Translations under genes and position numbers: made by a program
NCBI RefSeq assembly: GCF_001424425.1
Contig: NZ_LMPT01000022.1
Location: forward strand, 202,858 to 266,857
DNA length: 64,000 bases
Direction: 5' to 3'
Origin: Acidovorax sp. Leaf191
Lineage (GTDB): Bacteria; Pseudomonadota; Gammaproteobacteria; Burkholderiales; Burkholderiaceae_C
Shown here: piece after piece, positions 1 to 64,000 of the stretch
Layout of the letters: every line of letters starts with the position of its first letter
Numbering within the stretch: position 1 is the first letter of the stretch
Notes under the pieces: generated by a model
Seen by the model: the letters and a program-made list of their open reading frames with translations, nothing else
Told to the model about the DNA's origin: nothing
Databases searched by the model: none

Positions 1-570
1 GCCGGGAGTTCGCCCCGGCGGGCGAGGTACTTGTTCTTTGCTTCGCCAAAGAAAAGTACCCAAAAGAAAGGCGACCCCCAGTCTGCGACCCCTTCGCGTT
101 GCGAAGGGGCAAACCTGCGTCGGGGCGGTTGCGGGGTGCGCCGCAGAGCTCACTGCGCGCTGCGCGCTACGTTCAGACAACCACGGCGAGCTAGAGCACG
201 AAGCATGCGCGCTGCGACGCGCATGCCACCCCGCAACCCCCCGCCGCAGGCGCAGCCAGCAGGGGGTGGACAGCCGAACATCCGAACAGCCACACGGGCC
301 ATCGCGTTGCTCGACCCCGAACGCGCGGGCGCAAGCGCCACGCGCTGCGCAAGCGAGGCCGAGCGAAGCAATGGCCCGTGTGGATGTCCTCTCCCCCCGC
401 CCTTCAGGATGCGCCGAGGAGCGCAGGGCTTGGGGTGAGCGTGTGCCGAAGGACACACGCATCGTGAACTGACTCGCTGCGGATGTTTGAGCGTAGCGCG
501 GCAGCGCGCAGCGAGTTCCGCAGCGCACCCCACGGAAAGAAAGTTACTCGCACGCCGGGCGACTCCCGGC
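1..570. mobile_element. MITE-like non-coding element with inverted ends
   Basis: Bases 1-33 and the reverse complement of 538-570 match closely over about 30 bp, both starting GCCGGGAGT and running into GCGAG and a CTT-rich tract, with only a few mismatches and gaps. The roughly 500 bp between them hold only unconvincing overlapping ORFs, so no transposase is present. A second hairpin lies inside the left end: GTACTTGTTCTTTG at 27-40 pairs with CAAAGAAAAGTAC at 47-59. The left end may continue upstream of the window. The structure is seen directly; the idea that it is a non-autonomous mobile or dispersed element is inference. Confidence 0.55.
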
Positions 571-617
571 CTCCGCCCTCAACAAAGGCATGCTGCCCAT
601 CAGCGAGCCTGCGAGCA

Positions 618-695
618 GCGCCCAGGTTTCGACAAGCTCAACCCGAACGGCGATGGGCCGATGCGCCCAGGTTTCGGCAAACTCAACCTGAACGG
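618..695. repeat. Two direct copies of a 33-bp repeat
   Basis: Bases 618-650 and 663-695 are near-identical 33-bp units beginning GCGCCCAGGTTTCG and ending GAACGG, with three mismatches, 45 bp from start to start. The motif TTTCGACAAGCTCAACCCG resembles a dispersed intergenic word I recall from Comamonadaceae. It lies about 90 bp upstream of the aminotransferase start and has no convincing coding potential. Nothing else was recognised between 571 and 788. Confidence 0.6.
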
Positions 696-788
696 TTGGG
701 CTCGGCAGGCGCCCGAGTGCCATTGCCATCGCACCTGCAGCTATGCTCAACCATCCTCCTTCCCCCAGACCGCCCAAGGACCCCTCCC

Positions 789-1949
789 ATGCGCCTAGCC
801 GTAGAAAACCTAGAAGCCTCCAAAATCCGCGAAGTCGCCAACGCCGGCATGGGCCGCGCCGATGTCCTGGCCTTCTGGTTCGGCGAGAGCGACGAAATCA
901 CCCCCGAGCCCATCCGCCAGGCCGCCATCGAATCCCTGCAACGCGGCGAAACCTTCTACTCCCACAACCTCGGCCTGCCCGATCTGCGCCAGGCCATCGC
1001 CAGCTACGCCAGCGCCCTGCATGGCCCCATCAGCGCAGACCGTATCGCAGTGACCTCGGGCGGAGTCAGCGCGCTGATGATCGCGATGCAGGCATTGCTC
1101 GATGCGGGCGACGATGTGGTGGCCGTCACGCCCGTGTGGCCCAACCTCACGGCCCAGCCCGCCGTGCTGGGTGCGCGTGTGCACTGCGTGCCGCTGCGGG
1201 CCGAAGGCGGGGCGTGGACGCTGGATCTGCAGGCGCTGCTCGACGCCATTACCCCCGCCACGCGCCTCCTCATCGTCAACGCGCCCAACAACCCCACGGG
1301 CTGGACCCTCACGCGGGCGGAGCAGCAGGCCATCCTGGAGCACTGCCGCCGCACCGGCACCTGGATCCTGGCCGACGAGGTCTACGAGCGCCTGTACTAC
1401 GGTGCGACACCCAACGGCTGCGCGCCGAGCTTTCTGGACATTTCTGACGCCGAAGACCGGCTCATCGTGGTGCAGAGCTTTTCCAAAAGCTTCCTCATGA
1501 CCGGCTGGCGCCTGGGCTGGCTGGTGCTGCCACCTGCGCTGGTGGATGCCGTGGGCAAGCTGATCGAGTTCAACACCTCCTGCTCCAGCGTGTTCACCCA
1601 GCGCGCGGGCTTGGCGGCACTGGAGCACGCGGGCGAGATCACGCCGCCCCTGGTGGCCCACATGCGCCGCTGCCGCGACACGCTGCTGCCCCGGCTGGCG
1701 GCGGTGCCCCAGGTGGAGGTGGCGAGCCCGCTGGGCGGGATGTACGCGTTTTTCCGCCTGCATGGGTTTGATGATTCGCTGGCCGTGGCGCAGCGGCTGG
1801 TCAGCGAGGCCGGGCTGGGCCTGGCTCCGGGCAACGCTTTCGCGCCAGAGGCCCAGGGTTGGCTGCGCTGGTGTTTTGCGTCCAAAGAACCGGCGCGACT
1901 GGAGGCCGGTGTACAGCGCTTGCAGGGTTGGCTTCAGTCCCAAACGTGA
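789..1949 (+). CDS. PLP-dependent aminotransferase, class I/II
   Basis: A 386-aa fold-type I aminotransferase. The Schiff-base lysine is in SFSKSFLMTGWRLGW (about K233). The cofactor-binding NAPNNPTG motif and the ADEVYE segment (pyridine-nitrogen aspartate) are present, and RWCFA near the C-terminus carries the expected substrate-carboxylate arginine. Length fits the AspC/AAT subgroup. The reading frame is open back to 483, but the segment before 789 lies in repeat DNA and does not look like protein; ATG 789 starts a normal family N-terminus (MRLAVENLEASKI). The amino donor cannot be deduced. It is a single gene, followed by a base-composition change. Confidence 0.9.
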   Translation: MRLAVENLEASKIREVANAGMGRADVLAFWFGESDEITPEPIRQAAIESLQRGETFYSHNLGLPDLRQAIASYASALHGPISADRIAVTSGGVSALMIAMQALLDAGDDVVAVTPVWPNLTAQPAVLGARVHCVPLRAEGGAWTLDLQALLDAITPATRLLIVNAPNNPTGWTLTRAEQQAILEHCRRTGTWILADEVYERLYYGATPNGCAPSFLDISDAEDRLIVVQSFSKSFLMTGWRLGWLVLPPALVDAVGKLIEFNTSCSSVFTQRAGLAALEHAGEITPPLVAHMRRCRDTLLPRLAAVPQVEVASPLGGMYAFFRLHGFDDSLAVAQRLVSEAGLGLAPGNAFAPEAQGWLRWCFASKEPARLEAGVQRLQGWLQSQT

Positions 1950-2033
1950 CTTGTTGATGCACCTGAATCGGCATTTTATGCTTGCAATTTGCAATACAAT
2001 AATTATTTGGTTTCAAATAAGAGAGGGGTTCGC

Positions 2034-2750
2034 GTGTTCAGAAAAATCAGCGTAGCAGGTTTGGTTTTGGTAGCCATGTTATTAACAGGTTGTATTCAGG
2101 CGCCAAAAAAGACGGCTTTTAATCAGGCAATGGCCACCAATTTGAAGACGGTCCTTATTGTTCGCGATCCTGATCAAGACCGGTATGAAGCAGTCATGAT
2201 TGGCCACCCAGGTGCGGGCTTCGGCCTGATCGGCGCACTGGTCGCCACGGCGGACATGCATGCGAAAGGTTCACGATTGACTGAAGCGATCGACGTCAAC
2301 AAGACAACCCTCAGAGATCGTTTCGAAAAGGTTCTGGCTGAAAAACTGCAGGCACAGGGCTACACCACTGCACGTTTGGTCTTGCCGAAAGACGTAAAAG
2401 AAGAGGATATGCTGGCCACAGCACGGAAAATGGGCGTTCAAGCAGATGCTGTTTTGTGTTTTCGCTTGAATGGAGGATATGTGGCTGCGGGACCCACTTC
2501 TGATTATTTTCCATCTGTAGGTGTGAAGGTTGTCCTCTCCGATCAACTCGATAAAGAGCTTTATGCCGATACCTTCAGCTATGGCTACACTGCGCCCCAA
2601 TCCAAGGCGATTCATTTCACTTCGGACGAACAGTATCGGTTCTCAAACATCGATACTTTGATCAGCGATCCCCAAAAAACGCGGCAAGGTCTTATCGCAG
2701 GGCTTGATGTGCTGGCAACACAAATCTCCCTGGATCTGAAGCGGCCGTGA
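2034..2750 (+). CDS. Putative lipoprotein of unknown function
   Basis: A 238-aa protein if started at GTG 2034, which follows a GAGAGGGG ribosome-binding site by five bases. This start gives a lipoprotein signal ending in the lipobox LLTGC, so the mature protein is probably lipid-anchored in the outer membrane. An in-frame ATG at 1989 would add 15 residues before the signal and is less likely. No family was recognised; the mature part is mixed alpha/beta with a glycine-rich stretch (HPGAGFGLIGALVAT). A possible -10 TACAAT lies at 1995-2000. The gene and its neighbour are AT-richer than the rest of the window, suggesting horizontal acquisition. Its stop overlaps the GTG start of the next gene. 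Confidence 0.75.
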   Translation: MFRKISVAGLVLVAMLLTGCIQAPKKTAFNQAMATNLKTVLIVRDPDQDRYEAVMIGHPGAGFGLIGALVATADMHAKGSRLTEAIDVNKTTLRDRFEKVLAEKLQAQGYTTARLVLPKDVKEEDMLATARKMGVQADAVLCFRLNGGYVAAGPTSDYFPSVGVKVVLSDQLDKELYADTFSYGYTAPQSKAIHFTSDEQYRFSNIDTLISDPQKTRQGLIAGLDVLATQISLDLKRP

Positions 2751-3403
2751 TACACAAGAAAAGTCGCCTGGTAACCATCGGAATTGCGTTGTCTCTGGTG
2801 GGCTGCCAGACCATGCAGACCGGCGAAAAAATTGTGAGCGATGGCGTTGCCGCCTTGGACAAAACGCCGTTGTGTTGTTCCGATCTGAGTGAAGCCAAGC
2901 GTATTCCGCTTTCGCTATTGCCCACGGATATTGCTGTGGATGCAAAAGCGCAGGCCCACAAGTTCGATGGCACCAAAGCCTTTTTCGTACTTCTGGAACT
3001 TCCAGTTTATGAAAAGCCCTATGCCATCACACTGACAAGCAGTGCAAAAGGCGTGGTCAACGACAATGCACTTTTTATCCCCCGAGTGAAGGTATACGAC
3101 TCTGAATTCGCTGCGACTCGAAGCTTTGACGAAAAAAGTCTGCGCAATCGAGGTAATGATTTGGAGCGAACCATTTTCATCAATCCGCAGAACAACGCCG
3201 AACGATACATCGCCATTTATGGATCAGATCTTTCTGCCTCCATCGAACGACCATACTCCGAAGTCACCTACAACACCGTCGTTGTCGGGACGATCATGTT
3301 CAATGTCGTTGGCGGTCGTGATGGAAAATCAACGCTACGCTCTTCGCCCACTGGAAGCCTGCATATAGAGGTTTCAGGGCTCGACAAGCCCCAGAAAAAA
3401 TGA
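2747..3403 (+). CDS. Putative lipoprotein, weakly MalM-like
   Basis: A 218-aa protein starting at GTG 2747 in a GTGA overlap with the upstream lipoprotein gene, so the pair is translationally coupled. The N-terminus has a basic start, a hydrophobic stretch and the lipobox SLVGC. The body contains a beta-rich segment (FFVLLELPVYEKPYAITL, then LFIPRVKVYDS) that resembles the periplasmic maltose-operon protein MalM in pattern; this is tentative. Base composition is AT-richer than the flanks, as for its partner. There is no maltose system nearby, so a maltose role is not implied. Confidence 0.7.
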   Translation: MIHKKSRLVTIGIALSLVGCQTMQTGEKIVSDGVAALDKTPLCCSDLSEAKRIPLSLLPTDIAVDAKAQAHKFDGTKAFFVLLELPVYEKPYAITLTSSAKGVVNDNALFIPRVKVYDSEFAATRSFDEKSLRNRGNDLERTIFINPQNNAERYIAIYGSDLSASIERPYSEVTYNTVVVGTIMFNVVGGRDGKSTLRSSPTGSLHIEVSGLDKPQKK

Positions 3404-3422
3404 GCGGCAAACTCCAGTCCGT

Positions 3423-3458
3423 CCCAGCCGCTTGGCAAGAAGCGATGAGGCGGCTGGG
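3423..3458. terminator. Hairpin between convergent genes
   Basis: CCCAGCCGC at 3423-3431 pairs perfectly with GCGGCTGGG at 3450-3458, with an 18-base loop. It lies between the convergent lipoprotein gene and the GGDEF/EAL gene and could serve both. There is no clear T-tract on either side, so terminator activity is inferred. Confidence 0.45.
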
Positions 3459-3476
3459 TTACCTGCGCGCGGCGCG

Positions 3477-6400
3477 TCAGGGTTGGACGAGACGATGCCG
3501 CTGCCACCCCGGCGGCGGCTGCCACTCCGATGACCAGCTGAGAAAGTCCCCGAGCGGCATCGGCCGGGCAATGCAATACCCCTGGGCCTGCGTGCAGCCC
3601 AGCTGCAGCAGCATCTGTCCCTGCTCGACGGTTTCCACGCCTTCGGCGATCACGCGGTAGCCGAAGGAGCGGGCCAGGCCGATCACGCCTTGTACGATGG
3701 CCAGGTCGCCGGGGTCGCCCATCATGCCGTGCACGAAGCTCTGGTCGATCTTGAGCGTGTCCATGGGCAGGCGGCGCAGGTAGGTGAGGGACGAGTAGCC
3801 GGTGCCGAAGTCGTCGAGCGACACTGCCATCCCCAGGGCGCGCACTGCGTGCAGGGTGTGCGCCACGGCGGCCAGGTCGTACAGCGCGGCGCTTTCGGTG
3901 ATTTCGATCTCGACCAGGCGGCCGGGCACGCTGGGGTGGCGCTCCAGGCATTCGGCCATCCAGTCCGCAAACCGCGGGTGCTGCAGGTGCTGTGCGGCGA
4001 TGTTCACGCTGATGGGCAGGCCTGGCGGGTTCTTGCGGGCCTGCATCTGTTCGAGCACCTGGAAGGCGGCTTCGATGACCCATTCCCCAAAGCCGATCTC
4101 AAGCTCGGTGCCTTCCAGCATGGGCAGGAACTCGCCGGGCGAGACCACGCCGCGTTGGGGGTGCTGCCACCGGGTGAGCGCTTCGGCACCCACCACGGTG
4201 CCGCTTTTCATGTCGACCTTGGGCTGCAGGTACAGCGTGAACTGTGCGTCCGCCAGCGCGCCTTGCAGGTGGCGCCCCTGTTCGCGCAGCAACTGCAGCG
4301 CGCGCTCCTGGGCCGCGTCGAATTGGTGGAATCGGTTGCGCCCGGCCTGCTTGGCGGCGTACATGGCCTGGTCGGCATGGCGCAGCAGGGTGTCTGCGTC
4401 GGCATCGTCCTGCGGGAACACGGTGTAGCCGATGCTGGCCGTGACGACCACGCGCTCGGTGTCCAGCGTGTAGGGGGCTGAGATGCTCTCCATCACCCGG
4501 TGCAGCATGCGCTCGCAGTCGTGCACGGATTCCAGCTCGGGCAGCAGGATCACGAACTCGTCGCCGCCCAGGCGGGCCACGGTGTCGAGCGGGCGCAGGG
4601 CGCGGGTCAGCCGGCCGGCCACCACCACCAGCAGGCGGTCGCCGGCTCCATGGCCCAGGCGGTCGTTCACGGGCTTGAAGCCGTCCAGGTCCAGGTAGGC
4701 CACGCCCAACGGAGTGCCGCGCTTGCGCGCCTGCGCCATGGAGTCCTGCAGCTTGCGCGCCAGCAGCACGCGGTTGGGCAGGCCAGTGAGCGCGTCGAAC
4801 AGTGCCAGCCGCTGCAGCAGGACCTCCTGCTCGCGCTGGGGGGTCACATCGATGGCCACGCCCAGCATGCGTTGGGCGCGGCCATGCGCGTCGGCGCCGA
4901 CGATCTTGCCCAGGCTGCGCACCCAGCGCACGGCGTCTCCGGCCTGGTTCACCCGCCAGGTGGCGTCGAACGGAGTGCCGGGATGGGAGATGTGGCGCGC
5001 CATCTCGGCCGTGATGCGGTCGATGTCGTCGGGGGCGATGCCGCTCGTCCACTGGATGGTCGCGGGCGCCGCTTCGGGGGATTCGAGCGGTGACAGCCCG
5101 CGCATGGTGCGCCAGCGGGTATCGCCGCTCACGGCGCCGGTCTGCAGGTTCCAGTCCCACAGGCCCAGCGACGCGGCCGAGATGGTGAGCGAGAGCAGTT
5201 CTTCGCGTTCGCGCACCTGCTCTTCGCTTCTCTTGCGGTCGGTGATGTCGTGCACCGAGAACAGCCAGCAGGGCTCCCCGTCGAACTGGGTGGCGCGCAT
5301 GGACTGCAGCACCGTGCGGGGCGGTCCGCCGCGCACGTTCAGCGTGATTTCGTAGCTGCCCAGGTGCCCCGTGCCGCCCTCGGCCTCCAGCAGGCGCGCG
5401 CGGTCTTCCTCGGTGAAGATGCCCAGTTCGATGGCGGTGCGGCCAATCGCCTGCTCGCGCGGTATGCCCAGCAGTTCCACCCACGCGGGGTTGATGTCCA
5501 CATACCGCCCGTCGTTGCGGTGTGACAGGCCCATGGGGAAGGGCATGAGGTGAAAGATGCGCGAGAACCGTTCCTCGGAATGGCGCAGGCGCTGGTCCGA
5601 GCGCTTGGCCTCGTCGATGTCCTGCATCACGCCACGCACGCGGGTGACGCGGCCGTTGTCGACCACGGGCTCGCCCCGTGCGCGCACCCACACCTGGCGC
5701 CCATCGGCGTGCAGCACCTCCATCTCCATGCTCCACTCGGTGCGTTCGCGGATGCTCTGGCGGATGCGCTCGCGCAATGGCTCGCGGTAGTCCGGTGCCA
5801 CCAGGCGGTCGATGTAGTCGTGGGGCAGCGGCGAGCCCGGGGGCAGGCCGTGGATGTCGAAGCACACGTCCGACCAGTACACCAGGCCGCGCCCGCGTTC
5901 GTCCTCCCAGGCGCCCAGGCGCGCCATGCGGCCGGCCTGCTGCAGCAGGCTGTTGAGGGCCCGCAGCTCGTCGCTGGTGCGATGGGCTTCGGTCATGTCG
6001 TGGAAGATGAAAACAAAGCAGTTCTCGCCGTCCACAAGCACGGAGCGTGCCGACATGAGGCCCGGGATGCGCACACCCCGGCCCTGCGCCACCAGCGGCA
6101 GGCGGTCCACCCGGCCATCGCGCCGGAAGGTCTCGACCAGCCGGGCGCGTTCCTGCTCCGACGCCCAGATGTCGAGCTCGGTGGACGTGCGGCCGATCAC
6201 CTCCTCGCGCGGGCGGCCCAGCACCTCGCAAAAGGCCGGGTTCACGTCGATGTAGCGCCCGTCCGAGATGCGCGAGATGCCCGCCGGGTCGGGCAGCGTC
6301 TGGTAGAAGGTCGTGTACTTGGCCTCGGACGAGCGCAGCGCATCTTCCACCTCGCGATGGGCGGTGATGTCCACGTCCATGCCGATGAGGGCGGTGGGTC

Positions 6401-7334
6401 GGCCCTGGGCGTCGCGCCGGGCCACGGTGCCGCGCGACATCAGCCAGCGCCAGCGGCCATCGGTGTCCAGCACGCGGAACTCGGCTTCGTAGGTTTCGTC
6501 CAGCCCGTCCATGGCGCGCTCGAGCCGGGCGGCATTGCGCTCGGCGTCCAGCGGGTGGCGGCGCCCGTACCAGCGCTCCCACAGGCCTTTCGCATCGGCC
6601 TCTTCGCAGCTCACGCCGAAGGCCTCGTAGAACTTACCGTGGCAGCGGAACTGGCGTTCGACCACATCCCATTCCCACCGGCCACCGCCCAGTGCGTCCA
6701 TGGCCAGTTGCAGTTGCTGCTCGCGCTGCACCAGCGCCTCCTGGGTGCTGGTGCGCGCCATCTCTGCGCGGGCCTTGCCGGCCAGCAGCAGGCGGCCCAC
6801 GCCCAGCATCAAAAAGCCTGCGCCGTGGTGCCAGGGCAGCGTGGTGGGCCAGGGTCCCAGGGTGCCGGGCACCTGGTTGGCCAGCCACAGGCAGGCCGAC
6901 ACGGTCAGCGGCAGGGTCACCGTCAGGCCCGCGAGGGCGATCCACGCTGCCGACCGCAAAGGCAGGCGCCGTGATGCGCGCCGCCACAGCCAGGCCAGCA
7001 GCCAGGTGGCCCCCAGCACCATCACGGCGGGGGGCGTGGCGGACGGGGCCATGAACACCACGGCCAGCAGCGCAGCCAGGGCGGTGACGGCCGCCGGCAG
7101 TCCGCCGAAATACAGGCCCATGAACGCGACGACGGTGGGGTAGGCCACGATGCCCAGCTCGGGCGCGTTCCAGTGCAGGGCGGTGAAAGCTGTCGCCGAC
7201 ACCAGGCCGCCCGCGGCGCCCAGCAGCCAGCGCGTGCGCCGGGACGGGCGCAGCGCTTCGTGCGGCGGCAGCCACTCCAGCACCAGCAGGAGCAGCATCA
7301 GCACCGTGCCCGCCATCAGGGTGTTGTTACCCAT
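3477..7334 (-). CDS. Membrane PAS(5)-GGDEF-EAL cyclic-di-GMP enzyme
   Basis: A 1285-aa protein that probably makes and/or degrades cyclic-di-GMP. The N-terminal 185 residues contain about five hydrophobic segments (membrane sensor). Five PAS/PAC modules follow, at about 210-330, 340-460, 470-590, 600-715 and 725-850. The GGDEF domain has the intact active-site motif RLGGDEF (about residue 923) and an inhibitory RxxD site (RPLD) five residues before it. The EAL domain (about 1035-1270) keeps EALTRW, the DDFGTGYSS loop, the catalytic lysine in LKIDQSF and the AEGVE glutamate, so both activities look possible. Start ATG 7334. PAS modules 2 and 4 resemble each other and may be internal duplicates. 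The signal sensed cannot be read from sequence. Confidence 0.93.
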   Translation of the reverse strand: MGNNTLMAGTVLMLLLLVLEWLPPHEALRPSRRTRWLLGAAGGLVSATAFTALHWNAPELGIVAYPTVVAFMGLYFGGLPAAVTALAALLAVVFMAPSATPPAVMVLGATWLLAWLWRRASRRLPLRSAAWIALAGLTVTLPLTVSACLWLANQVPGTLGPWPTTLPWHHGAGFLMLGVGRLLLAGKARAEMARTSTQEALVQREQQLQLAMDALGGGRWEWDVVERQFRCHGKFYEAFGVSCEEADAKGLWERWYGRRHPLDAERNAARLERAMDGLDETYEAEFRVLDTDGRWRWLMSRGTVARRDAQGRPTALIGMDVDITAHREVEDALRSSEAKYTTFYQTLPDPAGISRISDGRYIDVNPAFCEVLGRPREEVIGRTSTELDIWASEQERARLVETFRRDGRVDRLPLVAQGRGVRIPGLMSARSVLVDGENCFVFIFHDMTEAHRTSDELRALNSLLQQAGRMARLGAWEDERGRGLVYWSDVCFDIHGLPPGSPLPHDYIDRLVAPDYREPLRERIRQSIRERTEWSMEMEVLHADGRQVWVRARGEPVVDNGRVTRVRGVMQDIDEAKRSDQRLRHSEERFSRIFHLMPFPMGLSHRNDGRYVDINPAWVELLGIPREQAIGRTAIELGIFTEEDRARLLEAEGGTGHLGSYEITLNVRGGPPRTVLQSMRATQFDGEPCWLFSVHDITDRKRSEEQVREREELLSLTISAASLGLWDWNLQTGAVSGDTRWRTMRGLSPLESPEAAPATIQWTSGIAPDDIDRITAEMARHISHPGTPFDATWRVNQAGDAVRWVRSLGKIVGADAHGRAQRMLGVAIDVTPQREQEVLLQRLALFDALTGLPNRVLLARKLQDSMAQARKRGTPLGVAYLDLDGFKPVNDRLGHGAGDRLLVVVAGRLTRALRPLDTVARLGGDEFVILLPELESVHDCERMLHRVMESISAPYTLDTERVVVTASIGYTVFPQDDADADTLLRHADQAMYAAKQAGRNRFHQFDAAQERALQLLREQGRHLQGALADAQFTLYLQPKVDMKSGTVVGAEALTRWQHPQRGVVSPGEFLPMLEGTELEIGFGEWVIEAAFQVLEQMQARKNPPGLPISVNIAAQHLQHPRFADWMAECLERHPSVPGRLVEIEITESAALYDLAAVAHTLHAVRALGMAVSLDDFGTGYSSLTYLRRLPMDTLKIDQSFVHGMMGDPGDLAIVQGVIGLARSFGYRVIAEGVETVEQGQMLLQLGCTQAQGYCIARPMPLGDFLSWSSEWQPPPGWQRHRLVQP

Positions 7335-7494
7335 GGCGGTGTGCGAAGCGGTGGCAGACCTGCCAGGGGCTGATGGCCGTGGCGGCTGTCAGCGCCTTGG
7401 GCCGGGCGCAAACTGCGCCGGCACCGCATCCTGTGCTGTCGTCAAGCACAAGCATCCGGTCGCAGCAGCCCAGGGGAAAAACCATTCCCCGAGT

Positions 7495-8421
7495 TTATGG
7501 CTGTTCCGGCTGGGCGCGCCCGGGGCGCAGCGTCCTGATAAGCCCCGTTGACAGCAGCGTGCCGCAAACGATCACCAGCGCGCAGCCCACCATCCACGGC
7601 GTGATGCGCTCGCCCAGGAAGACGGAGCCGTACAGCACGGCGAACACCGGCGCGATGAAGGTTACCGCCAGCGCCCGGCTGGGGCCTGCACTCGCGATGA
7701 GGCGGAAGTACAGGATGTACGCAATGCCGGTGCACAGCACCGCCATGGCCACGATGGCGCCCCAGGCGCGCAGGCCCGGCATTTGCGCCGGCCACAGCCA
7801 GAGCGTGGGCAGCGCCAGGCCCAGCGCCGCGCCCAGCTGGCTGCCGGTGGCCGTGGCCAGCGGCGGAATGCCGGTGAGGTGGCGCCGCGCGAAGCTGGCC
7901 GACACCCCATAGAAGCACGACGCCAGCAGGCAGGCGGCAATGGCCCATTCAGCGCTGTCGGTCTTGAAGCCCGTGCCCGCCGGCGCGCGCCAGGCCAGCA
8001 GCGCAACGCCCAGGAAGCCGAGCGCCAGGCCCGCCCATCGCAGCCGGTTGATGCGGTCACCCAGCCAGGCCCAGGCGATCAACGCGCCGAACAGCGGCAC
8101 CGTGGCGTTCAGGATGGACGACAGCCCGGTGGCGATGTGCAGCACCGCCCAGGAGAACAGCGCGAACGGGATCGCCGAGTTGATGACGCCCGCGAACATG
8201 ATGGGCCGCCAGTGCTGGCGGAAGGCGGGCCAGTGGCCCTGGCGCAGCATGATGGGCCACAGGAACACCGTGGCCAGCGCCACGCGCAGCCCGGCGGTGG
8301 GCAGCGGGCCGAACTCCGAGGCGCCCAGGCGCATGAAGAGGAAGGATGATCCCCACAGCGCCGCCAGCAGAGTGAATTCGCCGATCCAGGCGGTGACGGG
8401 TTGGGTTCCCGGGCTGTTCAT
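7495..8421 (-). CDS. EamA/DMT-family transporter
   Basis: A 308-aa inner-membrane protein of the drug/metabolite transporter superfamily, with about ten hydrophobic segments arranged as two EamA repeats. WGSSFLFMRLG lies near the N-terminus, and the second repeat ends in the typical VFLGERITPWMVGCALVI. ATG 8421 overlaps the TGA of ogt (ATGA), so it is co-transcribed and probably coupled to ogt. The frame stays open upstream through ogt, but those residues do not resemble this family. The substrate is unknown; family members export amino acids or other metabolites. Confidence 0.88.
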   Translation of the reverse strand: MNSPGTQPVTAWIGEFTLLAALWGSSFLFMRLGASEFGPLPTAGLRVALATVFLWPIMLRQGHWPAFRQHWRPIMFAGVINSAIPFALFSWAVLHIATGLSSILNATVPLFGALIAWAWLGDRINRLRWAGLALGFLGVALLAWRAPAGTGFKTDSAEWAIAACLLASCFYGVSASFARRHLTGIPPLATATGSQLGAALGLALPTLWLWPAQMPGLRAWGAIVAMAVLCTGIAYILYFRLIASAGPSRALAVTFIAPVFAVLYGSVFLGERITPWMVGCALVIVCGTLLSTGLIRTLRPGRAQPEQP

Positions 8422-9017
8422 GCGTGCTCTTTCAGGGTTTGAATGTCGTGGTCGTCCGGCAGCCAAGGCTGCTGCCGCAGGTGCGGTGGCTGCGGGTGGT
8501 CGTGCCGGTGCGGCGCATGTTCCAGCGCCAGCAGCGCCGTTTTGCGGTCCAGCCCTCCAGCGTAACCGGTCAGGCTGCCGTCTGCACCGAGCACGCGGTG
8601 GCACGGCACGATCACGCTGACCGGATTGCGCCCCACGGCCGCGCCCACGGCGCGCACCGCCAGCGGCCGGCCCAGTTGCTGGCCGAGGCGCCCATAGCTG
8701 GTGGTGCCACCGCGGCCGATGGCCAGCAGCGCGCGCCATACGTCCTGCTGAAACGCCGTGCCGCCCGACAGGTCCAGCGGCACATCGAAACCATGCCGCT
8801 CGCCCCGCAGGTACTGCTGCAGCTGGCCTGCGGCCTCTTGCAGCAGGGTGTGGCCGGCCGCCTCGGCCCAGGCGCGATCGCCGTGCAGCAGGTGGACGGG
8901 CTCGTGCCGCTGGCCCTCGAACCAGACACCGCACAGGCCCGCGGGCGACGCGGCCAGGCGCACGGGGCCCAGGACTGTGCTGGCGCCCGTCTGCACGGTG
9001 TGGGGGTGGAAGAACAT
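8418..9017 (-). CDS. ogt: Methylated-DNA--protein-cysteine methyltransferase
   Basis: A 199-aa suicide repair enzyme that transfers alkyl groups from O6-alkylguanine or O4-alkylthymine to its own cysteine. The active-site motif IVPCHRV is present (C139), with TTSYGRLGQQLGRP as the DNA-binding helix and RAVGAAVGRNP, all in normal order. Length is slightly above the usual 160-180 aa. Start ATG 9017. It lies downstream of an Ada/AlkA-type gene and upstream of an exporter, forming an alkylation-repair cluster on the minus strand, separated from the AlkA gene by a palindromic repeat. Confidence 0.93.
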   Translation of the reverse strand: MFFHPHTVQTGASTVLGPVRLAASPAGLCGVWFEGQRHEPVHLLHGDRAWAEAAGHTLLQEAAGQLQQYLRGERHGFDVPLDLSGGTAFQQDVWRALLAIGRGGTTSYGRLGQQLGRPLAVRAVGAAVGRNPVSVIVPCHRVLGADGSLTGYAGGLDRKTALLALEHAPHRHDHPQPPHLRQQPWLPDDHDIQTLKEHA

Positions 9018-9040
9018 GGGTGAATCCTGTCGATTGATGA

Positions 9041-9098
9041 ATAAAAATGCCCTCTACCGCTTGATAGGAAAGCGCTAGCAGCTATATTTTTGATAGCT
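9041..9098. repeat. Palindromic dispersed repeat, copy 1
   Basis: The core is CTACCGCTTGATAGGAAAGCG followed by a TAGCAGCTAT tail with an A-rich tract on the other side. The arms CGCTT and AAGCG can pair. Related copies occur at 13888-13943, 42883-42940 (opposite orientation), 54408-54476 and, more degenerate, 58432-58474. This copy supplies the last few codons and the stop of the upstream AlkA-type gene, so it overlaps the end of that coding sequence. Function unknown; it could act as an mRNA end structure. Confidence 0.65.
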
Positions 9099-10728
9099 TT
9101 TCATGAAGTGGGCTGGTGGGAGCGGGTTGCGCCACGGCGGTGGTACCCGCAGCCCAGGCCCGCAGCACCGCATAGCTGCGCCAGGGGCGCCACGCCTGTG
9201 AGGCCTCCGTCGCCGCGCGGGCCGGGTTCTTCTCGCCCTGCACCTGCAGCGCCTTGTGCAGGGCCACGTCGCCCGCCGGGAAGGCATCGGGCCAGCGCAG
9301 CACGCGCATGGCGATGTACTGCGCGGTCCAGTCGCCGATGCCGGGCAGGGCGCACAGCGCGGCGGTGGTGGCGGCAACGTCGGCGCCCGCCTGCAGCGCC
9401 AGGCTCCCGCCGTCCACCGCGCGGGCCAGCGCCACGATGGCGGCCTGCCGCTGGCGCACGATGCCCAGTTGGCCCAGGGTGTCGCCATCGGCCATGGCGA
9501 GCGTGGCGGCGGTGGGGAACAGCCGGTTGAGCGCAGGCCAGGGGGTGTCGATGGGCTCGCCCAGCCGCTCCACCAGGCGCTGCCCCAGCGTGCGCGCCGC
9601 GGCCACGGTGATCTGCTGGCCCAGCACCGCGCGCACCGCCAGCTCGAAGCCGTCGAACGCGCCGGGCACGCGCAGGCCGTCTCCGTCCGGGAAGTACGGG
9701 TGCAGCACGGCGTTGATGGCGGCGGGGTCTGCGTCCAGGTCCAGCATGGCGCGCACGCGGCGGATGACGAGCGGCAGCACCGGGTACAGGCTGTCGCTGG
9801 TCTGCAGCAGCACCTGGTGGCCGGCCACGTCGAAGCGTGCGCTGAACCAGCCGGTGGTCTCCTGCGCCATGCCGGTGCAGGCGGCCGGCAGCCGCACGGT
9901 GCGCCGCAGCGTGGCTTCGTGCGGCAGCACCCATTCGACGCCGTGGAACTGCCGCCGCTCGAAGAACGCCAGCAGCGCGCCCACATCGAACGGCGGGCGC
10001 CAGGCCAGGCGCAGTGTGCTGCCGGTGTCGTGTGACCCGGTTGTGCCTCCCTTGCTGGCCGGTATGCCGCTGCGCCGCAGCTGGGTGGGGTTGAGCCCGT
10101 AGTGCCCCACAAAGGCCGCATTGAAGCGGCGCACGCTGGCAAAGCCGCTGGCCAGCGCCACCTGGGTCACGGGCATGCAGGTGTCGGTGAGCAGCTGCTT
10201 GGCGGTCAGCAGGCGGCGTGTCTGCAGGTACTGCAGGGGCGACACGCCCAGGGCGGCCTCAAAGATGCGGCGCAGGTGCCGGTCGCTCACGCCCAGCCGC
10301 TCGGCCAGGCGGGCCACCGTGGCGCCGCTGTCGGCGGGGGCGGCCTGGGCAGGCCAGAGGTCCGGAGCATCCAGCAGCCGCACCGCCTGCTGCACCAGGA
10401 TGCTGCTCGCATCCTGCACCGACCACACCAGGGCCTGGGGCGCCAGCTCGGGCCGGCAGCGCAGGCACGGGCGAAAGCCCGCGTGTTCCGCCTGGGCGGC
10501 CAGGGCGAAAAAGCGGCAGTTCTCGCGCCGCGGCGTGCGCACCGCGCACACGGGGCGGCAGTAGATGCCGGTGGAGGTCACGCCGGTGAAGAAATGCCCG
10601 TCGAAACGCGCATCCCGCGCCATCACCGCCAGGTAGCGGCCGTCATCCAGGGCGGTATCGGCAGCGGCGGCAGAGGGCGGGGAAGGGGAGGTCATGGGCC
10701 CGATCATAGGCAGTGAGCGCGTGCGCAC
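9082..10728 (-). CDS. Ada-AlkA fusion: DNA-3-methyladenine glycosylase with Ada and AraC domains
   Basis: A multidomain alkylation-damage protein of up to 548 aa. The N-terminal Ada-type zinc module has its four cysteines in GIYCRPVC and PCLRCRPE. An AraC-type helix-turn-helix follows (LGVSDRHLRRIFEAALG, then CMPVTQVALASGF). The C-terminal half is an AlkA-like HhH-GPD glycosylase with LPGIGDWTAQYIAMR and the catalytic aspartate in FPAGDVAL. It probably excises alkylated bases and may sense methyl-phosphotriesters. Starts at 10728, 10707 (MIGP) and 10695 (MTSP) are in frame and none has a clear ribosome-binding site; 10695 looks as natural as the first. The final codons lie in a palindromic repeat. 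Confidence 0.9.
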   Translation of the reverse strand: MRTRSLPMIGPMTSPSPPSAAAADTALDDGRYLAVMARDARFDGHFFTGVTSTGIYCRPVCAVRTPRRENCRFFALAAQAEHAGFRPCLRCRPELAPQALVWSVQDASSILVQQAVRLLDAPDLWPAQAAPADSGATVARLAERLGVSDRHLRRIFEAALGVSPLQYLQTRRLLTAKQLLTDTCMPVTQVALASGFASVRRFNAAFVGHYGLNPTQLRRSGIPASKGGTTGSHDTGSTLRLAWRPPFDVGALLAFFERRQFHGVEWVLPHEATLRRTVRLPAACTGMAQETTGWFSARFDVAGHQVLLQTSDSLYPVLPLVIRRVRAMLDLDADPAAINAVLHPYFPDGDGLRVPGAFDGFELAVRAVLGQQITVAAARTLGQRLVERLGEPIDTPWPALNRLFPTAATLAMADGDTLGQLGIVRQRQAAIVALARAVDGGSLALQAGADVAATTAALCALPGIGDWTAQYIAMRVLRWPDAFPAGDVALHKALQVQGEKNPARAATEASQAWRPWRSYAVLRAWAAGTTAVAQPAPTSPLHEKLSKI

Positions 10729-10853
10729 TGGCCGTTTTCGGACATGTGCCTCCCTGGGCGGTTTTCGGGCCGCGGGGTGATTGCCCTGGGGTACGGAATG
10801 CCCCGCCTACAATGTGTCGGACTCCCTCTCATCCCTTCTCGAAAGGCCCCTAC

Positions 10854-12242
10854 GTGCAACCCACGCCCGCCATTTTCAAAGCCTACGACATCCGCGGCAT
10901 CGTGCCGTCCACCCTGAATGAAGACGTGGCCCTGGGCCTGGGCCGGGCCTTTGGCACCGCCGCCCGCGCCGAAGGCCAGACCACGGTGGCCGTGGGCCGC
11001 GACGGGCGCCTGTCGGGCCCGGCCATGTCGGCGGCGCTGATCCAGGGGCTGGTGGAAGCGGGCATCGAGGTGATCGATGTGGGCCTGGTGACCACGCCCA
11101 TGCTGTATTTTGCGGCCAGCACGCTGTGCCACAGCGGCATCCAGGTCACGGGCAGCCACAACCCCAAGGACTACAACGGCTTCAAGATGGTGCTCAACGG
11201 CCGCGCCATCTATGGCGAAGAGATCCAGGGCCTGCGCCGCACCATGGAGCAGGAAAGCTGGCGGCTGCAGGCCGGCGGCTCGGTGCGGCATGTGGACGTG
11301 CTGCCGGCGTACACCGAGCGCATCGTGGGCGACATCCAACTCGCCCGCCCGCTCAAGGTGGTGGTGGACTGCGGCAACGGCATCGCCGGTGCGTCGGCAC
11401 CCGGCATCTTCCGGGCGCTGGGCTGCGAGGTGGTCGAGCTGTTCTCCGAGGTGGACGGCAACTTCCCCAACCACCACCCCGACCCGAGCAAGCCCGAGAA
11501 CCTGCGCGACCTGATCGAGGCCCTGAAGACCAGCGACGCCGAACTGGGCCTGGCCTTCGACGGCGACGGCGACCGTCTGGGCATCGTGACCAAGGACGGC
11601 ACCAACATCTTCCCCGACCGCCAGATGATGCTGTTCGCCCAGGACGTGCTCTCGCGCGTACCCGGCGGCGAGATCATCTTCGACGTGAAGTGCACCCAGC
11701 GCCTGGCGCCCGCCATTGCGGCGGCCGGCGGCGTGCCGGTGATGTTCAAGACCGGCCACTCGCTCATCAAGGCCCGCATGAAGGAGACGAATTCTCCGCT
11801 GGGCGGCGAGATGAGCGGCCACATCTTCTTCAAGGAGCGCTGGTACGGCTTCGACGACGGCACCTACGCGGGCTGCCGCCTGCTGGAGATTCTGAGCCGG
11901 TCGCAAGACCCGAGCGCCGTGCTCAACGCCCTGCCCACCAGCTTCTCCACGCCCGAGCTCAATGTCTCGTGCGCCGAGGGCGAGCCGCACCGCCTGACGG
12001 CCGAGCTGCAGGGCCTGGCCGCCGGCACCTTCTCGGCGCCCGCCACCGTGAGCACGATCGACGGCCTGCGGGTCGACTGGCCGGACGGCTTCGGCCTGAT
12101 CCGCGCCAGCAACACCACGCCCGTGCTGGTGCTGCGCTTCGAAGGCCACACCCCCGAGGCGCTGGCGCGCATCGAGGCGGCCATGCTGGCGCTGCTGCAC
12201 AAGGTCAAGCCCGACGCCCATGTGGGCGCTGCCAGCCATTGA
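10854..12242 (+). CDS. Phosphomannomutase/phosphoglucomutase
   Basis: A 462-aa alpha-D-phosphohexomutase (AlgC/ManB type) interconverting mannose or glucose 1- and 6-phosphates for GDP-mannose, LPS or polysaccharide synthesis. The phosphoserine loop VTGSHNPKDYNGF (about S101) and the metal-binding loop FDGDGDRLG are intact, as is the sugar-ring recognition segment GGEMSGH. I chose GTG 10854, eight bases after GAAAGG, because it gives the usual length and N-terminus (TPAIFKAYDIRG); the upstream frame is open but not protein-like. The nearby waaA suggests a cell-envelope polysaccharide context. Confidence 0.93.
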   Translation: MQPTPAIFKAYDIRGIVPSTLNEDVALGLGRAFGTAARAEGQTTVAVGRDGRLSGPAMSAALIQGLVEAGIEVIDVGLVTTPMLYFAASTLCHSGIQVTGSHNPKDYNGFKMVLNGRAIYGEEIQGLRRTMEQESWRLQAGGSVRHVDVLPAYTERIVGDIQLARPLKVVVDCGNGIAGASAPGIFRALGCEVVELFSEVDGNFPNHHPDPSKPENLRDLIEALKTSDAELGLAFDGDGDRLGIVTKDGTNIFPDRQMMLFAQDVLSRVPGGEIIFDVKCTQRLAPAIAAAGGVPVMFKTGHSLIKARMKETNSPLGGEMSGHIFFKERWYGFDDGTYAGCRLLEILSRSQDPSAVLNALPTSFSTPELNVSCAEGEPHRLTAELQGLAAGTFSAPATVSTIDGLRVDWPDGFGLIRASNTTPVLVLRFEGHTPEALARIEAAMLALLHKVKPDAHVGAASH

Positions 12243-12314
12243 TGGGCGCCCTGGCCCTGGCTTTGACTGTCGTTGCCACCTTCTTTCACCGTTGATTTTG
12301 AGCGAGTTGCCTGC

Positions 12315-13106
12315 GTGAACCCACAGTTTTCGACCCCCTTGCGCGTTGCCGCCGCACAGTCGCCCTCCGTCCCGGGAGATGTGGCGCGCAACGTGCAGAC
12401 CCACCTGGCCTATGTGCGGGTGGCGGCGAGCCAGGGGGTGCAGGTGCTGGTGTTCCCGGAGCTCTCGCTCACCGGCTACGAGCCGTCCGTGCTGGCCGCC
12501 AACGTGCTGCATGCCGACCACGCGGCGCTGGCGCCTCTGCGCCAGGCTGCGCGCGACCATGGCATGGCCCTGGTGGTGGGCGGCCCCGCCGCGCCGGTGC
12601 AGGACGGCGCACTGCCCGCCATCGGCGCCTGGGTGCTCCATGGCGACGGCAGCGCCGCGCTGTACCGCAAGCGCCACCTGCATGCCAGCGAAGAGTCCTT
12701 TGCCAGCCCGGGCACCGACGACGCGCAGGTGCACCTGCTGGCGGGCGAGCCCACGGGCATGGCGGTGTGCGCCGACATCACGCACCCCGAGCATGCCCGT
12801 GCCGCGCACGCGGCCGGTGCCACGCTGTACGCCGCCGGAGCGCTGGTCAGCCACCAGGGCTACGGCCCTGAATCCGAGCTGCTGCAGGGCTATGCACGCG
12901 ACCACGGCATGGCCGTGCTGCTGGCCAACTACAGCGGGCCGTCCGGCGGCTACGTCAGCGCCGGCGGCAGTGCCTTCTGGGAGGCGGGTGGCCGCTGCGT
13001 GGTGGCGGCCGATGGCGACGTGCCCTGCATCGTGTGGGCGGCGCGCGGCGACAGCGGCTGGAGCGGCGGTGTGGTGTCGGTCGACCTGCACCTCGCCGCG
13101 GCATGA
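12315..13106 (+). CDS. Carbon-nitrogen hydrolase (nitrilase superfamily)
   Basis: A 263-aa cytosolic amidohydrolase-fold protein with the complete nitrilase triad: E49 in FPELSLTGYEP, K119 in YRKRHL and C152 in MAVCADITHPE. The family hydrolyses amides or transfers acyl groups; the substrate is not evident. GTG 12315 is chosen because the alternative start TTG 12273 adds residues unlike the family; neither has a strong ribosome-binding site. Its stop overlaps the ATG of waaA (ATGA), so the two are coupled, although no functional link is known. Confidence 0.87.
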   Translation: MNPQFSTPLRVAAAQSPSVPGDVARNVQTHLAYVRVAASQGVQVLVFPELSLTGYEPSVLAANVLHADHAALAPLRQAARDHGMALVVGGPAAPVQDGALPAIGAWVLHGDGSAALYRKRHLHASEESFASPGTDDAQVHLLAGEPTGMAVCADITHPEHARAAHAAGATLYAAGALVSHQGYGPESELLQGYARDHGMAVLLANYSGPSGGYVSAGGSAFWEAGGRCVVAADGDVPCIVWAARGDSGWSGGVVSVDLHLAAA

Positions 13107-14485
13107 ACCCCGCCCGCGCGCTCTATTCGGTGGTCACCTGGGGCGCACAGCCGCTGCTGCGCCGCAAGCTGCGCCGCCGCGCCCAGGCCGAGCCCGGCTA
13201 CGGCCACGCGATCGGCGAGCGCTTTGGTCGCTACCCGGCGCCCATCGACAGCCTCATGCCGCACAGCAGCTCGGACCCGCTGGGCCGGTTCGTGTGGATC
13301 CACGCCGTGTCGCTGGGCGAGACCCGCGCCGCCGCCATCCTGCTGGCCGCGCTGCGCCAGGAGCTGCCCGGCATGCGCCTGCTGCTCACGCACGGCACTG
13401 CCACCGGCCGGGCCGAGGGCGAAAAGCTGCTGCTGCCCGGCGACGTGCAGGTGTGGCAGCCCTGGGACACGCCCGGCGCGGTGGCGCGCTTTCTGCGCAA
13501 GTTCCGCCCGGCCATCGGCATCCTCATGGAAACGGAGGTCTGGCCCAACCTGGTGGCGGGCTGCCGCCGGCGCAACGTGCCGCTGGTACTGGCCAATGCC
13601 CGGCTGAACGCCAAATCGCTGCGCAATGCCCAGCGCCTGGCCCCGCTGGCGCGCCCCGCCTATGGCGGACTGACGGCCGTGTGGGCCCAGACCGAGGGCG
13701 ACGCCAGCCGGCTGCGCGCCATCGGCGCCAAGGTGCGCGGCGTGTTCGGCAACCTGAAGTTCGACGTGGTGCCCGACGCCCAGCAGCTCTCGCAAGGCCG
13801 CGCCTGGCGCGATCAGGCCGCGCGGCCGGTCGTCATGCTGGCCAGCAGCCGCGAAGGCGAGGAGGCGATGTGGCTGGAGAATTTCAAGGAAAAAACGGCG
13901 CTACCGCTTGCTGGGCAAGCGCAAGGCGCTATCAATAGTGAAGCATCGGGCGAAAATGCCGCCAGCGCTCGCAGCGTGCAGTGGCTCATCGTGCCGCGAC
14001 ACCCACAGCGCTTCGACGAAGTGCACCAGTTGCTGCTGCACGCCGGCCTGACCGTGTCGCGCCGCAGCACCTGGGCGGCTGCGCCCGACGCGGCCGATGT
14101 CTGGCTGGGCGACTCGCTGGGCGAGATGGCGCTGTACTACGGCCTGGCCCATGTGGCGATGCTGGGCGGCAGCTTCGCGCCGCTGGGCGGCCAGAACCTC
14201 ATCGAGGCGGCTGCGTGCGGCTGCCCGGTGGTGCTGGGCCCGCACACCTTCAATTTTGCGGACGCGGCAGAACTGGCCTGCGCGGCAGGCGCTGCGCGGC
14301 GTGTGACCGACATGGCGGCAGGCATGGCGCAGGCGGTGGGTCTGGCGGGTGACGCTGACCTGCAGCGCAGCGCCAGCGAACGCGCCAGCCGCTTTGCCGA
14401 CGACCACCGGGGCGGGGCGCTGGCCACGGCGCAGGCCGTGCTGGGCATCGTGTTGCCCGCCAGGTCACAGCCCGCGGGCCGCTGA
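13103..14485 (+). CDS. waaA: 3-deoxy-D-manno-octulosonic acid transferase
   Basis: A 460-aa GT30 glycosyltransferase that transfers Kdo from CMP-Kdo to lipid A precursor at the inner membrane. Family signatures are present: an N-terminal hydrophobic anchor, HAVSLGETRAA with the conserved catalytic-region glutamate, METEVWPN, ASSREGEE and GGSFAPLGGQN. ATG 13103 lies in an ATGA overlap with the nitrilase-family gene. It is longer than many WaaA proteins (about 420-430 aa); most of the excess is about residues 262-281, where a copy of the window's palindromic repeat is translated in frame (bases 13888-13943). The domain order on both sides is intact, so the enzyme is probably functional. Confidence 0.94.
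   Translation: MNPARALYSVVTWGAQPLLRRKLRRRAQAEPGYGHAIGERFGRYPAPIDSLMPHSSSDPLGRFVWIHAVSLGETRAAAILLAALRQELPGMRLLLTHGTATGRAEGEKLLLPGDVQVWQPWDTPGAVARFLRKFRPAIGILMETEVWPNLVAGCRRRNVPLVLANARLNAKSLRNAQRLAPLARPAYGGLTAVWAQTEGDASRLRAIGAKVRGVFGNLKFDVVPDAQQLSQGRAWRDQAARPVVMLASSREGEEAMWLENFKEKTALPLAGQAQGAINSEASGENAASARSVQWLIVPRHPQRFDEVHQLLLHAGLTVSRRSTWAAAPDAADVWLGDSLGEMALYYGLAHVAMLGGSFAPLGGQNLIEAAACGCPVVLGPHTFNFADAAELACAAGAARRVTDMAAGMAQAVGLAGDADLQRSASERASRFADDHRGGALATAQAVLGIVLPARSQPAGR
13888..13943 (+). repeat. Palindromic dispersed repeat, copy 2, inside waaA
   Basis: The core CTACCGCTTGCTGGGCAAGCG is flanked by an A-rich start and a GCGCTATCAATAGTGAAGC tail. It aligns with the intergenic copies at 9041 and 54408 but is read in frame as part of WaaA, encoding residues that include AQGAINSEA. 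It interrupts an otherwise typical WaaA between the SSREGEE motif and the VPRHPQR motif. Confidence 0.7.
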
Positions 14486-14571
14486 GACGACCCCGGCGAC
14501 TGACGACGCACCGCCGCCGGTGTGGCGGGGGCGCTGAAGACCCGACTGCGCGGGTCAGCGCGGCGACCTGG

Positions 14572-15921
14572 TTACCGGGTCAGCAACGCGTTGATCGCCT
14601 CGACATCCTGCTGCGTCAGCGTGCCGGCCGCCTGGCGCAGCTTCAGCGTGCCCAGCAGCACGTTGTAGCGGGCCTGGGCCAGGTCGCGCTTGGTCTGGAA
14701 CAGCTGGCTCTGGGCGTTCAGCACGTCGATGTTGATGCGCACACCCACCTGGTAGCCGAGCTTGTTGGCGTCCAGCGCGCTCTGGCTGGAGGCTTCGGCC
14801 GCCTCGAGCGCCTGCACCTGGCCCTGGCCGGACTGCACGCCGAAGAACGCGGCGCGCGTGGCCTGGGCCACGTTGCGCCGGGTGGTTTCCAGGTCGGCGG
14901 CGGCCTTGTCTTCCAGCGCCAGGGTTTCACGGATGCGGTTTTGCACCGAGAAGCCGGCAAACAGGGGCAGATTCAAAGCCACGCCAACGCTGGCGCTGTT
15001 GGTGCGGCTGTTCACGCCCGGGGATGTGACGGTGCCGTGGGGGTTGCGCGTGATGTTGTAGCCCGCCTGCAGGTCCACCGTGGGCAGGTGGCCGGTTTCG
15101 GCCTTCTTGGTCTCCAGCCGCGCGATGTCGAGCGCGATGACCGCCTGGCGCACGCCGGGCTGCTGGTCGCGGGCGGTGTCCACCCACAGGGCCACATTGT
15201 CGGGCTGCACGGTGGGCAGCGGCACGGGCAGGGCGAGCGGCTTGGGGGTCGTGCCGGTGATGCCGACCAGCTGGTCGAGCGCCAGGCGCTTCACACGCAG
15301 GTCGTTCTCGGCCGCGATCTCCTGCGCGATCACCAGGTCGTAGCGGGCCTGGGCTTCGCGCGAATCGGTGACGGTGGTGGTGCCCACCTCGAAATTGCGC
15401 TTGGCCGACGCCAGCTGCTCGGACACGGCGGCTTTTTGCGCCTGCACGAAGGTCAGCGTGTCCTGTGCGGCCAGCACGTCGAAGTACGCCTGGCTCACGC
15501 GCACCAGCAGGTCCTGCGTGGCGGCGTCGAGCTGCGCCTGCGCCACGTCGATGCCGCGCTGGCTCTGCTCCAGGTTGATGCGGTTGGCGGGGCGGAACAA
15601 GGGCTGCGACGCCTGCACGCCCACGGTCTGCTGCGTGCCGGTGTTCTCGACCGGAGGTCGGCTCAGTTCCACATTGGCCCGGCTCAGGCCGGCTGTCAAC
15701 CCGGCGGTGGGCAGCAGGCCGGCACGGGCCTGGTCGGCACGGCGCGCCGCCGCATCCAGTTGCGCACGGGCCGACTGCCAGGCCGTGTCGTAGGTGCGGG
15801 CCGATTCCACCACTTCCAGCAGGCTCTGGGCGTGCACGGGTGCACACAGCGCCGTGGCCAGCAAGGTCCCCAGTGCCAGGGACAGGGGTGACAAAGGATG
15901 TGGCCGGAGCGGGGTCGTCAT
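14572..15921 (-). CDS. tolC: TolC-family outer-membrane efflux channel
   Basis: A 449-aa outer-membrane channel with a Sec signal ending near APVHAQ. It has the two-repeat coiled-coil architecture of TolC: DQARAGLLPTAGL in the first repeat, QAYFDVLAAQDTL, then TGHLPTVDLQAGY and VALNLPLFAGF in the second. Close to the 450-480 aa typical of single TolC chains. Last gene of the minus-strand run tetR-hlyD-RND-pcm-rhodanese-tolC, so it is the obvious exit duct for the RND pump; it could also serve type I secretion. It converges with waaA. A weak hairpin (GACCCG at 14539-14544, CGGGTC at 14551-14556) lies between the two. Confidence 0.92.
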   Translation of the reverse strand: MTTPLRPHPLSPLSLALGTLLATALCAPVHAQSLLEVVESARTYDTAWQSARAQLDAAARRADQARAGLLPTAGLTAGLSRANVELSRPPVENTGTQQTVGVQASQPLFRPANRINLEQSQRGIDVAQAQLDAATQDLLVRVSQAYFDVLAAQDTLTFVQAQKAAVSEQLASAKRNFEVGTTTVTDSREAQARYDLVIAQEIAAENDLRVKRLALDQLVGITGTTPKPLALPVPLPTVQPDNVALWVDTARDQQPGVRQAVIALDIARLETKKAETGHLPTVDLQAGYNITRNPHGTVTSPGVNSRTNSASVGVALNLPLFAGFSVQNRIRETLALEDKAAADLETTRRNVAQATRAAFFGVQSGQGQVQALEAAEASSQSALDANKLGYQVGVRINIDVLNAQSQLFQTKRDLAQARYNVLLGTLKLRQAAGTLTQQDVEAINALLTR

Positions 15922-16005
15922 GAAAGTCCTTCGGAGAAGTCTGCGGATCGGAGGGTGGGAGACAGAAAGAACAGGCTGGGAACGTCGGGGCGGCGGCAGC
16001 GGGCT

Positions 16006-16347
16006 TCAGTACCGGGGCACGGCCGGGTCGTTCTCATGCGACCACACGTCGATGCCGCCCGTGATGTTGGCCAGGCGCTCGAACCCGTGGTGCTCCAGAA
16101 AGGCCGCCACGCGCAGGCTGCGGGCGCCGTGGTGGCACAGGCAGGCAATGGGGCGCGTGGGGTCGAGTTCGTTCAGGCGTCCGGTCAGCTCACCCATGGG
16201 GATGGCGACCAGCTCGAAACCGTCGGCGCGCACGCTCGCGGTTTGCAGCTCCCAGGGCTCGCGCACGTCCAGCACCAGGGGCTGGCTGCCTTCCGGGGCC
16301 GAGGCGAACCAGGCAGACAGCTGGGCGGGGCGGACGTGGTCGATCAT
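16006..16347 (-). CDS. Rhodanese-like domain protein
   Basis: A 113-aa single-domain rhodanese. The active-site loop is CHHGARS (C71), preceded by the conserved VLDVREPWE segment, and the C-terminal GGIDVWS matches the family. It probably carries a persulfide on C71 in the cytoplasm; the acceptor is unknown. Located between pcm and tolC with short gaps on both sides, suggesting membership of the efflux transcript. Start ATG 16347. Confidence 0.88.
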   Translation of the reverse strand: MIDHVRPAQLSAWFASAPEGSQPLVLDVREPWELQTASVRADGFELVAIPMGELTGRLNELDPTRPIACLCHHGARSLRVAAFLEHHGFERLANITGGIDVWSHENDPAVPRY

Positions 16348-16383
16348 GCAGAACTCCGAAAGGAAAAAATCAGACGCTGAAAA

Positions 16384-17097
16384 TCAGAACGTGAAGCCGG
16401 ATGGCTCGGGGAAGCCGACGAGACGCGGCGCGATGGTGTCCCAGGGCGACGTGGTCTCGAAGCGGTCGCCGGTGCGGCGCGTCAGGGTGAAGCGCATCAC
16501 GGGCTCGCTGCCCACGATGGCGCCCAGGCGGCCGCCGTCGCGCAGCTGGGAGAGCAGGGCGGCGGGCACTTCGGCCACGGAGCCGCTGAGCACGATCACA
16601 TCGAAGGGACCATCGGGGATCGCATCGCGCGCGCCGTCGGCCTGGCGCACGTCGGCGTTCTGGATGCCAGCGTCACGCAGGTTCTCGCGGGCCATCTCGG
16701 CCAGCTCTGCGTTGATTTCGAGCGACACCACGCGCTCGGCGCGGTGGGCCAGCAGGGCCGCCATGTAGCCCGAACCCGCGCCGATCTCCAGCACGCGGTC
16801 GGTGGGCTTGATCTGCAGGTCCTGCAGGATGCGAGCTTCCACGCGCGGCTGCAGCATGCTGTGGCCCAGGCGCACGGCCTCTTCGGCGTCGCCGCCCAGC
16901 AGCGGCACTTCGATGTCCATGAACGCCATGCTGCTGTAGGCCGGCGGCACGAACTGTTCGCGGCGTACCACGGCCAGCAGTTCCAGCACGTCGAAGTCGA
17001 GCACGTTCCACGGACGGATCTGCTGCTCGATCATGTTGTAGCGGGCCTGGGCGACGGGGTCGCTGATGTTGGCAGAGGAGTTCAGGGGCATGTTCAT
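16384..17097 (-). CDS. pcm: Protein-L-isoaspartate O-methyltransferase
   Basis: A 237-aa SAM-dependent methyltransferase of the PCMT family, which starts repair of isoaspartyl residues in aged proteins. The SAM-binding motif VLEIGAGSGYMAALLA, post-I SLEI, and VIVLSGSVAEVPAALLSQL are present, with family-like PWNVLDFDVLELL near the N-terminus. The glycine loop reads GAGSGY, close to the usual GTGSGY. ATG 17097, with an alternative ATG at 17091. It lies about 40 bases downstream of the RND gene and 36 bases upstream of the rhodanese gene. In Comamonadaceae-like genomes I associate this gene with a TolC neighbour, but its role in efflux is not known. Confidence 0.85.
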   Translation of the reverse strand: MNMPLNSSANISDPVAQARYNMIEQQIRPWNVLDFDVLELLAVVRREQFVPPAYSSMAFMDIEVPLLGGDAEEAVRLGHSMLQPRVEARILQDLQIKPTDRVLEIGAGSGYMAALLAHRAERVVSLEINAELAEMARENLRDAGIQNADVRQADGARDAIPDGPFDVIVLSGSVAEVPAALLSQLRDGGRLGAIVGSEPVMRFTLTRRTGDRFETTSPWDTIAPRLVGFPEPSGFTF

Positions 17098-17138
17098 GGG
17101 ATTTCTCCGTGGGGCGGGTGCAGGGCCGATCGGAACGA

Positions 17139-20100
17139 TCAGGACAAACCCTCGATTTTAGGGGGCGTTGCGCGGGCGCTGCCGAATTTGCGGCGGGCCC
17201 AGCCTGCCAGGTCGTCCATGTAGCAATAAACCACCGGCACCACCACCAGCGTGAGCAGCGATGAGGTGATGACGCCGCCGATCACCGCCTGGCCCATGGG
17301 GGCACGCTGCTCGGAGCCCTCGGACAGCGCAAACGCCAGCGGCACCATGCCGAAGATCATGGCCAGCGTGGTCATGAGGATGGGGCGCAGCCGCACGCGC
17401 GCGGCCAGCAGCAGGGCGTCCGCGCGGGGCAGGCCAGGCACGGTGCGGCCCTCGTCGTTCACGTGTTCCTCGCGGGCACGGATCGCAAAGTCCACCAGCA
17501 GGATGGCGTTCTTGGTCACCAGGCCCATCAGCATCACCACGCCGATGATGGAGAACATCGACAGCGTGGAGCGGAACATCAGGAGCGCCAGGACCACGCC
17601 GATCAGCGTGAGCGGCAGCGAGGTCATGAGCGCCAGCGGCTGCAAAAAGCTCTTGAACTGGCTCGCCAGAATCATGTAGATGAAGATGATCGCCATGGCC
17701 AGGGCCGAGATGGCGTAGCCGAACGATTCGGCCATGTTCTTGGTGGAGCCGCCGAACTGGTAGCGGTAGCCCGGCGGAAAGCTCACGCCCTCCAGCGCCT
17801 TCTTGATGTCGTTCGACACCTCTCCGGCCGAGCGCTGCGACACGTTGGCGTTCACCGCCACCTCGCGGGTCAGGTCGCGCCGGTTGATCTGGTTGGCGCC
17901 GGTGGACTCGGTCACGCTGGCCACCTGGTTCAGGCGCACGATGCGCGTGGTGCCGTCGGCGTTGGCCAGGGCGAACGGCAGGCGCTCCAGGTCTTGCGGG
18001 GCGGTGCGGGCCTCGGGGGCCAGGCGCACGTTCACGTCGTAGGTCTGGTCGTCCGGCGCGCGCCAGTTGCCCACGGTGGTGCCGGCCACCAGGGTGCGCA
18101 GCGATGCGGCCATCTGCGACACCGACAGGCCCAGGTCCGACGCCGCATCGCGCCGCACGTCGAGCGCGATGACCGGCTTGTTGGGCTTGGCGCTGGTGTC
18201 CAGGTCCACCAGGCCGGGGATGCCGCGGATCTTCTCGGTCACCACCTTGGTCAGGCGCTCCAGCTCCTGCAGGTCCGGGCCCTGCAGCGAGAACTCCACC
18301 TGCTTTTGGCCGCCCACGGCGTCCAGCAGGCCCACGTGGGTGATGGTGATGCCGGGCACAGTCTTCAGGCGCTCGCGCAGCACGTCGGACATCTGGTCCA
18401 CGCTGCGGCTGCGGTCCTTGCGGTCCACCAGGCGCACGTAGATGTTGGCGTAGATCTTGCCCTGCGCGCTGCCGGTGTTGATGGTAGAGAGCGTGTAGCG
18501 CACCTCGGGCATCTCGCGCAGGATGCCTTCCACCTGCCGTGCCTTGGCCTCGGTGGCTTCCAGCGACGAGCCGACGGGCGTGTAGAAGTTGAGCGAGGTT
18601 TCGGAGAAATCGGCCTTGGGCACGAACTCGGTGCCCAGCAGCGGCACCATGAAGATGCTCAGCACGAAGACGGCCAGCGCTATGGCCATCGTCGCCACCT
18701 TGTGCACCAGCGACCAGCGCAGGATGCGCTGGTAACCCTCGGCCAGCGCCTCGGTGGCACGGTCGAACCAGCCGGTGACGCGGCCGATGGTCTCGTCGTA
18801 GAAGGTGACGGGCCCGGTCTTGTGGCCATGCCCGTGGATGCTGGGGTCGTGCCAGATGCTCGACAGCATCGGGTCGAGCGTGAAGCTCACGAACATCGAG
18901 ATCATCACCGCCGCGACGATGGTGATGCCGAACTCGTGAAAAAACTTGCCAATGATGCCGCCCATGAACCCGATGGGCATGAACACCGCCACGATGGACA
19001 GCGTGGTGGCCAGCACCGCCAGGCCAATCTCCTGCGTGCCGTCCATGGCCGCGTTGTAGGCCGACTTGCCCATCTGCACGTGCCGCACGATGTTCTCGCG
19101 CACCACGATGGCGTCGTCGATCAACAGGCCCACGCACAGGGAGAGCGCCATCAGCGTGATCATGTTGATGGTGAAGCCGAACATGTTCATGAACAGGAAC
19201 GTGCCGATCAGCGCGATCGGCAGCGTGAGCCCGGTGATCACGGTGGAGCGCCAGGAGTTCAGGAACAGAAAGACGATCAGCACCGTGAGGATGGCGCCCT
19301 CGATCAGCGTCTGGCGCACGTTGTTCACCGCCACGCGGATGGGTCGGGCGCTGTCGCCGATGGTCTCCAGGCGCACGCCGGGGGGCAACTGGTTCTTGAG
19401 CTCTGCCACGGCCGCGGTGAGGCCGTCCACCACCTCGATGGTGTTCTCGCCCTGCGACTTCTGCACCGACAGCAGCAGCGTGCGCTGGCCGTTGTACAGG
19501 GCCAGGCTTTCCACTTCCTGGGCGCCATCGTTGACCCGGGCGACCTGGTCCAGCCGCACGGGGGCACCGTTCTTGCGGGCGACGATGATCTTGCCAAAGT
19601 CCTCCGGCCGCTCCATGCGCGCGTCGATCTGCACCACGCGGTCTTGCGCCAGCGACCGGATGGAGCCGACGGGCAGGTCCTGGTTCTCGTTGCGCACGGC
19701 CTGGGCCACCTGGTCGGGCGTCACGCCGAAGGCTTCGAGCGCCTGCGGGTTCAGGTAGATGTTGATCTCGCGCTTGGTGGCACCCACCAGGTTCACGGCA
19801 CCCACGCCGCGCACGTTCTCCAGGCGCTTTTTCAGCACCTGCTCGGACCAGGTGGTCAGCTCCACCGCGCTGCGCTGCGTGCCGCCCGCCTTGTCATCCG
19901 GCAGCACGGCCAGCGACCACACGGCGCGGCTGGCGGGGTCGAAGCGCAGCACGCGCGGCTCCTTGACCTCGGTGCGCAGCAGGGGGCGCACGGTGGCCAC
20001 CTTCTCGCGCACGTCCTCGGCGGCCTTGCGGCCGTCGATGTGCAGCTGGAACTCGATGATGACCACCGCAGTGCCTTCGTAGCTGCGCGAGGTCAGGGCG

Positions 20101-20333
20101 TTGATGCCGGCGATCGAGTTGACGCCTTCCTCGATCTTCTTGGTGACCTCGCTCTCCACGATTTCGGGCGATGCACCGGGGTAGTCCACGGTGACCACGA
20201 CCACCGGAAAGTCGATGTTGGGGAACTGGTCGACCTTCAGGCGCTGGTACGAAAACAAACCCAGCACCACGATGGCGAGCATCACCATGGTGGCGAACAC
20301 CGGGTTCTTGAGGCTGACTTGGGTGAACCACAT
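17139..20333 (-). CDS. RND-family efflux pump, inner-membrane subunit
   Basis: A 1064-aa AcrB/MexF-type proton-driven exporter with two sets of six transmembrane segments and two large periplasmic loops. Proton-relay residues are visible: the paired aspartates in TM4 ([15 protein letters not shown]) and the TM10 lysine in [13 protein letters not shown]. The N-terminus ([30 protein letters not shown]) is typical. Full length. It follows the membrane-fusion gene by 14 bases and acts with it and TolC. The substrate is probably a hydrophobic drug or solvent; the close TetR gene suggests induction by such a compound. Confidence 0.93.
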
Positions 20334-20347
20334 GGGGTGCGGGCCGG

Positions 20348-21523
20348 TCAGGGGGCAGCGCGGGGCGCCGATGCGGACGCGCCCGCCGGGGCCGCTGCGG
20401 CAGCGGCCACCGCCGTGCCTTCACGCAGTTGCCCGATGCGCCCGTCGATCACCGGCGTGCCTTCTGCCACGCCCTGGACGGCGACCCAGGTCTGGCCGTT
20501 GACCACCGAGCGCGCGCCGGTCTTGACCTCGGCGTACGCGATGCGGCCGTCCTTGACCGTCTGCAGGTAGGGCGCGGGCTTGTCGGTGCGCACGGCGTCC
20601 AGCGGCACGGTCAGCACCTCGGCACGGCCGGTGTCGAGCGTGCCCTGCACGAACAGGCCCTGGCGCAGCGGCGTGTCGCCCTGGGCCTGGTCCACCCGCA
20701 GGTAGACCGGCACGGTGCGGCTGCCGGCCTGCGCGCTGGGGTTGATGCGCGCCACGGTGGCAGGCACCGGGGTCGCTGTGCCGTCGACGGTCAGCAGCGC
20801 CTTCTGGCCCACGCGCACGGCCAGCGAATCGGCCGGGGTGAGCAGTGCTTCCAGTTCCAGCCGCGACAGGTCCACCACTTCGATGATGCGGGCGTCCACG
20901 GCCACGCGCTCGCCCGGCTGGGCCAGGCGCTGTGCCACCAGGCCGGTGATGGGACTCTTGAGCACGGTGTCGTCCAGCGACTTGCGCGCCACGTCGGCGG
21001 CCGACACGGCGGCCTGGTAGCTCGACTGCGCGGATTCGAGGCTGGCCTGCGACGTGACGAGCGCGGTGGGCGAGATGAAGCCCTGGTCCACCAGCGCGCG
21101 GTTGTTGGTGTACTGGCGCTGGTTGATGTCCACCTGCGACTTGGCCGCGTCGGCCTGCTGCTGCGCCTGTCGCAGGCGCGCCCGGGCCTCGGTGGGGTCG
21201 ATGCGGGCCACTTCCTGCCCGGCCTTGACGCTGTCGCCCTCGCGCAGCGTCAGGCCTTGCAGCTCGCCGCCCACGCGCGCCTTGACCATGGCCGATTCGA
21301 CCGCACGCAGCGAGCCGGACACCGGCACCCCGAGCGTCAGGTTCTGGCGCCGCACCAGGATGATCTCGTCGGCCGCCAACTGCAGCGGTGCCTGCGCCTT
21401 CTGGGCCGACGCTTCGGCCAGCGCTTTTTGCTGGGCCTGGCGGGCCGCCATGCCGCGCCAGGCGCCCCCGCCGACCAACACGACGACGACGGCTGCTGCC
21501 ATCCAGGGAATCCAGCGTTTCAT
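20348..21523 (-). CDS. RND efflux periplasmic adaptor (membrane-fusion protein)
   Basis: A 391-aa HlyD/AcrA-family adaptor with an N-terminal membrane anchor (MKRWIPWMAAAVVVVLVGGG), a lipoyl-like half (VKARVGGELQGLTLREGDSVKAGQ), a helical hairpin (about 140-215), and the second lipoyl half and beta-barrel (LKSPITGLVAQRLAQPGERV). No lipobox is present, so it is anchored by the helix. ATG 21523 is two bases after the tetR stop; the frame continues upstream but only as a shadow of tetR. The Ala/Pro-rich C-terminal tail is low complexity. Confidence 0.92.
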   Translation of the reverse strand: MKRWIPWMAAAVVVVLVGGGAWRGMAARQAQQKALAEASAQKAQAPLQLAADEIILVRRQNLTLGVPVSGSLRAVESAMVKARVGGELQGLTLREGDSVKAGQEVARIDPTEARARLRQAQQQADAAKSQVDINQRQYTNNRALVDQGFISPTALVTSQASLESAQSSYQAAVSAADVARKSLDDTVLKSPITGLVAQRLAQPGERVAVDARIIEVVDLSRLELEALLTPADSLAVRVGQKALLTVDGTATPVPATVARINPSAQAGSRTVPVYLRVDQAQGDTPLRQGLFVQGTLDTGRAEVLTVPLDAVRTDKPAPYLQTVKDGRIAYAEVKTGARSVVNGQTWVAVQGVAEGTPVIDGRIGQLREGTAVAAAAAAPAGASASAPRAAP

Positions 21524-21525
21524 GG

Positions 21526-22224
21526 TCAGGTGCCGCGTGAGGAAGGGGAGTGGGCGGCGGTGGCCGGGCCATCGGCCCGCACCAGCAGACCATGGAGCAC
21601 GTTGTCGATCTGCGCCTCGATGAATTTCTCGGGGTCCAGGTCCATGCCTTCGGGAATGCACACCGACACCGAGTGCTTCCACATCATGAGGAAGATCATC
21701 GGTGCAAGCACCACGTGCACGATGTAATCGAGCGACACGGGGCGGAACTCGCCGCGCTCGATGCCGCGCTCGATGATGCGGCGCACCAGCCCCTGGCCGG
21801 GCAGGATCACCTCCTGCCGGTAGAACTGCATGATTTCCGGGAAGTTCTGCGCCTCGCTGAACATCAGCTTGGTGATGCCCGACGCCTTGGTGGAGCCGAT
21901 GCGCTCCCACCAGACCTGGTAGCAGTAGCGCAGCAGCTCGGTGGTGCTGCCCTCGAAGGTTTCGAGCTCCTGCGTCCACTCTTCGAAGCGGCCCGCGATG
22001 TTCTGGCGCACCACGGCCTTGAAGAGTTCTTCCTTGCTGGGGAAGTACAGGAACAGCGTGCCCTTGGACACTCCGGCCCGCGCGGCGACCTCGTCCACAC
22101 GCGTGGCCGCAAAGCCTTTTTCGACAAAAAGGTCCAGCGCTGCCTCCAGCAATTCGCCGGGGCGGGCTTCCTTGCGGCGCTCGCGTTTGGTTCCGGCTGA
22201 AGGGGGTGGGGAGGCTGAGGTCAA
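21526..22224 (-). CDS. TetR-family repressor of the efflux operon
   Basis: A 232-aa TetR regulator with an N-terminal helix-turn-helix (VDEVAARAGVSKGTLFLYFPSKEELF) and a ligand-binding C-terminal domain. It is the first gene of the efflux run. TTG 22224 is the only start available: an in-frame TAA lies a few codons upstream and no ATG or GTG precedes the DNA-binding domain. No good ribosome-binding site is visible, so the message may be poorly translated or the start misread. An imperfect palindrome at 22237-22258 just upstream is the likely autoregulatory operator. Confidence 0.87.
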   Translation of the reverse strand: MTSASPPPSAGTKRERRKEARPGELLEAALDLFVEKGFAATRVDEVAARAGVSKGTLFLYFPSKEELFKAVVRQNIAGRFEEWTQELETFEGSTTELLRYCYQVWWERIGSTKASGITKLMFSEAQNFPEIMQFYRQEVILPGQGLVRRIIERGIERGEFRPVSLDYIVHVVLAPMIFLMMWKHSVSVCIPEGMDLDPEKFIEAQIDNVLHGLLVRADGPATAAHSPSSRGT

Positions 22225-22236
22225 AGGGGTGTTTAG

Positions 22237-22258
22237 TTAATGACTGACTGGTTAGTAA
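22237..22258. promoter_or_regulatory. Candidate TetR operator upstream of the efflux operon
   Basis: A 22-bp AT-rich imperfect palindrome, TTAATGACTGA on one side and CTGGTTAGTAA on the other, with the outer TTA/TAA and several inner bases symmetric. The repeated TGAC words resemble operators of AcrR/TtgR-like repressors. It begins 12 bases upstream of the tetR start, where it would block initiation. This is inference from symmetry and position. Confidence 0.5.
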
Positions 22259-22496
22259 TGTAGCAAGGGTGTGTGCTGGCGTCAATTCGTTGGTGCCCGG
22301 CAGACCGCAAAACCGGCACGCAGGCGACACCCGCGGGTAAACCCCGAGCGTGCGGATTTTGGGCCGCGAAGGCACCCTGGCAGGGGCGTTCATCGACGCC
22401 CCGTGGTGGTGCGCCGTGCTGCTGCAGGCCCCGTCTTTGTGCAAAAGCGTGCTCCAAAAAAGGGAGCGCCTTGCGGGCTTTGGCTCTCTGGCGCAA

Positions 22497-22547
22497 ATGT
22501 CCTTAAAACAGGACCAAACGACCCTAAATGTCTTATTGACAGGACAT
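22497..22547. promoter_or_regulatory. Two operator-like copies upstream of the GntR catabolic operon
   Basis: ATGTCCTTAAAACAGGACCA at 22497-22516 and ATGTCTTATTGACAGGACAT at 22528-22547 share ATGTC-T and ACAGGAC, and the second is a near-palindrome (ATGTC/GACAT). Their starts are 31 bp apart, about three helical turns, so a regulator could bind both on one DNA face. TTGACA at 22536-22541 within the second copy could be a -35 element. The region 22259-22496 between this and the divergent tetR shows no gene; a GC-rich ORF there is not convincing. Confidence 0.55.
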
Positions 22548-22562
22548 TACCGATGCTTGACG

Positions 22563-23372
22563 ATGAACCCCATGTCGCCCAAGCTGCCACTGCCCAAGTA
22601 CCACCAGATCTACCTGGTGCTGCGCGAGCAATTGCAGGAAGGCCACTTCGCCGCGGGCCTGCCGGGCGAGCTGGCGCTGATGGAGCAGTTCTCCGTGGCC
22701 CGCGTCACCGTGCGCCGCGCGCTGGAGCTGCTGCAGGGCGAAGGCCTGATCTCGCGCCAACCCGGCCGCGGCACCCGGCCCGTGCTGCAGCCCGACGCAG
22801 GGCAGGGCAGTGCGGATGGCTCCCCCCACAGCAACCGCGCGCAACTGACGGGCCTGCTCGAAAATCTGGTCAGCATGGGTCTGCGCACCTCGGTCAAGGT
22901 GCTCGATGTGGAGACGGTGACGGCCTCTCGCGCCGTGGCCGGTGCGCTGCAGATCGCCGTGGGCGACTCGGTGCAGAAGGCAGTGCGGGTGCGCAGCACG
23001 CGTGAAGGCCCTCTGTCGCACATCACCACCTACGTGCCCGCCGACATCGCCCGCCAGTTCGGCCGGCGCGAGCTGGCCCGCAAGCCCATCCTGGTGTTGC
23101 TGGAGGAATCCGGCGTGAAGGTGGGCCGCGCCCACCAGACGATTTCCGCCAAGCTGGCCGATGCCGTCGTCGCCCGCCACCTGGATGTGGCCGTGGGCTC
23201 GGCCCTGCTGGCGGTGCGCCGCCTGATCCTGGACGACCAGGAGCGGCCGGTGCAATGGCTGCATGGCCTGTACCGGCCGGACCGCTACGAATACGAGATG
23301 CAGCTGTCGCGCGTCGGCAGCATCGACGCCAAGGTCTGGGTCAGCAAAGAGCTGTCCGCCCAGTTCCACTGA
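22563..23372 (+). CDS. GntR/HutC-family regulator
   Basis: A 269-aa transcription factor. The N-terminal winged helix-turn-helix (YHQIYLVLREQL, then LMEQFSVARVTVRRALELLQGEGLISRQPGRGT) is followed by a UTRA-type ligand-binding domain (LLEESGVKVGRAHQTISAKLADA and the family-typical C-terminal VRRLILDDQERPVQWLHGLYRPDRY). ATG 22563 is chosen; ATG 22572 is possible, and the upstream open frame does not look coding. It lies 42 bases before the substrate-binding protein gene in the same direction, so it probably controls, and is part of, the catabolic operon through the two sites at 22497-22547. The inducer is likely the imported substrate or an early product. Confidence 0.9.
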   Translation: MNPMSPKLPLPKYHQIYLVLREQLQEGHFAAGLPGELALMEQFSVARVTVRRALELLQGEGLISRQPGRGTRPVLQPDAGQGSADGSPHSNRAQLTGLLENLVSMGLRTSVKVLDVETVTASRAVAGALQIAVGDSVQKAVRVRSTREGPLSHITTYVPADIARQFGRRELARKPILVLLEESGVKVGRAHQTISAKLADAVVARHLDVAVGSALLAVRRLILDDQERPVQWLHGLYRPDRYEYEMQLSRVGSIDAKVWVSKELSAQFH

Positions 23373-23414
23373 TCACAACGACCGCCCCCCGACCCCCCCC
23401 CAAGGAGAACGCCC

Positions 23415-24617
23415 ATGAGTAACCGCCGCCATTTCCTATCCCAGTCGGCTGCCGCCGCATCGGCCCTGGCCTTCCCCCTGGTGGGCGGGGCCCAGGCCAA
23501 GGCCATCAAGGTGGGTGTGCTGCACCCGGTGACGGGCGCGCTGGCGTACTCGGGCCAGCAGTGCCGCGAGGGCGCGATGATGGCCATCGAGGACATCAAC
23601 AAGGCCGGCGGCATCAAGTCCCTGGGCGGCGCCAAGCTCGAGGCCTTGCTGGGCGACGCGCAGTCGCAGCCCCAGGCCGGCGCGGCCGAGGTCGAGAAGA
23701 TGAACGAGGCGGGCGTGTCCGCCGTGGTCGGCGCCTTCGCGTCGGCCATCTGCCTGGCCACCACACAGGCCGCCGCCAAGTACAACCTGCCGCACATCGT
23801 GGACGTGGGCGTGGCCGACCAGATCGTGGAGCGGGGCCTCAAGAACACCTTCCGCTTCGGCCCCGGCTACAAGAAGTGCACCGAGACGGCCATGGCCAAC
23901 CTGCACGTGCTCAACACCGCCGCCGGCAAGCCAGCCAAGACGGTGATGATCATCCACGAGGAATCGCTGTTCGGCTCCGGTACGGCCCAATTGCTGTCGC
24001 GCGAGCTGCCGGGCTACGGCTACGAGGTCAAGGAAGTCGTCAAGCACGCCAACCCCACGCGCGACTTCAACAATATCGTGCTGCGCATGAAGGCGGTCAA
24101 CCCCGACATCGTGATCCCCGCCAACTACTACAACGAGTACGCGCTGCTGGTGCGCACCATGCAGCAGCAAAAGGTCACGCCCAAGGCCATCTACTCGGTG
24201 CTGGGCGGCGCCGCATCGAGCTACAAGTTCGTCAAGGAGTTTCCGGACGCAGCCAACGGCATCATCGACTGCAACCACTGGTTCAACCCCAAGGACAAGC
24301 GCGCGCAGGACCTCAAGAAGCGGGTGGAGGCCAAGGGCCTGTTCTTCAGCTACGAACTGTTCATGACCTACACGTCCATGTGGCTGCTGGCCGACGCGCT
24401 GGAGCGCGCCAAATCGATGGACCGCGCCGCCCTGATCGACGCGCTGGAAAAGAGCACGTTTGCCGACCACATCATGCCGTACGGCCCCACCAAGTTCGTC
24501 GCCGGACAGAACCAGGGAGCCCAGCCACTCATGACCCAGGTGCTGAACAAGGACATCAAGGTCATCATCCCGCGCGACTACCGCGAAGCAGACCCGCTCT
24601 TCCCCTTGAAGGCCTGA
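23415..24617 (+). CDS. Liv-type ABC transporter substrate-binding protein
   Basis: A 400-aa periplasmic binding protein of the branched-chain amino acid/amide (LivJ/UrtA-like, type 1 fold) class, with a signal ending near GAQA. Family segments are IKVGVLHPVTGALAYSG, AVVGAFASAICLATTQAA and FRFGPGYKKCTETAMANL. Strong ribosome-binding site AAGGAGA just upstream. First transport gene of the operon; it should deliver the ligand to the LivHM/GF proteins encoded next. Such proteins bind amino acids, amides, urea or aromatic acids, so the substrate must be judged from the enzymes: a small cyclic amide or imide is my inference. Confidence 0.9.
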   Translation: MSNRRHFLSQSAAAASALAFPLVGGAQAKAIKVGVLHPVTGALAYSGQQCREGAMMAIEDINKAGGIKSLGGAKLEALLGDAQSQPQAGAAEVEKMNEAGVSAVVGAFASAICLATTQAAAKYNLPHIVDVGVADQIVERGLKNTFRFGPGYKKCTETAMANLHVLNTAAGKPAKTVMIIHEESLFGSGTAQLLSRELPGYGYEVKEVVKHANPTRDFNNIVLRMKAVNPDIVIPANYYNEYALLVRTMQQQKVTPKAIYSVLGGAASSYKFVKEFPDAANGIIDCNHWFNPKDKRAQDLKKRVEAKGLFFSYELFMTYTSMWLLADALERAKSMDRAALIDALEKSTFADHIMPYGPTKFVAGQNQGAQPLMTQVLNKDIKVIIPRDYREADPLFPLKA

Positions 24618-24715
24618 GAAACCCACCTCCGGCCATGCCTGCAACCGCCAGCGCGGCGCCAGAGCACCTGGTGCCAGGCCGCGCCTTTGCCTGAACAGCC
24701 GGACACACCACACCC

Positions 24716-25588
24716 ATGTTCGATCTCAGCATCCTCTTCCCCTCGGTCCTGAACGGCCTGACGACCGGCGCGGTCTACGCGCTGATCGCCCTGGGCCTGA
24801 CACTGATCTACGGCGTGCTGCACATCATCAACTTCGCGCACGGCGCGTCGCTGATGTTGGCGCTGTACGCCGTCTACCTGCTCAAGCAGCACTGGGGGAT
24901 CGACCCCTATCTGGCGCTGCCCATCGTGGTGCCGGGCATGTTCGCCCTGGGCTACGTGCTGCAGCGCGTGGTCATCAACCGCGCCAGCCACGGCAAGGAC
25001 GAGAACATCCTGCTCGTCACGCTGGGCATCTCCATCGTCATGGAGAACCTGGCGCTGCTGTTCTTCAAGTCGGACACGCGCACCATCGAGACCAGCTACA
25101 CCCTCACCACCGTGGCCATCGGCCCGGCGATGATCGCGCTGCCCAAGCTCGTGTCCTTTGCTGGCGCGCTGGTCGTATCGGGCCTGCTGCTGTGGATCGT
25201 GGGGCGCACCGACCTGGGCCGGGCCATCCGCGCGGTGGCGCGCGAGAAGCACGGCGCCAAGCTCATGGGCATCCATGTGGACCATGTCTACGCCATGAGC
25301 TTCGGGATCGGCCTGGCCTGCCTGGGCGCGGCCGCGTGCTTTCTGCTGCCGGCCTACTACGTCAACCCGCAGGTGGGCAGCGGCTTCGTGCTGGTGGCCT
25401 TCACCATCGTGGTGCTCGGCGGCATGGGCAGTTTTGCGGGCGCGCTGGTCGGCGGGCTGCTGATCGGCGTGGTGGAGTCGCTGGGCGGCCTGTACCTGGG
25501 CGAATCGCTGGGGCAGATCGGCATCTTCGCCATCTTTATCGCCGTGCTGCTGTTTCGCCCGCAGGGCCTGTTTGGAGCCCGTCAATGA
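24716..25588 (+). CDS. livH: Liv-type ABC permease, LivH-like
   Basis: A 290-aa inner-membrane permease of the branched-chain amino acid class with about eight hydrophobic segments. Typical motifs are GLTTGAVYALIALGLTLIYGVLHIINFAHG near the start and, after the cytoplasmic loop with RAIRAVAREKHGAKLMG, VVLGGMGSFAGALVGGLLIG. It forms the pore with the LivM-like protein; its stop overlaps that gene's ATG. The 98 bases between the binding-protein gene and this one hold no clear promoter or terminator. Confidence 0.93.
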   Translation: MFDLSILFPSVLNGLTTGAVYALIALGLTLIYGVLHIINFAHGASLMLALYAVYLLKQHWGIDPYLALPIVVPGMFALGYVLQRVVINRASHGKDENILLVTLGISIVMENLALLFFKSDTRTIETSYTLTTVAIGPAMIALPKLVSFAGALVVSGLLLWIVGRTDLGRAIRAVAREKHGAKLMGIHVDHVYAMSFGIGLACLGAAACFLLPAYYVNPQVGSGFVLVAFTIVVLGGMGSFAGALVGGLLIGVVESLGGLYLGESLGQIGIFAIFIAVLLFRPQGLFGARQ

Positions 25589-26556
25589 AGCAGCTCGCAT
25601 CCATCGCGCTCTTCGCGCTGGCCGTGTCGGCCATCACCTTCGCGTCCGACTCCGGCGTGCTGCTGAACTTCATCATGATGGCCCTGTATGCCGCCTTGCT
25701 GGCGCAGGCCTGGAACATCCTGGGCGGCTTCGGCGGGCAGTTCTCGTTCGGCCATGCGCTGTTCTTCGGCACGGGCGCCTACATCCAGGCCATTGCGCAG
25801 ATGCAGGGCGGCATCAACGCCTGGGTGGCGCTGCCCATGGCCGTGGGCGGCAGCGCGCTGGTGGGGCTGTTCGTGGGCGGGCTGTCGTTCCGCTACGGGC
25901 TCAAGGGATCGTACTTCGCGCTGGTCACCCTGGCTTTTGCCGAGGTGTTTCGCATCCTGGCGCTGTCGGTGCCCTTCACCGGCGCGGGCGTGGGCCTGAT
26001 GCTGCCGCTCAAGGAATCGGTGGCCAACATGCAGTTCGGCTCGCGCAAAGGCTATGTCTTCCTGATCCTGTCGCTGGTCACGCTGGCGCTGCTGGCCAGC
26101 TGGTGGCTCAAGAACTCTCGCTTCGGTGCCTGGCTGCAGGCTGTGCGCGACAACGAAGACGCGGCCCGCGCCATCGGCGTCAATCCGTTCACCGTGAAGA
26201 TGGGCGCCATCGCGCTGTCGGGCGGCTTCATGGGGGCGGCAGGGGCGTTCTATGTGCAGGTGTTCCAGTACATCGACCCGGGCATCGCCTACGGCTCGGT
26301 GACCTCGGTGGAAGCCCTGGTGGCGGCCATCGTGGGCGGCATCGGCACCATCTGGGGGCCAGTGCTGGGCGCCTTGGTGCTGCACGTGCTGGCCGACCTC
26401 ACGCGCAACCTGTTCGGCCAACTGCCCGGCATCAACATGGTGATCTACGGGGTGGTGCTGGTGGTCATCGTCATGTTCCTGCCGCGCGGCATCGCAGGCC
26501 TGGGACAGTCGGTGGTGCATCTGTGGAAACGTTCGGGAGGCCGCCATGGCCAATGA
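25585..26556 (+). CDS. livM: Liv-type ABC permease, LivM-like
   Basis: A 323-aa inner-membrane permease, partner of the LivH-like protein. It carries the class motifs NILGGFGGQFSFGHALFFGTGAY, the EAA-like loop RDNEDAARAIGVN and IVGGIGTIWGPVLGALVL. ATG 25585 sits in an ATGA overlap with the upstream gene; the longer frame upstream is only a shadow. It overlaps the next gene by 11 bases, indicating tight coupling. Confidence 0.93.
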   Translation: MKQLASIALFALAVSAITFASDSGVLLNFIMMALYAALLAQAWNILGGFGGQFSFGHALFFGTGAYIQAIAQMQGGINAWVALPMAVGGSALVGLFVGGLSFRYGLKGSYFALVTLAFAEVFRILALSVPFTGAGVGLMLPLKESVANMQFGSRKGYVFLILSLVTLALLASWWLKNSRFGAWLQAVRDNEDAARAIGVNPFTVKMGAIALSGGFMGAAGAFYVQVFQYIDPGIAYGSVTSVEALVAAIVGGIGTIWGPVLGALVLHVLADLTRNLFGQLPGINMVIYGVVLVVIVMFLPRGIAGLGQSVVHLWKRSGGRHGQ

Positions 26557-27307
26557 CCTGCTGACTCTGACGGGGCTGGGCAAGTCCTTCGGCGGCCTGA
26601 AGGCCGTGCAGAACGTGAGCCTCACCGTACCCGAAGGCTCGCTCACCGCGCTGATCGGCCCCAATGGCGCCGGCAAGACCACGTTGTTCGCGCTGATGAC
26701 CGGCTTCGTGAAGCCTGACGCGGGCACGGTGCAGTTCGCCGGGCGCGACATCACCGGCCAGGCGCCGCACCTCAATGCCCGGCTGGGCATGGCGCGCACC
26801 TTCCAGATCGTGCAGCCCTTTGCCGCCCAGACCGTGCGCGAGAACATCGCCGTGGGCGCCCATCTGCACGAGCCGCGCCGCGCGGCGGCGCTGGCGCTGG
26901 CCACCGAGGTGGCGGCGCGCGTGGGCTTGACGGCGCAGTTGGACAAACCCGCATCCGACCTGACCGTGGCCGGGCGCAAGCGGTTGGAGCTGGCGCGGGC
27001 GCTGGCCACCCGGCCGCGCCTTTTGCTGCTGGACGAAGTGCTGGCCGGCCTCAACCCCCAGGAGATTGCCGAGATGATTCCCGTGGTGCGTGGCATTGCC
27101 CAGGGCGGCGTGACGGTGCTGATGATCGAGCACGTGATGCAGGCCGTGATGAACCTGGCCGAGCACGTGTGGGTGCTGGCGCAGGGCCAGTTGATCGCCG
27201 AGGGCAGCCCGGGCGTGGTGACGTCCGATGAGCGCGTGATCGAGGCGTATCTCGGCCACGGCGCCGCAGCCCGCCTGCGCGCGGCTGCTGCGAAGGAGGC
27301 CGCATGA
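26546..27307 (+). CDS. livG: Liv-type ABC ATPase, LivG-like
   Basis: A 253-aa ATP-binding subunit. Walker A is GPNGAGKTTLF, the signature region reads LTVAGRKRLELARALA in place of LSGGQ, as is common in LivG proteins, and Walker B is LLLLDEVLAGLNPQE with an H-loop IEHVM. The long insertion after Walker A with RTFQIVQPF is typical of LivG. It powers uptake together with the LivF-like protein. Confidence 0.93.
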   Translation: MANDLLTLTGLGKSFGGLKAVQNVSLTVPEGSLTALIGPNGAGKTTLFALMTGFVKPDAGTVQFAGRDITGQAPHLNARLGMARTFQIVQPFAAQTVRENIAVGAHLHEPRRAAALALATEVAARVGLTAQLDKPASDLTVAGRKRLELARALATRPRLLLLDEVLAGLNPQEIAEMIPVVRGIAQGGVTVLMIEHVMQAVMNLAEHVWVLAQGQLIAEGSPGVVTSDERVIEAYLGHGAAARLRAAAAKEAA

Positions 27308-28071
27308 GCACCGCCGTTTCTTCTTCGCCACCGTCCACTCCATCGCCCACGCCATCCGCAGCCGCACCGTTGCTCGACATTGCCGGCCTGCGCGGCGGTT
27401 ATGGCCGTGTGGAAGTGCTGCGCGGGGTGGACCTGCAGGTGAACCCGGGAGAAACCGTGGCCTTGCTGGGCAGCAACGGCGCGGGCAAGTCCACGCTCAA
27501 CAACGTGGTCTGCGGCATCTACCCGGCCTGGGCCGGGCGCGTGGCCTTTGGCGGCGCCGACCTGAGCGGTGCGCACTACACCGAGGTCGTCAAGGCCGGG
27601 CTGATCCAGGTGCCCGAGGGGCGCAAGATCTTCCCGAACCTGAGCGTGCTGGAAAACCTGTCGCTCGGCAGCTTCTCGCGCGCCCGGGAGCGCCGCGCCG
27701 AGAACATCGACAAGGTGTTCGCCACCTTCCCGCGGCTGAAGGAGCGCACCGCACAGCTGGCCGGCACCATGAGCGGGGGCGAGCAGCAGATGCTGGCCAT
27801 CGGCCGCGGCCTGATGGCCGAGCCGCGCCTGTTGATCCTGGACGAGCCCTCGCTGGGCCTGTCGCCCCTGCTGGTCGAAGAGATGTTCGGCCTGATCCGC
27901 CAGTTGCGCTCCACGGGCCTGGCGGTGCTGCTGGTCGAACAGAACGTGGGCCAGTCGCTGGAGATCGCCGACCGTGCCTACGTGATGGAAAACGGGAGCA
28001 TCCGCTTTTCCGGCGCGCCCGACGAACTGCTGCGCAGCGACGAACTGCGCCGGGCCTATCTGGGCCTTTGA
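27304..28071 (+). CDS. livF: Liv-type ABC ATPase, LivF-like
   Basis: A 255-aa ATP-binding subunit with Walker A GSNGAGKSTLNNV, signature MSGGEQQMLAIGRGL, Walker B LLILDEPSLGLSPLL and the LivF-type QVPEGRKIFPNLSVLENL segment. A Ser/Pro-rich leader of about 20 residues precedes the domain. ATG 27304 overlaps the end of the LivG-like gene by four bases (ATGA). It completes the five-part importer. Confidence 0.93.
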   Translation: MSTAVSSSPPSTPSPTPSAAAPLLDIAGLRGGYGRVEVLRGVDLQVNPGETVALLGSNGAGKSTLNNVVCGIYPAWAGRVAFGGADLSGAHYTEVVKAGLIQVPEGRKIFPNLSVLENLSLGSFSRARERRAENIDKVFATFPRLKERTAQLAGTMSGGEQQMLAIGRGLMAEPRLLILDEPSLGLSPLLVEEMFGLIRQLRSTGLAVLLVEQNVGQSLEIADRAYVMENGSIRFSGAPDELLRSDELRRAYLGL

Positions 28072-28086
28072 GAAGGAGACAACCAC

Positions 28087-29046
28087 ATGACCATTCCACG
28101 CCGAAAACTGCTGCTGGCGTTGCCCGCCGTGCTTCCGCTCGGGCGGGCCCTGGCCCAGGGCAATGCCCCCATCCGCATCCTGGTGGGCGCGCCTGCCGGT
28201 GGCTCCACCGACACGCTGGCGCGCAACTTGGCCACCGAGATGGGTCGCCAGCTCGGCCGCACCGTGGTGGTGGAAAACCGCCCGGGCGCGGGCGGCAACA
28301 TCGCGGCAGACGCGGTGGCCAAGGCCGCGCCGGACGGCAACACGCTGCTGATGAGCTTCACGAGCCACGCGATCAATGCCAGCCTGTACCCGTCGCTGCC
28401 GTTCGACCCCATCAAGGACTTCACGCCGCTGACCTGCGTGGCGACCTCGCCGTCCATCCTGGTGGCCAACCCCGCGGTGCCGGCCAAGGATGTGCGCGAG
28501 CTGATCGCACTGGCCAAGGCCAGGCCGGGCCAGCTCAACTTCGCCATCGGCGCCGTGGGCTCGTCGCTGCACCTGGCAGGCGACGCTTTCAAGATGCAGT
28601 CGGGCGCGTACATCGTCAACATCCCGTACCGCGGCACCGCGCCCGCGCTGCAGGACGTGCTGGCCGGGCAGGTGGAGCTGATGTTCGCCGCCGTGGGCAA
28701 CGCCCAGGCGCAGATCCGCGCAGGCAAGCTCAAGGCGCTGGGCGTGACCAGCGCCAAGCGGCTGCCGGCCTTTCCGGACGTGCCGGCCATCGCCGAGGTG
28801 CTGCCCGGCTACGAGTCGAGCGCCTGGTTCGGCTTGTTCGGCCCCGGCAACATGAACCCAGAGCTCGCCAAGAAGTTGAGCGACGCGGCCCGCCAGGCGA
28901 TTGCCACGCCCGAGGTCAAAAAACGCCTGGAGACCGAAGGCGCCGTGCCCGTAGGCAACAGCCCTGAGGAATTCGCGCGCTTCGTGCAGGCCGAGATCCC
29001 GCGCTGGGCCAAGGTCGTGCGTTTTGCCGGAGCCAAGCCCGAATGA
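28087..29046 (+). CDS. TctC/Bug-family extracytoplasmic receptor
   Basis: A 319-aa periplasmic solute receptor with an N-terminal signal ending near RALAQ and the Bug-family signatures PIRILVGAPAGGSTDTLARNLA, VENRPGAGGNIAADAVAKAAPDG and FDPIKDFTPLT. Bug proteins usually bind carboxylates through a conserved loop. No TctA/TctB membrane genes are adjacent, as is common for Bug paralogs in betaproteobacteria, so it may work as a sensor or with a distant transporter. Ribosome-binding site GAAGGAGA upstream. It lies within the catabolic operon, 15 bases after the LivF-like gene and overlapping the next. Confidence 0.92.
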   Translation: MTIPRRKLLLALPAVLPLGRALAQGNAPIRILVGAPAGGSTDTLARNLATEMGRQLGRTVVVENRPGAGGNIAADAVAKAAPDGNTLLMSFTSHAINASLYPSLPFDPIKDFTPLTCVATSPSILVANPAVPAKDVRELIALAKARPGQLNFAIGAVGSSLHLAGDAFKMQSGAYIVNIPYRGTAPALQDVLAGQVELMFAAVGNAQAQIRAGKLKALGVTSAKRLPAFPDVPAIAEVLPGYESSAWFGLFGPGNMNPELAKKLSDAARQAIATPEVKKRLETEGAVPVGNSPEEFARFVQAEIPRWAKVVRFAGAKPE

Positions 29047-30320
29047 CCACCGCCCCCAGTACCCTGGCGCAAAAGCTGGTGGCCCGCGCCAGCGGCCACA
29101 CCGCCGTCACGCCCGGGGAGATCGTCAACTGCCAGGTCGACCTGGCCATGTTCCACGACTCGTCCGGCCCCCGCCGGCTCAAGCCCATGCTCGACGAGCT
29201 GGGCGCGAGCATCTGGGACAAGTCGCGCGTGGTGCTGGTCATGGACCACTACCTGCCCGAGCGCGATGACGAATCGCGCCGCATTGTCCGCATCGCCCGC
29301 GAATGGGCCAAGGAGCAGGCGCTGCCCCACGTCTACGACGGCCAGGGCATCTGCCACGTGGTGGTGCCGCAGCACGGCCACATCCGCCCGGGCATGTTCT
29401 GCGTGGGGGGCGACTCGCACTCGCCCACGGGCGGGGCGTTCGGTGCCTACATGTTCGGCATCGGCAGCACCGAGATGCTGGGCGTGGTGGTCACCGGCGA
29501 GATCTGGCTGCGCGTGCCCCACACCCTGCAGATGCACTGGACCGGGCGGCTGGCCGCTGGCGTCACCGCCAAGGACATGATGCTGCACATGGTCGGGCGC
29601 TTCGGCATGAACGGCGGCCAGTACCAGGCTGTGGAGTTTGCCGGGCCTGCAGTACAGGCCCTGTCGATGCAGGAGCGCATGACCCTGTCCAACATGAGCG
29701 CCGAGCTGGGCGCGCAGGCCGGCCTGATCGCCCCCGACGCGACCACGCACGACTGGCTGGCCGTCCACGGCGTGCCCGAGGCCGACCTGCAAGGCCTGGA
29801 CGCCTGGGTGACCGACCCCGGCGCGCCGCTCACCCGCCACGATTTCAATGCCGACACCCTGGCGCCCCAGGTGGCGGCGCCCCACAGCCCGGCCAACACG
29901 GCCGCCGTGGACCAGCATGCCGGCACGCGCATCGACGTGGCCTACATCGGCGCGTGTACCGGCGCCAAACTCGACGACCTGCGCGCCGCCGCCAGCGTGC
30001 TGCGCGGCCACCGCGTGGCCCGCGGCGTGCGCCTGATGGTGGCCCCGGCCAGCCAGCAGGACCAGGCCGCAGCCCGCGCCGAAGGCGTGCTGCAGGTGCT
30101 GGAGGACGCGGGGGCCGAGCTGTTCCCCACCACCTGCGGCGCCTGCGCCGGCTATGGCGATACGGTGGGCGACGGCACCACCGTCATCTCCAGCACGGCG
30201 CGCAACTTCAAGGGCCGCATGGGCTCGGCCACGGCGCAGGTGTACCTGGCCTCGCCCTACACCGTGGCCGCTTCGGCCTTGCAGGGGCACATTGCCGACC
30301 CGCGCGAGGTGCTGGCATGA
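29043..30320 (+). CDS. Aconitase-family hydratase, large subunit (LeuC/DmdA-like)
   Basis: A 425-aa [4Fe-4S] hydro-lyase large subunit of the isopropylmalate isomerase/homoaconitase/dimethylmaleate hydratase type. The three cluster cysteines are visible: C305 in IGACTGAKLDDL and C365/C368 in TTCGACAGYGD. The GGDSHSPTGGAFGAYMFGIGSTEM segment is diagnostic. It should add or move water across a C=C bond of a small di- or tricarboxylate. Leucine synthesis is unlikely as the role, because no leuA/leuB lies nearby and the gene sits in a catabolic operon between an uptake receptor and ring-opening enzymes. Its stop overlaps the small-subunit ATG. Confidence 0.9.
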   Translation: MTTAPSTLAQKLVARASGHTAVTPGEIVNCQVDLAMFHDSSGPRRLKPMLDELGASIWDKSRVVLVMDHYLPERDDESRRIVRIAREWAKEQALPHVYDGQGICHVVVPQHGHIRPGMFCVGGDSHSPTGGAFGAYMFGIGSTEMLGVVVTGEIWLRVPHTLQMHWTGRLAAGVTAKDMMLHMVGRFGMNGGQYQAVEFAGPAVQALSMQERMTLSNMSAELGAQAGLIAPDATTHDWLAVHGVPEADLQGLDAWVTDPGAPLTRHDFNADTLAPQVAAPHSPANTAAVDQHAGTRIDVAYIGACTGAKLDDLRAAASVLRGHRVARGVRLMVAPASQQDQAAARAEGVLQVLEDAGAELFPTTCGACAGYGDTVGDGTTVISSTARNFKGRMGSATAQVYLASPYTVAASALQGHIADPREVLA

Positions 30321-30820
30321 GCGCCGCACAACACAGGGTCTGGAAGCTGGGCGCCGACACCGACACGGATGTGCTGGCCCCCGGCCACGCGATGAAGCAC
30401 GGTATCGACGTGCTGGCCCGCCACTGCCTCGAATCCGTACGCCTGGACTTCGTGGGCGGCGTGCGCCAGGGCGATGTGATCGTGGCCGGCCCCAACTTCG
30501 GCATCGGTTCGTCGCGCGAGCAGGCGGCTGCCGTGCTGGTGCGGCTGGGTGTTGTGGCGGTCATTGCACCGTCGTTCAGCGGCCTGTACTTTCGCAACGC
30601 CTTCAACCTGGGGTTGCTGCTGCTGACTTGCCCCGAGGCGGACAAGATGGCCGAGGGTGAGCAGGTCGCCCTGGACTGGCAGGCCCCCGCCGTGATCACT
30701 GCGGATGGCACGCGCCTGGCGTGCGATCCGATTCCCCCGTTTCTCATGGACATGGTGCGCGCCGGCGGTTTGCTGAACCAGCTGCGCGCCCGATTTGGCA
30801 AGGAGGCCGTCAATGGCTGA
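30317..30820 (+). CDS. Aconitase-family hydratase, small subunit (LeuD/DmdB-like)
   Basis: A 167-aa swivelling-domain subunit with the conserved GPNFGIGSSREQAAAVLVRLGV and the segment IAPSFSGLYFRNAFNLGLLLL, the length expected for LeuD-type partners. It binds the large subunit to complete the active site. ATG 30317 is in an ATGA overlap with the large subunit; its 3' end overlaps hyuB by eight bases. Together the two subunits fit a hydratase acting on a maleate- or aconitate-like acid. Confidence 0.9.
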   Translation: MSAAQHRVWKLGADTDTDVLAPGHAMKHGIDVLARHCLESVRLDFVGGVRQGDVIVAGPNFGIGSSREQAAAVLVRLGVVAVIAPSFSGLYFRNAFNLGLLLLTCPEADKMAEGEQVALDWQAPAVITADGTRLACDPIPPFLMDMVRAGGLLNQLRARFGKEAVNG

Positions 30821-32528
30821 CAACAAGGTAGCGACAGCAACATCATCGATGGACCCGGTCACCCTGGCCGTGCTGCGCGGGCGGCTGGAGCAGGTGGCCG
30901 ATGAAATGGATGCCACGCTGTACCGCAGCGCATTCAACCCCATCATCGCCGAGGCGCACGACGCCTGCCATGGCCTGTACGACGCGGTCAGCGGCGACAC
31001 CCTGGTGCAGGGCAAGTCGGGCCTGCCGGTGTTCGTGGGCGCCATGGCCTTTGCGGTGCGCGCGGCCATGCGCATCGCCGCAGAGCGTGGCGGCATGGCG
31101 CAGGGCGACACCTGGCTGTTCAACGACCCGTACGAGGGCGGCACGCACGCCAACGACTTCAAGCTGGTGCGGCCGTTCTTTCGCAACGGCCAGCTGTACT
31201 GCTTTTTGGCGTCTGCAGCGCACTGGCACGACGTGGGCGGCAATGTGCCCGGCAACTACAACCCCGCCGCCACCGAGTGCTGGCAGGAGGCCGTGCAGAT
31301 TCCGCCCGTGCGCATCGTGCGCGGCGGTGCGCTGGACGAGGACGTGCTGGCCATCCTGAAAGCCAACACCCGCCTGCCCGACAGCCTGTGGGGCGACCTG
31401 AACGGACAGCTCTCCGCGCTGGACCTGGGCGAGCGCCGCCTGAACGACCTGCTGGACCAGTATGGCGATGCCGTGGTGCTGCAGGCCATGGGCGAGCTGC
31501 GCACGCGTGCCGTCAAGCTCATGCGCTCGCACATCGCGGCGCTGCCCGATGGGCGCTACAGCTTCAGCGACATGCTGGACAACGACGGCGTGAAGGACGA
31601 GGCGCTGACCATCGCCCTGGACATGACGGTGGCAGGCGACCGCCTCACGCTCGATTTTTCGCGCACCTCGCCGCAGTGCGCCGGGCCGGTGAACATCTCG
31701 CGGGCCACGGCCATCGCGGCCTGCTACGTGGCCTTGAAGCACCTGTTCCCGGACGTGCCCGCCAATGCCGGCGTGCTGGATGCGGTGGACTTCGTGCTGC
31801 CGGACGGCCTGGTGATCAGCGCCGCACGCCCACGCCCGGTGGGTGGCTACACCGAGACCATTTTGCGCATGATCGACGTGATCTTCAGCGCCACGGCCCT
31901 GGCCGCGCCCGAGCGCGCCATGGCCCAGGCCTACGGCACCATCAATGCGCTGTCCATCGCCGGACACCGCACGGACCCCGCGCGCAAAGGCCAACGCTGG
32001 GTGATGTTCAGCTTCTTCGGCGGCGGCCACGGCGGGCATTCCGATGGCGACGGCATGAGCCACGGCAATGCACCCATCTCCACGGCGACCATCCCGCCGC
32101 TCGAAATACTGGAGGCTGCCTACCCCGTGCGCTTCACACAGTGGGCGCTGCGCCCCGGCTCTGGCGGCGACGGCCAGCACCGCGGTGGCCTGGGCGCCAT
32201 CTACGAGATCGAGCTGCTGGAGCAAGACGCCGAAGTCTTCATCTTCGGCGAGCGCGGCAAGGCCGCACCGCAGGGCATCGCCGGAGGCGAAGAGGCCGCG
32301 ATGAACGTCTTCAGCTACGAGAACGCGGGCGAGTGGAAGACGCCGACCATGCGCTCCAAGATGATCGGCATCCAGCTGAAAAAAGGCGAGCGTGTGCGGC
32401 TGGAAACGCCCGGCGGCGGCGGCTACGGGGCCCCGTCGGCGCGGGCCGCAGCAGCGCGCCAGAGCGACGAGGCGATGGGTTATGTGGTGGCGGACAACAG
32501 CGCAGCAGCAATGAAAGGCGCAGCATGA
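30813..32528 (+). CDS. hyuB: Hydantoinase B/oxoprolinase-family subunit
   Basis: A 571-aa HyuB-family subunit. With HyuA this family performs ATP-dependent opening of five-membered cyclic amides such as 5-oxoproline or N-methylhydantoin (established for oxoprolinase and N-methylhydantoinase). Visible family segments are DPVTLAVLRGRLEQVADEM near the start, TWLFNDPYEGGTHANDF, HWHDVGGNVPG, and the Gly-rich FFGGGHGGHSDGDG and RPGSGGDGQHRGG. ATG 30813 follows AGGAGG by six bases; an upstream start at 30795 would lie before that site. It overlaps its neighbours on both sides. Confidence 0.92.
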   Translation: MADNKVATATSSMDPVTLAVLRGRLEQVADEMDATLYRSAFNPIIAEAHDACHGLYDAVSGDTLVQGKSGLPVFVGAMAFAVRAAMRIAAERGGMAQGDTWLFNDPYEGGTHANDFKLVRPFFRNGQLYCFLASAAHWHDVGGNVPGNYNPAATECWQEAVQIPPVRIVRGGALDEDVLAILKANTRLPDSLWGDLNGQLSALDLGERRLNDLLDQYGDAVVLQAMGELRTRAVKLMRSHIAALPDGRYSFSDMLDNDGVKDEALTIALDMTVAGDRLTLDFSRTSPQCAGPVNISRATAIAACYVALKHLFPDVPANAGVLDAVDFVLPDGLVISAARPRPVGGYTETILRMIDVIFSATALAAPERAMAQAYGTINALSIAGHRTDPARKGQRWVMFSFFGGGHGGHSDGDGMSHGNAPISTATIPPLEILEAAYPVRFTQWALRPGSGGDGQHRGGLGAIYEIELLEQDAEVFIFGERGKAAPQGIAGGEEAAMNVFSYENAGEWKTPTMRSKMIGIQLKKGERVRLETPGGGGYGAPSARAAAARQSDEAMGYVVADNSAAAMKGAA

Positions 32529-34567
32529 GCGGCAAGGCTTCCTTTGTGGTGGGTGTGGACGTGGGTGGTACGTTCACTGACCTTTTTGTGCTGGACGAGT
32601 CCGACGGCAGTGCTCGCATCGTCAAGGTGCCCTCGACCCGGGGGGAAGAAGCACGCGGCTTCATGAACGGCGTGGCGCGGGTGGCGGATTCGGCCTCGGC
32701 CATCGCCACCATCGTGCACGGCACCACCGTGGGCACCAATGCGCTGCTGGAGCGCAAGGTGGCTCGCACCGGCATCATCACCACGCGCGGCTTTCGCGAT
32801 GTGCTGGAGATGCGCCGCCGCGACCGCCCGCAGACCTGGGGCCTGCGCGGCAGCTTCGAGCCCATCGTGCCGCGCGACCTGCGCTTGGAGGTGGACGAGC
32901 GCGTGCTGGCCGATGGATCGGTGCACACCCCGGTCGATCTGGACCAGGTGAAAGCCCAGGCCAAGGCCTTGCTGGACGCAGGCTGCGAGGCGGTCTGCGT
33001 GTTCTTCATCAACACCTACGCCAACCCGGCCAACGAGCAGGCGGCCGTGGCTGCCGTGCGCAGCCTCTGGCCCAACCCGCACGTGACCGCGGCCAGCGAG
33101 GTGCTGCCCGAGATCCGCGAGTTCGAGCGCTGCTCCACCGCCACGCTGAATGCCGCCCTGCAGCCTGTGGTGGGCAGCTACCTGGAGCGGCTGGAGGGCG
33201 ACCTGCGCACCCAAGGCTTTGGCGGCGAGCTGCTCATCGTGCAGAGCAATGGCGGCGTGATGTCGCGCCAGACGGCGTGCGACGTGCCGGTGCGCACCGC
33301 ACTGTCGGGCCCGGCGGCGGGCGTGATCGCCTGCGCGGCCATCGCTCGGGCGGCGGGGTTCCCCGATGCGATCACCGGCGACATGGGCGGCACCTCGTTC
33401 GACGTGTCGCTGGTGGCGGGTGGCGAGGCGGCCCTGGCCGCTCAGACCGCCATCGAGTTCGGCATGGTCGTGCGCTCGCCCATGATCCAGATCGAGACCA
33501 TCGGCGCGGGCGGCGGCTCCATTGCGTCGGTGGACGCCAGCGGCATGCTGCAGGTGGGCCCCGAGTCGGCCGGCAGCGTGCCCGGCCCCGCGTGTTACGG
33601 GCGCGGCAACACCCGCCCCACGGTGACCGATGCCAACGTGCTGCTGGGCCGCATCGCGGCCGACCGGCCGCTGGGCGGCGGGCTGCTGGCCGCCATGGAT
33701 GCGGCCAAGTCCCGCGACGCCATCGACACCCACGTGGCCCAGCCCCTGGGCCTGGACGTGATGGCCGCAGCCGAAGCCATCCTGACGGTGGCCAACGCCA
33801 AGATGGCCGGCGCCGTGCGGGTGGTCTCCATCGAGCGCGGGCACGACCCGCGCCAGTTCGCCTACATGCCGTTCGGCGGTGGCGGCGCTTTGCACGTGTG
33901 CGCCATGATGCGCGAGGTGGGCGTGGGCACCGGCATCGTGCCGCGCTACCCCGGCGTCACCTCGGCCCTGGGCTGCGTGATGGCCGACATGCGCCACGAC
34001 GCGGTGCAGACCCTGAACAAACCCCTGGCCGAGCTGGACGTGGCCGACCTGCGCGAGCGCGTGCAGGCCCTGTCGGCCGCCTGCCAGCAGCGCCTGGACT
34101 CGGCGGGCGTGCAGTTCGTGCAGGTGCAGGAAATCATTGCGCTGGACATGCTCTACGCCGGGCAGACGCACACCGTGCAGGTGCCGCTGGCGGCGCAGGC
34201 ACTGAGCCGCGAAGGCATCCAGGCCGCTTTCGAGGCCGCCTACCGCGCTGCCTTCGGCCGGGTGCTCGACGGCATTGCCGTGCGGGTGATGAACCTGCGC
34301 TACGCCCGCGTGGGCGTGCGGCCCAAGTTCGACCTCACGGTGCTGGCACCGCAGTCGACCACGCTGAACACCTCGCTGGGTGTGCAGCGCGTGTTCCATG
34401 CCGGCCAGTGGTGGGACGCGGCGCGCCACGCGCGGCTGGACCTGCCGGTGGGCGCCCGCATCGATGGCCCCGCCATCCTGGAGCAGCCCGACACCACGGT
34501 GTGGCTGGAGCCGGGCTTTCATGCCACGGTGGACACGCTGGGCAACCTGCTGGTGCGTGCAGCATGA
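32525..34567 (+). CDS. hyuA: Hydantoinase A/oxoprolinase-family ATPase subunit
   Basis: A 680-aa HyuA-family subunit of the actin-like ATPase fold that phosphorylates the cyclic amide for hydrolysis. Nucleotide-binding motifs are GVDVGGTFTDLFVLDE at the N-terminus, IVHGTTVGTNALLERK, GDMGGTSFDVSLV and FGGGGALHVCAMM. Near full family length. ATG 32525 overlaps the hyuB stop; the very long upstream frame is a shadow of hyuB. It forms the ring-opening enzyme with HyuB, and the next gene encodes a possible amide hydrolase, an order reminiscent of N-methylhydantoin catabolism. Confidence 0.92.
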   Translation: MSGKASFVVGVDVGGTFTDLFVLDESDGSARIVKVPSTRGEEARGFMNGVARVADSASAIATIVHGTTVGTNALLERKVARTGIITTRGFRDVLEMRRRDRPQTWGLRGSFEPIVPRDLRLEVDERVLADGSVHTPVDLDQVKAQAKALLDAGCEAVCVFFINTYANPANEQAAVAAVRSLWPNPHVTAASEVLPEIREFERCSTATLNAALQPVVGSYLERLEGDLRTQGFGGELLIVQSNGGVMSRQTACDVPVRTALSGPAAGVIACAAIARAAGFPDAITGDMGGTSFDVSLVAGGEAALAAQTAIEFGMVVRSPMIQIETIGAGGGSIASVDASGMLQVGPESAGSVPGPACYGRGNTRPTVTDANVLLGRIAADRPLGGGLLAAMDAAKSRDAIDTHVAQPLGLDVMAAAEAILTVANAKMAGAVRVVSIERGHDPRQFAYMPFGGGGALHVCAMMREVGVGTGIVPRYPGVTSALGCVMADMRHDAVQTLNKPLAELDVADLRERVQALSAACQQRLDSAGVQFVQVQEIIALDMLYAGQTHTVQVPLAAQALSREGIQAAFEAAYRAAFGRVLDGIAVRVMNLRYARVGVRPKFDLTVLAPQSTTLNTSLGVQRVFHAGQWWDAARHARLDLPVGARIDGPAILEQPDTTVWLEPGFHATVDTLGNLLVRAA

Positions 34568-35202
34568 GCAGCAGCGCCACAACGTTGTCCCCGCTGAACC
34601 TGCGCCGCACGGCACTGGTCATCATCGACCTGCAGGACGACTTCCTCGCACCCGAGGGCGCCTATGCCCGGGGCGGTGCGGTGAGCGCTGCCGCCCAGGC
34701 CCTGCCGCCGCGCGTGGCCGCCGTAGCCCAGGCGCTGAAGGCCGCGGGCGGCATGGTGGTGGGCAGCCAGTTCACCCTGTGGCCCGATGCGCAGGGCGAA
34801 CCCATGATCTCGCCCCACCTCAAGACCCTGCGCCCGTTCCTGCGGCGCGGCGACTTCGCGCCGGGCAGCGCGGGCCAGGCCATGGTGTCCGACATTGCGC
34901 CCTGGGTCGATGTGGCGGTGTGCAAGGTGGCGTATTCGGCTTTCTTCAACACCCAGCTCGACTGGGTGCTGCGCCGCGCGGGCATCGACACCGTGGCGGT
35001 GTGCGGCATCGTCACCAACGGCGGCGTGGCCAGCACGGTGCGCGACGCCCACATGCGCGACTACCGCACCCTGGTGCTGTCCGACGGTTGTGCCGCCTTC
35101 CGCCAGGAGGTGCACGACACCGCGCTGGCGGACATGGCTACCGTGGCGCAGGTGCTGACCTGCAACGACTTCACCGCCGCATTGGCTGCAGGCACGCCAT
35201 GA
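34564..35202 (+). CDS. Isochorismatase-fold hydrolase lacking the usual cysteine
   Basis: A 212-aa protein of the isochorismatase/cysteine-hydrolase superfamily, which includes N-carbamoylsarcosine amidohydrolase, nicotinamidase and maleamate amidohydrolase. D22 (VIIDLQDDF) and K121 (CKVAYSAF) of the triad are present. The position normally holding the nucleophile in the pattern T-x-x-C-V reads TNGGV, so G154 replaces cysteine. True isochorismatases also lack this cysteine, so the protein may use water directly or act on another bond. Its place after hyuBA suggests action on the opened ring. ATGA overlaps join it to both neighbours. Confidence 0.88.
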   Translation: MSSSATTLSPLNLRRTALVIIDLQDDFLAPEGAYARGGAVSAAAQALPPRVAAVAQALKAAGGMVVGSQFTLWPDAQGEPMISPHLKTLRPFLRRGDFAPGSAGQAMVSDIAPWVDVAVCKVAYSAFFNTQLDWVLRRAGIDTVAVCGIVTNGGVASTVRDAHMRDYRTLVLSDGCAAFRQEVHDTALADMATVAQVLTCNDFTAALAAGTP

Positions 35203-36605
35203 GCAGCACGCTGCCGACCATCCGCCGCGCCGACAGCATGCCGGCGGCCGCGCGGGACAACCATGTGCCTGTCGCCATCGTGGGCGGTGGCGCCTGCGGC
35301 CTGACCGCGGCGCTGATGCTGCACGACCTGGGTGTGGACTGCGCCGTGCTGGAGCGCGACGGCACTCCCACGGGCTCATCAGCGCTGTCCTCAGGCTTCA
35401 TCCCGGCACCGGGCACGCAAGTGCAAAAGGACCTGAGCATTGCGGACAGCGCCGAACGTTTTGCCGCCGACATCACCGCCAAGGCCAAGGGCAGGGCAGC
35501 GCCGCAACTGGTGCAGGCCTACGCCCGCGCCATCGGCCCCGCGCTCGATGCGCTGCAGGACCGCCACGGCCTGGAGTGGCAGGTGCTCGATGGATTCTTG
35601 TACCCCGGCCACAGCGTGCGGCGCATGCACGCCGTGCCCGAGAAAACCGGCGTGGGCCTGATGGGCCGGCTGGCCAACGCGGTGGCGGCCGCCGACATTC
35701 CCCTGGTCACCGACGCCGCCGTGCGCGAGCTGTGGGCCGACGACACCGGCCTGCTGCTGGGCGTGGGCTACGAGCGGCCGGACGGCACACTGGAGCACCT
35801 GTCGTGCGACACCGTCATCCTGGCCTGCAACGGCTTCGGCGGCAACGCCGCCATGGTGCGCGAACTGTTGCCCGAAATGCGCGACGCCCTGTTCGCCGGC
35901 CACACCGGCAACGACGGCAGCGCCATCGCCTGGGGCCGCGCACTGGGCGCGTGCCTGGCGGACCTGGGTGGCTACCAGGGCCACGGCTCGTGGGCCATAC
36001 CGCAGGGCGCGCTGATCTCGTGGGCGCTGATGATGGAAGGCGGCATGCAGGTCAACGCGCAGGGCCGTCGCTTTCATGACGAGACACAGGGCTACTCCGA
36101 GGCCTCGGTGCATGTGCTGGCCCAGCCGGGCGGCGTGGCCTGGAACGTGTTCGACGCGCCCATTCTGGCCCTGGCGCGCGGCTTTCCGGACTTCGTCGAC
36201 GCCGAAGCCGCGGGCGCGGTGAAGCACTGCGACAGCGTGCAGGCGCTGGCGGCGTTGATAGGCTGCGACGACACCGCGCTGGCGGCCACGCTGGCAGGGC
36301 AGGGCCCGTACCCCCGCCCGGGCACGCGAGCGCTGCAGGCGCCGTTTTGCGCCGTCAAGGTCACCGGCGCGTTGTTCCATACCCAGGGCGGGCTCGACAT
36401 CGACGCGCAGTGCCGCGTGCTCGACACCCAGGGCCGCCCGTTTCCCAACCTGCTGGCCGCAGGCGGCGCGGCGCGTGGTGTCTCGGGCGATGCCGTCTGG
36501 GGTTACCTCTCGGGCAACGGCCTGCTGAGCGCCGTGGCCGGCGGCTACCTGGCGGCCTACACCGCCGCCCATCTGCTTCGTCCCCCTACGGGTTCCAAAC
36601 CATGA
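35199..36605 (+). CDS. FAD-dependent oxidoreductase, fumarate reductase-like
   Basis: A 468-aa flavoprotein. The N-terminal Rossmann motif VAIVGGGACGLTAALML and ERD bind the FAD adenosine part. The middle carries CDTVILACNGFGGN, as in the FRD/SDH/3-ketosteroid dehydrogenase group, and the C-terminus has the second FAD motif LLAAGGAARGVSGDAVWGYLSGNGLLSA. It probably reduces or dehydrogenates a C-C bond next to a carbonyl or carboxylate. No signal peptide or heme motif, so it is cytosolic. Joined by a four-base overlap to both neighbours. Its step in the pathway is unknown; making or removing the double bond used by the hydratase would fit. Confidence 0.88.
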   Translation: MSSTLPTIRRADSMPAAARDNHVPVAIVGGGACGLTAALMLHDLGVDCAVLERDGTPTGSSALSSGFIPAPGTQVQKDLSIADSAERFAADITAKAKGRAAPQLVQAYARAIGPALDALQDRHGLEWQVLDGFLYPGHSVRRMHAVPEKTGVGLMGRLANAVAAADIPLVTDAAVRELWADDTGLLLGVGYERPDGTLEHLSCDTVILACNGFGGNAAMVRELLPEMRDALFAGHTGNDGSAIAWGRALGACLADLGGYQGHGSWAIPQGALISWALMMEGGMQVNAQGRRFHDETQGYSEASVHVLAQPGGVAWNVFDAPILALARGFPDFVDAEAAGAVKHCDSVQALAALIGCDDTALAATLAGQGPYPRPGTRALQAPFCAVKVTGALFHTQGGLDIDAQCRVLDTQGRPFPNLLAAGGAARGVSGDAVWGYLSGNGLLSAVAGGYLAAYTAAHLLRPPTGSKP

Positions 36606-37474
36606 CCGCCATGACTGCCATGACCCTGCACGAACGGCTGCAGCAGCCGAACATCCTTCTGGCCCCAGGCATCTACGACGCGTTGAGCGCCCTGGTGGCC
36701 GAGCAGGCCGGCTTCGAGGCGCTGTACCTCTCCGGCGCCTCCATCGCCTACACACGGCTGGGCCGCTCCGACGTGGGCCTGACCACCTACACCGAGGTGG
36801 AAGACACCCTGGCGCGCATCACCGAGCGGGTGCGCAAGCCCGTCATCGTGGATGCCGACACCGGCTTTGGCAACGCGCTGAACGTGCAGCGCACGGTGCG
36901 CGGCTTCGAGCGTGCGGGCGCGGCCATGGTGCAGATCGAGGACCAGGGCTTTCCCAAACGCTGCGGCCACCTGGACGGCAAGACCGTGGTGCCCGCCGCC
37001 GAGATGTGCGGCAAGCTGCGCGCCGCGCTCGACGCCCGCCGCGACGCCAGCATCCTGATCCTGGCGCGCACGGACGCGCTGGCGGTCGAGGGCATCGAGG
37101 CCGCGTTCGACCGGGCCGAGCGCTACCTGGAGTGCGGTGTGGATGCGCTCTTCATCGAAGCCCTGCGCACGCCCGAACAGATGGACGCCGCCTGCCAGCG
37201 TTTTGCCCACCGCATCCCCTTGCTGGCCAACATGGTCGAGGGCGGCAAGACCCCGGTGCAAAGCGCGCAGGAGCTGGGCCAGCGCGGTTTTCGCATCGCC
37301 ATCTTCCCTGGCGGCACGGCGCGGGCGGTGGCCCACACCCTGCAGGGCTACTACGCCAGCCTGCACACGCACCAGACCACGGCGCCTTTCAAGGAGCGCA
37401 TGCTGGACTTCGACGGGCTCAACGCGCTGATCGGCACGCCCGAGCTGATGGAGCAGGGCAGACAGTACGAATGA
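36602..37474 (+). CDS. Isocitrate lyase/PEP mutase-family lyase
   Basis: A 290-aa TIM-barrel enzyme of the ICL/PEPM superfamily. The metal-binding VDADTGFG (D84, D86), QIEDQ (E113) and the flexible-loop motif PKRCGH with C121 are present; that cysteine is the catalytic acid/base of C-C lyases such as 2-methylisocitrate lyase and 2,3-dimethylmalate lyase, and is generally absent from PEP mutases. It therefore probably cleaves a 2-hydroxy acid to an oxoacid plus a short carboxylate. Last gene of the operon; the GC-rich hairpin after it fits transcription end. The N-terminus has three in-frame ATGs (36602, 36611, 36620); the first overlaps the previous stop. Confidence 0.9.
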   Translation: MTAMTAMTLHERLQQPNILLAPGIYDALSALVAEQAGFEALYLSGASIAYTRLGRSDVGLTTYTEVEDTLARITERVRKPVIVDADTGFGNALNVQRTVRGFERAGAAMVQIEDQGFPKRCGHLDGKTVVPAAEMCGKLRAALDARRDASILILARTDALAVEGIEAAFDRAERYLECGVDALFIEALRTPEQMDAACQRFAHRIPLLANMVEGGKTPVQSAQELGQRGFRIAIFPGGTARAVAHTLQGYYASLHTHQTTAPFKERMLDFDGLNALIGTPELMEQGRQYE

Positions 37475-37481
37475 CGAACCA

Positions 37482-37507
37482 GCGGGCGGCCCAATGCCCC
37501 CGCCCGC
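37482..37507 (+). terminator. Hairpin after the catabolic operon
   Basis: GCGGGCGG at 37482-37489 pairs with CCGCCCGC at 37500-37507 across a ten-base loop, eight bases after the lyase stop. There is no T-tract, so rho-independent termination is not certain. Confidence 0.4.
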
Positions 37508-37567
37508 ACTGCGTTACCGGCTGCCGCGTACCATGCCTCTGAAACCATTCATCGCATGGAGACCCAC

Positions 37568-38110
37568 ATGGCACAGAACCTTCAAACCATCACCCTGGGC
37601 GGCGGCTGCTTCTGGTGCACCGAGGCCGTGTTCGACCGCGTGCGCGGCATCACCGACGTGGAAAGCGGCTACACCAACGGCCAGACCATCAACCCCACCT
37701 ACGAGCAGATCTGCCAGGGCGACACCGGCCACGCCGAGGTGGTGCGGCTGACGTACGACGCCGACGAGATCAGCCTGGAAGAAGTGCTGGAAATCTTCTT
37801 CCACACCCACGACCCGACCACCCTCAACCGCCAGGGTAACGACGTGGGCACGCAGTACCGCAGCGGCATCTACTTCGACAAGCCCGAGGATGGCGAGGCA
37901 GCCAACGCGATGATCCGCCAGATGTCGCAGGACAAGCTGTTCGGCGCGCCCATCACCACCGAGGTCAAGCCGCTGCAGAACTACAGCACGGCCGAGGCCT
38001 ACCACCAGGACTACTTTGCGCGGAACCCGAATGCGGGTTACTGCGCGTTTGTGGTGGGGCCGAAGGTGGAGAAGTTCAGGAAGACGTTTGCGCGGTATGT
38101 GAAGGCATAG
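37568..38110 (+). CDS. msrA: Peptide-methionine (S)-S-oxide reductase
   Basis: A 180-aa MsrA, reducing methionine-S-sulfoxide in proteins. The catalytic motif GGGCFWCTEAVF (C14) and the conserved FFHTHDPTTLNRQGNDVGTQYRS stretch (split by the family's HDPT core) are present. ATG 37568 is preferred to ATG 37556 because GGAGA lies six bases upstream and the shorter N-terminus matches the family. No signal peptide, so it is cytosolic. It stands alone between the catabolic operon and the zinc locus. Confidence 0.94.
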   Translation: MAQNLQTITLGGGCFWCTEAVFDRVRGITDVESGYTNGQTINPTYEQICQGDTGHAEVVRLTYDADEISLEEVLEIFFHTHDPTTLNRQGNDVGTQYRSGIYFDKPEDGEAANAMIRQMSQDKLFGAPITTEVKPLQNYSTAEAYHQDYFARNPNAGYCAFVVGPKVEKFRKTFARYVKA

Positions 38111-38205
38111 CCGCGCACAGCCCCCGCACTGGACATGCCGCGCACGCCGGGCCTACGGTGGCTGGGCATGCGTCAGCGATGCGCGCTGCAGCCGTCGCTG
38201 TCATT

Positions 38206-38460
38206 TCAGGCATCCTCGACCACCACGTTGAGCGAGAAGCGCAGCAACCATTGAATGGCTTTGTGAAAGGCCAGAGCGGCCACCACCCGGTCAGACAGGT
38301 GGTCGCACAACAGCAGGCCTTCAGGAATCAGGGTGATGGCGACATGGCGGCTGGCGTCAGGCCCCAGGCTTTCAAGGAGCCTGGAGATTTCTGCCGCAGC
38401 CTCGTCCGACACGCGAGCCATGGCCTCCTGCGGCACCTTTAACGTGTATTCGTATCCCAA
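38206..38460 (-). CDS. Small hypothetical protein
   Basis: An 84-aa ORF divergent from the Zur-like regulator gene. No family was recognised. It has an amphipathic helical middle (ISRLLESL), a short beta-like ITLIPEGLLLCDHL and no signal peptide. The sequence looks protein-like, with balanced composition and GC-rich third positions. The start at 38460 is 92 bases from the regulator start, so the two could share a control region that holds the 38512-38528 inverted repeat. Confidence 0.55.
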   Translation of the reverse strand: MGYEYTLKVPQEAMARVSDEAAAEISRLLESLGPDASRHVAITLIPEGLLLCDHLSDRVVAALAFHKAIQWLLRFSLNVVVEDA

Positions 38461-38511
38461 AGGGGCCCTTTCAAATGGCCCATGTTAGCGAAGGGTTGCT
38501 GCGGCGGCATA

Positions 38512-38528
38512 ATGCAACCCAATTGCGT
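38512..38528. promoter_or_regulatory. Candidate operator upstream of the Zur-like gene
   Basis: ATGCAACCCAATTGCGT is a 17-bp imperfect inverted repeat (ATGCAA and TTGCGT around a five-base centre), in a locally AT-rich stretch about 25 bases upstream of ATG 38553. Fur/Zur proteins bind sites of this layout, so autoregulation is plausible; the exact consensus for this family in this lineage cannot be checked here. Confidence 0.35.
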
Positions 38529-38552
38529 TACTCCACCTGCCAGCCTGCAGCC

Positions 38553-39047
38553 ATGTCCACCGCTCCCAAGCCCTCCCGCCCGAGCCCTCATCATCGCCCA
38601 GGCTGGGCGATGCCCGCAGGCATGCGTGCGACCCGTGCCACACGCGCACTGGCTGCGCTGTACGCAGCCCGCCCAGACGCAGCCTTCTCCGAACCCGAAG
38701 TCGAGGCTGCCCTGGCCAGTGCCGGCGCCCCGGTCAACAAAGTCACCGTCTATCGCATGCTCGACCGCTTCGCCGCGGCCGGGCTGCTGCACAAGCAGGT
38801 GGATGCCGCCCGCGTGACGCGGTATGCGCTCGCACCCCAAGGCGAGGAGGGCGCCGCGCCGCGCTTTGAATGCGACGACTGCCACCGCCAGTTCCGCCTG
38901 TCGCAGGGCTCTGCCAAGGTGCAGACAGCGTTGAAGCAGGTGCTGCAGGCGCTGGCCACCGCAGGGCACGAGAGCCTGGCGGTGGACATTGCCGTGCGGG
39001 GCCGCTGCGCGGGCTGCGCGCACCCTGCTGGGGGCGCGGCGGCATGA
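38553..39047 (+). CDS. zur: Fur-family regulator, probably Zur
   Basis: A 164-aa Fur-superfamily repressor with the winged-helix signature APVNKVTVYRMLDRFAAAGLLHK and two CxxC pairs (C107/C110 in FECDDC, C152/C155 in GRCAGC) forming the structural zinc site. It is assigned to Zur rather than Fur because it heads a cluster with zinc-type transport genes and a His-rich TonB receptor, and because it lacks the His-rich middle motif of iron-sensing Fur. ATG 38553 gives the usual length; an upstream start at 38475 would place a 26-residue extension across the putative operator. Its stop overlaps the ABC ATPase gene. Confidence 0.82.
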   Translation: MSTAPKPSRPSPHHRPGWAMPAGMRATRATRALAALYAARPDAAFSEPEVEAALASAGAPVNKVTVYRMLDRFAAAGLLHKQVDAARVTRYALAPQGEEGAAPRFECDDCHRQFRLSQGSAKVQTALKQVLQALATAGHESLAVDIAVRGRCAGCAHPAGGAAA

Positions 39048-39724
39048 TCCGGACCCGAGGCCTTGCCTACACCTACCCCACGGGCGATGCGCCGCTGCGC
39101 TTTCCGGATGTGGACCTGAACCAGGGCGGCACGCTGCTGCTGCGCGGCCGTTCGGGCACGGGCAAGTCCACCTGGCTGTCGCTCATTGCCGGCCTGCGCG
39201 GCGCGAGCGGCGGTGACCTGTTCGTGGGCGGCCTGCAGCTGGGCACGCAGCGCGGCGCGGAGCTCGATGCCTGGCGCGCGCGCAGCATCGGGTTCTTGCC
39301 ACAAAAGCTGCACCTGTCCAGCGCACTCACCGTGGCGGACAACCTGGGCCTGGTCTACTTTGCAGCCGGGCTGCCGCGCGACGACTCTGCAATAGCCCGC
39401 GCGCTGGCGCAACTGGGTGTGGCAGAGCTGGCCGCGCGCAAGCCGCACCAGATCTCGGGCGGGCAGGCGCAGCGCGTGGCGCTGGCGCGGGCGGTGCTGC
39501 TGGCGCCCGAGCTGCTGCTGGCCGACGAACCCACCGCCAGCCTGGACGACGAAGCCGCCGCCGACGCGCTGTCCCTGCTGCAGCGCAGCGCCGCCGCGTG
39601 TGGCGCCAGCCTGGTCATCGCCACGCACGACCAGCGCGTGGTGCAGGCACTGGCCGGCGTGCAGCAGCTGGATTTGAATGAAACAGCGGCCTACCGCGCT
39701 CTGGACGGGCGCAACCAGCTATGA
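39044..39724 (+). CDS. LolD/MacB-like ABC ATPase of the metal locus
   Basis: A 226-aa ATP-binding subunit with Walker A GRSGTGKSTW, signature ISGGQAQRVALARAV, Walker B LLLADEPTASLDDE and H-loop IATHDQR. This class works with FtsX-type permeases in lipoprotein release or mechanotransmission rather than pore-type import. ATGA overlaps tie it to the regulator upstream and the permease downstream. The arrangement resembles the Pseudomonas aeruginosa PA4063-PA4066 zinc-regulated cluster (from memory), which supports a zinc-linked role. Confidence 0.88.
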   Translation: MIRTRGLAYTYPTGDAPLRFPDVDLNQGGTLLLRGRSGTGKSTWLSLIAGLRGASGGDLFVGGLQLGTQRGAELDAWRARSIGFLPQKLHLSSALTVADNLGLVYFAAGLPRDDSAIARALAQLGVAELAARKPHQISGGQAQRVALARAVLLAPELLLADEPTASLDDEAAADALSLLQRSAAACGASLVIATHDQRVVQALAGVQQLDLNETAAYRALDGRNQL

Positions 39725-40956
39725 AAAACATAGTAAAGCTCGCATCCCTGTCCTGGCGCTACCTGTGGTCCCGTCCGCTGGCCGCCGTGCTCAACCTGCT
39801 GGTGCTCACGCTGGGCCTGGCCGCCATCACGCTGGTGCTGCTGGTGGCCACGCAGCTCGACAAGGCTTTCGAGCGGGACCTGGATGGCATCGACCTGGTG
39901 GTGGGCGCCAAGGGCAGCCCGCTGCAACTGATCCTGGCGGGCGTGTTCCACATCGACGTGCCCACCGGCAACATCCCGCTGCAGGAGGTGCAGGCCCTGC
40001 AGAAGAACCCGCTGGTGGCGCAGGTCATCCCGCTGAGCCTGGGCGACAGCTACCAGGGCTACCGCATCGTGGGCACCACGCCGGACTATGTATCGCACTA
40101 CAGCGCCACGCTGGCGGAAGGCGCCCTGTGGCAGCAGCCCATGGACGCCGTGCTGGGCGCCAGCGTGGCGCGCGGCATTGTCAAGCCCGACCACGGCGGT
40201 GCGCCGCTGGTGGGCGCCACCTTCATCGGCAGCCACGGCCTGGGCGGGGGAGGGCACGCGCACGGCGACCACCCCTACCGCGTGAGCGGCGTGCTGGCGC
40301 CTTGCGGCTGCGTGCTCGACCGCCTTGTGCTGACCCGCACCGAATCCGTCTGGATGGTGCACGAGACCGCCACGGCCACCGAGCCTGAGGATCTGGAGAT
40401 ATTGAAGGAAGAGCGCGAAGTGACCGTGGCACTGCTGCGCTACCGCACGCCCCTGGCCGCCGTCACGCTGCCGCGCCAGATCAATGCCGACACTGCCTTG
40501 CAGGCCGCCGCGCCCGCCATCGAGGTGACGCGCCTGCTGCGCCTGCTAGGTGTGGGAGCCGATGTGCTGCGCGCGTTTGGCGGCGTGCTGCTGGCGGTGG
40601 CGGCGCTCAGCGTGTTCATCGCGCTGTGGAACGCGGTGCGCGAGCGCCGGGCCGACCTGGCCATGCTGCGCATGCTGGGCGCGCCCCCGGGCCGCGTGGC
40701 CGGGCTGGTGCTGTGGGAGGCGCTGTGGCTGGCCGCCATGGCGTCGGCCCTGGGCTTGCTGATGGGCCACACCTTGGCGCACACGCTGGGCTGGGTGCTG
40801 CAGTCTCAAGGCCTGCTGCCGGTGAGCGGCCTGGTGTGGCTGCCGGCCGAGGCGGGCGTGCCGCTGCTGGCCGGTGCGGTGGCGGCGCTGGCGGCGCTGT
40901 TGCCAGCCATGCAGGCCTACCGCACCGAGGTGGCGGACCTGCTGAGCCAGCCCTGA
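39721..40956 (+). CDS. FtsX/MacB-type ABC permease of the metal locus
   Basis: A 411-aa inner-membrane protein with one N-terminal transmembrane helix (LAAVLNLLVLTLGLAAITLVLLV), a periplasmic domain of about 240 residues, and three C-terminal helices with the FtsX signature VFIALWNAVRERRADLAMLRMLGAPP. A His-containing stretch HGLGGGGHAHGDHPY at about residue 175 lies in the periplasmic domain and could bind metal. It is coupled by an ATGA overlap to the ATPase. The pair probably transmits ATP energy to the periplasmic proteins encoded next rather than forming a channel. Confidence 0.88.
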   Translation: MKNIVKLASLSWRYLWSRPLAAVLNLLVLTLGLAAITLVLLVATQLDKAFERDLDGIDLVVGAKGSPLQLILAGVFHIDVPTGNIPLQEVQALQKNPLVAQVIPLSLGDSYQGYRIVGTTPDYVSHYSATLAEGALWQQPMDAVLGASVARGIVKPDHGGAPLVGATFIGSHGLGGGGHAHGDHPYRVSGVLAPCGCVLDRLVLTRTESVWMVHETATATEPEDLEILKEEREVTVALLRYRTPLAAVTLPRQINADTALQAAAPAIEVTRLLRLLGVGADVLRAFGGVLLAVAALSVFIALWNAVRERRADLAMLRMLGAPPGRVAGLVLWEALWLAAMASALGLLMGHTLAHTLGWVLQSQGLLPVSGLVWLPAEAGVPLLAGAVAALAALLPAMQAYRTEVADLLSQP

Positions 40957-41013
40957 GCTTCCTGTTCTTCATTTCACTTCAATCTTCACTCCTCATCTTT
41001 CGAAAGGTTCTCC

Positions 41014-41271
41014 ATGAAAAAGCTGTTCACCACCGTGGCCCTGGTGCCCTTGATGCTGCTGGCCGGTGCCGTGGCCCATGCGCAGGGCGCGCATTCCGAC
41101 AAGGAAACCAAGGCCGATGTGGAGCGCCACCGCGCCATGGCCGCCGCGCACGAGGCCGCGGCCAAGTGCCTGGAGTCTGGCAAAGACCACGACACCTGCC
41201 AGAAGGAACTCCAGACCGCATGCAAGGGTCTGGGGATTGGCAAGTATTGCGGCATGCGCCACGGTCATTAA
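41014..41271 (+). CDS. Small secreted His/Cys-containing protein
   Basis: An 85-aa protein with a clear Sec signal (MKKLFTTVALVPLMLLAGAVAHA) and a roughly 62-residue mature chain with four cysteines (AKC, DTC, TAC, KYC) and six histidines, ending MRHGH. It looks like a small periplasmic metal-binding or disulfide-bonded helical protein; no named family was recognised. Ribosome-binding site AAAGG upstream. It follows the permease by 57 bases within the metal locus, so a metal-carrier role is plausible but inferred. Confidence 0.75.
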   Translation: MKKLFTTVALVPLMLLAGAVAHAQGAHSDKETKADVERHRAMAAAHEAAAKCLESGKDHDTCQKELQTACKGLGIGKYCGMRHGH

Positions 41272-41272
41272 G

Positions 41273-41350
41273 GCTCCCCCTGAGGCGCTGCGCGCCTTCC
41301 CCCCTGAGGGGGACGCCCCCGGTGGCCCGGCGGAGCCGGTTCCACGGGGG
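41273..41350. repeat. GC-rich dispersed-type repeat with hairpins
   Basis: This intergenic block contains CCCCCTGAGG twice (about 41276 and 41301), a hairpin TCCCCC-ctga-GGGGGA, and a following GCCCCCGG with GGAGCCGG. It resembles a repeat common at gene ends in Comamonadaceae. It begins two bases after the stop of the small secreted protein gene and could end or stabilise that message. Confidence 0.5.
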
Positions 41351-41490
41351 CGCTGGGATTGGGGCGCGCCGGTTTTGCAGGGCGCGGGCGCAACGGAGTT
41401 CAGGTGGAATCGGCCCGTTTGTCGACGGCGCTGTTACACATATGGAATAGCTGGCCCTGTGCGCACGGGGCGTTTACGGAGGGGATTTTT

Positions 41491-42087
41491 ATGCACCATC
41501 GTTGGTTGCCTCGGTTTGTGACCGGGCGCTCTATCGCTCTGCCTTTGGCGCTGGCGTTGGGTCTCGGTGTTTCTGGTACCGCGCTGGCACAAGCCAAGCC
41601 TTCCGCAGCGCTTGTGCTCAGTTCGCCGTTGCCAGCCGGCGCGGGTGGGGCGCCGGTGGCGGGTGTGCCGTCGGGCTCGGGGGCGGGGTATCACAGCCCG
41701 AACAGCCCGATCGCGCCGCTGCCCCAGCGCACGGATGTGATTCCTTGGTCGGTGCTGACCGACCTGACCAAGAAGACTACCAAGGATGGCATCCTGCCCG
41801 TGTTCAGCGATGCGCAAAAGGGCATGGACAAGACCACGCAGCGCATCCAGGGCTTCATGATGCCGCTGGATGCCAAGGCCACGCAGACGCATTTTCTGCT
41901 CACTTCGGTGCCGCTGACCTGCTCGTTCTGCCTTCCGGGGGGGCCCGAGAGCATGGTCGAGGTGAAGGCGAAGACCCCCGTGCGCTATTCGATGGAGCCC
42001 GTGGTGGTCGAGGGCAAGTTCACCGTGCTCCACAATGACCAGTACGGCCTGTATTACCGCGTGGTGGAGGCCGTGCCGGTGAAATAA
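41491..42087 (+). CDS. DUF3299-type secreted protein
   Basis: A 198-aa protein with a signal peptide ending GTALAQA and a Pro/Gly-rich linker before a beta-rich domain. IPWSVLTDL, VQGFMMPLDAKATQTHFLL-like spacing (here IQGFMMPLDAKATQTHFLL) and the cysteine pair CSFC followed by PGGPESMVEVKA match the DUF3299 pattern. ATG 41491 follows GGAGGGGA. Homologs I recall are linked to zinc-regulated ABC clusters (PA4066-like), which suits this position. The CSFC pair may bind metal. The upstream open frame from 41359 lies in repeat DNA and is not used. Confidence 0.82.
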   Translation: MHHRWLPRFVTGRSIALPLALALGLGVSGTALAQAKPSAALVLSSPLPAGAGGAPVAGVPSGSGAGYHSPNSPIAPLPQRTDVIPWSVLTDLTKKTTKDGILPVFSDAQKGMDKTTQRIQGFMMPLDAKATQTHFLLTSVPLTCSFCLPGGPESMVEVKAKTPVRYSMEPVVVEGKFTVLHNDQYGLYYRVVEAVPVK

Positions 42088-42239
42088 TCGCAGGGGCGCC
42101 GGCGTTCCGCGCCGTGCGCCTGTCCTCACTGGTTCCCTTTCGTTTTGCACTGCATCTTTTCGTGACTTCCCCATCCCGCCCACACCGGCACCAGCCGACG
42201 CCTGCCCACCGCAGTACCGGGCAGGGCGCGCCTTGGCGC

Positions 42240-42710
42240 ATGTGGGGCGGTGTGGGCCAGTGGGCAAGCCGCCTGCAGACGCAGGCCATGGTGCGGCTGG
42301 CGCTGGCGTGGCTGCTGCTGGCCCTGGTGGTGGTGCCTACGCTGGGGCGGCTGCACCAATTGGCGCACTTCGGCGCGCTGGGCCGGGTGCATGCCGGTCA
42401 GGCGCTGACGCACAGCGCGGGTGTAGCGCCTTCATTGCCTTTTGCATCGGCAGCTACGGGCACCCGCTCCGCAGATGCCGCGCTGCCCGCTGCGGCCCAC
42501 AGCCACGGGCTTCTGTCGCTCCTCCTGGGACAGCACGCGCCCGTCGATTGCCTTTTGCTCGACCAGCTTGCGCTGGGCGATGCCCTGCACAGTGCCACCC
42601 TGGCGCTGCCCGACGCGGTGCCTGCGCACGCACCGCCTGCCGACCATGCGCTGCGCACCGCCGCTGCGCATGTCGCGCTGTTCCAGGCGCGCGGCCCGCC
42701 TCGGGGCTGA
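42240..42710 (+). CDS. Small His-containing membrane or secreted protein
   Basis: A hypothetical protein of about 156 aa from ATG 42240; GTG 42114 and ATG 42288 are alternative starts and none has a strong ribosome-binding site. It has one hydrophobic helix (MVRLALAWLLLALVVVPTLG), scattered histidines, a VDCLLLDQLALGD segment and a C-terminal FQARGPP. The pattern recalls small DUF2946-like proteins found before metal-related TonB receptors, which is tentative. It lies directly before the His-rich receptor gene. The residues before 42240 look low-complexity and are probably not translated. Confidence 0.55.
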   Translation: MWGGVGQWASRLQTQAMVRLALAWLLLALVVVPTLGRLHQLAHFGALGRVHAGQALTHSAGVAPSLPFASAATGTRSADAALPAAAHSHGLLSLLLGQHAPVDCLLLDQLALGDALHSATLALPDAVPAHAPPADHALRTAAAHVALFQARGPPRG

Positions 42711-42882
42711 GAAGCACCACGCCCCTGGGCTTTTTGGCGTCTGGCCTATCCAGCGCCTGAGCCTTGTCGCCTGACAGCACTGCACCGCACTTGATCGAAT
42801 TGGATTGGATCGCCGTGCAGCCGCTGGGGCGGCCGAGGGCCCGCCGTTCGCCGCGGCCATCTGTGCTTCCACCTCTAGCTCA

Positions 42883-42940
42883 CTCCTGATTTCATAGCTG
42901 CCAGCGCTTGACCATCAAGCGCTGGAGGCCATTTTTATTC
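42883..42940 (-). repeat. Palindromic dispersed repeat, copy 3
   Basis: This copy is inverted relative to the others: CAGCGCTTGACCATCAAGCG forms a near-perfect stem, flanked by TTCATAGCTG and GAGGCCATTTTTATTC. It lies in the 321-base gap 42711-43031 between the small hypothetical gene and the TonB receptor gene, about 90 bases upstream of the latter. The rest of that gap shows no gene or clear promoter. Confidence 0.65.
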
Positions 42941-43031
42941 ATGGCTGCACGTCTATTGGTGTGCAGCCGCGCGCCGCACGCCTGGCTTTGCCATCGCGGT
43001 GCGCACCTGCCCGTTGCCAGCAAGCACCACC

Positions 43032-45173
43032 ATGACACACACCTTCCTCGCCCCCCGTTTTGCCGCCCACCGCAGCCGCCCAGCCCTTCGTCCCGTGGCC
43101 TTCGCGGCCATGTTGGCGCTGTCGGGTACCGGCATCGCGCACGCGCAGGCCTCGCCTGTTGCTGTGGCCCCATCGGCGCCGGTGTCGGCCGATACCGCGC
43201 CCAGCCTGCCGTCCGTCACCGTGTCTGCCAGCGGCCTGCAACTGGGCGCGACGGAGATGACCACGCCCGCCACGGTGCTCGAAGGCGACGAGCTCGTGCG
43301 CCGCCGCGAGGCCACGCTGGGCGAGACGCTCAACAGCGAGCCCGGCATCACCAGCAGCCACTTCGGCGCGGGCGCGAGCCGCCCCATCATCCGCGGCATG
43401 GACGGCCCGCGCGTCAAGGTGCTGTCGGATGGGGCCGAGCTGCACGACGCCTCCACCATCAGCCCCGACCACGCCGTGGTGTCCGAGCCCTTGCTGGCCA
43501 CGCAGATCGAGGTGCTGCGCGGCCCGTCGGCCCTGGTCTACGGCAACGGAGCGGTGGGCGGCGTGGTCAACGTGCTGGACGGCAAGATCCCCACCGCCGT
43601 GCCGGAGAAGGGCTACGAAGGCAGCGCCGAGCTGCGCGCCAACACCGGCGCGCGCGAAGGGGCAGGGGCCTTCTCGCTCACGGGCGGCACTGGCAACCTG
43701 GCCGTGCACGTGGAAGGCGTCTCGCGCGACGCCAGCGACTACCGCGTGGGCAAAGGCTGGGCGCCCAACGGCGAGCCCGCCCGCAAGGTGCTGGGCAGCT
43801 TCAACCGCACCGACACCGGCAGCGTCGGCCTGTCGTGGGTGGGCGACCGGGGCTACCTGGGCGCGGCCTACACCCGCCAGACTGCCAAGTACGGGCTGCC
43901 AGGGCACAACCACAGCTTTGAGGGGTGCCACACCCACGGCGACCACCTGCACTGCGGTGCCCATGCCGACGAAGGTGAGGAGGGCCACGACCATGACCAC
44001 GGCGCGGAGGCCGGTGACGTGCCGGTGGTGGACCTGCGCAGCGAACGCTTCGACATCCGCGGTGAGCTGCGCAACCCCTTTGCCGGCTTCTCGGCGCTGC
44101 GCCTGCGCGCCGGCGTCACCGACTACGTGCACGACGAGGTCGAGGACGGCGCCATCAGCACCACCTTCAAGAACAAGGCCTACGACACCCGCATCGAGCT
44201 GCAGCACGAACCCATCGCCGGCTTCAAAGGTCTGATCGGCCTGCAGACCTCGCAGCGCAAGTTCAGCGCCGAGGGCGAAGAGGCGTATGTGGAGCCCACC
44301 ATCACCCGCAAGCTCGGCTTCTTCGCGCTGGAGGAATACCGCCTGGGCGACTGGCGCTTCGAAGCCGCCCTGCGCCACGACCGCCAGACGGCCGAGGCGC
44401 AGACCAGCGGCATCGAGCGCAGCCACAACGGCACGTCCGCGTCGCTGGGCGCGGTGTGGAAGTTCACGCCCGGCTACCAGGTGGGCACCTCGTTCACCCG
44501 CGCCAGCCGGGCTCCGTCGGCCGAAGAGCTGTACGCCCAGGGCCTGCACATGGCCACCAGCACGTACGAGCGCGGCAACCCCGACCTGCGCTCCGAGATC
44601 TCGCAGAACATCGACATCAGCCTGAAGAAGACCAGCGGCGACACCACCTTCGGCGTGAGCGTGTTCCGCAACCGCATCAGCAACTACATCTACGGCCGCA
44701 CGCTGGACGAGGTCGACGGCCTGCAACTGCTGCAGTACAGCCAGGCCGACGCCACCTTCACCGGCATCGAAGGTCAGGTGCGCCAGCGCCTGAACCGCCA
44801 CTTCGGCATCACCCTGTTCGGCGACACCGTGCGCGCGCGCCTGGCCGGCGGCGGCCTGCTGCCCCGCATCCCCGCCACCCGCGCCGGCCTGCGCCTGGAC
44901 GGCAACTGGAACGCCTGGGAAGGCCAGGTCGAATGGGTGCAGGTGGCCCGCCAGGGTCGTGTGGCGGAGTTCGAAACCGCCACGCCCGGGTACGGCATGT
45001 TGAATGTGGGCGTGAGCTACAGCGGCCAGTTCAGCGGCGGCACACCGTGGCAGGTGTATGTGAAGGCGAACAACCTGACCGACCGCCTGGCGTATGCGCA
45101 CACCTCGTTCATCAAGAACGCGGCGCCGCTGATGGGGCGCAATGTGACGGTGGGGGTGAAGGTAGCGTTTTGA
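43032..45173 (+). CDS. znuD: TonB-dependent receptor with His-rich loop, ZnuD-like
   Basis: A 713-aa outer-membrane receptor with a signal ending GIAHAQA, a plug domain (REATLGETLNSEPGITSSHFG, then RPIIRGMDGPRVKVL and EVLRGPSALVYGNGAVGGVVNV) and a C-terminal beta-barrel ending GVKVAF. An extracellular loop at about residues 291-330 is packed with His and acidic residues (HNHSFEGCHTHGDHLHC, then HDHDHGAEAG), a zinc-capture feature known from ZnuD. It imports zinc, or possibly zinc bound to a carrier, using TonB energy. ATG 43032 is used; GTG 42999 would add 11 residues before the signal. It is the last gene of the Zur-led locus. Confidence 0.88.
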   Translation: MTHTFLAPRFAAHRSRPALRPVAFAAMLALSGTGIAHAQASPVAVAPSAPVSADTAPSLPSVTVSASGLQLGATEMTTPATVLEGDELVRRREATLGETLNSEPGITSSHFGAGASRPIIRGMDGPRVKVLSDGAELHDASTISPDHAVVSEPLLATQIEVLRGPSALVYGNGAVGGVVNVLDGKIPTAVPEKGYEGSAELRANTGAREGAGAFSLTGGTGNLAVHVEGVSRDASDYRVGKGWAPNGEPARKVLGSFNRTDTGSVGLSWVGDRGYLGAAYTRQTAKYGLPGHNHSFEGCHTHGDHLHCGAHADEGEEGHDHDHGAEAGDVPVVDLRSERFDIRGELRNPFAGFSALRLRAGVTDYVHDEVEDGAISTTFKNKAYDTRIELQHEPIAGFKGLIGLQTSQRKFSAEGEEAYVEPTITRKLGFFALEEYRLGDWRFEAALRHDRQTAEAQTSGIERSHNGTSASLGAVWKFTPGYQVGTSFTRASRAPSAEELYAQGLHMATSTYERGNPDLRSEISQNIDISLKKTSGDTTFGVSVFRNRISNYIYGRTLDEVDGLQLLQYSQADATFTGIEGQVRQRLNRHFGITLFGDTVRARLAGGGLLPRIPATRAGLRLDGNWNAWEGQVEWVQVARQGRVAEFETATPGYGMLNVGVSYSGQFSGGTPWQVYVKANNLTDRLAYAHTSFIKNAAPLMGRNVTVGVKVAF

Positions 45174-45179
45174 TGGACG

Positions 45180-45219
45180 GGCCCGGGCGCCATGCGAGTT
45201 GGCAGCCCGCGCCCGGGCC
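45180..45219 (+). terminator. Strong hairpin after the TonB receptor gene
   Basis: GGCCCGGGCGC at 45180-45190 and GCGCCCGGGCC at 45209-45219 form an 11-bp perfect stem with an 18-base loop, seven bases after the receptor stop. There is no T-run, but the stem is very stable. Confidence 0.6.
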
Positions 45220-45555
45220 GTGACTAGGAATGGACGGGAAGTCTCGCCAGTTCATTCCAATTGTTAACAAAATTCAACTGTTTGCAATAACTGGATACAA
45301 GTCATAAAATCCTCGGTGAAAACCCTGGTTTGAGACCCAGCACCTGATCAAAAACCGATCGTCCCCACGGCGTCCCGCGCCGGGCGTTGGGGGATCGGGC
45401 CATCCGGACACCCACCCGCGCCGCTGACTAAGCTTCGTGGGGGTCTGTCCGCCGACATCCGGCACTGCCACATGGGGCTAGGGGATAGGTCCCCGTCCAC
45501 CAACCCCGATGTCCAGATCAGCCACTTTCCCCCTTTATTACCGAGCCGACCGTCG
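45220..45555 (+). promoter_or_regulatory. Intergenic region with an AT-rich promoter-like stretch
   Basis: This 336-base gap has one AT-rich island at about 45255-45310, containing TTGTTAACAAAATTCAA, TTTGCAATAACTGG and CATAAAATCC, which could be a promoter for the roadblock-like gene. About 245 bases of GC-rich leader separate it from ATG 45556, long enough for a structured 5' region. No ORF in the leader is convincing, and no riboswitch class was recognised. Confidence 0.3.
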
Positions 45556-46407
45556 ATGCCCGTACCCGAAATTGCCGTCCTGGACCTGACTTCACGCATT
45601 GGCGGCTACGCGCTGGCCCAGCTCGGTGTGACCGGCACCACCGGCCACGGCGCCTGGGAAAAGATGCCACTGGGCGGTGTGGCGGGGTCTCCGGAGATCA
45701 GCTGGTACCGGCCTGCCAACGTGCCGGATCTGTCCCAACTGCCAGCCCAGCCCGACGCCGTGGCCATCCTGGTGGGCCCCGGCGCCTTCACCATGCTGCC
45801 GGCAGTGCTGGCGCTGCAGCCGCTGCTGGACGCGCGGGCGGTGTGGTTCTTCCTGCTGCCCAACGCCGTGATGGAAGACATGGAGATCGCCAAGTTCCTG
45901 CGCACCCACCCGCGCGCAGGGGTTCACAAATACCAGTTGCCCAACAGCGACCCGCAGACGCTGTGGTTCGTGCTGATGGAGCAGGTGGGCAAGGTCAAGA
46001 CGGTCAATGAGTATTTCAACGAAGAGAAAAAAGGCACAGACGGTATGAGTTCGAATCTGAAGAGTTCCATGGACGCAGCCATGACGATCGACGGCGCACT
46101 GGCCGTGGCGCTGGTGGACTACCGCAGCGGCATGTGCCTGGCGCAGGCCGGCAGCGGCATGAACCTGGATCTTGCCGCCGCGGGCAACACGCAGGTCGTG
46201 CAGGCCAAGCTCAAGACCATGGAATCCCTGGGCATCCGCCGCGGCATCGAAGACATCCTGATCACGCTGGCCGAGCAATATCACCTGATCCGCCTGATCC
46301 CCAACAACGAAGGGCTGTTCCTGTACCTGGTGCTCGACCGCAGCAAGGGCAACCTGGCACTGGCCCGCTACCGGCTGACCGACCTGGAGCGGTCGCTGAA
46401 GGTTTGA
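45556..46407 (+). CDS. Roadblock/LC7-like domain protein
   Basis: A 283-aa cytosolic protein. The N-terminal half (about 1-150) is an unrecognised domain with VAILVGPGAFTMLPAVLAL. The C-terminal part (about 175-280) resembles roadblock/LC7 proteins: SMDAAMTIDGALAVALVDYRSG, then GIEDILITLAEQYHLIRL and LFLYLVLDRSKGNLALAR. Such domains regulate small GTPases or form scaffolds in bacteria. ATG 45556 is chosen; the frame extends to 45472 but those residues are not protein-like. No partner GTPase gene is adjacent, so its role is open. Confidence 0.75.
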   Translation: MPVPEIAVLDLTSRIGGYALAQLGVTGTTGHGAWEKMPLGGVAGSPEISWYRPANVPDLSQLPAQPDAVAILVGPGAFTMLPAVLALQPLLDARAVWFFLLPNAVMEDMEIAKFLRTHPRAGVHKYQLPNSDPQTLWFVLMEQVGKVKTVNEYFNEEKKGTDGMSSNLKSSMDAAMTIDGALAVALVDYRSGMCLAQAGSGMNLDLAAAGNTQVVQAKLKTMESLGIRRGIEDILITLAEQYHLIRLIPNNEGLFLYLVLDRSKGNLALARYRLTDLERSLKV

Positions 46408-46700
46408 GATCACAACCTGTGACCTTGGAGACGGACGGTTGGCACGGTTGGGCCCGTCCTCTATCCGGCTAGATTGTCTGCAGCGCCACTCCGGGTGAGC
46501 GTCTGCGTGCCACGGGCTTTTTCAACCGGATGATCAGGCCGGTCTCCGACAGCAAGGCCAACACCACGCCGACGATGCACAAGAAAATCCGGCAGGGCTG
46601 GCTATAGTCCTAGGCGGCCACAGGCCATGCGCACTGCGTCAGCCTTCGCGGGCACCAGTGTCTCCTGACCACTATTGTTTCCCCCTGCGCCCAGCACGCC

Positions 46701-48137
46701 ATGACTGCCTACACCTGCCACTGGATCGAAACGGCCCCCCAGCGCAAGAACAGCGCGCCGTTGCTCATACAGCTCACGCTCCATCCCAACGGCTATGACG
46801 GACAAGCGTATTGGAAGCGGCAGGAGGCGCGCACGTCGGCCGAGCGTTTCAAGATGGTGGAAGACCTCGTCTTTCCCGCAGAGGGCGGGCCGCAGGCGGT
46901 GCTGCAGCGATTCGTCGCCTTGCGCGCAACGTTGGCGGGCAGCGGCTTTGAAGAAGTGGTGGCACCGGACAGGGTCTATGGGCCTGCCAGCATTGCCGGC
47001 CACCGTCCCAAGACCCGCGACGAGTGCCTGATGGATCTGGCGGCGCTGCACACCGAATGCGGCGACAACGATGGCGCGCTTGAGCTGCTGCAGCAGTGCC
47101 AGCACAGCGAGGGTGCGTGGTTCTGGCATACGGCAGCGCGGCGTGCGCACGCCAACCGCGCACGCGCGAACCCGGACGCAGCTGCCGATGACGCTGACGA
47201 TGACGACTGGGCCGCCGCTTTGAACCACTGCATCGCCATCATCACCAGTGCCGAGCAACAAAACACCGGCCCGTTTTACATGCACACCGGCAGCAGCAGC
47301 TATTACTTCGGCGACAGCTATGCGGGTGCACCGGCGCAACTTGCCGCTGCCGCGCAGACGATGGCCGAGTACGCGCTGTGCATTGCCAACGAGCCCGAGC
47401 AGGCACTGCAGGCCATTGCCTTGGCCGACAGCACCAGCAGCGGCACAACGCAGATACAGCAGTTTCGTGTGACAGCTCTGCTCCAGCTGGGACGCACCGC
47501 CGAGGCTCACGCGTGCCACCGCAAATGGAGCTTGCGCATGCCTGACGTGCTTGACGACCCCGTCTACCAGAACTACATCCAGCGCGAAGCCGCGCAGGCC
47601 AACGACACCGAGCGCCAACGCATCGGTGCGCTGCGATTCGAATATGCCCAAGGAGAGAGCGCCACAGCGGCACAGCTCGATCTGCTGCGCGAGCACTTCC
47701 CCGCAGTGCTGGACAACGCATCCTGCGCGGCATATGTGCACTGGATCAGCGCCCCCGACCAGTCGCACCAACTGACGGTGGTCGATGGCGAGTACCGCCA
47801 GTCCTACCAGCTGTTCAGCATCCCGCAGGCGCTGGAGAAGCACGCAGAAATCATGGATTGGCTCGGCCTGCACGACGACAGCTCGCCCGAGTTGGCCGCC
47901 GAGATCCGCCAGGCCATCGCCAACGAGGGGATCGACCCGCTGAGCATGCTGCCCATCGTGGGCGACGAGAACTCGAGCGACTGCTTCTTGCTGCGCACCG
48001 CGGGGCCGGACGTCGGTGCGGTGTACTTCTGGTCGCACGAAGAATCTGCCCTTTTCAATCCCATCGTGGCAGGCGCAGAGCAGTTGTTCGCGTGGCTGCG
48101 CGCACAGGCAGAGTCGGGGTACACGTTTTCTTTGTGA
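46701..48137 (+). CDS. Hypothetical protein with C-terminal SUKH-like domain
   Basis: A 478-aa protein. Residues 1-110 form an unassigned domain with several aromatic positions; the middle (about 110-310) is helical and TPR-like (ECLMDLAALHTECGDNDGALELLQQ, split here around DNDGALELL), with an acidic run DDADDDD near 160. The C-terminal 150 residues resemble SMI1/KNR4 (SUKH) proteins: AAYVHWISAPDQSHQLTV, then SSDCFLLRTAGPD and GAVYFWSHE. SUKH proteins are often immunity factors against contact-dependent toxins, but no toxin gene lies nearby. Start ATG 46701. Function unproven. Confidence 0.65.
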   Translation: MTAYTCHWIETAPQRKNSAPLLIQLTLHPNGYDGQAYWKRQEARTSAERFKMVEDLVFPAEGGPQAVLQRFVALRATLAGSGFEEVVAPDRVYGPASIAGHRPKTRDECLMDLAALHTECGDNDGALELLQQCQHSEGAWFWHTAARRAHANRARANPDAAADDADDDDWAAALNHCIAIITSAEQQNTGPFYMHTGSSSYYFGDSYAGAPAQLAAAAQTMAEYALCIANEPEQALQAIALADSTSSGTTQIQQFRVTALLQLGRTAEAHACHRKWSLRMPDVLDDPVYQNYIQREAAQANDTERQRIGALRFEYAQGESATAAQLDLLREHFPAVLDNASCAAYVHWISAPDQSHQLTVVDGEYRQSYQLFSIPQALEKHAEIMDWLGLHDDSSPELAAEIRQAIANEGIDPLSMLPIVGDENSSDCFLLRTAGPDVGAVYFWSHEESALFNPIVAGAEQLFAWLRAQAESGYTFSL

Positions 48138-48409
48138 CCCACGTGGCTGGTCGATGTCCATGACGCCGAGGCGCCGTGACGGCGCTGCAGCAGGACGTCT
48201 GCTCGCCACTGACCTATGAACCTTCACCTCGCTGCTGCACAGACATCAGTACCGACCGCGATGCCACTTGCCCCTAGTCATACTTGGCATGGAGGCCGTA
48301 TGACGTGACCTCGGGGCCACGCGCGAGGCAGGCCTGACGGGCGCCCAGCGCACACGCGCCCATCCCTATCCACCCACATCCACGCGTTGCTTGCCGGCGC
48401 CAGCCCACC

Positions 48410-48829
48410 ATGCCCAACTTACTGCTCTACCCCATGGCATTGCACGTCGCACTGGCCGCTCTCCTGTATGCCTTGCTCACTGCAGTGCGCGCCCCCACAG
48501 TCTGGGGTATCGGCTGCAATCCCGATGGCTCCAACCCGTGGGCGGCCATGGAGCGGCGGGTGAGCGCCAATTTGTCCAACCAGTTCGAATGGCCGCTGTT
48601 CTTCTACGTGGTGTGCCTGCTGCTGTGGCAACTGCAGGCGGTGGATACCGTGCAGGTCGCGCTGGCCTGGACATTCATCGCAGGCCGCGTGGCGCACAGC
48701 CTGGTGCAGGTGTTCACGTCCAATGTGCGGTTGCGTGGCGTCGTTTTCATGGTCAATTTTCTGGCCGTGCTGGGCATGTGGGGCTGGCTGGTCGCGGGGC
48801 AGTGGGGATGGGCGGGGCGGGTGGGATGA
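48410..48829 (+). CDS. MAPEG-family membrane protein
   Basis: A 139-aa inner-membrane protein with four hydrophobic helices and the MAPEG-like pattern: R-V-S-A-N-L-S-N-Q-F-E in the second segment and AWTFIAGRVAHSLVQVFTSN in the third, containing the conserved arginine and histidine. The family includes glutathione-dependent enzymes; bacterial members are poorly characterised. ATG 48410. Its stop overlaps the start of the damaged small gene (ATGA), suggesting a former two-gene operon. The 272-base gap before it contains no recognisable feature. Confidence 0.8.
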   Translation: MPNLLLYPMALHVALAALLYALLTAVRAPTVWGIGCNPDGSNPWAAMERRVSANLSNQFEWPLFFYVVCLLLWQLQAVDTVQVALAWTFIAGRVAHSLVQVFTSNVRLRGVVFMVNFLAVLGMWGWLVAGQWGWAGRVG

Positions 48830-49144
48830 CGCACACCGAGCTTCACGAACTGTTGGCGGGCCACTTCGGGCTGGTGCCCGAGCCCATCGACAACGGCGTA
48901 TCGCGCACGTACTTCATCCGCGAGGTGCAGTGGCATCCGCAGCGAAGCACCCGGGTGGCGCGTGCTGGCGGGCACTGCGGCGCAGGCTGCGCGCATCCAG
49001 CTGTGCGCCTCATCGGACAACAACAACACCGTACTGATCACGGCGCCGTTCAGTGCTGAGCGCTTGCGCGGGCTGCTGGCGGATGAAATCGCTCTGGTCG
49101 AGGCGCGGCTTGCCACCGTGGGCGCGGCGGGGTCAGGTCGGTGA
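48826..49144 (+). pseudogene. Frameshifted small hypothetical gene
   Basis: ATG 48826 (ATGA overlap with the MAPEG gene) opens a frame reading MTHTELHELLAGHFGLVPEP and on to about base 48960, then drifts into unlikely Cys/His-rich residues. The +1 frame from 48962 reads naturally (VLAGTAAQAARIQLCASS, then NTVLITAPFSAERLRGLLAD) to a TGA at 49142-49144. Joining the two at about 48955-48965, within GGTGGCGCGTGC, would give one protein of about 105 aa. Either the gene is broken, the base count is a sequencing error, or the site is slippery. No family recognised. Confidence 0.6.
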
Positions 49145-49221
49145 GCCGGGCAGGGACAGCCAGCGCGTCGTCTGTCACGACAGCAGGCCTGCCGTCGCCC
49201 TGCATCCACCCGCTTTCGACT

Positions 49222-49248
49222 TGCTTTCACCCACCCTTGGTGAAAGCA
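49222..49248. promoter_or_regulatory. Perfect palindrome upstream of the two-component genes
   Basis: TGCTTTCACC at 49222-49231 and GGTGAAAGCA at 49239-49248 form a 10-bp perfect inverted repeat with a seven-base spacer, about 42 bases before ATG 49290. OmpR-type regulators usually bind direct repeats, so it could be another factor's site, a terminator of the upstream transcript, or an mRNA hairpin. An in-frame ATG at 49251 follows it directly. Confidence 0.45.
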
Positions 49249-49289
49249 CAATGGCAGCCCCTGTGCGCACGCGGCATGATCCCCTGCTT

Positions 49290-49987
49290 ATGAAACTCCT
49301 CCTGGTCGAAGACGATTTTGATCTGGCCGGCGCCCTGAGCCGCAGCCTGGCGGCGCGCGGCTTCGAGGTGCTGTGTTGTGCGGACGGCAAGGAGGCGCTG
49401 GCGGCCGCCCGCCGCACCGTGTTCGACGTGATCACGCTCGATTTGTCGCTGCCCGGGCTGGACGGCCTGGAGGTGCTGCGCCGCCTGCGGGATGGCGGCA
49501 GCACCACGCCCGTGCTGGCGCTCACGGCCCGCGCGGCGGTGACGGACCGGATCGCGGGGCTGGAGGCGGGCGCCGATGACTACCTGGCCAAGCCGTTCGA
49601 CCTGGACGAGCTGGTGGCGCGCCTGCGGGCGCTCACGCGGCGGGTGGGGCGCGACGGGCAGTTGCGCTGCGGCACGCTGTACCGCGAGCCGGGCAGCGGG
49701 GTGTTCTACAACGATGCGTTGCCGCTGGATTTGTCGCAGCGCGAGGCCGAGCTGCTGCGGCTGCTGATGTCCCGCGTGGACCGGGTGGTGAGCAAGGAAG
49801 AGCTGCGCACACAGGTGTTTGCCGACACGGGCGAGCAGCAGGTGCAGGCCGACGCGGTAGAGGTGGTCGTGCACCGCCTGCGCAAGAAGCTGGTGGGCAC
49901 CAATGCCGAGATCGTGACCCTGCGCGGCGTGGGCTACCTGCTGTGCGACGGCGACAGCATGGCCGCGCAAAAGGGCGGGGCACCCCG

Positions 49988-49991
<4 letters not shown>
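49290..49991 (+). CDS. OmpR-family response regulator
   Basis: A 233-aa regulator. The receiver domain has the acidic pocket (LLVEDDFD), the phospho-aspartate in ITLDLSLPGLDG, and AKPFDLDEL with the conserved lysine. The C-terminal winged helix has LSQREAELLRLLMSR and VEVVVHRLRKKLVG. ATG 49290 (MKLLLVEDD) gives the usual start; ATG 49251 would add 13 residues. The GTGA overlap with the kinase gene shows the two are translated together. The TctD-like subgroup fits, but its target is not evident. Confidence 0.92.
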
Positions 49992-51487
<1,496 letters not shown>

Positions 51488-51500
51488 GGAAACCACTGCT

Positions 51501-52598
51501 ATGACCCTGTCATCATTCCCTCCGCCCCTGGCGTCCCATGGCATCGAGTTCCAGGGCGTGTGCAAGCGCTTTGGCACCGCCGACAGCGACCCGCTGGTGG
51601 TGGACCACATCAGCTTTGCCGTGCCCCGGGGCACGCTCACCACCATCCTCGGGCCGTCGGGCTGCGGCAAGACCACCACGCTGCGCATGATCGCCGGGCT
51701 GGAGTCGCCCACGGCCGGGCGCATTTTCATCGACGGCCACGACGTGACCACGCTGGGCCCGGCCCAGCGCAATGTGAGCCTGGTGTTCCAGAGCTATGCG
51801 CTGTTTCCGCACATGAACGTGATCGACAACGTGTGCTATGGCCTGCGCATGTCGGGCCTGGGCAAGGCCCAGGTGCGCGAGAAGGCGCGCGCCATGCTGG
51901 ACACCGTGGGCCTGCACGGGCTGGACCAGCGCCGGCCCGCGGAGCTGTCGGGCGGCCAGCAGCAGCGGGTGGCGCTGGCCCGGGCGCTGGCGCTGGAGCC
52001 GGCGGTGCTGCTGTTCGACGAGCCGCTGTCCAACCTGGACGCCCGCCTGCGCCGCGCGATGCGCGAAGAGATCCGCACGCTGCAGCAGCGGCTGTCGCTC
52101 ACGGTGGCGTACGTGACGCACGACCAGAGCGAGGCCCTGGCGGTCAGCGACCAGATCATCGTGATGAACAAGGGCGCCATCGCCCAGCGCGGCGCGCCCA
52201 GCGAGCTGTACGAGCAGCCCGCGTCGGAGTTCGTGGCCGGCTTCATGGGCGAGGCCATGCTGTTCGAGGGCACCAACCAAGCCAGCCAGCCCCCCGGCGG
52301 CGCCCCGGGCCATGCCGACCTGGGCCCGCTGCGCGTGCCGTCGCCGCCCTCGCTGGCCTCCGGCCCGGTGAAGATAGCCGTGCGCCCCGAGGCCTGGATC
52401 ATCGGCCCGGCCACAACGGCGGGCCTGGCCGCCCGGCTGACCAAGCGCACCTATCTGGGCAGCATCATGGAATACACGTTTGCCAGCGCGCTGGGCGAGA
52501 TCTTCGTCGTCTCGCCCCTGGTCAAGGCGCCGCTGGATGTGGGCGCGCCGGTGAGCCTGACGCTGGCGGACCACGGCGTGTCCGTGGTGGCTGGCTAG
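51501..52598 (+). CDS. ABC transporter ATPase, PotA/FbpC-type
   Basis: A 365-aa importer ATPase with Walker A GPSGCGKTTTLRM, signature LSGGQQQRVALARAL, Walker B LLFDEPLSNLDARLR, H-loop YVTHDQSEAL and a C-terminal TOBE-like domain (about 280-360, KIAVRPEAW). This class serves iron(III), polyamine, phosphonate or sugar importers. No permease or binding-protein gene lies beside it here; the neighbours are the two-component genes upstream (14 bases) and a HAD hydrolase downstream. It may energise a transporter encoded elsewhere, or the rest of the operon was lost or moved. Confidence 0.88.
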   Translation: MTLSSFPPPLASHGIEFQGVCKRFGTADSDPLVVDHISFAVPRGTLTTILGPSGCGKTTTLRMIAGLESPTAGRIFIDGHDVTTLGPAQRNVSLVFQSYALFPHMNVIDNVCYGLRMSGLGKAQVREKARAMLDTVGLHGLDQRRPAELSGGQQQRVALARALALEPAVLLFDEPLSNLDARLRRAMREEIRTLQQRLSLTVAYVTHDQSEALAVSDQIIVMNKGAIAQRGAPSELYEQPASEFVAGFMGEAMLFEGTNQASQPPGGAPGHADLGPLRVPSPPSLASGPVKIAVRPEAWIIGPATTAGLAARLTKRTYLGSIMEYTFASALGEIFVVSPLVKAPLDVGAPVSLTLADHGVSVVAG

Positions 52599-52629
52599 AC
52601 CCGCATGAACTGCAACAACGAACCCTGCA

Positions 52630-53316
52630 ATGACTGAGCCCATCCCCCTCGTGCCCGCCCACCGCGCGCCCTGCACCGTGGCGATTTTTGATCTGGACAA
52701 CTGCCTGCTGGACGCCCGCGCCATGGGCACGCTGTTCGAGTCGGCCTTTGTGGCCATCCGCCAGGCCAACCAGGGCACCCTGTCGCCCGAGGTGCTGGAA
52801 GAAGCCATTGGCGAGTGCTGGTACACGGCCTTCGACCTGGTGGCCGAGCGCTTCGGCTTCAGCGACGCGATGCGCGACGCGGGCTGGCAGGAGTTTTGCC
52901 GCATGGAGATGCGCCCGCCGCTGTCGGGCTACGCCGACATCGGCCTGTTGCCCGGTTTGCCGGTGCGCAAGTACCTGGTGACCAGCGGGTTTCGGCGGCT
53001 GCAGCAGAGCAAGATCGACGCGCTGGGCATTGCGCCCTGGTTCGAGCGCGTGGTGATCGACGCGATCGACGAGCACGGGCCGCACGGCAAGGGCCGCATC
53101 TTTGCGGACATCCTGGCGCAGGAAGGGTGTGCACCCCGGCAGGTGCTGGTGGTGGGCGACAACCCGCTGTCCGAGCTGGGCGCGGGGCGCGCGCTGGGCA
53201 TGGTGACGGTGCAGACCGTGCGGCCCGGCGTCAGCCCCTGGGACGGGGCCGACCACCAGGTCATGGGTCTGGAAGGGGTGGCGCGGCTGTTGTCGGCGGC
53301 GCCGGCACCGCAGTAA
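52630..53316 (+). CDS. HAD-family hydrolase, pyrimidine 5'-nucleotidase-like
   Basis: A 228-aa haloacid-dehalogenase hydrolase. Motif I is FDLDNCLLD, motif II the serine in VTSGF, motif III the lysine in HGKG, and motif IV VVGDNPLSELGAG. The helical cap between motifs I and II is typical of small phosphatases. The DLDNCL wording recalls the betaproteobacterial pyrimidine 5'-nucleotidase group, but the third acidic position and cap do not fix the substrate. It starts 31 bases after the ABC ATPase gene and may be co-transcribed with it. Confidence 0.83.
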   Translation: MTEPIPLVPAHRAPCTVAIFDLDNCLLDARAMGTLFESAFVAIRQANQGTLSPEVLEEAIGECWYTAFDLVAERFGFSDAMRDAGWQEFCRMEMRPPLSGYADIGLLPGLPVRKYLVTSGFRRLQQSKIDALGIAPWFERVVIDAIDEHGPHGKGRIFADILAQEGCAPRQVLVVGDNPLSELGAGRALGMVTVQTVRPGVSPWDGADHQVMGLEGVARLLSAAPAPQ

Positions 53317-53350
53317 CGGCTGGGCGCTACCGGCCGGGCCGCGCTGGCCG

Positions 53351-53399
53351 CAGCGTCAGCAGCGTCAGCAGCGTCAGCAGCGTCAGCAGCGTCAGCAGA
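53351..53399. repeat. 9-bp tandem repeat, about five copies
   Basis: GTCAGCAGC is repeated in units starting at 53355, 53364, 53373, 53382 and 53391, the last ending in A. It lies between the HAD gene and the 38-aa ORF on the opposite strand, whose stop codon falls inside it. Such arrays are prone to slippage. Confidence 0.85.
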
Positions 53400-53508
53400 T
53401 GGCCGAGAGCGAGTCCACGATGTGCTGCTGGCGCCGGGTCAGCGCCGCGTAGCCTTCGCGGATCAGCCGCTTCACGGCCGCGTGGATTTCAAGTTCTGTG
53501 TACAGCAT
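53392..53508 (-). CDS. Small 38-aa protein
   Basis: ATG 53508 on the minus strand is preceded by GGAGGG six bases upstream, an excellent ribosome-binding site, and reads MLYTELEIHAAVKRLIREG and on to a C-terminal HIVDSLSAIC. The peptide is helical and amphipathic with basic residues in the middle (EGYAALTRRQQ). No family recognised. The stop lies in the 9-bp tandem repeat. A longer open frame extends upstream to 53808 but is rich in Pro/Gly/Arg and is not protein-like. The 218 bases 53509-53726 hold nothing else recognised. Confidence 0.5.
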   Translation of the reverse strand: MLYTELEIHAAVKRLIREGYAALTRRQQHIVDSLSAIC

Positions 53509-53726
53509 GGAGCCCTCCGGATGTCGTGGTGTACGCCCGGCTCCACCGCCCGTCACCAACGGGGGCAGGGAAGGGCGCCCTGTGCGCGCTGGCTTGTGGC
53601 GGTGCCGAGGCGCCCAGGGGGCGGGCCGCGGCAGGCGCCCAGTCAGCCCCGCCAGCTTGCCAGCCTGCGCGCAGGGCAAACGGCCAAGGAGACAGGCAAA
53701 CCCCGGGCAGTTCGTTCCACGGGCGG

Positions 53727-54269
53727 TCACGCATGGCGCTCCAGCAGCCGGCACAGCGTGCCCCAGGTGCGGGTGGTGGCGGGCAGGCCGAAGAGCTTTT
53801 CGGCCCACACATTCGGGCTGCCCATGGTCAGGCCGTGCGCGTGGCTCACCGACAGCAACGCGGTGTCGGTGTACAGCAGCACCTGCACATCGCCGCGGGC
53901 GTTGCTCTGCGGCAGGCCGGGCACCACCTGCGCGTCGTCGTGCAGAAAGGTCACGTAGAAGTCGTACACGGGCGGGCTCTTGCTCAGGCCGGTAAACGGG
54001 TCGCGGAAGCGCAGGGACAGCAGGCCGGGCATGTCGCGCAGAAAGACGGGCTCGTCGAACCCGCGCTCGTGCACCAGCATCGCCTGCACCGCCCGCAGGA
54101 CCTGGCGTGCGGGTCGCACACCGCGTGCGGTGAAGGCCACCGTGCCGTTGGTCTGGAACGATGCCGCCTCGCCCGCGCCGGCCCGCGTGAAGATGCTCTC
54201 GAGTTCAGCGCGCGACGGCGCGGCGCCGTGGCCCAGGTTGAGGTTGCGAAAGAAGGCGGCGAACTTCAT
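53727..54269 (-). CDS. DUF1697-family protein
   Basis: A 180-aa cytosolic protein of the DUF1697 family: N-terminal KFAAFFRNLNLG, SFQTNGTVAF and the C-terminal NVWAEKLFGLPATTRTWGTLCRL are characteristic, and the length is usual. No biochemical role is known. Start ATG 54269. It stands alone on the minus strand; the upstream gap to 54564 contains a palindromic repeat. Confidence 0.83.
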   Translation of the reverse strand: MKFAAFFRNLNLGHGAAPSRAELESIFTRAGAGEAASFQTNGTVAFTARGVRPARQVLRAVQAMLVHERGFDEPVFLRDMPGLLSLRFRDPFTGLSKSPPVYDFYVTFLHDDAQVVPGLPQSNARGDVQVLLYTDTALLSVSHAHGLTMGSPNVWAEKLFGLPATTRTWGTLCRLLERHA

Positions 54270-54407
54270 GTCGATGCACGCTGTGGCGGATGCTGGCTGG
54301 CACTATAGGGCGCTCCAAAGCGTGTTGCACCCGTGGCGCCGGCCCCTTCAGCGGGCGGCGCATGCTGGCCTGTGGGTGGCTGCATGCCCGGGTGAATGCC
54401 AAAAACT

Positions 54408-54476
54408 GAAGAAAAATGGCACCTACCGCTTGATGGGATTGCGGGAGCAGCTATTCAATTCATAGCAAAGGCTGTG
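54408..54476 (+). repeat. Palindromic dispersed repeat, copy 4
   Basis: AAAAATGGCACCTACCGCTT, then GATGGGATTGCGGGAGCAGCTATT and ATTCATAGC, align with copies 1 and 2 in the same orientation. The right arm is degenerate (ATTGCG in place of AAGCG), so the stem is weak. It lies in the 295-base gap between the divergent DUF1697 and AEC genes, where no other feature was recognised. Confidence 0.6.
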
Positions 54477-54564
54477 ATGCACCTGCGGCAGAGGCCACAA
54501 TACCGGCCGCGGCCACCACAGGCCGCGCTGTCGTCCACCCCTTTGCCGGCCGCCCCAGCGCGCC

Positions 54565-55533
54565 GTGCCGCCCACCGTGAACTCGCCCGTCGTCACCTCG
54601 CTGCTCCCCGTCATCCTGTTCATCGTCATCGGCTTCTACACGGGGCGGCGCGGGTGGATACGGGCCGAGGCCGTGAAGGACCTGGCCAACCTCGTGTTCA
54701 TGGTGCTCACCCCTGCGCTGCTGTTTCGCACCATGAGCTCGGTGCATGTGCAGGACCTGGACTTCGGGCCCATCGCCATCTACTTCGCAGCGGCGATGCT
54801 CGTCTTTGGCGTCACCATGGCGGTGCTGGGCTTCTCCAGCCTGGCGGCGGCGCGCGCGCTGGCCAACACCTTCAGCAACACCATCATGATCGGCGTGCCG
54901 CTGGTAAGCCTGGTGTTTGGCGAGGCCGGGCTGGTGACGCTGTTCACCCTGATCTCGGTGCACGCACTCATCCTGCTGACCGCGGCCACCGTGGTGTTCG
55001 AGCTGGCCTCTGCGCGCGAGCATGCGGGCCGCGCCGGGGGCACGCAGCAGGCCATGTGGCGCACCGTGCTGCAGGCGGTGCGCAACGGCATCGTGCACCC
55101 GGTGCCGCTGCCCATCATCGCGGGCCTGCTGTTTGCGCAGACGGGCCTCGCCATCCCGGCCGTGGTGGACAAGCCCATGCTGCTGCTGGGCCAGGCGCTC
55201 GGGCCCATCTCGCTGCTGCTGGTGGGCGTGACGCTGGCGTTCACCAAGGTAGGCCACCATTTCAAGGCGGCCCTGCGCATCGCGGTGGTCAAGTGCGTGG
55301 TGCACCCGCTGGTGCTGGTGGCGCTCGCCTGGGCGCTGGGCCTGTCGGGCATGCCGCTGGCGGTGATGATCGTGGCGGCGTCGCTGCCGGTGGGAGCCAA
55401 TGTGTTCCTGTTCGCCCAGCGCTACCAGGTGGCCGAGGACGAGGTGACCGCCAGCGTGGCGGTGTCCACGGCGCTGGCGCTCATCACCATGCCGGTGGTG
55501 ATCCTCGGGGTGACGAAGTTCTTCGCCGTGTAA
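54565..55533 (+). CDS. AEC-family transporter
   Basis: A 322-aa inner-membrane carrier of the auxin efflux carrier family, with about ten hydrophobic segments. LVFMVLTPALLFRTM lies in the first half; SNTIMIGVPLVSLVFGEAG and the C-terminal ASLPVGANVFLFAQRY with a crossing-like Asn/Pro are typical. Start is GTG 54565 or GTG 54577; the second looks slightly more natural (VNSPVVTSLLPVILF), but neither has a clear ribosome-binding site. Family members export small organic anions such as malate; the substrate here is unknown. Confidence 0.87.
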   Translation: MPPTVNSPVVTSLLPVILFIVIGFYTGRRGWIRAEAVKDLANLVFMVLTPALLFRTMSSVHVQDLDFGPIAIYFAAAMLVFGVTMAVLGFSSLAAARALANTFSNTIMIGVPLVSLVFGEAGLVTLFTLISVHALILLTAATVVFELASAREHAGRAGGTQQAMWRTVLQAVRNGIVHPVPLPIIAGLLFAQTGLAIPAVVDKPMLLLGQALGPISLLLVGVTLAFTKVGHHFKAALRIAVVKCVVHPLVLVALAWALGLSGMPLAVMIVAASLPVGANVFLFAQRYQVAEDEVTASVAVSTALALITMPVVILGVTKFFAV

Positions 55534-55551
55534 GGCGCGGCCGGCGCAATG

Positions 55552-55567
55552 GCTGCCTGTCGGCAGC
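55552..55567. terminator. Short hairpin between convergent genes
   Basis: GCTGCC at 55552-55557 pairs with GGCAGC at 55562-55567 around a four-base loop, between the convergent AEC and NTF2-like genes. There is no T-run. Confidence 0.35.
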
Positions 55568-55599
55568 AAGGCCAACCGGCCGGGCCGGTGCGTTGCGCC

Positions 55600-56160
55600 T
55601 TACCGGGCCGCGTAGGGCAGCGACGAGTGGTGCACTACGATGCGCAGCTGGCCCGCATCGTCCTTGGCGAAGCTCCAGGTCTTGTCCACCGTGGTGACCG
55701 TGCCGTCCGGCCCGCTGAAGCGCACGTTGCCCATGGTCATGGCCACGTCGCCAGAGATGTAGACCGCAGCATTGTCGACATCGCACTTCTTCCAGCCCTT
55801 GAGCGCAAAGCCGGTGTCGTTGGGGTAGCTGGGGTTGCCGCCCACAAAGTACGCCAGCGCGCCGGCGCGGTCGGTGCGGAAGGTCTGCGGCGCCACCGTG
55901 AGCGTGGGCTTGAACAGCACGGCGCCGAACTGGTAGCCGTAGGCGCTGTCGATCACCTTGGCCGCGAGCGCAGTGGCGGCAGCGACGCCGTCGCGCTGGT
56001 GGACGGCACTGATGTCGAGCAGCGCCTTGCACCAGTTCTGCTGCGCGGTCAGCACTTCGGCCTCATTGATCGCGTGGTTGACCACGGGTGTCTTGGCGTG
56101 GGCTTGCAAAGAAGCGGCGGTGACGAGGAGAGCGGCCAGTGCCAGGCGGTTGATTTTCAT
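55600..56160 (-). CDS. Secreted NTF2-like protein
   Basis: A 186-aa protein with a Sec signal (MKINRLALAALLVTAASLQAHA, given here only to its start region) and a mature domain of the NTF2/SnoaL-like type: WCKALLDIS with AAKVIDSAYGYQFGAVLFKP, AMTMGNVRFSG and the final strand TWSFAKDDAGQLRIVVHHSS. Members are sometimes annotated as phosphoribosyl-AMP cyclohydrolase, but no HisI motif is visible. Two cysteines in the mature part could form a disulfide. A 9-bp inverted repeat lies directly upstream (56165-56220). Function unknown. Confidence 0.75.
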   Translation of the reverse strand: MKINRLALAALLVTAASLQAHAKTPVVNHAINEAEVLTAQQNWCKALLDISAVHQRDGVAAATALAAKVIDSAYGYQFGAVLFKPTLTVAPQTFRTDRAGALAYFVGGNPSYPNDTGFALKGWKKCDVDNAAVYISGDVAMTMGNVRFSGPDGTVTTVDKTWSFAKDDAGQLRIVVHHSSLPYAAR

Positions 56161-56164
56161 GGAA

Positions 56165-56220
56165 GTTCAATGGTTGTGAGTTGTTGACGCCGACTGCGAA
56201 GTCAGCGGTTCCCATTGAAC
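56165..56220. promoter_or_regulatory. Inverted repeat upstream of the NTF2-like gene
   Basis: GTTCAATGG at 56165-56173 and CCATTGAAC at 56212-56220 are perfect inverted arms 38 bases apart, just before the start codon at 56160. They could form a leader hairpin or two half-sites. No regulator is known. Confidence 0.35.
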
Positions 56221-56370
56221 CGGGCAGGGGTGGACAGAACGTGATGAGCCCATGAACCGCGACGAAACGGGACATGAACGGAAGATGAACAGGGCCCCCA
56301 CCGCCTTTGGGTTCCTGTGCGCTCCTGTGGGCTCGTTTGACGCGCCCCGGGTGGGGCGGCCAGGCCTCGC

Positions 56371-57012
56371 TCAGGGAGCAAGGCGCTCCCGCACCCACTC
56401 GCCCTGGTCCAGGCGGTAGCGCAGGCGGTCGTGCAGGCGACTCTTGCGGCCCTGCCAGAACTCCCATTGCTCGGGCTGGAGGCGGTAGCCGCCCCAGTGC
56501 GGCGGGCGCGGCGGCTTGAGCAGGAACTGCGCGCCGTACTTGGCGGCATTGGCCACCAGCACGCTGCGGCCCGAGATGACCTGGCTCTGCGGGCTGGCCC
56601 AGGCGCCGATGCGCGAGTCGAGCGGGCGGCTGTGAAAGTACGCGTCGCTTTCCTCGTCGCTGACCTTCTCGACCGTTCCTTCGATGCGCACCACGCGCTC
56701 GAGCTCCACCCAATGGAACTGCAGCGCGGCGAACGGGTTGCCACCGATCTGGCGGCCCTTGCGGCTGTCGTAGTTGGTGAACCAGACGATGCCGCGCTCG
56801 TCGTAGCCCTTGATGAGCACGATGCGGGTGCTGGGGCGCAGGTCGCTGCCCACGGTGGCCAGCGTCATGGCGTTGGGCTCGGGGATCTCGGCCTTGATGG
56901 CCTCTTGCAGCCACTGGTCGAACTGCTGCAGCGGCGCGGCGTGCGAGGCGTCTTCGTTGAGTTCTGCGCGCTCGTAGCTCTTGCGCAGGTCGGCGATGGA
57001 GTGCGTGGTCAT
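56371..57012 (-). CDS. pdxH: Pyridoxamine 5'-phosphate oxidase
   Basis: A 213-aa FMN enzyme that makes pyridoxal 5'-phosphate from pyridoxamine or pyridoxine phosphate. [26 protein letters not shown], followed by [20 protein letters not shown], and the C-terminal signature [23 protein letters not shown] (cited in part) are characteristic. Full length. ATG 57012. It is a single gene upstream of the divergent TetR gene; PLP also serves the aminotransferase at 789, but the two are not linked. Confidence 0.95.
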
Positions 57013-57089
57013 GGCAGCGATTGTGCATCGCCCGTACCATCACGCCTTGCGCTACGGCAGGCGTTTGCGCCGGGCTCGGCACCCGCTGG

Positions 57090-57118
57090 TTGTGGCCGAA
57101 TGATTATTCGCTTATAGT
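57090..57118 (+). promoter_or_regulatory. Promoter and operator-like site of the TetR gene
   Basis: TTGTGG at 57090-57095, a 17-base spacer and TATAGT at 57113-57118 make a reasonable sigma-70 promoter, placing the start of transcription only a few bases before ATG 57128 (near-leaderless). The palindrome GAATGATTATTC at 57098-57109 lies in the spacer. A matching site occurs at 57785 before the next operon, so this is probably where the TetR protein binds. Confidence 0.6.
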
Positions 57119-57127
57119 CGCCCCGCC

Positions 57128-57700
57128 ATGAAACCCAAGGACGATGAGAAACAGCGCGCCATTGCGCAGGCCACCTTCGACCTGGTGGCCCGCACGGGCC
57201 TGAGCGGCCTGACCATGGCCGAGATCGCGCGGGCCGCGGGCATTGCCACCAGCACGCTCTACGTGTACCACCCGTCCAAGGACGAACTCATCAGCCAGCT
57301 CTACCAGGACGCCAAGACCGTGACGGCCACGCGCCTCATGGAGGGCGTGCTGCCCGACATGCCCTACCGCGCCCGCGTGCGCCGCAGCTGGTGCAACCTG
57401 CTGCGCCACCGGCTGGACCAGTATGCCGAGGTGGTGTTCCAGGAGCAGTACTACAACTCGCCCTGGTTCACCGACGGCAACCGCGAATTCTCCACGCGGC
57501 TGATGGCCGGTTTTTTTGCCCTGATGGCCGAAGGGCAGCAGCAAGAGATCCTCAAGGCCGTGCCGGTGCCGCTGCTCACGGCCAGCTTTGTCGGTTCGGT
57601 GCGCGAGACGGCCAGTCTGATCCGATCGAAGACGCTGCCCGACGATGACGCCGTGCACCAGATGGCGTTTGGCCTGTGCTGGGATGCGCTCAAGGCATGA
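57128..57700 (+). CDS. TetR-family regulator of the molybdenum hydroxylase operon
   Basis: A 190-aa TetR protein with the helix-turn-helix MAEIARAAGIATSTLYVYHPSKDELI and a C-terminal ligand domain rich in aromatics (FQEQYYNSPWF), suiting an aromatic or aldehyde effector. It precedes the IorAB-like genes on the same strand by 189 bases, and closely related operator-like motifs lie before both. ATG 57128; the start sits just after the promoter. Confidence 0.9.
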   Translation: MKPKDDEKQRAIAQATFDLVARTGLSGLTMAEIARAAGIATSTLYVYHPSKDELISQLYQDAKTVTATRLMEGVLPDMPYRARVRRSWCNLLRHRLDQYAEVVFQEQYYNSPWFTDGNREFSTRLMAGFFALMAEGQQQEILKAVPVPLLTASFVGSVRETASLIRSKTLPDDDAVHQMAFGLCWDALKA

Positions 57701-57784
57701 AGGCCCTGGCCGCCCGTGAATGCAATGCGCGACACCGCCCCGACAGCCTGACCGCCAGCACAAACTCAGAATTTCGGATTTAAT

Positions 57785-57806
57785 CGAATAAATATTCTCT
57801 TAAAAG
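57785..57806 (+). promoter_or_regulatory. Second copy of the TetR operator-like site
   Basis: CGAATAAATATTC followed by TCTTAAAA matches the site upstream of tetR (CGAATGATTATTC, then GCTTATA) at 16 of 21 positions. The core GAATAAATATTC is a palindrome. It lies about 85 bases before the first IorAB-like gene in an AT-rich island (57770-57810) that probably holds its promoter. Confidence 0.6.
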
Positions 57807-57889
57807 AACGAGAAAACCAAGCGGCGATACAGCCGCACCTGATTGCGCCGTCTTTTGCAGGCGCTGACCTTCACCCCTGGAGTCCCACG

Positions 57890-58351
57890 ATGCCCACCCT
57901 GAACATCAATGGCAAAGACACGCCCGTCGACGCCGACGAATCCACCCCCATTCTCTGGGCCCTGCGCGACACGCTGGGCATGACCGGCACCAAGTTCGGC
58001 TGCGGCCAGGCCTTGTGCGGTGCCTGCACGGTGCACCTGAACGGCGCGCCGATCCGCTCGTGCATCACGCCGATCTCGGCGGCGGCGGGGCAGAAGATCA
58101 CCACCATCGAGGCCGTCACGGAGAGCGACAAGGTGGGCAAGGCCGTGCACGCGGCCTGGGTCAAGCACGACGTGGCCCAGTGCGGCTACTGCCAGAGCGG
58201 CCAGATCATGAGCGCCACCGCACTGCTCAAGGGCAAGAAGAAACCGAGCGACGCCGACATCGACTCCGCCATGGCCGGCAACGTGTGCCGCTGCGGAACC
58301 TATGTGCGCATCCGCGCCGCCATCCACGACGCCGCCAAGACGCTGGCCTGA
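57890..58351 (+). CDS. [2Fe-2S] subunit of a molybdenum hydroxylase, IorA-like
   Basis: A 153-aa electron-transfer subunit with two [2Fe-2S] clusters. The plant-type cluster cysteines are in GCGQALCGACTVHLNG plus an upstream position in KFGCG; the second cluster uses CGYCQSGQ and NVCRCGTY. This is the small subunit of isoquinoline oxidoreductase/aldehyde dehydrogenase-type enzymes and passes electrons from the molybdenum centre. The next gene encodes the large subunit. No FAD subunit is present, as expected for the two-subunit IorAB type, where electrons go to a cytochrome c that is not encoded here. Confidence 0.93.
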   Translation: MPTLNINGKDTPVDADESTPILWALRDTLGMTGTKFGCGQALCGACTVHLNGAPIRSCITPISAAAGQKITTIEAVTESDKVGKAVHAAWVKHDVAQCGYCQSGQIMSATALLKGKKKPSDADIDSAMAGNVCRCGTYVRIRAAIHDAAKTLA

Positions 58352-58374
58352 CCCAAGCACCGAAGGAGAACACC

Positions 58375-60663
58375 ATGCATTTCGACCCTCAAGTGGTAGA
58401 GGCAGCGCGCAGCAGCATGCCCAAGAACCTTCTGGCGCTCATGGACAGGGCGCAAGGCGCTACTGATTCAGGAGCAGACGACGCCATCGACGGTGCCGGC
58501 GGCTTTGCACGCCGCACCTTCCTCAAAGTCACCGCAGCCTCTGGGTTTGCGCTGGGCGCCTTCCCGCTGGCAGCCACCGCACAGGGTGCGGCCGCAGCGG
58601 CACCCGCCGTACTCAAGCCCTTCGAGCAACCCTCGGCCTTCGTGCGCATCGATGCCGACGGCATCGTCACCGTCACCATCAACCGCCTGGACTTCGGCCA
58701 GGGCGTGCAGACCGGCCTGCCCATGATCCTGGCCGAAGAGCTGGACGCGGACTGGTCCAAGGTGCGCAGCGTGCATGGAGACGCCAACCCGGCCTATGTG
58801 GACCCGGCTTTCGGCATGCACATCACCGGCGGCTCCGGCTCCATCAAGAACTCGTACACCCAGTACCGCGAACTGGGCGCGCGCACCCGGGCCATGCTGG
58901 TCGGGGCCGCTGCCGCGCAGTGGGGCGTGGACGCATCGGCGCTGCGCACCAGCAACGGCTTTGTGGTCGGCCCGGGCGGCAAGAAGCTGGGCTACGGCGC
59001 GCTGGCCGAGGCCGCGATGAAGCAGCCCGTGCCCGAGAAAGTGGTGCTCAAGGACCCCAAGCAGTTCCGCCTGATCGGCAAGCCCACGGGCCGGCTCGAC
59101 GCCAAGGCCAAGTCGAGCGGCCGGCAGGACTACGGCATCGACGTGCGCTTGCCCGGCATGCTCACCGCCGTGGTGGCGCGCCCACCGGTGTTCGGCGCCA
59201 AGCTCAAGACGCTGGACGACTCGGCGGCCAAGGCCGTCAAGGGCGTCAAAGCCGTGCTGCGCGTGCCCACCGACCGGGGCGGCGAAGGCGTGGCGGTGGT
59301 GGCCGATGGCTACTGGGCTGCCAAGCAGGGGCGCGATGCCCTGAAGGCGGAATGGGACAACAGCGGCGTCAAGCCCACCGACTCCGCGCAGCAACTGGCG
59401 CAGTACCGCGATCTGGCCGCCAAGCCCGGCCTGGTCGCCATGCAGGCCGACACGGCGCCGCTGGCCGGCGCACCGCACAAGATCAGCGCCGAGTACGTCT
59501 TCCCGTACCTGGCGCATGCGCCCATGGAGCCGCTGAACTGCACCGTCAAGCTCGAAGGCGACAAGGCCGAACTCTGGATGGGCACGCAGATGCCGGGCCT
59601 GGACGCCATGGCCGCTGCCAAGACGCTGGGCATTGAGCCGCAGAACGTCAAGGTCCACACCCAGATGGCCGGTGGCGGCTTCGGCCGCCGCGCCATCCCC
59701 ACCAGCGACTACGTGGTGGAAGCCTGCGGCGTGGCCAAGGCCGCGCGCACGGCGGGCATCACCACCCCGGTGCGCACGCTGTGGAGCCGCGAGGACGACA
59801 TCAAGGGCGGCTACTACCGCCCCATGCACGTGCACCGCGCCGAGATCGGTTTCGATGCGCAGGGCAAGATCCTGGCGTGGGACCACACCATCGTCGGGCA
59901 GTCCATCACCAAGGGCTCACCGTTCGAGGCCTTCATGGTCAAGAACGGCATCGACGCCACCGCCATCGAGGGCATGAAAGAGCCCTACAACGTGCCCATG
60001 AAGCTGTCGGTGCACCACCCCGAGGTGAACGTGCCGGTGCTCTGGTGGCGCAGCGTGGGCTCCACCCACACCGCCTACGCCATGGAAACGCTGATCGACG
60101 AAGTGGCCCGCACCACCAACCAGGACCCGGTGGCCTACCGCCTGGCTCTGATGGGCGACAAGCACCCGCGCCACAAGGCGGCGCTGCAGCTGGCCGTGGC
60201 GCAGTCGGGCTACGGCAAGAGGAAGCTCGCGGCGGGCCGCGCCTGGGGCGTGGCGGTGCACGAGTCGTTCCAGTCGGTCGTGGCCTATGTGGTCGAGGCG
60301 TCGGTCAAAGACGGTACGCCCAAGCTGCACAGCGTGACGGCCGGCGTGCACTGCAACCTGGTGGTGAATCCGAAAAGCGTGGAAGCGCAGGTGCAGGGCG
60401 GGGCGCTGATGGGCCTGTCGATGTGCCTGCCGGGCGCGGCCATCACGCTCAAGGATGGCGTGGTGGAGCAGAGCAACTTCGGCGACTTCGCCGTGCCGCG
60501 CATCACCGACATGCCCCAGGTGGCCGTGCACATCGTGCCGAGCGCCGAGCCGCCCACGGGCATGGGCGAGCCGGGCCTGCCGCCGCTGGCGCCGGCGTTC
60601 GCCAACGCGGTAGCGCGGTTGACGGGGAAGACACCGAGGGCGTTGCCGTTTCAGTTGGCGTGA
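58375..60663 (+). CDS. Molybdopterin subunit of a molybdenum hydroxylase, IorB-like
   Basis: A 762-aa catalytic subunit of the xanthine oxidase superfamily, IorB type. A Tat signal (RRTFLKVTAASGFALGAF) starts only at about residue 46, after an unusual leader. Molybdopterin-contacting GGGFGRRAIPTSDY and the C-terminal GMGEPGLPPLAPAFANAV, with the catalytic glutamate, are visible. It hydroxylates an N-heterocycle or oxidises an aldehyde in the periplasm or at the membrane. ATG 58375 follows AAGGAGA. Residues 20-33 are encoded by a degenerate copy of the window's palindromic repeat (58432-58474). The substrate is unknown. Confidence 0.92.
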   Translation: MHFDPQVVEAARSSMPKNLLALMDRAQGATDSGADDAIDGAGGFARRTFLKVTAASGFALGAFPLAATAQGAAAAAPAVLKPFEQPSAFVRIDADGIVTVTINRLDFGQGVQTGLPMILAEELDADWSKVRSVHGDANPAYVDPAFGMHITGGSGSIKNSYTQYRELGARTRAMLVGAAAAQWGVDASALRTSNGFVVGPGGKKLGYGALAEAAMKQPVPEKVVLKDPKQFRLIGKPTGRLDAKAKSSGRQDYGIDVRLPGMLTAVVARPPVFGAKLKTLDDSAAKAVKGVKAVLRVPTDRGGEGVAVVADGYWAAKQGRDALKAEWDNSGVKPTDSAQQLAQYRDLAAKPGLVAMQADTAPLAGAPHKISAEYVFPYLAHAPMEPLNCTVKLEGDKAELWMGTQMPGLDAMAAAKTLGIEPQNVKVHTQMAGGGFGRRAIPTSDYVVEACGVAKAARTAGITTPVRTLWSREDDIKGGYYRPMHVHRAEIGFDAQGKILAWDHTIVGQSITKGSPFEAFMVKNGIDATAIEGMKEPYNVPMKLSVHHPEVNVPVLWWRSVGSTHTAYAMETLIDEVARTTNQDPVAYRLALMGDKHPRHKAALQLAVAQSGYGKRKLAAGRAWGVAVHESFQSVVAYVVEASVKDGTPKLHSVTAGVHCNLVVNPKSVEAQVQGGALMGLSMCLPGAAITLKDGVVEQSNFGDFAVPRITDMPQVAVHIVPSAEPPTGMGEPGLPPLAPAFANAVARLTGKTPRALPFQLA
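58432..58474 (+). repeat. Palindromic dispersed repeat, degenerate copy 5, inside the IorB-like gene
   Basis: TGGCGCTCATGGACAGGGCG followed by CAAGGCGCTACTGATTCAG aligns with the tail of the waaA copy (GCGCAAGGCGCTATCAATAG). Both copies are read in the same frame, giving AQGATDSGA here and AQGAINSEA in WaaA. It lies in the leader before the Tat motif. Confidence 0.5.
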
Positions 60664-60719
60664 GAGGGGTCCAAGCGCCGGGCCGGGAGCGAATAGGCGG
60701 CCGAGTCTTTCGGGCGTCA

Positions 60720-60745
60720 GGTGGCCGCGCGCCCGGCGCGCCACC
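60720..60745 (+). terminator. Hairpin after the IorB-like gene
   Basis: GGTGGC and GCGC on the left pair with GCGC and GCCACC on the right, with one bulged C and a five-base loop, followed by CTTTG. It lies between convergent genes in the 175-base gap. Confidence 0.45.
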
Positions 60746-60838
60746 CTTTGTCCAAGGTGCGCACGCTGGACAGACGGAGGGACACACCGCCGCCCCCGCG
60801 GCTGGATTCAGCCGCCTGCCCCGTGCGCGTTCGCCATC

Positions 60839-63826
60839 TCAGTCCCTCACCACATCCTTCATGGCCTCGTCCGACAGGACGAACGAGCCGCCAATGACAT
60901 CGGCATCGGGCTCCAGCACCTCGGGGTAGCGCAGGTCGGGCAGTATCTGGATGTCGAAGATCTCCTGCACGATGCCCTCGAAACGGATAAAGCCCACCGT
61001 ATTGCCGGTATTCAGGTCAATGACCCAGACGCCACAGCTACGCTCTTCAGGCTTGAGGCGCTGGCTCAAGGCAATGCCGTCGAACACGCTCTCGCGCACC
61101 TGGGACAGTCCCACGAAGGCCAACGAACCATGCATGGCCAGGCCGCGGGTAAAGCCGGGCATGTGGGCGACGGTTTGTGTTTTTCCGGTGGCCGGATCGA
61201 ACGTGATGAGCGTGCCTTTGGCGCTCTCGAGCAACCACCATTGGCCGTTGTGCCAGCGCGGGGAATGCGGCATGCCAAGGCCTTGGGTGACGATTTCGTT
61301 GCTGGCGATGTCCATGACGATGCCGCCTTGGGCTTTGTGGTGCCGCCAGCCTTCGGGGGTGTTGGTGCTGCCCAGGGCCGTGACCAAGGTGGGGGTGCCG
61401 TCGCGCATCCCCAGGCCATTGAGGTGGCATCGGTCTTCGGCCGCCAGCGCGGTGACAAACGATGGTCGCCAACGTGGCACAAAGCTGTGGTCGCGGTCGA
61501 GCGTGCACAGCGCCGAAAACCGGGTGTTGACCACCCATAGTTCGCCACCCGCATCAAAAGCCAGCTCATGCACTCTGATGTCGCCAGTGACGTGCATGTT
61601 GCGCGGTATGAAGCAGCCGTCGTGCTTGTTGGGGTGCAGACGGGAGGCGACGTCGGGCATGTTTCGGTAGTCCCAGACTGCTTGCAGCGTGCCGATGGCC
61701 AAGCGGTTGCCGTCATAGGCCATGCCCATGGGACTGGGAAAGTAGGTCAGGTGGGTGTTGAGCTTCGGGCCATCTGCACGCAGGGTGATGAGGCGGCCGC
61801 TTTGGTAGGTGGTCACCAGCAGCGATGCGCCCAACTCATTGAGCAGTTGCGGCAAGGATGTGGTGTGAACGCTGCGAAAGTCCTGGTGGTCGTGCGGCTG
61901 GGCGGGGGCGGCGCTGGGGGCGGGCGTTGGCATGGGGTGGACAGTGGCCGGGTGGGGGCCGGCGGCAGGCATGGGAGCGGGAGCGACGGGCGCCACCGGC
62001 GTAGGGGGGCGGCGCAGGGGCTCGTGGGCAAACAGTGCCCGGGCGCGCTCGGCAGTGGCCGAGACCAGGTGCATCAGAGGCTCGATTTCGGTGGCGTTGG
62101 CTCGCCATTTGTCTGGGTTGGCTGGCGTGAGGGTATGCCGCGAAGGCGGCAGCGGTGCGGTCAAGTTGCGATCCCACGGCAAGCCAACGAACTGGCTGAG
62201 CCTGCGCACTTCTTGCTCCGGGTGAGCCACCAGTTGGTCGTAGCTGGCCACGCACCAGCTGTCGGGTGGCACCGTCTGCAGGTCATCCAGCACGGTGCGG
62301 GTAATGGACTCCCATTGGCGCACGGCAACCTCTGCCGTGGACATGCCAGCCATGTCACGCCATCCTTGTACCAAGGCCAGCGACCAAGGTGTGCCGCGCC
62401 AGCCAGGCAAGTCGTAGGTGACAAAGTGCCCGGAGCGCCAGGCATCCAGCATGCTGCTGATGGTGGCGCGTTCATCGCGGTACAGGTAGATGAACATGGC
62501 ATCCGGAAACATGGCGCGCAAAAAAGGAATGCGCAGGCTGTTTTTCGGGGTTTTTTCCAGAAACCGAAAGCTATCCCGGTCCGCCGTGGGCCGCCCTTCG
62601 CGGTCATGGGCAGCGGTGGCAAATCGGGATGCAAGCTCCTGCATCACCTCGGGGGTGGCATCTGCACTGCCCAGTTGGTTGGAGTGCCATTGGTGGGCGG
62701 CGGGATGCAGCGCCTCGATGCCCTCGATCAGTGCATGGCTCTCACCGCCGATGGAGAACACGTCCTTCGCCTGGCTCAGCGTCTCAAACAGCAGCGACGA
62801 CCCTGAGCGCGGAGACGAAACGATGAAAACGGGCCGGTCGAATCGCGTCTGTGCGCCGCGCACCGACGGCACCACCCGCTCGGCCAGATCGGTGTTGAGG
62901 GCGGGTGCCAATAATATCTGCTGCACCGCGAACGCGCCGTCCACCCCGTTGGAAAGCGTCACGCTGCTGCGCAGTCGGCCCATCCTGTCGCCGGTACTTT
63001 CCAGCAGATCGGCATAGGCGCGCCAACCCGAAGGGGCTGACTGGTGCCGGTCCCAGAGCTGCCGCCATTGGTCGAAAAAACCGGCCACTTCGGCACGCAG
63101 GGCTTCGCCCGAATTGGTGCTGGGCAGCACGGCCTGGATGTTTGCAAACAGCGTTTGCTGCTCTGCTGGCGACATCACCACAGGAAAATTGTCCACCTCA
63201 TGCCAAATTTTCGGCCGGGCGCCGGGCTCGAAGGCCACCGTGCGGACCGGGCCCATGGCTGGCGCTTGCGGATCCGTGGGGCGGCCGCCTTGCGCGAGCA
63301 GTGCCGACAGTGCCGCCGAACCCGTGGTGTCTATCACCAGGTGGATGCGCTGCAAGTGGGTGGGATTGATGACGTTGTGCTCGCGCCAGGTATCGAACAC
63401 CCAGGCTTGACCGGCTGCCATGTGCAGCGCTTGGCCGCCGCAGATAAATTGCACCGCAGGATCGGTCACGATGGGCACATGCACGCGCATGTGCTGCTGC
63501 CAGTAGTAATTGACATCCACATGCAAGCTGGCTTCGGCCCGGCCATCAATGCGCATCAGGCGGGTGCGGCCGATGGGGGCTTGCAGTACCGACATCACTT
63601 GTTGCAGGTACGGGCAATCGTGCAGTTGCGGCGTGGGTTGCATCACCCCTTTGACACCGTTGTTCAGGGGGTCGCCCCCCACCGCCATCAGCGGCAAGGC
63701 CGCATTGCCGGCGTGCCCTTCGGGGTGTGGCTGCCACGCCACTTCGGGCAGGGCGCGGATCTCGCTGGCCAAACAGGCCGCATCGAAGGCCAGGGGGAGT
63801 CGGATGAATTCTGTGTTCAGGCGCAT
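60839..63826 (-). CDS. Three-domain protein: Asp/Asn hydroxylase-like, sulfotransferase, TIGR03032-like
   Basis: A 995-aa fusion. The N-terminal domain (about 1-180) looks like an aspartyl/asparaginyl beta-hydroxylase: candidate iron ligands in RVHVPIV and FDTWREHNV, and RIHLVID as the 2-oxoglutarate-binding strand. The middle (about 330-600) is a sulfotransferase with the PAPS 5'-phosphate loop SSPRSGSSLLFETL and the 3'-phosphate segment YRDERATISSMLD. A Pro/Ala linker (about 620-655) leads to a C-terminal TIGR03032/DUF4915-like region (LLVTTYQSGRLITLRADG, then HPNKHDGCFIPRNMHVTG and MPHSPRWHNGQWWLLES). It probably modifies a peptide or protein by hydroxylation and sulfation; the target is unknown. 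It is divergent from the partial gene at 63912. Confidence 0.85.
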   Translation of the reverse strand: MRLNTEFIRLPLAFDAACLASEIRALPEVAWQPHPEGHAGNAALPLMAVGGDPLNNGVKGVMQPTPQLHDCPYLQQVMSVLQAPIGRTRLMRIDGRAEASLHVDVNYYWQQHMRVHVPIVTDPAVQFICGGQALHMAAGQAWVFDTWREHNVINPTHLQRIHLVIDTTGSAALSALLAQGGRPTDPQAPAMGPVRTVAFEPGARPKIWHEVDNFPVVMSPAEQQTLFANIQAVLPSTNSGEALRAEVAGFFDQWRQLWDRHQSAPSGWRAYADLLESTGDRMGRLRSSVTLSNGVDGAFAVQQILLAPALNTDLAERVVPSVRGAQTRFDRPVFIVSSPRSGSSLLFETLSQAKDVFSIGGESHALIEGIEALHPAAHQWHSNQLGSADATPEVMQELASRFATAAHDREGRPTADRDSFRFLEKTPKNSLRIPFLRAMFPDAMFIYLYRDERATISSMLDAWRSGHFVTYDLPGWRGTPWSLALVQGWRDMAGMSTAEVAVRQWESITRTVLDDLQTVPPDSWCVASYDQLVAHPEQEVRRLSQFVGLPWDRNLTAPLPPSRHTLTPANPDKWRANATEIEPLMHLVSATAERARALFAHEPLRRPPTPVAPVAPAPMPAAGPHPATVHPMPTPAPSAAPAQPHDHQDFRSVHTTSLPQLLNELGASLLVTTYQSGRLITLRADGPKLNTHLTYFPSPMGMAYDGNRLAIGTLQAVWDYRNMPDVASRLHPNKHDGCFIPRNMHVTGDIRVHELAFDAGGELWVVNTRFSALCTLDRDHSFVPRWRPSFVTALAAEDRCHLNGLGMRDGTPTLVTALGSTNTPEGWRHHKAQGGIVMDIASNEIVTQGLGMPHSPRWHNGQWWLLESAKGTLITFDPATGKTQTVAHMPGFTRGLAMHGSLAFVGLSQVRESVFDGIALSQRLKPEERSCGVWVIDLNTGNTVGFIRFEGIVQEIFDIQILPDLRYPEVLEPDADVIGGSFVLSDEAMKDVVRD

Positions 63827-63911
63827 AAGGGTCAGGCACCGGTTACTTTCGTGCCCATTGTTCGTAGAATCTGGCCAACAGCAAAGTTAGCATCACTAAA
63901 GGATGAGGGAT

Positions 63912-64000
63912 ATGGCGGTATACCTGACACAGGGTGGTGCATGGGATCGTAAGTCCGATGCAAAACGGACAGGAAAAAGCGCGGTACTGGCTGCGGGCGC
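63912..64000 (+). CDS. Start of an unidentified gene, cut by the window end
   Basis: ATG 63912 begins a frame reading MAVYLTQGGAWDRKSDAKRT that stays open to the end of the window. GAGGGA precedes it closely; ATG 63903, in the same frame, is an alternative start. It is divergent from the three-domain hydroxylase/sulfotransferase gene with an 85-base gap and could encode its substrate or partner. Too short to assign. Confidence 0.5.
   Translation, partial: MAVYLTQGGAWDRKSDAKRTGKSAVLAAG

Follow-up and report, generated by a model that had tools for sequence, protein, structure and literature searches.

A conserved Acidovorax operon joining a predicted cyclic-amide hydrolase to a hydratase and a C-C lyase: a candidate for cyclic imide catabolism, possibly of hematinic acid

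The operon, its conservation and its regulation

Fourteen catabolic-operon genes, all on the + strand, are located at 22497..37474 of the window, the 64,000-nt stretch of contig NZ_LMPT01000022.1 of Acidovorax sp. Leaf191 that was analyzed (Table 1). Intergenic gaps are found behind gntR (42 bp), livK (98 bp) and livF (15 bp), and at every other junction the genes overlap, by 4 bp in eight cases and by 8 bp and 11 bp in one case each. A family scan with Pfam and NCBIfam models covered and confirmed ten of the fourteen proteins; LivH, LivM, LivG and LivF were named from their translations and conserved synteny. The tight same-strand packing of genes of these families, noticed before in a sequence-only reading, is thus present. 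All 14 genes recur in four further Acidovorax loci (86-100% identity), in Thiobacillus and Polaromonas (73-91%) and in Variovorax (68-88%), and 13 of 14, without the Bug receptor gene, in Achromobacter (65-84%). Since the genes recur across these genera, the set appears to be more than a chance assembly. Searches of open-licence PMC papers with gene-set terms listed no paper that, judged by its title, describes it.

Table 1. Features of the operon (positions within the window; scores in bits)
Feature	Position	Strand	Basis
Inverted repeat AATGTC-N10-GACATT, probable GntR operator	22527..22548	+	possibly with -35 box; overlaps TTGACA 22536-22541
GntR/UTRA (HutC-type) regulator	22566..23372	+	PF07702 109, PF00392 55
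LivK-type substrate-binding protein	23415..24617	+	PF13458 174
LivH permease	24716..25588	+	translation, conserved synteny
LivM permease	25585..26556	+	start located in translation; conserved synteny
LivG ATPase	26546..27307	+	translation, conserved synteny
LivF ATPase	27304..28071	+	translation, conserved synteny
Bug/TctC receptor	28087..29046	+	PF03401 256
Aconitase-superfamily hydratase, large subunit (HacA/LeuC type)	29043..30320	+	TIGR01343 411, cut-off 386
Hydratase small subunit (LeuD/DmdB type)	30317..30820	+	TIGR02087 145, cut-off 109
HyuB subunit, ATP-dependent cyclic-amide hydrolase (predicted)	30813..32528	+	PF02538 557
HyuA subunit	32525..34567	+	PF01968 278
Isochorismatase-fold hydrolase without nucleophilic Cys (Gly154)	34564..35202	+	PF00857 128
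FAD_binding_2 flavoprotein	35199..36605	+	PF00890 154
ICL/PEP-mutase-family C-C lyase with KRCGH	36602..37474	+	PF13714 150

The start of gntR was placed, as a matter of judgement, at the ATG at 22566 rather than at 22497 because of the conserved inverted repeat lying between the two. The TGTC..GACA form of this repeat precedes gntR in all 36 sequences (window counted) whose GntR is at least 70% identical, and it occurs in 16 of 720 random windows. Among the 36 operator-bearing sequences are 28 loci with HyuBA and four with an allantoinase/hydantoinase-like (AHS) hydrolase, so that both versions have one common, conserved predicted operator. A consensus scan of 22400-22700 yielded no sigma-70 promoter. 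For the LivK-type protein, the best relative in the PDB was 8wch (122 bits), and the PDB search returned no informative ligand.

Key residues and family assignments of the enzymes

Like caprolactamase CapAB, hydantoinase HyuAB and 5-oxoprolinase, the HyuBA pair of the window keeps the metal tetrad and ATP motifs of the family. D50, H112, D115 and H137 of HyuB are the probable metal ligands (Asp-His-Asp-His), as judged from their motifs and spacing in comparison with CapB, and HyuA contains DVGGTFTD, DMGGT and GSVPGP, as compared with caprolactamase (both comparisons with excerpts of PMC8453981). In contrast to those enzymes, it is encoded alongside a hydratase and a lyase, and its matches to the NCBIfam caprolactamase models (285 and 509 bits) lie below the cut-off of 1000.

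The three Fe-S cysteines of LeuC (C305, C365, C368) are invariant in eight aligned sequences. The window pair reaches the subfamily cut-offs and falls short of the LeuC and LeuD equivalog cut-offs of NCBIfam. At the position of the homoaconitase Arg, LeuD carries Lys in 88 of 92 sequences (window counted) and Gln in four; the loop was read by the YLRT/YLVY scheme, and the loops of control LeuD proteins could be placed only in part. Lys at this third-carboxylate position is also found in many ordinary bacterial LeuD proteins, and it was therefore set aside as proof of a third carboxylate. It is suggestive of a triacid substrate, without being decisive.

The catalytic cysteine claimed for the lyase is indeed present, in a KRCGH motif kept in all 71 aligned lyases (window counted). 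The protein scored 284 bits against the prpB equivalog of NCBIfam, under the cut-off of 354, and profile scores were nearly tied between CPEP mutase (217 bits), petal death protein (215) and PrpB (214), with 2,3-dimethylmalate lyase at 185. The best fold match of the lyase model was a PrpB (37% identical). AlphaFold models of the lyase (pLDDT 78.6) and of the isochorismatase-fold protein (pLDDT 75.9) were of moderate confidence, and fold searches merely repeated the family names. The residues that determine substrate selectivity in the ICL/PEP-mutase family are called an open question in an excerpt of a report on this family (PMC11982470).

Two functional readings were not supported. The isochorismatase-fold protein had been taken for an amidohydrolase, but of the catalytic triad only Asp and Lys are kept, and the Cys position is occupied by Gly in the window, in 35 of 35 further loci and in each of the 120 homologues listed. 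This argues against a Cys amidase, and no recognised enzyme of that kind is encoded elsewhere in the window's operon. True isochorismatases likewise have Gly at this position. The flavoprotein has urocanate reductase and Fcc3 as relatives, but a reading as a fumarate-reductase-type diacid enzyme is not supported. At the positions of the Fcc3 arginines R402 and R544, Tyr is found in 62 of 62 and in 60 of 62 aligned sequences (two gapped), respectively. The absent arginines also speak against a succinate-type dehydrogenase acting on a free diacid; the protein is probably an alpha,beta-dehydrogenase.

Exchange of ring openers among sister clusters

Among the related clusters with at least 14 kb of sequence, 69 in total, the ring opener was HyuBA in 33, a PuuE-type hydrolase in 18 and an AHS hydrolase in four, and 14 had none. 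Ring openers were found near 48 of 60 long orthologue loci versus one of 20 control LeuC loci, the control match being only 26%. At least ten switches of the ring opener were counted on a quick LeuC tree. Three unrelated types of cyclic-amide hydrolases thus alternate around the same LeuCD and lyase core, unlike in control LeuCD clusters. The separation of HyuBA from the hydratase and lyase, named as counter-evidence in the sequence-only reading, does occur if taken literally, HyuBA being missing from 36 of the 69 clusters, yet 22 of these carry another ring opener. Because unrelated cyclic-amide hydrolases replace HyuBA in sister clusters, and the HyuBA and AHS versions have a common operator, HyuBA is predicted, with high probability, to open a cyclic amide. 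The general idea of the sequence-only reading, that a cyclic amide is opened, hydrated and cleaved, is supported by this exchange; its details, the amidase among them, are not.

Four Pigmentiphaga clusters contain the isochorismatase-fold gene without HyuBA. Together with the 14 clusters lacking a ring opener, this pattern implies that the core may serve several substrates. Beside Pigmentiphaga clusters lies a monooxygenase with PnpA and HspB as its closest relatives. Pseudomonas putida has a cyclic imide hydrolase. A PuuE-related imidase has a precedent in HxnM, which was proposed from mutant metabolites (excerpt of PMC9304392).

Glutarate genes were found beside some sister clusters. A conjugative plasmid of Burkholderia plantarii bears the complete cluster as an island, bounded by insertion sequences, with two PuuE-type genes and an isochorismatase gene on one side and gntR-leuCD-FAD-lyase-porin-ETF-gcdH-caiB on the other. 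Its gcdH product is 70% identical to that of locus L042, which scored 628 bits against solved glutaryl-CoA dehydrogenases, and its CaiB reached 542 of the 750 bits required by the succinate-glutarate CoA-transferase model. The combination of ETF, glutaryl-CoA dehydrogenase and glutarate-type CoA-transferase points to glutarate as one product of the lyase. Overall, gcdH adjoins the cluster in six of 98 loci, being the sole genome copy in four genomes, and is not beside it in the other 92. The module for conversion of glutarate via glutaryl-CoA to crotonyl-CoA (CaiB-type transferase, GcdH, ETF) lies outside the window's operon, and the single GcdH of this genome is encoded on another contig, with a CaiB-like neighbor.

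Proposed pathway and competing substrates

The substrate class of the operon is probably a cyclic imide. More tentatively, and somewhat short of an even chance, the operon might serve the catabolism of a substituted five-membered imide, most likely hematinic acid and/or its saturated form; that hematinic acid itself is the substrate we infer only as a possibility. Hematinic acid is methyl-(2-carboxyethyl)maleimide, an imide derived from haem, bilins and chlorophyll by oxidation. The substrate would be imported by the Liv transporter, and HyuBA would open the ring at the expense of ATP. The resulting half-amide would shed ammonia, perhaps aided by the cysteine-less isochorismatase-fold protein; dialkylmaleamates are labile. 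In case of a saturated ring, the flavoprotein would form the C=C bond. LeuCD would then hydrate the alkene triacid to a homologue of 2-methylisocitrate, which the lyase would cleave to pyruvate and glutarate, the latter proceeding via glutaryl-CoA. Pyruvate and glutarate add up to C8, in keeping with hydrolysed hematinic acid. This reading is weakened by the absence of gcdH beside the cluster in the window and at 92 of 98 loci, by the missing lyase and flavoprotein at three of the six loci that have gcdH (L042-L044), by the near-tied lyase profile scores, by the lack of a recognised Cys amidase in the operon and by the 14 clusters without a ring opener; no haem or bilin gene was noticed in the clusters.

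The whole route would resemble the end of the methylcitrate cycle plus one CH2. Both combine an aconitase-type hydratase with an ICL-family lyase. In contrast to that cycle, the window lyase is below the prpB cut-off, the operon has a ring-opening front end and no citrate synthase, and the predicted acid is C8 rather than C7. A similar pair is known from the nicotinate fermentation of Eubacterium barkeri, with its branch of dimethylmaleate hydratase and dimethylmalate lyase, where a LeuCD-type hydratase and an ICL-family lyase also act downstream of cyclic-amide opening. The window operon differs from it by HyuBA and by hints at a third carboxylate. Among the ten scanned operon proteins there was neither a B12 mutase nor a methylitaconate isomerase nor an enamidase; the remaining four are those named LivHMGF.

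The same route could also act on a dialkylmaleimide or alkylsuccinimide lacking the third carboxylate, such as pigment-derived methyl ethyl maleimide or dimethylmaleimide, giving an oxoacid and a short monocarboxylic acid in the manner of the dimethylmaleate branch of nicotinate fermentation. The gene logic is identical, LeuD falls into the LeuD/DmdB subfamily, the lyase is related to 2,3-dimethylmalate lyase, and maleimides are pigment breakdown products (excerpt of PMC7318184). Still, this would leave the glutaryl-CoA dehydrogenase at six of the 98 loci, including the plasmid island, unexplained, and the Lys/Gln in the small-subunit loop also speaks against it. This variant therefore seems rather unlikely, and a plain dimethylmaleate-type product, as envisaged before, became less likely with the glutaryl-CoA genes joining some clusters.

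A smaller chance is given to a six-membered glutarimide or another imide arising from a nicotinate- or citrazinate-like pyridine, whose opening would yield an aconitate-like acid or, for glutarimide, glutarate directly. In the fungal nicotinate route a PuuE-related imidase acts on 3-hydroxypiperidine-2,6-dione (excerpt of PMC9304392), and the Pigmentiphaga monooxygenase would fit a pyridine-type origin. At L042-L044, three of the six gcdH loci, gcdH has isochorismatase and PuuE-type genes as neighbors, and a lyase or flavoprotein of the operon type is missing within 20, 17 and 12 kb, respectively. However, a glutarimide would make the dedicated hydratase and C-C lyase superfluous, and a pyridine hydroxylase is absent among the ten scanned operon proteins. 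The fungal imidase HxnM resembles the PuuE-type proteins of sister clusters, but with the amidase HxnN it leads from a glutarimide to 2-hydroxyglutarate without hydratase or lyase, whereas the window uses HyuBA (excerpt of PMC9304392).

In line with their names, all three ring-opener families include hydantoin or allantoin hydrolases, and HyuBA with the isochorismatase-fold protein might act on a hydantoin-like ring. In the N-methylhydantoin pathway, HyuAB is followed by N-carbamoylsarcosine amidohydrolase, a Cys amidohydrolase, whereas its window counterpart lacks the nucleophilic Cys. As, in addition, a transaminase or deaminase is absent among the scanned proteins and hydantoin yields no alkene diacid for LeuCD, this explanation is improbable. 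Least probable is that HyuBA is a carboxylase-like relative of acetone/acetophenone carboxylase in an operon degrading a ketone or an aromatic compound: its matches to the acetophenone carboxylase models of NCBIfam are weak, 113 and 299 bits where the cut-offs are 1500, the caprolactamase models score higher, and cyclic-amide hydrolases replace HyuBA in 22 sister clusters.

Returning to hematinic acid, the compound has been reported in leaves and lake sediments, and chlorophyll is made and degraded at about 10^12 kg a year (excerpts of PMC7318184); hematinic acid is also reported as a product of ChuS acting on haem (excerpt of PMC11442138). Among the matches listed in open-licence PMC papers, no bacterial genes for its catabolism were found, nor was a bacterial route for the one-ring end products of chlorophyll found in that literature. 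A dedicated, partly plasmid-borne pathway that mineralises hematinic acid via a longer-chain methylcitrate analogue, with any of three unrelated imide openers, is conceivable, if doubtful. If hematinic acid is the substrate, the operon and its sister clusters would provide candidate genes and a marker in lake and soil genomes, and the so far vaguely annotated HyuBA, PuuE-like and AHS hydrolases, LeuCD, ICL-family lyase, FAD proteins and Bug/Liv receptors would be tied to one reaction series. Even with a different side chain, the exchange of three unrelated hydrolases around one core offers a clean tool for assignment. Sister clusters also hold MmgE/PrpD-like genes and AtuA, DUF4387 and SDR genes, and thiolase and CoA-transferase genes occur in one of them (L118).

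Operon in the window and related loci

On a single strand, the genes gntR-livKHMGF-bug-leuC-leuD-hyuB-hyuA-ich-fad-icl follow each other with eight 4-bp overlaps, where ich, fad, and icl encode an isochorismatase-fold protein (ICH), a FAD_binding_2 flavoprotein (FAD), and a C-C lyase of the ICL/PEP-mutase family, and LeuCD are the two hydratase subunits. The protein families named in the sequence-only reading were confirmed by Pfam and NCBIfam for the ten proteins scanned. The MsrA gene was left outside the operon unit because a match was present 3′ of the lyase gene in only 5 of 94 mapped loci (L045, L053, L073, L091, and L118); in L056 and L057 such a match lies 5′ of gntR. The host genome is Acidovorax-like (5.87 Mb, 24 contigs), the closest named relative by LeuC being Acidovorax sp. 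sic0104 (97% identical). Elsewhere in the window, the tRNA-Ala(agc) call is probably false, since no family reached the Rfam gathering score in the whole window.

Features of the window
Feature	Coordinates	Strand	Remark
Low-GC patch	2001-4000		GC 0.55 vs. ~0.68
Two lipoprotein-like ORFs	1989-2750, 2747-3403		in low-GC patch
tRNA-Ala(agc) call	10347-10438	-	ARAGORN
RND efflux pump and membrane-fusion protein, TetR-like reading	17139-22444	-	upstream of operon, divergent; names from translations only
Operator	22527-22548	+	AATGTC-N10-GACATT, before gntR
Operon gntR to icl	~22566-37474
MsrA gene	37556-38110	+	directly downstream of operon; name from translation

Related loci were picked by LeuC alone. 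A draw of 300 genomes from the order yielded 14 loci, and a contig search contributed the best 80 of 555; these two sets, which may share species, make up the 94 mapped loci, to which 4 plasmid records were added (98 in total). LeuC orthologues in the order draw reach down to 56% identity, and the next group starts at 44%. As control, 20 loci with a LeuC relative at 36-44% identity were hand-picked from the order-draw list, one per genome, and processed like the orthologue loci. A ring opener, namely one of three unrelated types of cyclic-amide hydrolases (HyuBA, the allantoinase/hydantoinase-like AHS, or PuuE-type), was found in 48 of 60 orthologue loci of at least 18 kb and in one of the 20 controls, 6 of which are shorter than 15 kb, at any identity (a 26% PuuE-like match; 0/20 at ≥45%). 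Since an ICL-family lyase was encoded near 11 of the 20 control loci, the pair of LeuCD and lyase is widespread, and the ring opener marks this group. Judged by sequence comparison, the operon is real and conserved.

Exchange of ring openers

Classes were counted in the 69 of 98 loci with stretches of at least 14 kb (29 shorter loci were excluded), using a threshold of 45% identity and half the query length. As the references for non-window genes were drawn from counted loci (L038, L042, L054, L056, L062, L072, L089, L098, and L120), this count is a description and no independent test. HyuBA was present in 33 clusters, 30 of them with ICH, FAD, and lyase (8 of these 30 also with an MmgE/PrpD-like gene), one with ICH and lyase but without FAD, and two either truncated or without any of the three. 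PuuE-type enzymes were found in 18 clusters: the b kind accounts for 12, each of which also has FAD, lyase, and PrpD, and the a/c kind for 6, which contain a second isochorismatase and in 4 of 6 cases FAD and lyase. Four clusters belong to the AHS class, all with FAD and lyase. The remaining 14 contain no opener (lyase only in 8, ICH and lyase in 3, FAD and lyase in 1, neither in 2). The AHS gene occupies the position held in the window by HyuBA and ICH; PuuE-type genes are located elsewhere in the cluster, mostly divergent. AHS matches allantoinase, dihydropyrimidinase, and hydantoin-propionate hydrolase models, and the PuuE-type enzymes match PuuE allantoinase, with every score below the cut-off.

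Several clusters have additional neighbors. AtuA-like, DUF4387, and SDR genes lie 5′ of gntR in L072, L089, L111, and others, mostly freshwater Comamonadaceae. In L062, L074, L075, and L107, the cluster adjoins an arylmalonate-decarboxylase-like gene and a gene for a monooxygenase whose closest matches are PnpA/HspB; L068 contains only the former and L038 only the latter. In L118, a thiolase-like gene and a 3-oxoacid CoA-transferase pair are inserted 3′ of leuD (3239-6213).

LivK of the AHS loci L054, L073, and L121 is 87-88% identical to that of the window. The same operator precedes gntR in 36 of 36 sequences with a GntR at least 70% identical (the window, 28 HyuBA loci, 4 AHS loci, and 3 that either lack an opener or are too short to judge), against a background of 16 in 720 random windows. 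On a quick LeuC tree, several branches of which are weak or long, the ring-opener label changes at least 10 times (minimum possible 3, shuffled mean 27). The simplest reading of these sequence patterns would be one substrate with interchangeable openers. In a distant gammaproteobacterium (L139), FAD, a PuuE-type pair, an isochorismatase, a 52% identical lyase, and LeuCD of 35-38% identity adjoin one GntR; here, the same gene set seems to have come together independently. The distant LeuC of this locus (13305-14743) is split over two reading frames, either a broken gene or a sequence error. All members of the family of HyuBA are said to act on cyclic amides in PMC8453981, and PMC9304392, on the basis of metabolites in mutants, proposes that the PuuE-related imidase HxnM of Aspergillus opens a cyclic imide. 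A cyclic amide as substrate class is thus well supported and, in our view, probable.

Isochorismatase-fold protein and flavoprotein

The role of amidohydrolase, which the sequence-only reading had assigned to ICH, could not be upheld: the position of the nucleophilic Cys is occupied by Gly in the window, all 35 loci, and all 120 close homologues listed, with Asp and Lys being kept. True isochorismatases likewise contain Gly at this position. In the PuuE-type a/c clusters, 10 of the 11 second isochorismatases read contain a Cys motif; that of L141 did not match the pattern. Because AHS and PuuE-type b clusters contain no isochorismatase gene, the second amide bond must be handled otherwise. Disubstituted maleamic acids spontaneously expel the amine via the anhydride, and it may be guessed that the Cys-less ICH might speed up amine expulsion or anhydride hydrolysis.

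The nearest relatives of the flavoprotein are urocanate reductase and flavocytochrome c. The position of R402 is Tyr in 62 of 62 sequences and that of R544 in 60 of 62 (2 gapped); therefore, a neutral ring seems more likely as substrate than a free dicarboxylate.

Proposed lyase products and substrate

Plasmid p1 of Burkholderia plantarii, which is conjugative, carries a self-contained catabolic island flanked by insertion sequences (L145 5125-23671, between IS6 and IS481 transposase genes). Its first part comprises an MFS transporter, for which the aromatic-acid family is the nearest but scores below cut-off, as well as two PuuE-type genes and an isochorismatase, its second part gntR-leuC-leuD-FAD-lyase-porin-ETF beta-'FAD-binding protein'-acyl-CoA dehydrogenase-CaiB, in which the 'FAD-binding protein' is, by position, ETF alpha. 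The tail of the island is also found in Caballeronia hypogeia (L120). The acyl-CoA dehydrogenase shares 70% identity with that of L042, which matches solved glutaryl-CoA dehydrogenases with 628 bits. In L042-L044, all from one genus, gcdH adjoins isochorismatase and PuuE genes opposite LeuCD, and the 20, 17, and 12 kb read contain neither a lyase nor a flavoprotein of the present type. In the Polaromonas locus L073, the cluster is accompanied on the opposite strand by the only gcdH of the genome. Altogether, gcdH was found beside the cluster in 6 of 98 loci, equal to three or four lineages, against ~0.3 expected by chance over the examined 1.7 Mb (estimated by hand from one copy per ~5 Mb). 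It was present in 14 of 16 genomes or records searched, 6 times beside the cluster and 8 times elsewhere or, in one genome, unplaced; the window host contains a single gcdH on another contig, adjoining a CaiB-like gene. Given this linkage of gcdH and CaiB to the clusters, the lyases of at least some clusters are likely to produce glutarate.

In the PrpB pattern, Pro236 is preceded two positions earlier by a small aliphatic residue. The window lyase contains I234-F235-P236, which would fit pyruvate as second product, although PMC11982470 regards substrate selectivity as an unsettled question for this family. Pyruvate (C3) and glutarate (C5) would derive from a C8 triacid, whose imide, given a methyl side group, would be hematinic acid. 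At a position held by Arg in homoaconitase and by Val in isopropylmalate isomerase, the LeuD loop contains Lys (88 of 92; Gln in 4 of 92), which would be compatible with a third carboxylate but is no proof. Hematinic acid is put forward as a specific but tentative proposal, which we consider somewhat less probable than an even chance. Among the matches listed for open PMC full texts, with subscription journals mostly outside, there was nothing on this gene set and no bacterial genes for hematinic acid catabolism. Release of hematinic acid by ChuS (PMC11442138) and its occurrence in leaves and lake sediments (PMC7318184) are already in print.
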